A DNA stretch of 32,203 bases, from the NCBI GenBank assembly GCA_003252535.1, contig QKDN01000060.1:1-32203 (forward strand), read 5' to 3'. The translations under genes were made by a program, and so were the position numbers. Every line of letters begins with the position of its first letter. Position 1 is the first letter of the stretch. Below, piece by piece: positions 1 to 32,203 of this stretch. A model generated the notes under the pieces. The model saw only the letters and a program-made list of their open reading frames with translations, made no database searches and had not been told where the DNA came from. The stretch comes from Campylobacterota bacterium. Its GTDB lineage: Bacteria; Campylobacterota; Campylobacteria; Campylobacterales; Sulfurovaceae.

Positions 1-239
1 AGATATAAAAATACTCTTGATTTAACCATTACTTCTTTTAGAAGTTTATCTTCAAATGGTGTCAAAACATATCTTGAATCAGAAAGGCTACAAATAATAA
101 AAAGAGCGTCGTTATACATTTCTTTATAATCGAGATCATAATATGCTACTTTTAAAGCTTCTTCTATCTCTTCTCTTTCCAATACAATGTTGTTTCGTAA
201 TTTATCTATAATCTTATTTTTAATGTTTTTGTAATTCAT
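1..239 (-). CDS. hamB: Partial gene after hamA, probably HamB helicase (N-terminus only)
   Basis: An open frame starts at an ATG at 239 on the minus strand and runs off the window edge without a stop (79 codons). Its start overlaps the last 20 bases of hamA in another frame, which is typical of translationally coupled operon partners. The visible part begins MNYKNIKNKI and is rich in Lys, Glu and Ile. No helicase motif falls within it, since the Walker motifs would lie further on. The HamB call rests on context: in Hachiman systems a DUF1837 protein (HamA) is followed directly by a large DEAD/DEAH-box helicase. It could be another partner gene. The base composition is A+T-rich like hamA and unlike the lipid operon to the right. 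Confidence 0.45.
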   Translation of the reverse strand, partial: MNYKNIKNKIIDKLRNNIVLEREEIEEALKVAYYDLDYKEMYNDALFIICSLSDSRYVLTPFEDKLLKEVMVKSRVFLY

Positions 240-1077
240 TTTCTAAATCTTTTTTCATTTGTGTAACATCTTCTAGTGCCAAAATTAAAAATATTATTTC
301 GATATTTACTTTTTTATTGATTATTTGCTTGTTTATAGAATTGAATTTTTTTTGAAATTCAGATTCTATTTTTTTTAAAAACTCTTCATTGTTTTGAGAA
401 TATCGTTTTACTATTATACTCTCATAGGTAATCAAAGCTGGAATTTTGATTTGAACTTCATCTAGTGAAGAGTATCTAAAATCAACTTTTTCTTTTATCG
501 TATCTTTTAATAACTCTTTACCTTTATTGAGTTCAATATGTGGCACTAAAATTGAAAATTCTTGTTTTAAAAAATCATCTGTTATGTGTTCATTGATTTC
601 ATTTACTATGTCACTTAATGCATCAGAAAATTTTTTATAAAATTTTACTTCACCAAACCAGAAGATAGGTATATCGTTTTCTAATGAAAAATGAATAGCA
701 TCAAAACCATTAACTTGTTTTTGTGGATTTGTTTTTAAAAGGAACTTAGTCAATATTTTATCTGAGCCAAAATATGAAACTAAAAAAAGGAAGAGAAGTA
801 ATTCTCCAAAATCTCCCTTTCTAGCAATATTACCTTTTACAAAACGGCTATAAGCTTTTTCTAATATATCAAGCTCTGTCTCTTCTTCTTTCATTATTTG
901 ATATTCTTCTTCAGTAAGTGCAAACTTAGGTAAATAACTCATCATAATTCTTACTAATTTATCTTGTGAGTATTTTGATGACTCGTAATTTAAATGATAT
1001 GAATATTTTTGATAATTATCATTGCAATTTGAAAGATTAAATACGACTCTTTTAAAATTTTTTTGTAATTTGTCCAC
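220..1077 (-). CDS. hamA: HamA, DUF1837 nuclease-like effector of a Hachiman anti-phage system
   Basis: This 285-residue protein matches the HamA/DUF1837 pattern. A GELLLF segment (residues 91-96) is followed by KILTKFLLKT (107-116), then GFDAIHF with Asp126, then FWFGEVKFYK with Glu143 and Lys145. The spaced Asp and E-x-K resemble a PD-(D/E)xK nuclease core. In characterised Hachiman systems HamA is the nuclease effector held by the HamB helicase. The start is a GTG at 1077, chosen because an AGGT Shine-Dalgarno lies just upstream at about 1084-1087; no in-frame ATG fits better. The gene is strongly A+T-rich compared with the operon ending at 1315, which suggests horizontal acquisition. The next gene overlaps its stop. 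The family call is from recalled motifs, not a database search. Confidence 0.8.
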   Translation of the reverse strand: MDKLQKNFKRVVFNLSNCNDNYQKYSYHLNYESSKYSQDKLVRIMMSYLPKFALTEEEYQIMKEEETELDILEKAYSRFVKGNIARKGDFGELLLFLFLVSYFGSDKILTKFLLKTNPQKQVNGFDAIHFSLENDIPIFWFGEVKFYKKFSDALSDIVNEINEHITDDFLKQEFSILVPHIELNKGKELLKDTIKEKVDFRYSSLDEVQIKIPALITYESIIVKRYSQNNEEFLKKIESEFQKKFNSINKQIINKKVNIEIIFLILALEDVTQMKKDLENELQKH

Positions 1078-1162
1078 TATATTACCTATGATTATTTATT
1101 TACATAACTTAAGATATATTAATTTATTATATCATACATGATTTGCCATGTAACCTTAGTTG

Positions 1163-1175
1163 TGGGTTTCACCCA
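1163..1175. repeat. Small REP-like inverted repeat upstream of hamA
   Basis: TGGGT and ACCCA are separated by three bases in the gap between hamA and the lipid operon. The wording (TGTGGGTTTCACCCA) resembles short REP-type hairpins that can be mobilised by RAYT/IS200-like transposases. It may instead be a chance palindrome or an operator for hamA, which starts about 85 bases away on the minus strand. Confidence 0.3.
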
Positions 1176-1220
1176 TGCTACTCATTACAAACATTTTACA
1201 ATCCAAAGCATCATCTTGAC

Positions 1221-1237
1221 GTTTGGCAGTGCCAAAC
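1221..1237. repeat. Perfect 8-bp inverted repeat in the hamA/lipid-operon gap
   Basis: GTTTGGCA and TGCCAAAC flank a single central base. Neither strand has a T-run directly after it, so it is a poor intrinsic terminator. It lies among other small palindromes in the 1078-1314 gap, where I see no gene. It could be an island-boundary repeat or a protein-binding site. Confidence 0.35.
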
Positions 1238-1276
1238 CTACCTCTTTAATTATTTATCCTTTACCGTAAAGTCAAC

Positions 1277-1303
1277 TAAACGATTTGATACTATAATCGT
1301 TTA
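1277..1303 (-). terminator. Hairpin just downstream of the radical-SAM gene, candidate terminator
   Basis: TAAACGATT and AATCGTTTA form a perfect 9-bp inverted repeat with a 9-base loop. It starts 11 bases after the stop of the last gene of the nine-gene lipid operon. The following tract on the minus strand is only moderately T-rich, so terminator strength is uncertain. A TATAAT sequence at 1292-1297 (plus strand) sits in the loop and right arm, so a promoter is also possible. Confidence 0.4.
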
Positions 1304-1314
1304 ATCAACTATCC

Positions 1315-2712
1315 TCACTCCACCCAAAACCTCTCATCCTTCTGCCGATAAAAGAGATTATACGAACACGCGGGGATCATATCGCCCGACTCGTCGGGGA
1401 CGAGGTCGCCGCAGAGGTTGACCCGGCCAAGGTCGAAGCAGTTTTCGTCCATGTGGGGGTGGATGTAGAGCATCTTCGTCCTCGACTCGATCAGCGCCTC
1501 TCGCTGCTTTTGGGTCAGTTCACGGTCGGTGGGGTAGAGCTCCTTGATGAAGGTCTTGAGTGCGCGGATCACATCCTCGTCCTCGCCGTTCGCCCAGAGG
1601 GTGCCGATAGCCTCCTGGAACTTCTCCCTGAACTCCTCTTTGGGCTGGAGGATGTAGTTGTCCGCCGACATTGCTTTGAGCGTTTCCGGGTCGAATATTT
1701 TGGTCAGTGGGATCATCTGCCCGTCGAGGAAGAGATAATACGCCACCGAGTAGCAGAGCGGATGGTAGGAGGCGAGGGGGAAGAAATCGTCGGGTCTGAT
1801 CCGATCTTCGACCGCCAAAGCGTTTTCGACCTCATCGATGGTGATGTATTTGTGCGAACCGAAGTTCGAGCCGTTCTTCCCAGTGTAGGTCATATTCTGG
1901 ATGGTGATACTCTTGACGAAGGGCTTGGCGATGTAGCGGTTGACGATCCGGGAGACCTCCTCTTCGTTGAGCTCTTTGATCATCACGGAGAGTATCGTGA
2001 CGGGGATGTCGAGCTCCTCGAAGATGGCCAGGGCTTTTTGCTTGTGGGTGGAGATATCTTTGCCGTGGATGATCCTGCTTTTCTCAGGCTCGAAGGTATC
2101 GAGGGAGAGGACGCACTGCACCCCCAGCTCCTTGATGCTCCGGGCGAACTCCCTGTCGGCGGAGAGCTTGATGCCGTTGGTGTTCATCGTGATCCGCTCG
2201 ATCCCCTCGTCTTTGATCAGCTTGAGGATACCGAGTATATCGGGGTGGAGCGTGGGCTCGCCCCCGGTGATATTGACCAGCTGGATATTGGGGTTTTGGC
2301 TCTTGACATGGTCGATGATCTTTTTGACATCTTCGAGAGGTTTGTAGTATTTGCTGTCGGGACGGTTGAAGGTAAAGCAGATGGGGCAGTCGAGGTTGCA
2401 GTCGTTGGTGATGGAGAAGACAGGGAGATGGAGACTCCCCGCATGCCACTCACACAGACCGCAGTCTTTGGGGCACCCCTGCGAAACGGGTTTGCGATGG
2501 GTGGAGCATGATGAGCTGACGGGCTGCACCTCGTGCACCCTCTTAAGATACCAGTCGACGCTGGAGGAGAGCTTGAAGGCATTATGGGGGTCCTGCGGGC
2601 ACTGCCGTATCATATAGACCCCGTTGGGGGTGGAGACGATACGGGCGAACTCATTGCTCTTGCAGACGGGGCAGTAGGCTACAGTGCTCGATAGCATGGT
2701 CTCCCAGGACAT
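1315..2712 (-). CDS. Radical-SAM enzyme of the tetraether-lipid-synthase (Tes/MJ0619-like) type
   Basis: The protein has 465 residues. An N-terminal CPVC pair (Cys14, Cys17) with Cys38 resembles the rubredoxin-like metal site of the archaeal Tes enzyme. Next comes GCPKDCGLC (Cys80, 84, 87), then the radical-SAM cluster motif CNLDCPIC (Cys105, 109, 112) and the SAM-binding GGEP (150-153). Further Cys occur near the C-terminus (DENCFDLG, NLCGD, IPACSYN), as expected for auxiliary Fe-S clusters. Tes and its bacterial relatives form C-C bonds between lipid chains; other members act on unrelated substrates, so the reaction here is inferred. The gene is last in a nine-gene lipid-type operon. Its ATG overlaps the stop of the preceding SDR by one base (TGATG), which supports coupled expression. 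It probably modifies the acyl chain or lipid built by the upstream genes. Confidence 0.75.
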   Translation of the reverse strand: MSWETMLSSTVAYCPVCKSNEFARIVSTPNGVYMIRQCPQDPHNAFKLSSSVDWYLKRVHEVQPVSSSCSTHRKPVSQGCPKDCGLCEWHAGSLHLPVFSITNDCNLDCPICFTFNRPDSKYYKPLEDVKKIIDHVKSQNPNIQLVNITGGEPTLHPDILGILKLIKDEGIERITMNTNGIKLSADREFARSIKELGVQCVLSLDTFEPEKSRIIHGKDISTHKQKALAIFEELDIPVTILSVMIKELNEEEVSRIVNRYIAKPFVKSITIQNMTYTGKNGSNFGSHKYITIDEVENALAVEDRIRPDDFFPLASYHPLCYSVAYYLFLDGQMIPLTKIFDPETLKAMSADNYILQPKEEFREKFQEAIGTLWANGEDEDVIRALKTFIKELYPTDRELTQKQREALIESRTKMLYIHPHMDENCFDLGRVNLCGDLVPDESGDMIPACSYNLFYRQKDERFWVE

Positions 2713-3446
2713 CAGATACCCCCGTCGACGAAGATGCTCTGGGCATTGATATAGCTCGACTGCGGCGAAGCGAGGAAGCAGACCGTCTGGGCTACCTCGT
2801 CCGCCTTCCCGGCTCTCTGGAGCAGGCAGTGGTCGGTGAAATCCTTCTTGAGATCGTTGGGGACATTCCGGGCGACTCCCTCTTCGAGCATCCCGGGGAC
2901 GACCATATTGACCCGGATATTGAACCGCTTGAGCTCGTTCGCCAGCGAGGTGGTGAAGCCCATGAGCGCCGCCTTGGTCGTGGCGTAGGTCACCGGCACT
3001 TCGAGCACCCTGTGCCCGGCGATGGAGCCGATATTGACGATGGCCCCCGATTTTTGCCGTATCATCCCTTTCATGACCGCCTTGGTGAGGAAGATGACGC
3101 TTTTGATATTGATATCGAGGATCATATCGACATCCTCCTCGTCGAGCATCGGCAGCGGCATCACCTGGCTCATGGCGGCGTTGTTGACCAGGATATCGAT
3201 GGTGATCCCCTCCCTGTAGAGCCCCTCGATCGCTGCGTTGATCGAAGATACATCCCGGAGGTCTATCGGTATGGCGTTCGCCCCGGGCATCCGTGCGATC
3301 AGCTCATCGGCCTTCTCCCTGTTCCTGTGGTAGGTGAACCAGACGGTCGCCCCCTGCTCATAAAATGCCTGGCAGATCGCCGAGCCGATATACCCCGTGC
3401 CCCCTGAGACCAGTACGGTCTTCTCCTTGAATGGTTCAGGCTTCAT
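2712..3446 (-). CDS. SDR-family oxidoreductase, FabG-like ketoacyl reductase
   Basis: This 244-residue protein is a classical short-chain dehydrogenase. It has a nucleotide-binding SGGTGYIG near residues 14-21, NNA at 88-90, Ser141, and the active-site pair Tyr154/Lys158 in YATTK. The C-terminal FVDGG motif is typical of FabG-like enzymes. Such proteins reduce 3-oxoacyl-ACP to 3-hydroxyacyl-ACP with NADPH, but related SDRs reduce many other ketones. It is the second SDR of the operon, so it may act on a different intermediate, for example after the acyl chain is complete. Its start overlaps the ACP gene end by 11 bases, and its stop overlaps the radical-SAM start. All core residues are present. 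Confidence 0.85.
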   Translation of the reverse strand: MKPEPFKEKTVLVSGGTGYIGSAICQAFYEQGATVWFTYHRNREKADELIARMPGANAIPIDLRDVSSINAAIEGLYREGITIDILVNNAAMSQVMPLPMLDEEDVDMILDINIKSVIFLTKAVMKGMIRQKSGAIVNIGSIAGHRVLEVPVTYATTKAALMGFTTSLANELKRFNIRVNMVVPGMLEEGVARNVPNDLKKDFTDHCLLQRAGKADEVAQTVCFLASPQSSYINAQSIFVDGGI

Positions 3447-3816
3447 GTTGTTTGTACTCGATGACCTGTGCGAGGTCGGCTACGGTGAGCCTGGCGAAGA
3501 GCTCCACCTTGGTGGTGTTCGCCCGGAACTCATCGGCTCTGCCGGGGAAGGCGCTCCTGAGGTGCTCCACCCCTTCGGCGCTCAGCACACCATCCTCGAA
3601 GAGGGTGTCGCTGCTGATGATGACCCCGCCGAGCAGCATCTCGTCCGTCCTGAGCGAGACATTGAAGTTCTTTTCTATAAGGTAGATGATCTCGACGAAA
3701 TCGATGCTGTCGGCTCCCAGGTCGTTGACCAGTGCGAACTCCGGCTGCACCTCATCGATGCTATCCAGACCAAAGACGGGGACAAGCAGCTCCCGTAGTT
3801 GTGTTGTTATATCCAT
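3436..3816 (-). CDS. Acyl carrier protein with a long internal insertion
   Basis: The phosphopantetheine site is clear: DLGADSIDFVE with Ser37 as the expected attachment residue, followed by helix II (IIYLIEKNFNV). Standard ACPs have about 75-85 residues, whereas this one has 126. The extra length lies between helix II and the final helix (TVADLAQVIEYK), as a block of about 45 residues containing LFEDGVLSAEGVEHLRSAF. The protein should carry the growing acyl chain as a thioester for the ketosynthase, reductases and dehydratase in the same operon. The ATG at 3816 has a strong AAGGAGAG Shine-Dalgarno and follows the nitroreductase stop by three bases. The insertion may select partner enzymes; its function is unknown. 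Confidence 0.8.
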   Translation of the reverse strand: MDITTQLRELLVPVFGLDSIDEVQPEFALVNDLGADSIDFVEIIYLIEKNFNVSLRTDEMLLGGVIISSDTLFEDGVLSAEGVEHLRSAFPGRADEFRANTTKVELFARLTVADLAQVIEYKQHEA

Positions 3817-3819
3817 AGT

Positions 3820-4383
3820 TTATCTCTCCTTTTTAAACCCGATAGGTATGATTGCGGCGATATCGTGCCTTGGTTTGATCTTGATGATCTTTTTGATCTG
3901 CTCCTGTGCGATCACCGCCCCTGTCATGTAACAGCTCCCCAGTCCCAAAGCGTGTGCTCCCTGGTGAATGATCATGGATAGAGTGGCAATCGATTTGACA
4001 TAGTTGTCTCTCTCCCACGCTTTGATGGCTTCATCTTCTACCATGAGAGAGAGGGAGTAGTTGACTTTGAAAGTTGGGATCAATAGAAGCGGAGCATCTT
4101 TAAAAGCGATAAAGCTTTGGCTGTATTCGATAAAGCCTTCTCTAAAATCCTCTCGTATTTTGGGTGCAAGTGCGGTGGTGTATGCTTCGATACTATCGGC
4201 AATGGCTTGAATGGTTTGAGTATCATCGATCACCTTGATATCCCAGTTCTTCTTACCCGATGCGTAGGGGGCGGTAGCGGCTAGTTCCAATATTTTATCC
4301 ACCATATCCTGCGGCACTTTCGTATCCCGGAACTCACGGATACTGTGGCGGCTCAGTGACAACTCCCTGAAAGCTTCATACAT
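3820..4383 (-). CDS. Nitroreductase-family flavoprotein
   Basis: With the chosen ATG at 4383 the protein has 187 residues. SRHSIREFRD near the N-terminus, then AATAPYASGKKNWDIKVID, and later GLGSCYMTGAV are typical of the FMN-dependent nitroreductase fold. The family includes quinone, flavin, enone and azoline oxidoreductases, so the name does not fix the substrate. A longer frame begins at 4416, but the ATG at 4383 has an AAAGGTG Shine-Dalgarno six bases upstream and sits one base after the ketoreductase stop (TGAGATG), so I prefer it. By eye the gene is more A+T-rich than its neighbours, which hints at later recruitment. In this operon it may reduce or oxidise C=C bonds of the ACP-bound chain, in place of an enoyl reductase. 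Confidence 0.75.
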   Translation of the reverse strand: MYEAFRELSLSRHSIREFRDTKVPQDMVDKILELAATAPYASGKKNWDIKVIDDTQTIQAIADSIEAYTTALAPKIREDFREGFIEYSQSFIAFKDAPLLLIPTFKVNYSLSLMVEDEAIKAWERDNYVKSIATLSMIIHQGAHALGLGSCYMTGAVIAQEQIKKIIKIKPRHDIAAIIPIGFKKER

Positions 4384-4384
4384 C

Positions 4385-5101
4385 TCAAACACCTTTGAAA
4401 AACCCTCCATCGACATGCAGTACCTGCCCGTTGATAAACGCCGACTCTTCGCTGCATAAGAACGCTACGGCATTGGCAACATCGTCGACCGTCCCGATCT
4501 TCGGCGATACGATGCTCTCCATGATCTCTTTGGGCGCTTGGGCATAGAGGGGTCTGAGGCTCCCCGCATCGATGGGGCCGGGGGCGACGCAGTTGACCCG
4601 TATCCCCTTTTTCCCGTATTCGCTCGCGACCGATCTCGAAAAGGACTCGACGAATCCCTTTGTCCCCGCATAGACCGACTGCCCCCTGTTGCCACGGGAG
4701 GCTGCGACCGAGGAGAGGTTGACGATAATGCCTTTTCGTCTGGCAACCATCGAGGGGATGAGGCTCTGGGTGATTTGAATCAGCGCTTTGATATTGACAC
4801 TGAGCATCTTATCAATGGCATCTTCACTCAGGGCGGGGAGGATATCGGTGATCGTCACGGCGGAGGCGTTGATACATATATCGACATCTTCCAGACGGGT
4901 GCAAAACTCGTGCAGCGCTTCGCTCCGGGCAAAGTCGAGCGGGAGGAGCTCGCAGTGCGGGTAACTCTCCCGGAAAGACTCCAATGCCTCCATATTCCTG
5001 TACCCCTGCAAGATGAGCCGGTCGTCGCTTCGGGCGACCTTCCTGACGATCGCCTGACCTATCTCGGAGCTCGCTCCTGTGATGACTATCTTTCTATTCA
5101 T
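4385..5101 (-). CDS. 3-oxoacyl-ACP reductase-like SDR (FabG-like)
   Basis: This 238-residue SDR begins with ITGASSEIGQ. The usual middle Gly of TGxxxGxG is replaced by Glu13. It has the NAS variant of the NNAG motif near residue 79, catalytic Ser130/131, and Tyr144/Lys148 in YAGTK, followed by RVNCVAPGPIDA. These features fit a ketoacyl-ACP reductase working beside the ketosynthase. Its ATG overlaps the ketosynthase end by eight bases. The Glu in the cofactor loop is unusual and may alter cofactor binding, but the fold and active-site residues are intact. It is the first of two SDRs in the operon, probably serving chain elongation. Confidence 0.85.
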   Translation of the reverse strand: MNRKIVITGASSEIGQAIVRKVARSDDRLILQGYRNMEALESFRESYPHCELLPLDFARSEALHEFCTRLEDVDICINASAVTITDILPALSEDAIDKMLSVNIKALIQITQSLIPSMVARRKGIIVNLSSVAASRGNRGQSVYAGTKGFVESFSRSVASEYGKKGIRVNCVAPGPIDAGSLRPLYAQAPKEIMESIVSPKIGTVDDVANAVAFLCSEESAFINGQVLHVDGGFFKGV

Positions 5102-6287
5102 ACTTTTTGACCACCAGTGCGCTGTTCTGTCCGCCGAAAGCGGAGTTGAGCTTGAGGATATAGCGGATGGGCATGGAGAGCTCCTTCTCTTTGATCACAT
5201 TCAGGGTTACCTCCGGGTCGGGGGTCTCGTAGTTGACGGTGACGGGTACTTTTTGGTTTTGCAGCGAATAGATCACCCCGAGCAGCTCCATCGCGCCGCA
5301 CGCCCCGATGAGGTGCCCGATCTGCCCTTTCATCGAGTAGACGGGGATCTCGGCGTATCGTCGGGGGAAGACGATCTTCATCGCATTCGCCTCGGCGATG
5401 GCGTTCTTGTGGGTGCCGGTACCGTGGAGATGGACGCAGTCGATTTCACCTGGGGTGATACCCGCCTCCCCGATCGCTTCGAGTGCGGCCCGTGCCAGCA
5501 TCTCGCCGCCTGGCTGTGGGTCGGTCACCATATAGGCGTCGTTGCTGGAGCCGTAGCCGGCGATCACTGCCAATATACTCTCTTTGTCTGCGTTCTTTTC
5601 GCTCTCCAGGGTGTAGATCGCCGCCCCTTCGCCGAGTACCAGCCCCGAGCGGTGCTTGTCGAAGGGTTTGCAGGCTTTGCCCAGATCGGATGCGTCCGAA
5701 AATGCCCCGAGCTTGTAGAATCCTATATAGTGGAGCGGGGAGAGCATCGAGTCGAACCCGCCCGAGATGATCACCCTGTCGGGATCGCGCCTGAGTATCC
5801 TCCAGGCGAGCCCCAGAGCCTGCGTGGAGGCGACGCAGGCGGAGACATTGGTATGGACGCCGCCGAGGATATCGTAGGTTTCGGCTAAAGCTTGCATGGT
5901 GGTCGTGGCACTGTTGCAGTAGTCCTGCCACGCTTTTTGAGGATTGTCGATATACCCGACGAGGTCGAAATAGTCGATCCCGCTTCCGATACTGATGATG
6001 CGATTTTGCGGGTCATACTTTCGGATAGCCGATGGATGGTCTGTAAAAAGATTTTGAAAAGCCCGGTTGACAAAGAGCTCTTTCCTGTCCTGAGAGTGAT
6101 GCGACGGTATCACGCCCTTGCCGTCTCTGGCCTCGGCGCCCACTGTTGCCGGGTAGTGTGCGGTATCGAAGCTTTGTATGGCGGCAGTAGCCGACTCGGC
6201 TTTGGTAATAGCTTCGAAGATATCAGCCAGATTATCACCGATGGGAGAAATTGCCGATAGAGTGGTAATGCAGACGCTATTGTGCAT
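5094..6287 (-). CDS. Beta-ketoacyl-ACP synthase (KAS I/II type), complete
   Basis: The protein has 397 residues with the full thiolase-fold Cys-His-His set. Cys151 lies in NVSACVAST, His288 in HLHGTGT and His325 in KGQIGHLIGACGA. The C-terminal NSAFGGQNSAL loop is also present. It should condense malonyl-ACP with an acyl-ACP primer. The ATG overlaps the end of the upstream ketosynthase-like gene by 11 bases, which suggests the two are made in equal amounts, as in KS/chain-length-factor pairs. The sequence is FabF/FabB-like, but a housekeeping role seems unlikely within this specialised operon. No housekeeping fab genes (fabD, fabH, acpP, fabI) are nearby. Confidence 0.88.
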   Translation of the reverse strand: MHNSVCITTLSAISPIGDNLADIFEAITKAESATAAIQSFDTAHYPATVGAEARDGKGVIPSHHSQDRKELFVNRAFQNLFTDHPSAIRKYDPQNRIISIGSGIDYFDLVGYIDNPQKAWQDYCNSATTTMQALAETYDILGGVHTNVSACVASTQALGLAWRILRRDPDRVIISGGFDSMLSPLHYIGFYKLGAFSDASDLGKACKPFDKHRSGLVLGEGAAIYTLESEKNADKESILAVIAGYGSSNDAYMVTDPQPGGEMLARAALEAIGEAGITPGEIDCVHLHGTGTHKNAIAEANAMKIVFPRRYAEIPVYSMKGQIGHLIGACGAMELLGVIYSLQNQKVPVTVNYETPDPEVTLNVIKEKELSMPIRYILKLNSAFGGQNSALVVKKYE

Positions 6288-6873
6288 GGTTTCTCTCTAG
6301 TAGATAGTGAAAGAGCTCGATAGGCTCCTCCATACCCCATATCTGCTCCGGTGGGGGGAGTTCATCTTTGGCTATCAGTGCAAAACCGCTCGTCACGCTG
6401 CCGTCACCGTAGACCTTGCTCGCCCCTATGAGTACCGGGTGCTCCGTGGGGGCGTACGCCGCCTGGGTGAGGAGGGAGTGGGCGTTGGTATAGGTGACGG
6501 CGCAGTCGCCCCGGAGATCGTGCTCGATGGCGACGAAGGAGAGGGGCATATTGTAGAGCACCTTGAACTGGGAGAGGGGTGAGACGCTCGGCATCGCATC
6601 CTCTATATAGCGGCGGGACGAGAAGCGGCGGCTCTGTGGGTCTCTGCTCAGCTCAGCGATACCCTCCAGTCCGAAATCCTGGTACTCGATCGTCCCCATC
6701 CCGTAGTAGAACGGGGTGAAGGGGTCGAGCGGCGTATCGCGGAGGAGCTGCGCGACGCAGACGATCGATGAAGCGGTCTCTTTGTTGAAGTATTTGACGA
6801 GCTTCTTATTCCTGAGGAACTCTTTGACGGGGATGGTCTCGTCTGCCTTGAAGTGGGTGATACGGAGCTTCAC
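6277..6873 (-). CDS. Half-length ketosynthase-like protein, chain-length-factor-like, no catalytic Cys
   Basis: With a GTG start at 6873 the product has 198 residues, about half a ketosynthase. It resembles the short ketosynthase N-terminal-like family (PF13723) found in aryl-polyene and related clusters. The segment that should hold the nucleophile reads AVTYTNAHSLLTQAA and has no Cys, and the two catalytic His regions are absent because the C-terminal half is missing. The frame extends upstream to 6900, but the GTG overlaps the dehydratase stop (GTGA) and has a GAGGTGG Shine-Dalgarno, so I choose it. It overlaps the complete ketosynthase by 11 bases. It probably forms a heterodimer with that enzyme or scaffolds it; a regulatory role is possible. 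Confidence 0.7.
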   Translation of the reverse strand: MKLRITHFKADETIPVKEFLRNKKLVKYFNKETASSIVCVAQLLRDTPLDPFTPFYYGMGTIEYQDFGLEGIAELSRDPQSRRFSSRRYIEDAMPSVSPLSQFKVLYNMPLSFVAIEHDLRGDCAVTYTNAHSLLTQAAYAPTEHPVLIGASKVYGDGSVTSGFALIAKDELPPPEQIWGMEEPIELFHYLLERNHAQ

Positions 6874-7337
6874 TCTACCACCTCGACATTTTCCATGCAT
6901 ATCCTGTAGAGCTCTTCGCGCGACTCCTGGAGTTTGGGGTCGTTGATCTCTATGAACGAAAAGAGCAGCTCCCCGCTCGCTACGAGCTTGCCGTCGACGG
7001 TCGCCTTGACCTTCGCTACGCCGTACTCGTTCTTCATCGTATCGATGGCAGCGGTATAGATGAGCTTGTCGCCGGGTCTGGCGGGCCGTTTGATCTTGAA
7101 GTAGTTGACGATGCTCAGGACGGAGCGTTTCATCGGGAGATCGTCGTGCTTCATCATAATCTCGAAGAACGACCCCGCGAGCTGCGCCAGCCCCTCGATG
7201 ATGAGTGTCCCCGGGAATACCGGGTATCCCGGGAAGTGCTCGTTGAAGACATCATCGGCGAGGGTGATGCACTTCACTCCGACGATATACTCGCCATAAC
7301 AGATCGTATCAACTCTATCAACCAGATGAAATCTCAT
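6870..7337 (-). CDS. FabZ-like 3-hydroxyacyl-ACP dehydratase (hotdog fold)
   Basis: This 155-residue protein carries the FabZ active-site helix: NEHFPGYPVFPGTLIIEGLA with His34 and Glu48, spaced 14 residues apart as in FabZ. It should remove water from 3-hydroxyacyl-ACP to give the trans-2-enoyl form. The start follows the methyltransferase stop by nine bases with an AAGG Shine-Dalgarno, and its stop overlaps the next start. There is no recognisable enoyl-ACP reductase in the operon. The product may therefore keep C=C bonds, or the nitroreductase-like flavoprotein may reduce them. Confidence 0.85.
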   Translation of the reverse strand: MRFHLVDRVDTICYGEYIVGVKCITLADDVFNEHFPGYPVFPGTLIIEGLAQLAGSFFEIMMKHDDLPMKRSVLSIVNYFKIKRPARPGDKLIYTAAIDTMKNEYGVAKVKATVDGKLVASGELLFSFIEINDPKLQESREELYRICMENVEVVE

Positions 7338-7346
7338 AATGAACCT

Positions 7347-7904
7347 TTAGTAGACATAGGGGATCAGCCTTTTTGTACGGTTTTTGTACTCTATATACTC
7401 CTGTCCGAACTTCTCGGCGCAGTTTCGCTCCTCGAGCGGCATCCGTACAAAGGTGCTGACCAGATTGGCGATCCCCAGCAGCAGGAGCGACCAGTCCTGC
7501 ACGATCCACAGGAGGGCGAATATCTCGATGGCATAGAAGAGATAGAGGGGGTTGCGCACGATGGCGAACGCCCCGGTCGTCACCAGCTGCGATCCCTCCG
7601 GGGGCGCGATATTCTGGCTCAGGCTCCTCTCCCCCATACTGTGGAGGGCATAGAGCCTGCCGCCGTAGGCAAGGACGATGAAGGCGACCCCGATGAAAAA
7701 GAGCATGGGATCGGGATTGTGGATAGACAGGCGGTAGATCACGATACAGTTGGCGTAGAAGTAGGCGACGACGAAGACCAGCAGGGTGATATTGGAGATA
7801 TTGGGGATAAGATAATCGTTCTCTTTGACGATCTTCCTGCTGCGTGTCATCTCTATGGTGTTTCTCAGGGTGAACAAAGCGAGAAAGATAAAAAAATAGT
7901 TCAT
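7347..7904 (-). CDS. ICMT/PEMT-like integral membrane methyltransferase
   Basis: The 185-residue protein has about four to five hydrophobic segments. Its C-terminal half carries the isoprenylcysteine/phospholipid methyltransferase signature: TGAFAIVRNPLYLFY, then EERNCAEKFGQEYIEYKNRTKRLIP. The motif pairs a SAM-binding RNPLY loop with a membrane-facing Glu-rich segment. Related enzymes methylate isoprenylcysteine, phosphatidylethanolamine or other membrane-embedded groups, so the acceptor here is unknown. It is the first gene of the nine-gene operon, with an AAGGTG Shine-Dalgarno six bases before the ATG. Because it acts in the membrane, it fits a pathway whose product is a membrane lipid and may methylate a head group or carboxyl end. 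Confidence 0.7.
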   Translation of the reverse strand: MNYFFIFLALFTLRNTIEMTRSRKIVKENDYLIPNISNITLLVFVVAYFYANCIVIYRLSIHNPDPMLFFIGVAFIVLAYGGRLYALHSMGERSLSQNIAPPEGSQLVTTGAFAIVRNPLYLFYAIEIFALLWIVQDWSLLLLGIANLVSTFVRMPLEERNCAEKFGQEYIEYKNRTKRLIPYVY

Positions 7905-7939
7905 AGCACACCTTGCGCGAAAGCTGTAGAATCGGGACT

Positions 7940-7950
7940 ATTCTATCATA
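7940..7950 (-). promoter_or_regulatory. Candidate promoter of the nine-gene lipid operon
   Basis: On the minus strand TATGAT and an overlapping TAGAAT lie about 40 bases before the methyltransferase ATG, preceded by an A/T-rich tract (7951-7975). No good TTGACA is present, which is common for sigma-70 promoters of Campylobacterota. I see no gene from 7905 to 8123. Confidence 0.4.
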
Positions 7951-8123
7951 ATTTTTTCCAATATGATCAAAAATATCCGGCAGGGGATGACGATGCATAC
8001 GACTGGAGCACTCTGCTGCCCAATATCTCCGCAGCCGTATTGACCGATCGGCGGGTTCCTGTACAGAAACCTCTATTTTGCGGGCTTGCGATATTTTTCA
8101 CTCCGATATAACCTCTCATAGGT

Positions 8124-8129
8124 TATAAT
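8124..8129 (+). promoter_or_regulatory. TATAAT -10 box for the 6S-like RNA
   Basis: A perfect TATAAT lies seven bases before the first base of the predicted closing stem of the RNA at 8136. Upstream is a T-rich run (about 8090-8100) but no clear -35 box. The spacing predicts a transcript starting at about 8136. Confidence 0.6.
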
Positions 8130-8135
8130 TCGAAT

Positions 8136-8322
8136 TACCTGGGTGGTTCGACTACTGTTTTTATTGTGGTCCAACATTATCTTTGGCGGGACATGTAGCA
8201 GGGTCTGTGTGTGGGTATTTTCGTTTGAACCGTTGAGGTGAGAATTTGCCCCCTGATGACCCTCTCCCTCCTGCACCGTTGGCTTTTTGTGGGCCGACTC
8301 CGACAGAACGGCCACTTGGGTA
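8136..8322 (+). ncRNA. ssrS: 6S RNA candidate upstream of purD
   Basis: The region has no credible protein and can fold into one long rod. The 5' end TACCTGGGTGG pairs with CCACTTGGGTA at 8312-8322 over 11 positions with some G-U pairs, and TTC/GAA continues after a small bulge. Further in, CCAAC pairs with GTTGG, GCAG with CTGC, and GGGTC with GACCC, with unpaired stretches between. That leaves an extended hairpin with internal loops, about 187 bases long, which is the 6S design. A TATAAT sits at the right distance upstream. 6S RNA binds sigma-70 RNA polymerase by mimicking an open promoter. I recall 6S genes next to purD in Campylobacterota, which matches, but I could not run a covariance search. 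Confidence 0.6.
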
Positions 8323-8396
8323 TTACTCCGGCTTAGTTCTTATCTATACATACTGACAACGATATCTATTGATAATAACTAATATAAAGGGATAGA

Positions 8397-9677
8397 ATGG
8401 ATATATTGATCATTGGTTCAGGCGGCAGAGAGTACTCGATAGGATTGGCGCTCAAGAAGGATGAGAATGTAGAGAAGCTCTATTTCGCACCCGGCAACGG
8501 CGCGACCGATATGCTCGGAGAGAATCTTGCGATCGGCGACTTCGGCGAGCTTGCCGATTTCGTCGCTGCCAACGGCATCGAACTGACCATCGTCGGGCCC
8601 GAAGCGCCGCTCGTGGACGGTGTCGTCGATGTGTTCAAGGAGAGAGGTCTGACGATCTTCGGCCCTTCGGCGCAGGCAGCCCAGCTCGAAGGCTCGAAGA
8701 TATTCATGAAGAACTTCCTCGCCCGCCACAATGTCCCTACGGCGAAGTACATCGAGACCGACTCGATCGAGGATGCGTACAAGTTCATCAACTCCCTCAC
8801 CCCGCCGATCGTCGTCAAGGCAGACGGTCTGTGCGGGGGCAAGGGGGTCATCATCGCCCAGAGCCACGACGAGGCGAAGATCGCGGCGGGCGATATGCTC
8901 AGCGGTACTTCCTTCGGTGATGCCGGGACGAAGATCGTCGTCGAGGAGTTCCTCGACGGCTATGAGCTCTCTGTGTTCGCGATCTGCGACGGCAGGGACT
9001 ATGTGATACTCCCCGCAGCCCAGGATCACAAGAGACTCCTCAACGACGACCAGGGACCCAACACAGGCGGTATGGGAGCCTACGCGCCGACACCGCTGGT
9101 CAACGAGGATATCTACTCCAAGCTCAGATCGCGTGTCGTCGAGCCGACGCTCAAAGGGATGAAGGCGGAGGGGATGCCCTTCACCGGCGTCCTCTTTATC
9201 GGCGTGATGGTCGTGGATGGCGAGCCGATCGTCCTCGAGTACAATGTCCGCTTCGGCGACCCCGAGTGCGAGGAGCTGATGCCGCTGCTCAAGTCCCCTG
9301 CGAGCGAGCTCTTCTACAAGGCGGCGATCGGCGAGATCGCAACTGCGAACATCGAGTTCCATGACAAGTACGCCGTCGGTGTCGTCATGGCGAGCAAGGA
9401 CTACCCGTACAAATCCTCCGCGCCTGCCGAGATCATCATCGACGATATCGTCCATGACGACATCGAGGCGAATGCCCACATCTCGTTCGCAGGTGTGAGC
9501 CGCGGCGACGACGGCAAGCTCTACGCGACAGGCGGCAGGGTGCTCGTCTGCGTCGGTATCGGCGACTCTATCAAAGAGGCGCAGCAGAGAGCCTATATGC
9601 TCGTCGGTCAGGTACACTTCGCCGGCAAGCACTGCCGCACCGATATCGCCTACCAGGCGCTGAAGTTGCAGTCATGA
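8397..9677 (+). CDS. purD: Phosphoribosylamine-glycine ligase (GAR synthetase)
   Basis: PurD joins glycine to 5-phosphoribosylamine using ATP in the second step of purine synthesis. The 426-residue length is normal. The N-terminal GSGGREYSI differs from the common GGREH and matches the form I recall in Campylobacterota. GPEAPLVDG (67-75) and the ATP-grasp loop [11 protein letters not shown] (141-151) follow. [10 protein letters not shown] and [10 protein letters not shown], with metal and nucleotide ligands, complete the active site. The ATG has an AAAGGGA Shine-Dalgarno, and the gene lies 74 bases after the 6S-like RNA. It overlaps the RDD gene by four bases (ATGA). The plus-strand run to pnp is probably one operon. 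Confidence 0.96.
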
Positions 9678-10114
9678 ACGATCAGGACGAGCTGAACAAC
9701 CAGGCCATCCTCACGCCTGCGAGGCGGAGGATAGGGGCTTTCGTCATCGATGATCTAGTAGTAAGCTTTTTGCTGCTGGGGATATTCTGGTCGCAGCTGC
9801 AGCAGCTCAAGACAGCTGAAGCACTGAGCATCTTCCTCAATGAGAATTTCCTTATCATCATGGCGGTCAAGGTACTCTACCATACGATCTTCGTATGGCA
9901 GGGGGGTAAAACGCTCGGGAAGTACCTCACCAATATGAAGGTGGTGACTATCGAGCACGGCACTGTCCCGTCGTTCGACAAGGCGCTGCTGCGTGCCATG
10001 ATGCGTATCGTGAGCGAAACGCTCTTCTATATTGGTTTCCTGCTGGCATTTTTTACCCCCAATATACAGACACTCCACGATAAGATATCAGGCTGTGTAG
10101 TGATAGATGCCTAA
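9674..10114 (+). CDS. RDD-family integral membrane protein
   Basis: The 146-residue protein has three to four hydrophobic stretches and the conserved polar positions of the RDD family: [14 protein letters not shown] in the first segment, [14 protein letters not shown] after the second, and [12 protein letters not shown] at the end. The biochemical role of RDD proteins is mostly unknown, although some have been linked to ion transport. The gene overlaps purD by four bases and lptD by eight, so it is translationally coupled to both. Confidence 0.85.
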
Positions 10115-12188
10115 AGCTTTACTGGTATTGCTTTTTGCGCTTGTGATGGGTGCGGGTGCGGCGGAGAAGATTGAGATCGTCGCCGAAGTGCTCAGCGCCA
10201 GAGGTGATACCGTCGAAGCGAAAGGGGATGTCGTCGTCTACTACGGCGATGCGATCATCCATTCCAAAAGTGCCCGCTATGACAGGAAGAAAGAGCTCCT
10301 GACCCTCGAAGGGGAGCAGATTGATCTTCTGGGGCTCGAAGGGAAGAAGATCCAGAGCCGCACCCTCGAGATCGAAACCAAAGCAAAGATACTCCACTTC
10401 AAAGACGTACTCCTCTCCACAGACAACGATATCTGGGTTTACAGTGACAATGCCCGCAAAAGTGATGCCGGGATCAATTTCGGCGAGTTAGTGATGTCGA
10501 GCTGTGACATGAACAACAGCGACTGGAAGCTCCACGCGGGAAGCAGCGAGTATGACGACAAAGAGAAGTATATGAAGCTGCACGATGTCGCGCTCAAGTT
10601 CTGGGACGTCCCTCTTTTCTATACCCCCTATATGGCGTTTGACACGGATCAAAAAAGAAGTTCCGGGCTTTTGTTCCCCACCTTTGGCTACAGCCAGAGC
10701 GAAGGGTTCCTTTATGAACAGCCGGTATATTGGGCGGCTTCGAAGAGCTGGGATGTTGAGTTCAATCCACAGGTGCGTACAGGGAGGGGTGAGGGTATCT
10801 ATGCGACGCTCCGTTTTCTTGATTCCGCTACGTCCGGGGGGAGGATACGCCTGGGATACTTCCGTGACAATGAAGAGTATGTATCTGAATACAACCTGCG
10901 CAACGATGTCCACTACGGCGCGGAGATATTGTATCATTCGGATCATCTGCTCAAAGACACTTTCAGTACTTCAGAGAAGCTCAGAGAGGGGATTTATATC
11001 AATGCTACCCTCCTTAATGATATCGAATACATCAACCTCCAGAAAGGGCAGCGGACCACTTTCGGTGTTCTTCCCATCCAGGAATCGAAGCTCAATTATT
11101 TTTTGCACGACGATGACTACTACCTGGGTCTCTACAGCAAGTACTTCATCGATACGAGGGTAGAGGACAACAACGCGACCGTACAGCAGCTTCCCAAGCT
11201 GCAGATCCATAAGTATCTCAAAGAGCTGCTCTGGGATGATCTGACCTACAGTATAAATTTCAGTATCAACAACCTGACGAGGGAAGACGGTGTCACCGTC
11301 AGAGTGGCGCAGGCAGCGGTCCCTCTGGAGTATACGAGGTCGTTCCTGGACGATTATCTTTCGCTGTCTCTGAGTGAGGATATCTATTATGACGATCTCG
11401 CTTACGATGGTGAGATGCTTGCCAATGATACCTACCGGTCGCTTCAGGGTGTGCATCATGTCGAGCTCTTTTCCGATCTGACCAGAAAATACGACAGCTT
11501 CGTCCATGTTGTCCAGCCATCGGTCAGCTACAACAAACCCACCTATTATCATAAAAGCGATATCGATTTCGATGATCTTGAAGAGACACAAAAGAGTCTC
11601 TTCACCCCTGTCGATACCGAAGAGAACATCGCCTTCAAGCTCAGCCATTTCTTTTACGATCTGGGGGGTAACCTGAAGTTCTACCAGCGTATCCGCCAGA
11701 ACTACAATACTGACAATCCCAGGGAAAAGTGGGGCGACATCTCCAACGAGATGGAATACAGGCTGCCGGAGTGGAAACTCTACAACTATATGGTCTACTC
11801 TTTTGAATTCGACAAGATCAAGGAGAGCGTCTCAAGGGTCTCATGGAGCCAATGGGGGCACAAAATTACACTTGCACACTCTTATGAGCGTGTTTTTTCA
11901 TGGAATGACGACGATAGCATCAAAACACAGAAAAAGATCAATGATATCACTTTGAGCGGGAACTACAGGCTCTCCGACAGATGGCAGCTGACCGGAGGGA
12001 TGGTTTACAACCTTGATAAGGATACCAAGACACAGTGGTTCACCGGGTTCGCCTACAGAAGGGACTGCTGGAACCTGATGTTGCGACTGCGGCGGGATAT
12101 CAAACCAAGCGGCGATGAGTCGATCCAGGAGAACTCATTTATGTTTCAGTTAAACCTTGTCCCTTTTGGCGGCATAGGTCGCAAATGA
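10107..12188 (+). CDS. lptD: LPS-assembly protein LptD (outer membrane)
   Basis: The 693-residue protein starts with a signal peptide (residues 1-18, cut after GAGA). An OstA/LptA-like jellyroll follows (about 20-125), with the pattern ARGDTVEAKGDVVVYYGDAII. The LptD barrel comes next, marked by KFWDVPLFYTPYMAF and RSSGLLFPTFGYSQ and by many alternating aromatic strands. It would form the outer-membrane part of the Lpt bridge that inserts lipopolysaccharide, with LptE. The presence of LptD shows a two-membrane envelope, consistent with the outer-membrane proteins elsewhere in the window. It overlaps the RDD gene by eight bases; the phosphoribosyltransferase starts 14 bases after its stop. Confidence 0.92.
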   Translation: MPKALLVLLFALVMGAGAAEKIEIVAEVLSARGDTVEAKGDVVVYYGDAIIHSKSARYDRKKELLTLEGEQIDLLGLEGKKIQSRTLEIETKAKILHFKDVLLSTDNDIWVYSDNARKSDAGINFGELVMSSCDMNNSDWKLHAGSSEYDDKEKYMKLHDVALKFWDVPLFYTPYMAFDTDQKRSSGLLFPTFGYSQSEGFLYEQPVYWAASKSWDVEFNPQVRTGRGEGIYATLRFLDSATSGGRIRLGYFRDNEEYVSEYNLRNDVHYGAEILYHSDHLLKDTFSTSEKLREGIYINATLLNDIEYINLQKGQRTTFGVLPIQESKLNYFLHDDDYYLGLYSKYFIDTRVEDNNATVQQLPKLQIHKYLKELLWDDLTYSINFSINNLTREDGVTVRVAQAAVPLEYTRSFLDDYLSLSLSEDIYYDDLAYDGEMLANDTYRSLQGVHHVELFSDLTRKYDSFVHVVQPSVSYNKPTYYHKSDIDFDDLEETQKSLFTPVDTEENIAFKLSHFFYDLGGNLKFYQRIRQNYNTDNPREKWGDISNEMEYRLPEWKLYNYMVYSFEFDKIKESVSRVSWSQWGHKITLAHSYERVFSWNDDDSIKTQKKINDITLSGNYRLSDRWQLTGGMVYNLDKDTKTQWFTGFAYRRDCWNLMLRLRRDIKPSGDESIQENSFMFQLNLVPFGGIGRK

Positions 12189-12202
12189 TATAGGAGTGCG
12201 GG

Positions 12203-12910
12203 ATGAAAAAGAGAGGCGTTGAGAGGGAAGCGAATATCGTCTACGAGGATCGGGAGGATGCTGCAAAGGCACTGGTCGGTACGATCCCGCTGGGGGTATT
12301 CGAAAGCGGCAATACAGTGGTGATCGCGGTCAGCGAAGGAGGTGTGGTGATCGCTTCGAAGATAGCGAAATATCTCAAAGCCTCCCTGGAGATATTCCTC
12401 TCCGAAGCGATCAAAGCACCCAACAATCCCGACCTGACCATCGCGATGGTGGGGGAGAGCGAAGAGATCGTCATGCATTCCATCCTTGTCGAGTCGTTCG
12501 GGATCGACGAAGACTATATCTACAGCCAGGCCAAACGCCATTATGACGAGCGGATCATCTCCTACCTCTACAAGTATCGCAAAGGCTCAAAGATCAGAAA
12601 TCTCAGGGGGAAGGATATCCTCCTTGTCGATGAGGGGGTGGAGAGCGGCATGACGATGATGGTGGCCATCAAGTCGATCCTTGCGATGCAGATACGGAGT
12701 CTCCATGTCGCCACACCCATTCTCAGCTACGAGGTGTACGACTCTCTGCTCGAGCTTTGCGACGGGATATTCTGTTCTCATGAAGTACAAGATTATATTT
12801 CGATAGAATATTACTATCGAAACCTGGAAAAGCTCGCACACACCGAAATAATCAAGATTATCGACGAGCATAATAAACAAGCAAAAAAGGAAGCACCGAT
12901 TAATGAATGA
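12203..12910 (+). CDS. Type I phosphoribosyltransferase-domain protein
   Basis: The 235-residue protein carries a PRPP-binding motif ILLVDEGVESGMTM at about residues 139-152, with the paired acidic residues (Asp143, Glu144). An upstream VIAVSEGGVVIA loop (40-51) corresponds to the pyrophosphate loop. Many such proteins act on purine bases, but the hood region that decides the base is not diagnostic here. Residues 100-130 (YSQAKRHYDERIISYLYKYR) are a charged helical insert. It lies between lptD and pnp and overlaps pnp by eight bases. A similar gene sits near pnp in other Campylobacterota, but I do not know a proven function. Confidence 0.8.
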   Translation: MKKRGVEREANIVYEDREDAAKALVGTIPLGVFESGNTVVIAVSEGGVVIASKIAKYLKASLEIFLSEAIKAPNNPDLTIAMVGESEEIVMHSILVESFGIDEDYIYSQAKRHYDERIISYLYKYRKGSKIRNLRGKDILLVDEGVESGMTMMVAIKSILAMQIRSLHVATPILSYEVYDSLLELCDGIFCSHEVQDYISIEYYYRNLEKLAHTEIIKIIDEHNKQAKKEAPINE

Positions 12911-15083
12911 ACATATAGTAAAGATCGACACCAACAACCTTCACGAGATATACGAATTTGACAAGGTTGCCAAACAGGCGAACGGTGCAGTGATGTATCG
13001 TCAGGGCAAGGCAGTGCTCATTGCTGCCGTTGCCGTGGACGACAAAGCGGTGGACGAGGATTTCCTCCCCCTGACCGTCCAGTATATGGAGCGCGCCTAC
13101 GCTGCGACGAAGATCCCTGGAGGATTTGTCAAGAGGGAGACCAAGCCGGGGGATTTCGAGATACTAACGGCACGTATCATAGACCGGTCGCTCAGACCGC
13201 TCTTCCCGGAGGGGTTCGGCTATCCGGTCGTCATCTCCATCATGGTGGTGAGTAGCGACAGCGATGTCGATATGCAGGTTGCCGCCCTCCATGCGGCCAA
13301 TGCCGCCCTTTATGTGAGTGATCTTCCTTTCACCCAGAGCGTCTCGGCGGTACGTATCGGCAAGATAGGGGGTGAGCTTGTCCTCAACCCGACGCTCAGC
13401 GAGCAGGAGGAGAGCACTCTCGATCTCTATGTGGCGGGAAGCGGGAGAGATGTCCTGATGATCGAGATGCGTTCCATAGCGTCGGAAGTGGTCGATGATG
13501 TGGAGCCGGGGATCGTCGATCCGATGATGCCTACCCTCCCTGTGGTGCTCGACCACCAGGAGTGCAACGAGCTCTCTGCAGCCGAGATGATCGAAGCGAT
13601 CGCACTGGCGGTCGAGTCGATAGAGCAGGCGACCCTCACATACGGTGCGGAGTTCGATCCGTACAAGAAAGAGCCGGTCGAACTGGCACTCAAAGAAGAC
13701 CCACACGACAGCGCTCTCTACGGTTATATCAAAGAGAACTTCCACCAGGAGGTCGTGAACGCAGTACGCTCGATGGCAAAGAGCGAGCGCAGCACCCAGC
13801 TCTCGCTTCTTCGCGGCAGGATCGCCGAGGCATATGGAGAGGTCGACGGCGAAGCACTCAAAAAGACCCTCGAAGCCTACAAGAAGAGCGTCGTCCGCAC
13901 CATGATCCTCGATGAGCAGGTCAGGGCAGACGGCAGAGGGCTTGAGGATGTCAGACCTATCTCGATAGAGACGAGCTTCCTGCCGAGCGTCCACGGCTCT
14001 TGCCTCTTCACTAGGGGAGAGACCCAGGCGCTGGTCACCGTGACGCTCGGTGACAGCAAGGATGCCCAGTCGTATGAGCTCATCACCTCCAAGCAGAGCC
14101 AGTACGAGCGCTTTATGGTACATTACAACTTCCTTGGCTTCTCCGTAGGGGAGGCGAAGTTCGCCGGGGCACCGGGGAGAAGGGAGCTCGGTCACGGCAA
14201 CCTCGCAAGACGCGCCCTCGAGCCGGCGCTCGATATGGATTATGACGGGACTATCCGTATCGTCTCGGAGATACTCGAGAGCAACGGCTCATCATCGATG
14301 GCGACCGTGTGCGGCGGTGCCCTGGCACTCAGATCGGCCAATATCGGCATGGTCAAGCTTGTCGCAGGCGTAGCGATGGGACTGGTGAGCGAAGGGGGCA
14401 GGGCTGCTGTACTGACTGACATCATGGGGCTCGAGGACCACGATGGGGATATGGACTTCAAGATCACCGGTACCTACGACGGGATCACGGCATTGCAGAT
14501 GGACATCAAGCTCGGCGGGATCGAGCTCGACCTCCTCTCTAAAGCACTGGAGCAGGCAGGAAGGGCGAAGAAGCATATCCTCGATATCATGTACGAAGCT
14601 CAGGAGAATATCATGCCGAGTCCCGCGCTCCCGAGCACTGAGGTCTTCAGTATCAATCCTGCCAAGATAGCCGATATCATCGGCAAATCGGGAGCAACGA
14701 TCAGGGAGATCATCGAGAAGTTCGATGTCACTATCGATATCGACCGGGACAAAGGCGGTGTCAAAGTAGTCGGACACAACGATGAGAAGGTCAAAGCGGC
14801 CAAAGAACATATCCAGGGGATCGCAAGCACCCCTATCAAGACGCAGATGGTGTATGAGCTCGGCAAGGTCTATGAGGGAAGGGTCAAGAAGATCGTGGAT
14901 TTCGGTGTCTTCGTCGAGATGCCGGACGGTTTCGATGCGCTGCTGCATATCTCCAAGGTATCGAAAGAGCGTATTGCTTCACTCGAGAGCCTCTACAGCG
15001 AAGGGGATATGATCAGTGTCGTCGTTATGGAACAGAAAGGGAAAAAAGTAGGACTTGCTACACCGGAATTCCTCGGCCTCTGA
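12903..15083 (+). CDS. pnp: Polynucleotide phosphorylase
   Basis: PNPase degrades RNA 3' to 5' using phosphate and can also add tails. The 726-residue length is standard. Two RNase PH-like cores are present: the first around residues 10-210, with PGGFVKRETKP and RIIDRSLRPLFP; the second around 315-550, with the active-site segments FTRGETQAL, GAPGRRELGHGNLA and DIMGLEDHDGDMDFK. The KH domain (about 580-645) has the GKSG loop. The S1 domain (about 652-722) reads GRVKKIVDFGVFVEMPDGFDALLH. The start overlaps the preceding gene. This is the last gene of the plus-strand block; transcription from the other side converges beyond it. Confidence 0.97.
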   Translation: MNEHIVKIDTNNLHEIYEFDKVAKQANGAVMYRQGKAVLIAAVAVDDKAVDEDFLPLTVQYMERAYAATKIPGGFVKRETKPGDFEILTARIIDRSLRPLFPEGFGYPVVISIMVVSSDSDVDMQVAALHAANAALYVSDLPFTQSVSAVRIGKIGGELVLNPTLSEQEESTLDLYVAGSGRDVLMIEMRSIASEVVDDVEPGIVDPMMPTLPVVLDHQECNELSAAEMIEAIALAVESIEQATLTYGAEFDPYKKEPVELALKEDPHDSALYGYIKENFHQEVVNAVRSMAKSERSTQLSLLRGRIAEAYGEVDGEALKKTLEAYKKSVVRTMILDEQVRADGRGLEDVRPISIETSFLPSVHGSCLFTRGETQALVTVTLGDSKDAQSYELITSKQSQYERFMVHYNFLGFSVGEAKFAGAPGRRELGHGNLARRALEPALDMDYDGTIRIVSEILESNGSSSMATVCGGALALRSANIGMVKLVAGVAMGLVSEGGRAAVLTDIMGLEDHDGDMDFKITGTYDGITALQMDIKLGGIELDLLSKALEQAGRAKKHILDIMYEAQENIMPSPALPSTEVFSINPAKIADIIGKSGATIREIIEKFDVTIDIDRDKGGVKVVGHNDEKVKAAKEHIQGIASTPIKTQMVYELGKVYEGRVKKIVDFGVFVEMPDGFDALLHISKVSKERIASLESLYSEGDMISVVVMEQKGKKVGLATPEFLGL

Positions 15084-15215
15084 TGCTTCTCCAGGAGCCG
15101 GTGGCTTCAGCCCCGCCAAATAGAGGCTTGATCTACAAAAAAATGCTCTGTGCGCATCCAGACTCTCTTTTTCGGGACTGAAGTCTCCGACTCCTGAGTC
15201 TACTCTCCTTTTTCT
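15084..15215. other. Intergenic gap between convergent genes
   Basis: This 132-base stretch separates pnp from the beta-barrel gene on the opposite strand. It has a GACTC/GAGTC short palindrome (15189-15200) with T-rich DNA after it on the plus strand, and an AGACT/AGTCT pair at about 15170-15186. Neither makes a convincing hairpin, so I cannot assign a strong terminator. No gene is visible. Confidence 0.4.
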
Positions 15216-16145
15216 CTAAAACTCCTGGAAATACCCCACCTGGAAGAGATACTTGTTATAGTTGGTATTGAGTCTTGAGAACCCTATCGCCCCGAACCAT
15301 CCGCTGTTCTTCGTCGTCCATTTCCTATAGCTCAGTTTGATATCGGCAGAATCCTCATCGAAAGGGGTATAGCCGTCAGCGAGGATGGAGCGGTAGGCCT
15401 GGTTGCCGTAGGAGAGATCGAGGTAGATCCACTGCTTCTTTTCCTCACCGTAGCCGATGCTCAGCAGGTCGCTTCGGGATGTGACATTACCCGGGTAGCT
15501 AGTGTTGAAGAAGTGGCGGTAGGTGATATTGTAGCGCGGGCCGTAATAGGTGAGTCCAGCCGAGGCCACTCGATCCCGGTGTCCGTTGTAGTACTCCATG
15601 AAACTCATCCCGAGGATACCCACCAAGTTCTTTTCCTCACCGAACTTCAGATAGAGCTCATGGTCGAAGCGGATTTTCGGCAGGTACTGATTGTCGGGAC
15701 TGCCGCCTATCTGGGTGAAGGTGTAGTAGGACGGGCTCCAGTCCTTGTAGGCCCCGATCGAAGCGAACATCGCATTGTTCTCGATACTCCTTTCGAAAAG
15801 CGCGAGCTGGTAGTAGAGGGTGAGGCTCTCGGGCAGCTTCTGGTAGTAGGCTGCGTTGAACTGCTTCCATGAACCATAGTCGTCATTGGGATCGAGGTAT
15901 TCGTACATCACGAAGAGTTCGAGCCGGTCCTGCCCTGTGACGTTCTGATCGCTTTTGAGGTTCGAGTCGCTGAAAAAGGTCTTTTCCCAGAATGTTCCGG
16001 CAGTAGCGGCAGATGCCGGCAGGGTACCCGCCGGTGTTTCGGTCCCCGGTATGGGTACGGGGTTTGGCATTGGTGTGTTCCCTGCTACGCCGCCTGCCAT
16101 CAGTACGGATGTCAGGGTGCTTAACGCGGCAAATAGTCTCATCAT
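15216..16145 (-). CDS. Outer-membrane beta-barrel protein, YaiO-like
   Basis: The 309-residue protein starts with a signal peptide (MMRLFAALSTLTSVLMAGGVA) and a short Pro-rich linker. About 230 residues of alternating aromatic/polar strands follow, ending in FQVGYFQEF. The terminal Phe is the usual barrel-assembly signal. Strand patterns such as WKQFNAAYYQKLPESLTLYY and DLLSIGYGEEKKQWIYLDLSYG resemble the YaiO barrel family, which in E. coli lies beside the glycosyltransferase gene yaiP. It is last in the cotH-to-barrel unit, nine bases after the deacetylase stop, with an AGGAG Shine-Dalgarno. It could be the outer-membrane exit for the polymer made by the unit's GT2. The family call is moderate; other porin-like barrels are possible. 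Confidence 0.6.
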   Translation of the reverse strand: MMRLFAALSTLTSVLMAGGVAGNTPMPNPVPIPGTETPAGTLPASAATAGTFWEKTFFSDSNLKSDQNVTGQDRLELFVMYEYLDPNDDYGSWKQFNAAYYQKLPESLTLYYQLALFERSIENNAMFASIGAYKDWSPSYYTFTQIGGSPDNQYLPKIRFDHELYLKFGEEKNLVGILGMSFMEYYNGHRDRVASAGLTYYGPRYNITYRHFFNTSYPGNVTSRSDLLSIGYGEEKKQWIYLDLSYGNQAYRSILADGYTPFDEDSADIKLSYRKWTTKNSGWFGAIGFSRLNTNYNKYLFQVGYFQEF

Positions 16146-16154
16146 TGCTCTCTC

Positions 16155-17981
16155 CTATTTGAATCTGACGAAAAAGGCTGTTCTGGAAGTACCCGGATCG
16201 AGCGGGATATAGTAGTAGTTCTCATCCTCCTCGTACTTTCTCTCCGGGACGATCTCTTTACCGCCGATCATTTTGGGCAGTGCCAGTACCTGTTCGCTCA
16301 GTGTCGTGTTGTTCTCGACAGATACGGTGATGCCGTTCTCGAGCAGTTCGAATCTCTGTTTCGTATCGATGAGTCTGAGGAGAAAGTTCCTCTCGTCTGT
16401 GAGCGTACGTGTCTGCAGACGGTTTTCAGCGACGAGCTTTTTGACATAATTGAGGTAGGATCGCATCGCGTTCTTGTATTCGTAATCGCGGATATCATAA
16501 GGGTGGGAATAGAAGAGCTTGACCGTACGGCTCCTGACCAGGTGATCGACGAATCCCAGCAGGTAGTTCTCGACAGCAGGTTCCTTTTCCTTGATATCAT
16601 GGAACTCCCTGAGCGATACGACATCATCGAAAGACATGACCGGGAAGGCGATGATATCCTTCGAGAGCATTTTGCCGTCGTAGAAAGTACGGTTGGGTAC
16701 CGAGCCGGTATCACCCGTATAATAGAACGAGCCGAATCCAAGCTCTTTCATGATCTCTATCGATTCATGTGGGGGGAAGTTGCCGTTGGGTGCGGAATAT
16801 TCGGTGGGTTTGTAGCCTACGATCTTTTCGAGTGTATCGTTGTTGAGCTTGATGTATTTCTTCATCTCTTTTTTGCCGAACTTGCCGCTGTCTATATTGT
16901 CGGAGAACCAGTTGTGGTTCCATCCCCCATGTGAGCCGATGGTACCGTATTCCATCAGCATCTTGACGAACATATACCCCTTCCTGGCAGCATCAAAACC
17001 CTGGTGATCTCCGACCCTGTCAAGATCAGGCCCGGCAGTGATATGGAAGCTCTGGTTGAAATCGTACTGTCCGATATAGCCGTGGGCGATATTCCAGGGG
17101 AGACTCGTGAACTCTACTGCCGAGTCGACGTGCCAGTTGAGGATCAGGGTCCCTTTTGCATTGGGAGCAGAGACGATATGGGGCATTTTGACCATTTTGA
17201 AGAGGAAGGTCTTCAGGAAGCTTCGGAGGATGAGGTCGTCCGAACGCCCTTTGAGCAGACCCAGCGGAGGGTTCGCATAGACGATCGAACCTTTGTAGAA
17301 GTTCCTTTCGACAAAGACCGCCTTGGCATCATCGCTGACGGCATAGACCTTCTGGTCGGAACTCTTTGTGAAATCGATATCGAGTGTGGGGTATTCGTAG
17401 CGTCCGTACTGGTAGCCTGTGATGGTATAGGTATCATCGACCCTGCTTGGTGGGAAGTCGAAGAAATCGACATTCTCTGCATTGGTGAATCGCACATGCC
17501 GCGGGCCGAAGGATTTGCCGCGCGCCCGCTCATAGGCAGCCAGGTCGACACCTATCCGCCTTCCGAGAAAGCTGTTCTCGGTGATGAACCTGCCGTTCTG
17601 ATCCTTACTGTCGGCATCATGCACCAGGGCGATGTGGCCGCCGTCTTTGACATAGTCGGCGATCCAGTACTCCGTACCGCTGAGGAGATGCTCATTGACG
17701 AATTCTGGAAATATGATCGCCGGGACCACTTTGGAGACCTTGGCTACATCCATCTTGATCAGTTTGTCGTTGGGGATGAACGCGAACGAGACCCCCTCTT
17801 CTTCCAGGACACTCCTGTAGGCATCAAGGATGTAGCTGTTGTTGTGCTCGAGGTTGTTGTAGACCACGAAAGCCTTGATCTCGTTCTGGAAGAGCTGATC
17901 GACCCTGTTCTGGGTAGAGAATACCTTGTAACCGACGAAGCCGAACACGGCGGCGAGTGCCAGATAAAAAAGTTTTTTCAC
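16155..17981 (-). CDS. DUF2194-like polysaccharide deacetylase, membrane-anchored or exported
   Basis: This protein has 608 residues and one N-terminal hydrophobic segment (residues 3-21). Residues 35-265 form an alpha/beta region resembling a ThuA/glutamine-amidotransferase-like fold. From about 275 a NodB-like deacetylase core appears: LNWHVDSA with Asp286, SHGGWNH with His351 and His356, EYSAPNGNFPP (394-404), and FYSHPYD with His493. The His pair spacing differs by one from the usual CE4 pattern. Such enzymes remove acetyl groups from amino sugars, as in PelA or PgaB. The start is GTG at 17981, overlapping the bactofilin-like gene stop (GTGA), with a GGGAGGG Shine-Dalgarno. A C-terminal beta-rich part follows the catalytic domain. 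It probably modifies the polymer during export. Confidence 0.72.
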   Translation of the reverse strand: MKKLFYLALAAVFGFVGYKVFSTQNRVDQLFQNEIKAFVVYNNLEHNNSYILDAYRSVLEEEGVSFAFIPNDKLIKMDVAKVSKVVPAIIFPEFVNEHLLSGTEYWIADYVKDGGHIALVHDADSKDQNGRFITENSFLGRRIGVDLAAYERARGKSFGPRHVRFTNAENVDFFDFPPSRVDDTYTITGYQYGRYEYPTLDIDFTKSSDQKVYAVSDDAKAVFVERNFYKGSIVYANPPLGLLKGRSDDLILRSFLKTFLFKMVKMPHIVSAPNAKGTLILNWHVDSAVEFTSLPWNIAHGYIGQYDFNQSFHITAGPDLDRVGDHQGFDAARKGYMFVKMLMEYGTIGSHGGWNHNWFSDNIDSGKFGKKEMKKYIKLNNDTLEKIVGYKPTEYSAPNGNFPPHESIEIMKELGFGSFYYTGDTGSVPNRTFYDGKMLSKDIIAFPVMSFDDVVSLREFHDIKEKEPAVENYLLGFVDHLVRSRTVKLFYSHPYDIRDYEYKNAMRSYLNYVKKLVAENRLQTRTLTDERNFLLRLIDTKQRFELLENGITVSVENNTTLSEQVLALPKMIGGKEIVPERKYEEDENYYYIPLDPGTSRTAFFVRFK

Positions 17982-18988
17982 ACAACCCTCCCTTCACCGT
18001 ATGTCAGGATATAGTTATGGACGAAGGTCCCGCCGGCTATCTCTATCCCTTTGATACCGATGATCGATTTCGGGGCGGCATACTTGCCGATCTGGGTGTT
18101 GTGCCCGATCCTGATGTAGGTATGGGAAAAGATGTTGCCGAAGACAAAACAGTGATGCTTGATCGTGATATCGTGGTCGCAGAAGATATTGCCGTAAATA
18201 TGGACGTTGTTTTCTATCTCGAGGTTGCCGTTGGCCTTGAGCGAACCGTAGATGCTGCACCCCTTTTCGATCCTGAGGTCGCCCCTGCCGATCACATCGC
18301 TGTGGATCGAACTGTCAGCCTTGATGGTTTCGTTCTTGTCCAGGTAGAGCGCCTGTGCCTCGACGTTCAGAGATTCTTTGGTGTGGACGATATCTTCACC
18401 GATCTTGTTCTCCCCCTCTTTGTTGAGCGGGTAAAATCCGATCGTCCCTGCAAAGATCCGTTTGAAACTGGAGCCTTTGTAAAGCTTGACCGTTTTTGCC
18501 GTGATGAGGTTGGTCCTGGCATTTTTGTGGACGATAACCTCCGCGCCCGAGTCGATCCACAGATCGACCATGCTCTCTTCCCCGATACTGATATGTTCTT
18601 TGCTTTTGAGGGCATGGATACGGGCATTGGGGTGGAACTTGATAGCGCCCCCCGCATCGAGTATCGCCTTTGAGTCGATAGTCCCGTCCACGGTGATATC
18701 CCCTTTCGTTCTGAAAAGCAGGGGTTTGCGTGAGAGCATCGGGACCATCGAGGTATCGAGCCTCTCTTCGAGGGGGATGACGTTGAAATCCCTTGCGGCA
18801 TTTTTGAGCAGGTTTTCGAAATGGATAGCCTGGAATCGGGGATTGAAGACAAAATCCATGTCCATACCCAGCGGCTCGACATCCTTCCTGTTGCGGATCG
18901 CCTGGATCATCGGGATGGCGGGGAGGAAGAGCATCAGGAAGAAGAGTCCGAAGACCCCTGCCATCAGGAAGGTAGGGTTACTTGGCAT
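17978..18988 (-). CDS. Membrane-anchored bactofilin-like polymer-forming beta-helix protein
   Basis: With the ATG at 18988 the product has 336 residues. One transmembrane helix lies near residues 6-26 (FLMAGVFGLFFLMLFLP). The rest is a repeating right-handed beta-helix pattern of short turns such as GRGDLRIEKGCSIYGSLKAN and GNLEIENNVHIYGNIFC. This resembles the bactofilin/polymer-forming family. The longer frame from 19060 is rejected because the ATG at 18988 has an AAAGGAAG Shine-Dalgarno and overlaps the glycosyltransferase stop by 11 bases. It may build a scaffold that positions the synthase, or a periplasmic bridge; the helix orientation cannot be fixed from sequence. Its stop overlaps the deacetylase start. 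Confidence 0.65.
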   Translation of the reverse strand: MPSNPTFLMAGVFGLFFLMLFLPAIPMIQAIRNRKDVEPLGMDMDFVFNPRFQAIHFENLLKNAARDFNVIPLEERLDTSMVPMLSRKPLLFRTKGDITVDGTIDSKAILDAGGAIKFHPNARIHALKSKEHISIGEESMVDLWIDSGAEVIVHKNARTNLITAKTVKLYKGSSFKRIFAGTIGFYPLNKEGENKIGEDIVHTKESLNVEAQALYLDKNETIKADSSIHSDVIGRGDLRIEKGCSIYGSLKANGNLEIENNVHIYGNIFCDHDITIKHHCFVFGNIFSHTYIRIGHNTQIGKYAAPKSIIGIKGIEIAGGTFVHNYILTYGEGRVV

Positions 18989-20252
18989 TGTTCTTCCTTT
19001 GGTGGCGCTTGGTCTTGTCCCAGTCGACATCCCTGCGTGTGGCGAGGTCGATAAGGGCATCGATGAAACCGCGCGACGTATAGAAGATATAGAGGACGAA
19101 ATTGAACGCGAACATCGGCGTGAGTTTCAGGGATTCGGTACGGCCGTCGAGGTAGTTCGCTATCGTTATCTGGAAGAACGGCGCAAAGTTCCCGAACGCA
19201 TTGATCGCCATGATCAGCAGCAGCGCCGACATACTGGTAACGATACTGATGGCATCCATGAAGAAGAGGAAGATGGAGTCTGCGATACCCACCATCAGAA
19301 GGATTGGCATCATATAGACAAAGAGCAGGAGCAGACCGTCCCATTTCTCCCTGAGCGTGAAATATTTCGAGGTGAAGATGGAGGGGAGATGGTGGAAGAG
19401 TACTTCGTTGTGCCCCCTCGACCATCTTCTGACCTGTCTCGCCCTTGCGGCCCAGGTCTCAGGCATCTGCTCGTAGCACTCTGTTTTGTTGGCATAGGCT
19501 ATTTTCCATCCGTTGAGATACATCTTGTAGGTGAGATCGGTATCTTCGGCCAGTACTTTGGGATCGAACCCTCCCATCTGCCTGACGACGCTTTTGCGGT
19601 ATGCGCCGACCGTTCCGCCGTACTGCGGGATGAGGTCCATATTGTATCTCGCCTGTTGGCTGATCTGGTACCCGGCGGAACGTTCCATATCGAGCAGAAG
19701 CGTCAGAAGGTTGCTGTCGCTGTTCTGGACAAGAACCCTCCCCATGACGGCTCCGACCTGCGGGTCCTTGAAGCCCATGACCAGTGATTTGATCGCCTCT
19801 TTTGCCGGCTGGTAGTCTGCATCGAAGACGACGATGATATCTCCCTTGGTGAACTTCATGACATCATTGAGCCCCTCTGCTTTTCCCCGTTTTTCATCTT
19901 CTTTGAGCCTGTGGAAAGGTTTGACCCCGGGATGTTTCCGTGCGAAGGTATCGATGATATCCTTTGTCCTGTCGGTAGAGTGGTCATTGATAGGGATGAT
20001 CTCCATCTTTTCCTTTGGGTAGTCCGAGAGTACAAGCCTCTCGAGGACATTCTCGGCGACCAGTTCTTCGTTGTGCATCGGGATGACGACGCTGACCGTG
20101 GGCATCTCTGTATCGAGAATATCGTGATAGTAGTTCCTCTGTTCGCCGTAGAGCCTGCTGTAGGTAAAGATAAAGTGCTGGATCATATAGATGGACATGA
20201 AAACGAGGAGGAATATCTGGTATGCCTGCCCGATAAGTATGAGATTATCCAT
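18978..20252 (-). CDS. Processive family 2 glycosyltransferase (BcsA/PgaC-like)
   Basis: The 424-residue protein has an N-terminal membrane helix and a GT-A domain (about 50-285). Its motifs are VVIPMHNEE (55-63), DAD (144-146), AEDTDL with the base Asp237, and QVRRW (273-277). The last motif is the signature of processive inverting synthases such as cellulose, hyaluronan or poly-GlcNAc synthases. Three to four membrane helices follow (about 300-400). There is no PilZ domain, so any c-di-GMP control would have to come from elsewhere. It overlaps the upstream membrane-protein gene by eight bases, which suggests the two form a complex. The sugar cannot be told from the motifs. Confidence 0.87.
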   Translation of the reverse strand: MDNLILIGQAYQIFLLVFMSIYMIQHFIFTYSRLYGEQRNYYHDILDTEMPTVSVVIPMHNEELVAENVLERLVLSDYPKEKMEIIPINDHSTDRTKDIIDTFARKHPGVKPFHRLKEDEKRGKAEGLNDVMKFTKGDIIVVFDADYQPAKEAIKSLVMGFKDPQVGAVMGRVLVQNSDSNLLTLLLDMERSAGYQISQQARYNMDLIPQYGGTVGAYRKSVVRQMGGFDPKVLAEDTDLTYKMYLNGWKIAYANKTECYEQMPETWAARARQVRRWSRGHNEVLFHHLPSIFTSKYFTLREKWDGLLLLFVYMMPILLMVGIADSIFLFFMDAISIVTSMSALLLIMAINAFGNFAPFFQITIANYLDGRTESLKLTPMFAFNFVLYIFYTSRGFIDALIDLATRRDVDWDKTKRHQRKNNAK

Positions 20253-20982
20253 GGTACAACCCCTGGGATTTGATAGTGTTCTTGTAGAGTACGAAAGTAT
20301 AGATATAGATGATCAGAATAAAATCATAAAAGATCGTAAAGTACATCAGGGGGACGAAAACGACCGATACCTGCGATACTAGCAGCAGCGTGGCAGCCAG
20401 ACGGACAAAGCTGTATACGAAGTAATAGGCGATCACCCCCGAGAGGATAAAGAGCTTTTTGCCCAGTTTCTCCGGAGTGAGCGCGAGGGAGAACGAAAAG
20501 ACGATAAAGCTCATCAGCATAAAGCCAACATAAGCGTGGAGGTAAAGCTCGAAATACTTTTTGGCATTGTAAGGGAAATAGGTAGGCCAGAATATGAAAT
20601 AGACCAGGAAGATCGCTGTAAGCAGCAGGAGGAAATCGATCCAGAAGACAAGGTTGAGCGGTATCTTCGTCTGGTAGACAAGGAAGAGCATCAGCCCGAC
20701 TGTCAGCAGGAGCACATAGAACAGTGTGATCTGTGAATTGTAATGGAAAGAGATGTCGAATGCCGACATACTGAAGGTATAGATATCGAGATCGATCATC
20801 TCTATGTGCAGGCCGCTCGCAGTGAAAACCTCATGGATCATCATCATGGCGTTATGGTGTATCAGTGTGATGTAAAAATAGATACTCCCTACAGATACGA
20901 GGACAAAGATCGCCAGATCGACCCACACCGGCAACCCATCCTTACTGATCGTTCTGTATGATCTATGCTGTCCCCATGCCAT
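20245..20982 (-). CDS. Polytopic membrane protein of unknown function
   Basis: This 245-residue protein has about six hydrophobic segments and few charged residues, and I do not recognise the family. The longest loop (about residues 48-85) contains HEVFTASGLHIEMIDLD. It has an AAAGGCGG Shine-Dalgarno, starts 17 bases after the CotH gene and overlaps the GT2 start by eight bases. Its position suggests a synthase subunit or polymer-export partner. Flippases of the Wzx/MATE type are much longer and it shows no such motif. Function is inferred from context only. Confidence 0.6.
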   Translation of the reverse strand: MAWGQHRSYRTISKDGLPVWVDLAIFVLVSVGSIYFYITLIHHNAMMMIHEVFTASGLHIEMIDLDIYTFSMSAFDISFHYNSQITLFYVLLLTVGLMLFLVYQTKIPLNLVFWIDFLLLLTAIFLVYFIFWPTYFPYNAKKYFELYLHAYVGFMLMSFIVFSFSLALTPEKLGKKLFILSGVIAYYFVYSFVRLAATLLLVSQVSVVFVPLMYFTIFYDFILIIYIYTFVLYKNTIKSQGLYHG

Positions 20983-20999
20983 CTATTATCCGCCTTTCT

Positions 21000-22742
21000 C
21001 TATTGGAGCTGGTTATCGATCCACGCTGTTCTTCCGAGGAGCCAGGTCTTCATCCCCAGGTTGATCGCATCGTCAAATGTAGCACAGTAAGCATCCTGCC
21101 CATTATAGTTGCAAAGCTTTTTGTTAGGCCAGACATATTTGCCGAGCACATTCGGCCAGCGTTCGAAATTTCTTGCCGCCGCTTCGGTAAGAGTGGCTTC
21201 GGACGTGGCGATGAAGGCCGAGAGGTTCGCGTCGGACCAGATCCCTACGCGCAGTGCCTGCCATTTTGTCCTGACCTTTGCTTTGAACGCAGGGTCGCTC
21301 ATCAGACGCTCCATCCAGTATCGCAGTGAGAAACCGCTATAGTCCTCATCGGCTGCACTGGATACGAGGAATTCATATGCCCAGATATTGTTTCGCCCTT
21401 CGAGCCTGAAGTTATTGTTCCCCATTGCCGAGTTGAAGTCCCATACGGGGGTCATCGCCAGATTTTTCTCTCTGTCTTTGTGGAAAAACTCACTTGCTAT
21501 CCAGGTATCCACATCCAGGAAGAGCTCCCGTACGAGGAAGTGGACGATAAAGCTCTCTTCATCGATCCATTTGCCGTAGTAGTTGTCGGAAGTACTGTCA
21601 TTGAAATCACTTGCTTTCAATGCTTTCTCAAAACTCTGGATATGATTCTCTATATAGTATTGCTGGTCAGCTGTGAGATCCTCAAGCCCAGGATAGTTGA
21701 CAGTAATGGTCGTTCCAAGCGTGCTGGAGAATCCGAACTCATCCGGATCGGGCTCCCAGTCCTGCTTGAGGATATAGCCGCCTGTGATCTCAGGCAGATT
21801 GATATCCTCCTCCTGGAGTTTCGAGATATCGAGACGATCGCTGCCCCTTTTGATCTTCTCCATGAGGACATAGAGACCGTCATAACGGTACTGATCGCCT
21901 ACGCGGGTGAGCACTTCGACGAACTCCGAACGGACAGCGTAGTATTTGCTTTCGTCGACCTCTCTCGCCTTGTGGTATACCAGGTAGTTTCTCATAAGCG
22001 TCTTATCGGCATAGGGGGCCTGGAGGATCCATTTGTGCTCTTCGGGCATCCCCAGGAGGGAGATATCGTCATCATCGCCGTCTGCGAGGATCGTATCCAT
22101 CCCGTATTGCTTTTTCGGATATACTAATTGTGAAGAGCTTCCCCTCCTCTCTATCTCCATAAAGCCCACATGGGTTGGAGTGGAGGTGATGTATGTGCGG
22201 CTGTCGCTCCCCGGCTCGAAGAGGGTGAGCGTCCCCATGACCTTGGGATCATCCGGTATCTCCCTGTCTCCGATATCGATGATCATGACGGGGAGGTTGG
22301 AGGAGAAGTTCGCAAGCTCTTTCCCTTCCATGATATCAGGCGAACTGCTGTTGAAATCCTCTATGGTGCCGTCGTTGGTCATGACAGGCAGTTGCATATT
22401 GGTGAGCTTGACCTCGATATTCTTGCTGCTGCCGTCGCTTCCGGTGACCTTGTAGAGAAAGGTATCATTGTTCTCGCCGCTGTTTACATACGAAAATCGC
22501 CCCTCTGTACTGTCAAGAAGCGTCGCATTCCCCTCTTGCGCCCCCGTGAGAAGGGTGTACTCGGCATTTGCGATCCCGCTGCTCGGAAGGTAGCTGATCT
22601 TGAGGATCTTCGAGGATATTTTGAGCGTGACGGTCTCATCAATGGTTATATTCGTGTCGTCGGTTGTGGCAGTGCTGCCGCCCCCGCCCCCGCAACCGAC
22701 TATCAAAAAAGATGTAAATGCTATGCCAAGGTACTTTTTCAT
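21000..22742 (-). CDS. CotH-kinase-family lipoprotein
   Basis: The 580-residue protein has a lipoprotein signal (LIVGC, acylated Cys17, followed by a Gly run). A beta-rich N-terminal region (about 30-135) precedes the CotH kinase domain (about 145-520). Typical segments are MEIERRGSSSQ, WILQAPYADKTLMRNYLVY, YDGLYVLMEKIKRG, LFLDVDTWIASEFF and TPVWDFNSAMGN. CotH proteins are atypical kinases; in Bacillus CotH phosphorylates spore-coat proteins. Homologues are common in extracellular polysaccharide and biofilm loci. It starts a second transcription unit (own promoter region, terminator upstream) with an AAAGGA Shine-Dalgarno. It should sit in the outer or inner membrane facing the periplasm or surface; a possible substrate is one of the surface proteins of this locus. 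Confidence 0.8.
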   Translation of the reverse strand: MKKYLGIAFTSFLIVGCGGGGGSTATTDDTNITIDETVTLKISSKILKISYLPSSGIANAEYTLLTGAQEGNATLLDSTEGRFSYVNSGENNDTFLYKVTGSDGSSKNIEVKLTNMQLPVMTNDGTIEDFNSSSPDIMEGKELANFSSNLPVMIIDIGDREIPDDPKVMGTLTLFEPGSDSRTYITSTPTHVGFMEIERRGSSSQLVYPKKQYGMDTILADGDDDDISLLGMPEEHKWILQAPYADKTLMRNYLVYHKAREVDESKYYAVRSEFVEVLTRVGDQYRYDGLYVLMEKIKRGSDRLDISKLQEEDINLPEITGGYILKQDWEPDPDEFGFSSTLGTTITVNYPGLEDLTADQQYYIENHIQSFEKALKASDFNDSTSDNYYGKWIDEESFIVHFLVRELFLDVDTWIASEFFHKDREKNLAMTPVWDFNSAMGNNNFRLEGRNNIWAYEFLVSSAADEDYSGFSLRYWMERLMSDPAFKAKVRTKWQALRVGIWSDANLSAFIATSEATLTEAAARNFERWPNVLGKYVWPNKKLCNYNGQDAYCATFDDAINLGMKTWLLGRTAWIDNQLQ

Positions 22743-22762
22743 ATTCCGTCCTTTATAGATAT

Positions 22763-22831
22763 ATTATATTTTCTTTAATTAATAATGTAGAACGCTCTAC
22801 ACACCTTTACTTTTATCTCTGTTACATTGTA
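22763..22831 (-). promoter_or_regulatory. Promoter region of the cotH unit with a 16-bp palindrome
   Basis: Two -10 candidates lie on the minus strand: an extended TGCTACAAT (22826-22834) and TATAAT (22763-22768). The second has TCTACA 17 bases upstream (22786-22791) as a weak -35. That -35 is half of a 16-bp palindrome, TGTAGA-ACGC-TCTACA (22786-22801), which could be a repressor or activator site. The 22743-22949 gap holds no gene. Confidence 0.4.
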
Positions 22832-22949
22832 GCACAACTAGGCTGATTAAGGAGAAAAAGAGCTGATTAACGGTGCATTGTTAGAATGTATGGTAGATTT
22901 GTTCCCAAAAGCCCTAAAGATGGGTCTCTGATCGTAAGAAAAGAGTCAG

Positions 22950-22978
22950 AAAAAAGTGCAGGAACTGCTGCCCCGCAC
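22950..22978 (-). terminator. Intrinsic terminator after the GH26-like gene
   Basis: On the minus strand GTGCGGGG and TTCCTGCAC can pair over eight positions (two G-U) around a 7-base loop, followed directly by six T. It begins 12 bases after the GH26-like stop and marks the end of the nfrB-to-GH26 unit. Confidence 0.7.
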
Positions 22979-22989
22979 CCCGGTGCAGG

Positions 22990-24111
22990 TCACTGGATCT
23001 CTGTGATTCCGAGCTCGAGGATCGCTATGGGCTTGGCGGAGAGCTTGATGATATGGGGGTAGATATCCTCCATGATGTCGGTAAAGCTCTGGTAGGTCTC
23101 CGAAGGGGTCTGCGGACCGTAGACGCTCACGCCGAGCCAGTCCACATATTCGTCCCCGGGATAGTAGGCGGCGATGGTGTTCCATGCCTGTTCCGGGGCG
23201 CTGTAGGCATCGACGTGGAAGAACCAGGTGATATTGACGGCCCCGTTATTGCGAAAAAGGGTGACGATATGCCTGTAGGCATCGCGGAACCTCTCCGGAC
23301 CGTCGGCAAGCGTGGGATCACCGTAGCCGTCCGTTGCCGCCCCGCCGTTATAGAGACCGCACCAGGGGAACCAGTTGCCGTTGACCTCGGTGCCGAACTC
23401 GACGAGGAGCGGTTTGCCGTTATCCTTTGCCTCAAGCGCCCATGCCGTCAGGACCGTATCGAACTTGCCGTCGATGATCCCCTGCAGGGTATAGACAGGG
23501 TCTGGGCTGTCATCCTTGAAGTCTGTGCGCGGCATCAGGCGGATAAAGGGGATGCGCCCCTCTTTTTGTATCGTCTCTACCGCATCCGCAGGGAATTTGA
23601 CCGCGTCGTACCAGTTGTCCGAAAAATATGCCCACGCGATCTTTTTTTTGGCCAGTGTTTCGAAATCCTGTATCGCTTCGGCATTCACGATATCCTCGGT
23701 CCCTCCGAAGTCGGGATTGGCACCGTGGTAGAGCTGACCGTCCGCTGGGGAGACGAGTTTCTGTGCAGTGAAGAGAGGAGTCGATATAAAGGCAGGTTTG
23801 CTGATCCCCTCCTGGTATGCCTGGAGGCTCTGGGGCGATGAGTCGATCCGAAGCTGTGAATTGTCGAAGTTCTCGTTCCACCATGCGACAGCTTTGATCC
23901 TGGGGTATTTGTCATCGGAAAGGGCGGAAAGGGCTTCTTCTATCCAGAGGGATTTTTTGGTGGGGGTGGTTGTCGTTGCAGTCGTTCCGGCAGGGGTCGC
24001 GGCGCTTCCGCCGCCGCTGCATGAGGTCGCTGTCAGGGAGAAAGCCGCGATGAGCAGTGAGCAGCGTAATCCTCTGCGGAGCACGGAGGCTCCTTTGACG
24101 TAGCTTTCCAT
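22990..24111 (-). CDS. GH26-like glycoside hydrolase lipoprotein with apparent circular permutation
   Basis: The 373-residue protein starts at the ATG at 24111, overlapping the upstream stop by one base (TGATG). A signal peptide leads to a lipobox-like Cys near residue 31, then a Gly/Thr linker. Residues are numbered below from the alternative GTG one codon upstream. The likely acid/base is Glu243 (GTEVNGNWFPW; GH26 usually has HExNG) and the nucleophile Glu367 (AILELG). In ordinary GH26 enzymes the nucleophile is followed by a helix, a strand of the form YPRIKAVVWF and a helix starting WRIDSSP. Here the protein ends seven residues after the nucleophile, and that block (LWIEEALSAL, YPRIKAVAWWNEN, LRIDSSPQSLQAY) sits at residues 56-100, before the first barrel strand. 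GH26 enzymes cut beta-mannans or mixed glucans; here it may trim the exported polymer. Confidence 0.75.
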   Translation of the reverse strand: MESYVKGASVLRRGLRCSLLIAAFSLTATSCSGGGSAATPAGTTATTTTPTKKSLWIEEALSALSDDKYPRIKAVAWWNENFDNSQLRIDSSPQSLQAYQEGISKPAFISTPLFTAQKLVSPADGQLYHGANPDFGGTEDIVNAEAIQDFETLAKKKIAWAYFSDNWYDAVKFPADAVETIQKEGRIPFIRLMPRTDFKDDSPDPVYTLQGIIDGKFDTVLTAWALEAKDNGKPLLVEFGTEVNGNWFPWCGLYNGGAATDGYGDPTLADGPERFRDAYRHIVTLFRNNGAVNITWFFHVDAYSAPEQAWNTIAAYYPGDEYVDWLGVSVYGPQTPSETYQSFTDIMEDIYPHIIKLSAKPIAILELGITEIQ

Positions 24112-26666
24112 CACTCTATCAGCGAGGAGGCTTTGACGAAAGTGAATCCGAGGTTTTTGATGCCCGGGACAAGCTTGCTGAGGTCTTTGGTGCCAAGGTA
24201 CGGGTGGTAATAGAAACTCGCGATACCGTCGCGCACCACTCGCATCTTCGTTGCAAAGTTCAGAAGGTCGGAGACCGTCAGCACTCTGTACCCGTAGTTG
24301 GGCTGATCCTCGATATTATGGATATTTTCCGGGATGATATAGTAGCCGTAGATATCCCTTTTGATGACGTAGGGGTAGAACTGCCCTATGTAGCTGTTGC
24401 GCTGTACTGGGTCGATGCTGTCCTCGTCAAGGTAGTAGAGGAGTCTGGCGTACTGGACCTGGTAAAGGGTCTGGATGGCCTTATAATGGTCAGGCCCGGC
24501 CATATAGTGCGGGGCCTCCCATGCAAATGCCTGCATTCCGAGATTGTTGATGATCGCTTTTGCCCCGAGCATTCTGTTGAGCGCCCACTCGCCTCCGTAT
24601 TCGGGATCGAGTCTCGTGTAGATGTACGGGCTATAGATGTCGATCTCGACGACACGCATGAATTCGAAGTCGTCGCCTGTCAGACCGTTATAGGGGTTGA
24701 GCAGCGTAAAGAGCTGGTGCGTAGCGCCGTGCTGTACGATCTCGATCAATCCCTGGTCATAATAGTCTTTGAGCAGGTAGCCCACCGGAGTTTCGTTGAG
24801 CTTGTAGGATGTAGGGACACCTTCATTCTCTATGCCGTACGGGTCTTCATACTCTGCGATGGTCGCGATGGAGAACGGAACATTCTGTGAATCCATATAG
24901 TCCAGGATCGAGCGGAGATCGTTCTCATCGGTCATGGCACTGACATCCTCGAGTCTCATGAGTGCTTTGTGGGACTCTTCGTGCTGGACACCGAGCATAT
25001 CGTGGAGAAGATCGGCAAATGCCAGGTATCTGTCCTCTTCCGACATATAGAAGTACGGCACATCGCCGATGAACCAGAAGTTCCCCCCGCTCGTGATGTA
25101 GGGTTTGACCGGTACACTGCTGTCAAGCGTCGAGTACGCCGTCGCCCAGACGGTCGTTTTGTTCTCATCGAGGATATTGACATTGACCAGTTCTGTCGTA
25201 CATGCATAGCGGTTGTTCCCTTCGTCTACACAGGTTGAGACATCCGCACCCGGGGTTGCATACGGCACTACCCCTTTGAAGAGCTCGGTGTATTTGTATC
25301 CAACGCGGTTATAGGGGAGGGTGCTTTCGATGAATCCGGCTCCGAAGCCCGTCCGGTTGCTCATCATGTCGCCGTTCCACTGGTTCTCTACCCATGCCTG
25401 CTCAAGGAGCCAGAGGTTGTAGTTGATCCATATGACGCTGACATCAGGATATTCGGCGATATCATGGAAGAAGCTCATGTAGTTGTTGCGTCCTTCAGAA
25501 CCGTCGGCATAGTAGCTCAGGGTATCGTATGTCGTACCGAGGTAGATCACCGCTTTGTAGCGCTGCAGCTCTCCGGCACTGTAGCCGTCTGCCTGTTTGG
25601 AGGTGACATTGGCATCGAAGTGTCCGAGGAGATTCTCGGTGATGATCGATGTAGCTTTGCCGAGCCAGCCGTATGGACCTGATGCGTCGTAGAGTACCAG
25701 GACATTCGGTCCTGTAGCGACAGCAGGGGCATTCACTGTGAGGGTCATGGTATCGGTATCTGTTGCGCCGCCGTCATCGGTCACGGTCAGGGTGATGGTG
25801 AACGACCCAACCGTATCTGCGGTAAAGGAAGGATTGGCCCCCGTAAGGGTCGTTCCGTTGTATGACCAGCTGTAATCCGTGATCATGCCGTCGCTGTCTG
25901 AGCTGGCCTCAGCATTGAGCGTCACAGTGGCTCCCCGGGTGACGGTCTGGTCTGCTCCGGCATTGGCAACAGGAGGCACATTGGAGGGAGGCGGAGGCGT
26001 ATCGTTGACGGTCAGGATCATGGTATCGGTGGCTGTGGCACCGGCATTGTCTGTCACTGTCAGGGTGATGGTGAACGCCCCCACCGTCGCAGCAGTGAAG
26101 GTCGGCTTTACACCCGTGAGCGTAGTGCCGTTGTATGCCCAGCTGTAGTCGGTGATCGTACCGTCGCTGTCGCTGCTCCCCGAGCCGTCCAGTGTCACAG
26201 TCACCCCTTTGGTGACCGTCTGGTCGGCGCCTGCATCGGCAGCAGGCGGTATATTGGCCGGAGGCGGCGGTGTGTCGTTGACGGTGAGGATCATCGTATC
26301 GGTATCGGTAGCTCCACGGTCATCCGTCACCGTCAGGGTGATGGTGAAAGTACCGGCATTCTCTGCAATAAAGGTCGGCTGTACCCCGGCCAGTGTAGTG
26401 CCGTTGTATGACCAGCTGTAATTTTCGATCGTACCGTCCAGGTCTTTGCTGGCTGAGCCGTCGAGTGTGACGGTGGCACCTTTGAGAACGGTCTGATCGA
26501 CACCGGCATTGGCAATGGGCACTTTGTTCTTTTTGACCGAGGCGGCAGGTTTGGCTTTTTCCACTTTTGTCGCAGCTGCTGTGTCAGATGTGTTCTGACT
26601 CTCCCCGCAGCCGGTCGTGATCAGTAGCGACATGATCAAAATTGCTAATAGTTTATAAAATTTCAT
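24111..26666 (-). CDS. PKD-repeat lipoprotein with DUF2334 deacetylase-like domain
   Basis: This 851-residue lipoprotein (ITTGC, Cys20) has a short charged linker. Three PKD domains follow at about 50-130, 141-222 and 232-313, each with a period of 91 residues and linkers rich in Pro. From 320 on there is a GATase-like alpha/beta region and then a DUF2334-type deacetylase core: LMRLEDVS (569-576), VQHGATHQ (644-651), FAWEAPHY (714-721) and FYYHPYLG (818-825). These match the metal-binding Asp and His positions of NodB-like enzymes. It should act outside the inner membrane on a secreted glycan, with the PKD domains as spacers or glycan contacts. A TATAAT lies upstream, so it can be transcribed apart from nfrBA. 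Its stop overlaps the GH26-like start. Confidence 0.78.
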   Translation of the reverse strand: MKFYKLLAILIMSLLITTGCGESQNTSDTAAATKVEKAKPAASVKKNKVPIANAGVDQTVLKGATVTLDGSASKDLDGTIENYSWSYNGTTLAGVQPTFIAENAGTFTITLTVTDDRGATDTDTMILTVNDTPPPPANIPPAADAGADQTVTKGVTVTLDGSGSSDSDGTITDYSWAYNGTTLTGVKPTFTAATVGAFTITLTVTDNAGATATDTMILTVNDTPPPPSNVPPVANAGADQTVTRGATVTLNAEASSDSDGMITDYSWSYNGTTLTGANPSFTADTVGSFTITLTVTDDGGATDTDTMTLTVNAPAVATGPNVLVLYDASGPYGWLGKATSIITENLLGHFDANVTSKQADGYSAGELQRYKAVIYLGTTYDTLSYYADGSEGRNNYMSFFHDIAEYPDVSVIWINYNLWLLEQAWVENQWNGDMMSNRTGFGAGFIESTLPYNRVGYKYTELFKGVVPYATPGADVSTCVDEGNNRYACTTELVNVNILDENKTTVWATAYSTLDSSVPVKPYITSGGNFWFIGDVPYFYMSEEDRYLAFADLLHDMLGVQHEESHKALMRLEDVSAMTDENDLRSILDYMDSQNVPFSIATIAEYEDPYGIENEGVPTSYKLNETPVGYLLKDYYDQGLIEIVQHGATHQLFTLLNPYNGLTGDDFEFMRVVEIDIYSPYIYTRLDPEYGGEWALNRMLGAKAIINNLGMQAFAWEAPHYMAGPDHYKAIQTLYQVQYARLLYYLDEDSIDPVQRNSYIGQFYPYVIKRDIYGYYIIPENIHNIEDQPNYGYRVLTVSDLLNFATKMRVVRDGIASFYYHPYLGTKDLSKLVPGIKNLGFTFVKASSLIE
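25725..26519 (-). repeat. Three tandem PKD-coding repeats of 273 bases
   Basis: The PKD units begin at residues 50, 141 and 232 of the lipoprotein, exactly 91 codons apart. The linker DTPPPP and the phrase TDYSWxYNGTTLTG recur with little change, and the DNA is also similar. This is a coding repeat that could expand or contract by recombination. The third unit lacks the Pro-rich linker at its end. Confidence 0.85.
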
Positions 26667-26757
26667 AATTTGCTCCCTTTTTAAAATTGGACCGTTTTTT
26701 CAAAACTCCGATAATTCACATTCTTTTCAATCATCTCCGGAGTCACCCTCTCCCGCT

Positions 26758-26776
26758 ATAGACCAACATGGTCTAT
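26758..26776. promoter_or_regulatory. Perfect 8-bp palindrome at the transcription start of the PKD-lipoprotein gene
   Basis: ATAGACCA and TGGTCTAT flank three bases. The palindrome lies 9 bases downstream of the TATAAT at 26785-26790 (minus strand), so it would span about +2 to +20 of the transcript. It is either an operator blocking initiation or a 5' hairpin in the mRNA. Confidence 0.5.
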
Positions 26777-26784
26777 ATGCTTCT

Positions 26785-26790
26785 ATTATA
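26785..26790 (-). promoter_or_regulatory. TATAAT -10 box, internal promoter for the PKD/GH26 gene pair
   Basis: A perfect TATAAT lies in the 159-base gap between nfrA and the PKD lipoprotein gene. The -35 region is a T-run rather than TTGACA. It would give a leader of about 112 bases before the ATG at 26666. Confidence 0.5.
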
Positions 26791-26825
26791 CACAATTCTA
26801 TCCTTTTAAAAAATAAAACCGTTCT

Positions 26826-29800
26826 TTAAAAAAAGAGCTCGAGAAGGACCTTGACGGCATTGTCGTCTTTGGTGTTGCCGGAGTACTGGTGGCGTACTTC
26901 GAGCCTCACGCGGCCGATATAGCGGTGGGATTCATAACGGCTCTCATCCCTCCAGAAGAGGTAGGAGAGACCTCCGCCGACATCGAACCGTCTGATATCC
27001 TGTTTTTCGTAGTTGTCATTGTTGAAAGAGACCGAAGTGCAGAGGTAAGGCATGAAGGCATTGTCGTAGTCGAGCTTCCAGACATATCCGTGCTCGTAGT
27101 TGCCGTAGATACTGTAGGTCTTCGCATCGAGATAGTAGGCGCCGTCAAGATAGAGCGATCTGTACCAGTAACCGCTCTCGACAGGATGGAATTCGTAGCC
27201 GTCGAAGAGCCCGAGAGATGTGCGGATCATTGTATCATCACGGCTGTTGTCGCCGCCTTTGATGAATTTTTCGAGACTGAAGTAGAGATTGTACTCATCA
27301 AAAGGCTGCAATCTCAGACCGAACGATGGTTGTAGCGTATCCGGCTCAAGCATCACGTTTCTGTTCTTTACACCCGAGAGGGTTTTGAGATAGACTGTGA
27401 GTGCATCGTCGAAATAGTCCGGTTTGTAGCTCAGCTCCAGGGCGGCGATACCGTTGTAGCTCTCGGCGACGACCGGGGAGAAGGTCGCGGCAGGCCGGTC
27501 GTACTCGTCGAGCCGGGTACCGTATGCGAGATAGCCTGCGAATTTTTTGCCCAGTTCGCGTACGCTGCTTTTGAGTGCGTAGAGCTTTTTGGTATTGCCC
27601 GGTTCATCGTGCAATACAAGATCGATACTTTTTTTGAAATTCTCTCTGGCGCTCTTTTTCTGTCCGAGCTTCATGTTGCAGTAGGCAAGTGATTCATAAT
27701 ATTGCGCTTTGGGGGCCAGTCTGATCGCCTTTGTGAATGCCTTGGCCGCTTCGCCGTATTGCTCCTGACCATAATAGATATATCCGAGCTGTTCGTACCC
27801 GACGGCATTGTCCGGTTTGTACGCAAGCGAGCGCCTGATATGGGTAGCTGCCTGCTTGTATCGCTTCTCACCCATGTATCGGTAGCCCGACTCCGCTTCG
27901 CTCCGGGCGAGGTAGGAGGCTGCTTTTGCATTCCGCGGATTGAGCCTGTAGGCTTTCTGGGCGAATTGCAGCGCTTTTGTCTTGCGTTGCATCATATCGT
28001 ACATCGTAGCGAGCGAGAAGCACTGGGAGGAGCTGAGATGCGGTAATGCGGCGGTTTTATCAAGATGATAGAGGGCTCTTTTGTTGTCATGGCGGTCGTA
28101 GTAGTAGCGTGCTACCATCATGCCGATATTGAACCGTTCGTTCCCCTTCAGGCAGGGATAGGGAGCATGACGGCCGATCGCTTCGATGATCTGTGCTGAT
28201 CGTTCTTTCCCGTATGCCAGTTCGAGGAGAGCGTCCCGCCTGCACCCTTTGGATAGCTCTGCGAGAAGCATCTCACGGCTCGATCGCGTATCGCCTGTTT
28301 TGCCGTAGAGATAGGTAAGCTGCTTGCGGTATTCCGGTTTGGGATTCTCTGCATTGAGCTTTTGGACGATATCGATCGCTTTTTGCTTCTTGCCGATCAG
28401 GCCATACTGGTAGCTGAGGGTAAATCTCTGCTCTTCGCTCAGACCATCCATTCTGCCCAGGTCGTCGAGTATCCCGGCGATTTTTTCGTTCTCTCCCTGA
28501 TCCCTGTAGAAAGTGATCAGGGATTGGGAGAAGTTGAATCTCTCTTCGTTCTCCAGACCTGCAAAAGGGTAGTTTTCCCTGAGCACTGCGAACTCTTCGG
28601 GTGTTCCCCTGGAAGAATGGAGGAGTCTTGAGAGGAGGGAAGGGGAGGGGTCGGTCCGGTAGAGCTCCCTGAGGATACGAAGCGACTTCCCGCTCTCCCC
28701 ATAGCGGCTGTAGATCGTGCCCAGGTAGAGCTTCTGGTCGGTGCTGAGCCCGTCAGTGGCGGCAAGATCGTCGGCTATGGAGAGTATCTTCGACTTGTTG
28801 TTCTCTTTTTCATAGAATCCGATAAGCGAAGAGGAGAAGTTGAACTTCTCTTTTGCGGTGAGACCCTCGAAGGGGTAGTGCTTTTTGAGGAGTTCGAACT
28901 GCTCTGCACCCTCTTTGTCGGTATAGAGCAGTTTGGCCATGTCCCGTGGATCGTCGGAGGAGGTGGTGCTGTAGAGCTTTTTGGTCTTGTCACCCATCCC
29001 GGCAGACTCGTAGAGGTAGACGAGACGTTTTTTGTTCTCTTCGCTGTGGTCGGCGTTGTATATCTCTTCCATTGTTTCGGCAGCTTTGGCGGCTTCCCCG
29101 TTCTCCTGGTAGGCCAGGACCTTCTGCTCCTGTTTGATACGATAGTTCCCGATGAGCCCGGTGATCTTCAGGGATTCGTCGTATCTTTTTGCGTTTCTCA
29201 GGATATCGGCCCATACTGCGAGCTTCCTGTCCGGGAGAGGTGCTTCCGTGCAGGACTTCTGGTGGTTTTCGATCTCGCCGAGGGCGAGGGTATACATCTT
29301 CTGTTCGATGAGGAGTGAGATCACATTGATCGTCTCGCCATGGCATTTGTGGGCGCTTTTCCCCTGATGGAGGGTGGCATCGAGATATTTTGCTATACCC
29401 TTCTCATCGTGCAGCATGATAGCCGATTTGAGGGCAATGATATCGTTCTGCGAGCGTTCGGCAGCAGTGAGCACATTGTTGTCGACTACCGATGCCGCAT
29501 TTTGATAGGCATTCTGATAGGCTTTTTCATTGAAGTAGATGTTCGCTTTGTAGTACCGGGCGTAGGATGGAGGCTTGATATTGTCCACATAGCTTTTGGC
29601 ACAGGCATAATCGCCGCTCTCCATACAGAGAACAACGATCTTCTTCGATACATCAGAGTTGCTTCTGTCTATCTCCAGTATCTCTTTGAGGAGTTCTACC
29701 GCCTCTTTTTTCTTCCCTTCGTAGATATAGTTCTCGGCTTTTTGCAGCCTTGGATAGACCCTGAACTCGTTCAGGTCCTTCTGGATAAAGTTCTGTGAAT

Positions 29801-29867
29801 CAGCCTCTGCATGGAGCTGTGTCTGTGTCAGGCCGAGTAAGATCGACAGTGTCAGTAAGCGTTTCAT
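26826..29867 (-). CDS. nfrA: NfrA-like TPR and outer-membrane polysaccharide-export protein
   Basis: The 1013-residue protein (E. coli NfrA is about 990) has a signal peptide (residues 1-20, TQTQLHA). Many helical TPR-like repeats fill about 30-760, for example AVGYEQLGYIYYGQEQYGEAAKAFTKAIRLAPK. The C-terminal domain (845-1013) matches the NfrA C-terminal family: LRLQPFDEYNLYFSLEKFIK, then DGYEFHPVESGYWYRSLYLDG, ending in LLELFF. NfrA is the phage N4 receptor and is proposed to export the polysaccharide made with NfrB. The layout is like BcsC, PgaA and PelB: a periplasmic TPR arm and an outer-membrane barrel. Its ATG overlaps the nfrB stop (ATGA). The match is by recalled sequence pattern. 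Confidence 0.82.
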   Translation of the reverse strand: MKRLLTLSILLGLTQTQLHAEADSQNFIQKDLNEFRVYPRLQKAENYIYEGKKKEAVELLKEILEIDRSNSDVSKKIVVLCMESGDYACAKSYVDNIKPPSYARYYKANIYFNEKAYQNAYQNAASVVDNNVLTAAERSQNDIIALKSAIMLHDEKGIAKYLDATLHQGKSAHKCHGETINVISLLIEQKMYTLALGEIENHQKSCTEAPLPDRKLAVWADILRNAKRYDESLKITGLIGNYRIKQEQKVLAYQENGEAAKAAETMEEIYNADHSEENKKRLVYLYESAGMGDKTKKLYSTTSSDDPRDMAKLLYTDKEGAEQFELLKKHYPFEGLTAKEKFNFSSSLIGFYEKENNKSKILSIADDLAATDGLSTDQKLYLGTIYSRYGESGKSLRILRELYRTDPSPSLLSRLLHSSRGTPEEFAVLRENYPFAGLENEERFNFSQSLITFYRDQGENEKIAGILDDLGRMDGLSEEQRFTLSYQYGLIGKKQKAIDIVQKLNAENPKPEYRKQLTYLYGKTGDTRSSREMLLAELSKGCRRDALLELAYGKERSAQIIEAIGRHAPYPCLKGNERFNIGMMVARYYYDRHDNKRALYHLDKTAALPHLSSSQCFSLATMYDMMQRKTKALQFAQKAYRLNPRNAKAASYLARSEAESGYRYMGEKRYKQAATHIRRSLAYKPDNAVGYEQLGYIYYGQEQYGEAAKAFTKAIRLAPKAQYYESLAYCNMKLGQKKSARENFKKSIDLVLHDEPGNTKKLYALKSSVRELGKKFAGYLAYGTRLDEYDRPAATFSPVVAESYNGIAALELSYKPDYFDDALTVYLKTLSGVKNRNVMLEPDTLQPSFGLRLQPFDEYNLYFSLEKFIKGGDNSRDDTMIRTSLGLFDGYEFHPVESGYWYRSLYLDGAYYLDAKTYSIYGNYEHGYVWKLDYDNAFMPYLCTSVSFNNDNYEKQDIRRFDVGGGLSYLFWRDESRYESHRYIGRVRLEVRHQYSGNTKDDNAVKVLLELFF

Positions 29868-31906
29868 GCCTGTATCCTTTTGAGTTGGTCCTCGGGGAGA
29901 AAACCGAACGCCTGGCAGGCGGCGATGAGGTCAAGACCCTCTTCAGCCCTGCGTTCCAGGATCCTGTCGATCATGTTCGCGGGGATCATTTTCTGTTTGA
30001 GGATGGTATGGAGCTGTACGAACTCCACCGGGGTCAGTTCGGGGAAAAGAAGCTCTTTTTGCAAAGCCTGGATGGACCGCTCATCGGATATGAAGAGTTC
30101 TACCGCTTCGGCAAGACGCTCTTTGATATCTTCGAGCTTCACATCGATCACCTGACCCGACGAGATCACAGGTCTGAGCGCCCCCTCTTTTTTGAGGAGC
30201 AGCAGATCGTACCGGAGCATATCGAACCTGTCGAACTGTGCCATTGCTTCGGTATCGACCCGGTCAGAATCGATGTCGATGTAGGTGAGGTCGTTCTGCA
30301 ATGCCATAGCCTGGGCGAGCTGCCTGTCGGAGATCACCCCTTTTGAGACCAGCAGTTTGCCCAGCGGCTTGTGACGTGCCTTCTGTTCCTGGAGCGCATC
30401 GCGGAGTGTATCCTGGTCGATAAGGCCGGTTTCGCTCAGGATATCGCCCAGTTTTTTGTTGAACTTCACGGTAACGGGGAAATCGTGTTTGGTCTTGTCC
30501 CATGGGATGGTATTGGTCTTTTTGGAACCGAAGAACTGTTTGATAGCCCGCCACATCGCAAAGAAGTTGATAAAGTTCCCCCAGACGATCCTCGGAAAGC
30601 TCATCAGCGAGCCTCTGGCGCCATAGACGATGTAGGTGAAGTACATTCTCTGGAAGATACGGTTGAGAAAAAAGAAGAAGTTGATGATAAGGATATACCA
30701 GATCACTGTCCCCTCTTCTATGAAAGGTGGGAACCACCATGCATCCGTTGTCAGTTTGGAATAGAGGTTCATCAGGAGGATACTGATCACCAGTATATAG
30801 GCCATGACATTGGCCAGGTTGGTAAATATCCCTTTACGGTCGCGGTAAAGTATGTAGTTGGTGATGAAACTGTTCGACCAGCCGATCTTTTCCCACCCCT
30901 GCAGGGCGATACCGATGAGCCAGCGTGATTTCTGATTGACCGCTTTCCAGAAACTCGAAGGGAAGAACTCCCTTACGGTGATGAGCTCCTGCTGCTTCAC
31001 GCTTTTGCGCTGCTCACCCCCGCTGGTCTTGACATATTCCATCTCTGCGGGCATCCGCACGAATATCAGCTTCATTTTCTCCTGGAAAAGCTCATAGCCG
31101 AGGTTGTAGTCCTCTGTCAGGGTACCGATGAGGAACACATCGCCTTTGTGGAGTTCTTTGAGCTTCATGATGGCGTTGCGGCTCAGCCCCGTACCCACCC
31201 CGGCGCTCGGGACGAATCCGAGGATACTTTCGCGTACGATCAGGTCCTTGCCGTGGTTTTCGGCGAACTCATCCTCGTAGTGGCCGTTTGTGAGATCGTA
31301 CCATTCGCGTTCGAACGGAAAGACGGGGATCTGGATCAGGTCGTTCTTCCTGATAAGATGGTTGAAGAGCTTGAGTTCGAGGGGATGGATCAGGTCTTCG
31401 GCATCATGGAGGACGAACACCTCGAACTCCATCTCGAAGTTCTTTTCGAACTCAAATATATATTCGATGATCCTGTTGAGACAGTCCGACTTGCTGGTGG
31501 GACCGGGGAGAGGATTGACCACCTTGTAGACGTTGCGGTAGTGCTGCGCAACGATATCGACATCCTGCTGTGTGGCCGGGTCGTTGGGGTAGGTACCGAT
31601 GAAGATATGGTAGTTGAAGTATTCGAAGTTGGAGGCCATCAGGGCTGCCATATCGCCTATGACACCACTCTCCTGCCAGGCCGGGACCAGGATCGCGATG
31701 GGTTTTTCCGGGTTTTTATAGAGTTCATTGATGTCAAAAGGTTTGTGTACTCTGTAGACGGTAAGCCTCCGCCACAGACGTCTGACCCAGTAGTAGCAGT
31801 CGATAAAAAAGTCGTCGATACTGCTCAGAAGAATCACGACTGCTGCAAAATAGAGCATATATTTTAATACAAGCCAATAAGCGGCAAAAAAGTCGACCAA
31901 CCACAT
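29864..31906 (-). CDS. nfrB: NfrB-like inner-membrane glycosyltransferase with c-di-GMP-binding MshEN domain
   Basis: The 680-residue protein has N-terminal membrane helices (about 8-30) and a GT2 domain with LVPAWQESGV (73-82), HDAED (167-171), LTEDYNLG (263-270) and QKSRW (325-329). More helices follow (about 360-415). The C-terminal MshEN (GspE N-terminal) domain has two 24-residue c-di-GMP motifs. The first is 485-508 (LGDIL ... LRDALQEQ) and the second 514-537 (LGKLL ... LAQAMALQ), separated by the canonical five residues. The leading Arg of the consensus is Lys and Pro. In E. coli NfrB is activated by c-di-GMP through this domain and makes a surface polysaccharide. The first gene of the unit, it should synthesise and push the polymer to NfrA. 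Confidence 0.88.
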   Translation of the reverse strand: MWLVDFFAAYWLVLKYMLYFAAVVILLSSIDDFFIDCYYWVRRLWRRLTVYRVHKPFDINELYKNPEKPIAILVPAWQESGVIGDMAALMASNFEYFNYHIFIGTYPNDPATQQDVDIVAQHYRNVYKVVNPLPGPTSKSDCLNRIIEYIFEFEKNFEMEFEVFVLHDAEDLIHPLELKLFNHLIRKNDLIQIPVFPFEREWYDLTNGHYEDEFAENHGKDLIVRESILGFVPSAGVGTGLSRNAIMKLKELHKGDVFLIGTLTEDYNLGYELFQEKMKLIFVRMPAEMEYVKTSGGEQRKSVKQQELITVREFFPSSFWKAVNQKSRWLIGIALQGWEKIGWSNSFITNYILYRDRKGIFTNLANVMAYILVISILLMNLYSKLTTDAWWFPPFIEEGTVIWYILIINFFFFLNRIFQRMYFTYIVYGARGSLMSFPRIVWGNFINFFAMWRAIKQFFGSKKTNTIPWDKTKHDFPVTVKFNKKLGDILSETGLIDQDTLRDALQEQKARHKPLGKLLVSKGVISDRQLAQAMALQNDLTYIDIDSDRVDTEAMAQFDRFDMLRYDLLLLKKEGALRPVISSGQVIDVKLEDIKERLAEAVELFISDERSIQALQKELLFPELTPVEFVQLHTILKQKMIPANMIDRILERRAEEGLDLIAACQAFGFLPEDQLKRIQA

Positions 31907-32005
31907 ATGCTACTCACTTTTATAATGATATTACTGTTTGAAATACGAATAAAAATTAAGATACTAACAACGGATAGAACCTGTTTATTTCCCTGTATTT
32001 CCGTC

Positions 32006-32035
32006 ATTATAGCAGAAATATTTTACATGTATTAA
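32006..32035 (-). promoter_or_regulatory. Extended -10 promoter of the nfrB unit
   Basis: On the minus strand TGCTATAAT (32006-32014) is an exact extended -10 box. TTAATA (32030-32035), 18 bases upstream, is a partial -35. The start would be near 31999, giving a leader of about 90 bases before the nfrB ATG. A TAGACCA half-site, also seen in the 26758-26776 palindrome, lies at 32055-32061. Confidence 0.6.
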
Positions 32036-32068
32036 TTTTTTGTTATATGATGTTTAGACCACGGTAAT

Positions 32069-32203
32069 TCAACTTTTAACTCCAACAAAGAAAGACCGTA
32101 AAGAGAAAAGTTTGTAAGGGCTCCATGCAAAAAGCTTGCGAGCCTGTTTTATATTGGAGAAGTTGTTGAGATTGAATATGTTCATGGCTAAACTTCTGAT
32201 AAT
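32069..32203 (-). CDS. C-terminal fragment of an unidentified protein, possibly a transposase
   Basis: An open frame enters from the window edge and stops at 32069-32071 (44 codons visible). The end reads IIRSLAMNIFNL ... ARKLFAWSPYKLF. The IRSLAMNIF run resembles the C-terminal helix of several DDE transposases (for example IRRLALNLL in ISAs1-type proteins). The local DNA is A+T-rich like the hamA edge. The fragment is too short for a firm family call. Confidence 0.35.
   Translation of the reverse strand: MIRSLAMNIFNLNNFSNIKQARKLFAWSPYKLFSLRSFFVGVKS
32119..32144. repeat. Bulged hairpin within the edge open frame
   Basis: GGCTC/GAGCC and GCAA/TTGC form a nine-pair stem with a 3-base bulge and a 5-base loop. 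On the plus strand it is followed by TGTTTT, so it could terminate transcription entering from the left. It overlaps the edge open frame, and may be structure at an insertion-sequence end. Confidence 0.3.

Follow-up and report, generated by a model that had tools for sequence, protein, structure and literature searches.

The ten genes at positions 15216–31906 of the window (the whole stretch of 32,203 nucleotides analysed here) raise the question of whether two synthase–barrel pairs lying side by side form one expanded Nfr system or two systems. The claim of a ten-gene locus stands: all ten genes are present, tightly packed and all on the minus strand (Table 1), Pfam or NCBIfam profiles support all but the membrane protein, and catalytic motifs are intact in most of the ten proteins. 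Each module is kept gene for gene in other genomes, a conservation well above chance. We consider it highly probable that the locus consists of two independent synthase-dependent exopolysaccharide modules placed side by side, an Nfr-type unit 1 (22990–31906) and a unit 2 (15216–22742) inserted in the gap between gh26 and pnp. The interpretation that we favour is that each unit would produce a surface polymer based on ManNAc, with c-di-GMP controlling unit 1.

Table 1. Positions of the genes of units 1 and 2, of their junction and of the adjacent core gene.
Feature	Position	Strand	Unit	Description
nfrB	29864..31906	-	1	Inner-membrane GT2 synthase, C-terminal MshEN c-di-GMP-binding domain
nfrA	26826..29867	-	1	TPR and outer-membrane barrel
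DUF2334 deacetylase	24111..26666	-	1	Lipoprotein with PKD repeats, predicted to be exported
GH26-type glycoside hydrolase	22990..24114	-	1	Predicted lipoprotein
Junction unit 1/unit 2	22743..22989	-		Promoter-like site 22791-22763 before cotH
cotH	21000..22742	-	2	CotH-type kinase, predicted lipoprotein
Polytopic membrane protein	20245..20982	-	2	Family without a name
GT2 synthase	18978..20252	-	2	Processive, PgaC-like polysaccharide synthase
Bactofilin-like	17978..18988	-	2	Membrane-anchored beta-helix protein; likely start codon, internal ATG 18988
Deacetylase-like	16155..17981	-	2	Membrane-anchored, polysaccharide deacetylase-like
yaiO	15216..16145	-	2	YaiO-family outer-membrane barrel
pnp	12903..15083	+		Core gene marking the insertion site, outside both systems

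The promoter-like site in the junction matches the consensus at 10 of 12 positions. A scan of the region gave 19 promoter-like sites against a chance mean of 15.1, and 19 terminators against 14.1; as these counts are near chance, no weight is given to such sites.

The Nfr-type module

Unit 1 is a genuine Nfr-type locus to which a deacetylase and a glycosidase have been added. The proposed NfrB–NfrA synthase–barrel pair is supported by profile matches, by identity to the E. coli proteins and by the 4-bp overlap of nfrA and nfrB. NfrB matches the NCBIfam NfrB profile with 719 bits (E 6e-216), below the equivalog cut-off of 1170, is 44% identical to E. coli NfrB over 611 aa, and has all of the DAED, TED and QxxRW motifs. 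NfrA carries an NfrA_C domain (Pfam, E 1e-20) in addition to its TPRs and is 22% identical to E. coli NfrA (E 4e-17). The MshE-type domain of NfrB scores 58.5 bits against the c-di-GMP_motif profile (cut-off 38) and is matched by PilF/MshE structures. The c-di-GMP link that had been drawn for the whole locus thus holds for NfrB and not for unit 2, among whose proteins no c-di-GMP domain was recognised by Pfam or NCBIfam.

Among the extra genes, only those for the DUF2334 and GH26 proteins are members alongside nfrBA. The DUF2334 domain (Pfam, E 6e-35) lies in the PKD-repeat lipoprotein, whose gene adjoins nfrA in four Sulfurovum genomes, the C-terminal part being 54–56% identical. The Glyco_hydro_26 match (Pfam, E 2e-11) is over its cut-off, and homologues in four Sulfurovum genomes are 61–64% identical; the two glutamates presumed to be catalytic, E243 and E367, lie within conserved segments. 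The third gene of the E. coli system, ybcH (DUF4434), reported there to be nonessential for Nfr function, is missing from unit 1, where GH26 stands in its place; DUF4434 occurs in other Nfr loci of the Sulfurovaceae-like family. In Comamonadaceae, Thalassospira and Pseudoalteromonas, wecB, DUF2334 and/or DUF4434 genes lie beside nfr genes; MshEN-less NfrB proteins and other accessory sets also occur elsewhere.

E. coli NfrB requires WecB and c-di-GMP (PMC8669472, PMC8669469). In the present genome wecB, which encodes the UDP-GlcNAc 2-epimerase, is on another contig (C49:43337-44455), where its neighbours are a nucleotide-sugar dehydrogenase-like gene and further glycosyltransferase genes, so that the link to ManNAc rests on homology; in one genome with NfrB (G524, 99% complete), wecB is not detectable. 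In the proposed model, c-di-GMP bound at MshEN would switch NfrB on, and NfrB would build the polymer across the inner membrane from a UDP-sugar, in all likelihood UDP-ManNAc. In the periplasm the chain would be edited by the DUF2334 protein as deacetylase and the GH26 protein as hydrolase, as by the two halves of PgaB for PNAG, and NfrA would export it.

The second synthase module

Unit 2 is a synthase-dependent system in its own right. It does contain the second synthase–barrel pair that had been predicted, a PgaC-like GT2 and a YaiO barrel (Pfam YaiO, E 8e-29; TIGR04390, E 9e-39). The GT2 keeps the NDHS, DAD, EDT and QxxRW motifs and scores best against PgaC/IcaA, and the unit also encodes a deacetylase and a barrel of the outer membrane, so that unit 2 could be viewed as a diverged PNAG system, in which the GT2 would use UDP-GlcNAc and the deacetylase, YaiO and the membrane protein would stand for PgaB, PgaA and PgaD. 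We find this improbable. The GT2 score of 157 bits is far under the PgaC cut-off of 422, and in a tree the present GT2 forms one clade with the unit 2 synthases of Sulfurovum, Cupriavidus and Escherichia, apart from YaiP, NfrB and E. coli PgaC, although PgaC is a long branch. Moreover, the TPR porin and the PgaB-type fused hydrolase are both missing, the YaiO barrel being without TPR and the deacetylase without a hydrolase domain recognised by Pfam, and the module travels with wecB, whereas PNAG does not need a 2-epimerase.

CotH (Pfam, E 4e-36) is 51–52% identical to the divergently transcribed neighbour of the Sulfurovum unit 2, and its D435 sits in an invariant WDF motif. No Pfam family matches the membrane protein at a threshold as loose as E 5; it is 34–37% identical to its Sulfurovum counterparts and weakly similar to those of Cupriavidus (E 2e-6 and 2e-5), and no match was made between the Sulfurovum and enteric counterparts. 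The bactofilin domain (Pfam, E 6e-6) scores 26.8 bits against a curated cut-off of 27.9, and in Escherichia the homologues carry the annotation 'polymer-forming cytoskeletal protein'. Alignment to relatives places the start of this gene most likely at 18988 rather than at 19060, and the single N-terminal transmembrane segment has a charge bias that fits a cytoplasmic beta-helix. The label 'DUF2194-like' is not confirmed for the deacetylase, since PF09960 gave no match at E 0.1 and Polysacc_deac_1 (Pfam, E 6e-5) was the only one. A PDB sequence search gave nothing significant for this protein; its motifs HVDS/HIDS, SHGGWxHN, YSAPxG, TGD and HPYD are kept in six homologues, the five CE4/NodB-like motifs being invariant. 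AlphaFold models of the membrane protein (pLDDT 49.6) and of the deacetylase (40.5) are both too poor for use.

Separate home sites of the two modules

The original prediction took the extra genes as parts of one fuller Nfr system, in which the second synthase–barrel pair and the modification genes would work on the Nfr glycan or alongside it. The two units are indeed compact, on the same strand and without a core gene between them, and UDP-ManNAc is plausibly used by both. A survey of the family gave the outcome named beforehand as refuting this prediction, since the units were found together in no other family genome: among 175 Sulfurovaceae-like genomes, NfrB is present in 18 and the unit 2 GT2 in 6, and the two synthases meet only in the present genome (1/175), an overlap about equal to chance expectation. 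Elsewhere each unit is complete at a locus of its own. In Sulfurovum genomes G516, G515, G560 and G522, nfrB-nfrA-DUF2334-GH26 lies directly beside pnp without unit 2 there, and in four Sulfurovum genomes pnp is convergent with gh26, ~21–113 bp apart; it is exactly this gap that the six unit 2 genes occupy in the present genome. The home site of unit 2, rplS-A-B-[cotH|memb-gt2-bacto-deac-yaiO-wecB]-rluA/crp, is seen in Sulfurovum L007, G287 and G539 (the G539 contig stops inside wecB), and the same rplS-rluA/crp site is without unit 2 and wecB in six relatives (G323, G141, G440, G516, G515 and G522).

The distribution of unit 2, derived from whole-genome searches and from plasmid and E. coli collections, extends beyond the phylum. 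Its core (clade GT2, membrane protein, bactofilin-like protein and YaiO) is found at the present locus, at four Sulfurovum loci and at both Cupriavidus loci; the L016 locus ends before yaiO. The synthase, bactofilin-like protein and YaiO with wecB, usually joined by a membrane protein, recur twice in Cupriavidus, on one E. fergusonii plasmid and on three E. coli chromosomes. The unit 2 deacetylase was found at one locus only in the scan of named genomes. In each of the four Sulfurovum relatives whose flank is visible, wecB comes right after yaiO; the gene lies upstream of the deacetylase gene, ~0.4–0.6 kb away, at both Cupriavidus loci, and is placed between the bactofilin gene and yaiO in Escherichia; in the present genome it is not beside unit 2. 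Outside the phylum the core has no adjacent nfr genes. The separate home sites largely refute a single Nfr system, which we now regard as very unlikely, and support two independent modules. Here cotH is inverted relative to Sulfurovum, and all ten genes point the same way; co-expression of the ten is therefore possible.

As an independent system, unit 2 would build its polymer with the PgaC-like synthase, probably together with the small membrane protein; the membrane-anchored deacetylase would modify this polymer and YaiO would export it. It is probable that the bactofilin-like protein lies on the cytoplasmic side and serves the synthase as a scaffold. A possible role of CotH is to phosphorylate either the glycan or a protein associated with it. 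The WecB linkage in other genomes suggests that this polymer too is ManNAc-based. We tentatively extend these ideas to a more speculative model, in which unit 2 is a widespread undescribed class of exopolysaccharide machine: a cytoplasmic bactofilin-like polymer would fix a poly-ManNAc synthase at one site of the cell, and there YaiO would extrude a fibre or holdfast that is deacetylated in part and perhaps phosphorylated by CotH. The whole would move from phylum to phylum as a cassette that brings its own wecB.

No published description or functional study of the unit 2 gene set was found in the open-access literature searched. An apparently single complex locus is two systems, and a conserved exopolysaccharide set (synthase, bactofilin-like protein, YaiO and WecB) is common to Campylobacterota, Betaproteobacteria and Enterobacteria. 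Should the bactofilin indeed organise the synthase, polysaccharide secretion by this system would be guided by the cytoskeleton. For work on Nfr and the N4 receptor, the 2-epimerase, the deacetylase and the GH26/GH113/DUF4434-type glycosidases around the synthases are consistent with a beta-linked ManNAc polymer that is deacetylated in part, a chemistry that can be tested.

Comparison with known systems

The architecture had been predicted not to match Pel, PNAG, cellulose or alginate, and this was borne out, for instance by the absence of a Pfam match to BcsB (cellulose) in any of the ten proteins and by a GT2 below the PgaC cut-off. Unit 1 resembles E. coli NfrB-NfrA-YbcH, which makes the NGR glycan, the phage N4 receptor, in having an NfrB with MshEN, a homologous NfrA and the overlapping nfrB-nfrA order, but it adds DUF2334 and has GH26 where E. 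coli has YbcH. YbcH, hitherto described as a possible scaffold, is in sequence terms a glycosidase-like DUF4434 protein (E 1.5e-69). The logic of unit 1 is also that of pgaABCD, with a TPR barrel, a deacetylase and a hydrolase, a GT2 and c-di-GMP control; in unit 1, however, deacetylase and hydrolase are separate genes from other families, and c-di-GMP is sensed by the MshEN domain of NfrB. Unit 2 has a GT2 that is PgaC-like yet outside PgaC, and YaiO replaces the TPR porin.

The sfz/xag twisted-stalk clusters of iron oxidisers are reported to combine a CotH-domain protein with a GT2 and a glycosidase (PMC8250860), and unit 2 might accordingly be a stalk- or sheath-type fibre system. This is very unlikely, because Sfz1 resembles BcsB and in Sfz2 a GT2 is joined to a domain of MshEN/EpsE type, neither of which feature was matched by Pfam among the unit 2 proteins, and because the text of PMC8250860 mentions no bactofilin, YaiO or deacetylase; a twisted-stalk identity was rejected on this published gene content, the clusters being compared by description.

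The E. coli yaiS-yaiP-yaiX-yaiO cluster, for which no functional study of yaiO or yaiP was found in the literature searched, has a GT2, a beta-helix protein and a YaiO-family barrel in the same order as the second of our two modules, plus a deacetylase, and the overlap of yaiX with yaiP parallels that of the bactofilin-like gene with the GT2 gene. We nevertheless rejected it as a member of the same family: in direct comparison its GT2 is 22.6% identical and its YaiO not significantly similar, the hhalign probability for YaiX is only 84%, YaiX is a hexapeptide-type acyltransferase and YaiS a PIG-L-type deacetylase, and wecB, the membrane protein and CotH are missing. In the Escherichia islands (AH19B041, NCTC8623, A41 and pRHB18-C04_2) an acyltransferase replaces the deacetylase, CotH is missing, a glycosidase-like protein is added and the small membrane protein is a putative counterpart only, but the islands are like unit 2 in their synthase clade, bactofilin-like protein, YaiO and wecB.

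Separate occurrence of the two synthase units

The ten named genes lie on the minus strand in the order given by the original prediction, which read them as one expanded Nfr-type, c-di-GMP-linked polysaccharide locus. Profile searches back nearly every gene name, but DUF2194 has no match and the bactofilin score falls slightly below the cut-off; the confidence of predicted structures was too low for use. While the arrangement itself is confirmed, its interpretation as a single system is not supported. In the family survey NfrB was found in 18 of 175 genomes and the unit-2 synthase in 6 (58-61% identity outside the source genome), and the two occur together in the source genome alone (1/175), where these frequencies predict 0.6 genomes by chance. 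Many members of the set are incomplete MAGs (90 of the 175 reach 90% completeness or more with contamination of 5% or less); the source genome (2.92 Mb) is 99.95% complete, and the window is its whole contig C34 (32,203 bp). Among relatives with a name, the nearest one found is a Sulfurovum MAG.

Unit 1 is found entire (nfrB-nfrA-DUF2334-GH26) in genomes G516, G515, G560 and G522, in which about 21-113 bp separate the end of the GH26 gene from pnp, which runs towards it, with PRT and lptD genes beyond pnp as in the window. The window has its six unit-2 genes exactly within this gh26-pnp gap. The home site of unit 2 in Sulfurovum (locus L007 and genome G287) reads rplS-A-B-(cotH divergent; memb-gt2-bactofilin-deacetylase-(glycosidase-like)-yaiO-wecB)-rluA/crp, memb encoding the small membrane protein; G539 has the same layout as far as its contig extends, and no nfr genes were found beside unit 2 at these three loci. 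The same site is present without unit 2 and wecB in G323, G141, G440, G516, G515 and G522. Unit 1 is a variant of the Nfr kind; unit 2 represents a separate, conserved kind of synthase-dependent system, of which we found no published description in the open-access literature.

Coordinates and content of the features discussed
Feature	Location	Strand	Content
HamA	window 220-1077	minus	Hachiman defence, DUF1837; PADLOC E 6e-83
Type II fatty-acid-like cluster	window 1315-7337	minus	FabF, FabZ, ACP, two SDR reductases, nitroreductase-like, radical SAM
pnp	window 12903-15083	plus	core gene
Unit 2	window 15216-22742	minus	six genes
Unit 1	window 22990-31906	minus	four genes
Escherichia islands	L082:5581-12206; L083:8669-15580		bactofilin-wecB-YaiO-acyltransferase-GT2
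Cupriavidus, beside unit 2	L079:23005-25032	minus	galactose/glyoxal oxidase-like
E. coli K-12 ybcH	L078:1092-1982		DUF4434, E 1.5e-69
Streptomyces plasmid cluster	L088:3377-9656		wecB-GT2-DUF2334-GH113

Elsewhere in the window, the HamA gene, at the end of the contig, has a GC3 of 0.16 versus about 0.7 in most other genes and is a recent foreign acquisition. The radical SAM protein of the fatty-acid-like cluster resembles the tetraether lipid synthase Tes/TrsS with a score below cut-off, and the cluster's product is possibly an unusual lipid or polyene.

Core and distribution of unit 2

The unit-2 synthase carries DxD, EDT(D/E) and QxxRW motifs, and those of the window, five Sulfurovum loci, two Cupriavidus loci, an E. 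fergusonii plasmid and E. coli AH19B041 form one clade, apart from PgaC, YaiP and NfrB in a tree with long outgroup branches. On Cupriavidus pMTS1 there are two copies of wecB-deacetylase-GT2-bactofilin-glycosidase-like-YaiO-membrane protein, and the Escherichia versions read bactofilin-wecB-YaiO-membrane protein-acyltransferase-glycosidase-like-GT2. Outside the phylum the search covered plasmids and E. coli genomes; Escherichia-type islands were found in 3 of 5,426 E. coli genomes (on chromosomes) and on the E. fergusonii plasmid, which is of IncI1 type. These islands sit in a region with fimbria-related genes. Because they are common to the Sulfurovum, Cupriavidus and Escherichia layouts, GT2, the bactofilin-like protein, YaiO and WecB are the constant core; a small membrane protein accompanies it, its kinship to the enteric counterpart being unproven. 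The deacetylase, acyltransferase, CotH and, in Cupriavidus, an adjacent, divergent galactose-oxidase-like protein are variable; the last is reminiscent of GlxA, which adjoins cellulose-like synthases in Streptomyces. Unit 2 of the window has no adjoining wecB, and the source genome has its wecB on another contig, C49, where a nucleotide-sugar dehydrogenase-like gene is its neighbour.

Five motifs of the unit-2 deacetylase are kept in 6 homologues. The bactofilin-like protein usually has a single N-terminal helix followed by basic residues, and its beta-helix is therefore predicted to be cytoplasmic; the E. fergusonii form lacks this helix. Its likeliest role would be that of a scaffold for the synthase.

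Unit 1 compared with known Nfr systems

The c-di-GMP link originally proposed for the whole locus holds as supported binding for NfrB, but for NfrB only. The NfrB of the window has processive GT2 motifs and a tandem MshEN motif and shares 44% identity with E. coli NfrB, which binds c-di-GMP; WecB is required for making the E. coli N4 glycan receptor, for which a ManNAc content was proposed (PMC8669469, PMC8669472). NfrB homologues of about 480-515 amino acids, at L045-L048 (genus g63) and L087, end ahead of the MshEN domain, which suggests that direct c-di-GMP control has been lost in them. Expanded nfr loci as such are already known, since the 2021 surveys reported them with wecB, diguanylate cyclases, BcsB and acetyltransferases; the available survey passages make no mention of a TIM-barrel-type glycosidase and a DUF2334 deacetylase as nfr accessories.

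The TIM-barrel-type glycosidase that follows nfrA belongs to GH26 in the window and in four Sulfurovum genomes, and to DUF4434 instead in other Sulfurovaceae, Thalassospira, Pseudoalteromonas and Comamonadaceae; the DUF2334 deacetylase occurs in nfr loci of Sulfurovum, genus g63 and Comamonadaceae. The DUF4434 family also takes in E. coli YbcH, for which a role as periplasmic scaffold in the Nfr system has been suggested; judged by its sequence, YbcH is probably a glycosidase-like TIM barrel. The Streptomyces plasmid cluster, whose hydrolase belongs to a mannanase family, is a counterpart in a Gram-positive bacterium. GH26 and GH113 are best known for beta-mannanases, and their presence would be in keeping with a beta-linked ManNAc backbone. 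PgaB offers a model for the unit-1 deacetylase and hydrolase, which by analogy would modify the chain ahead of export.
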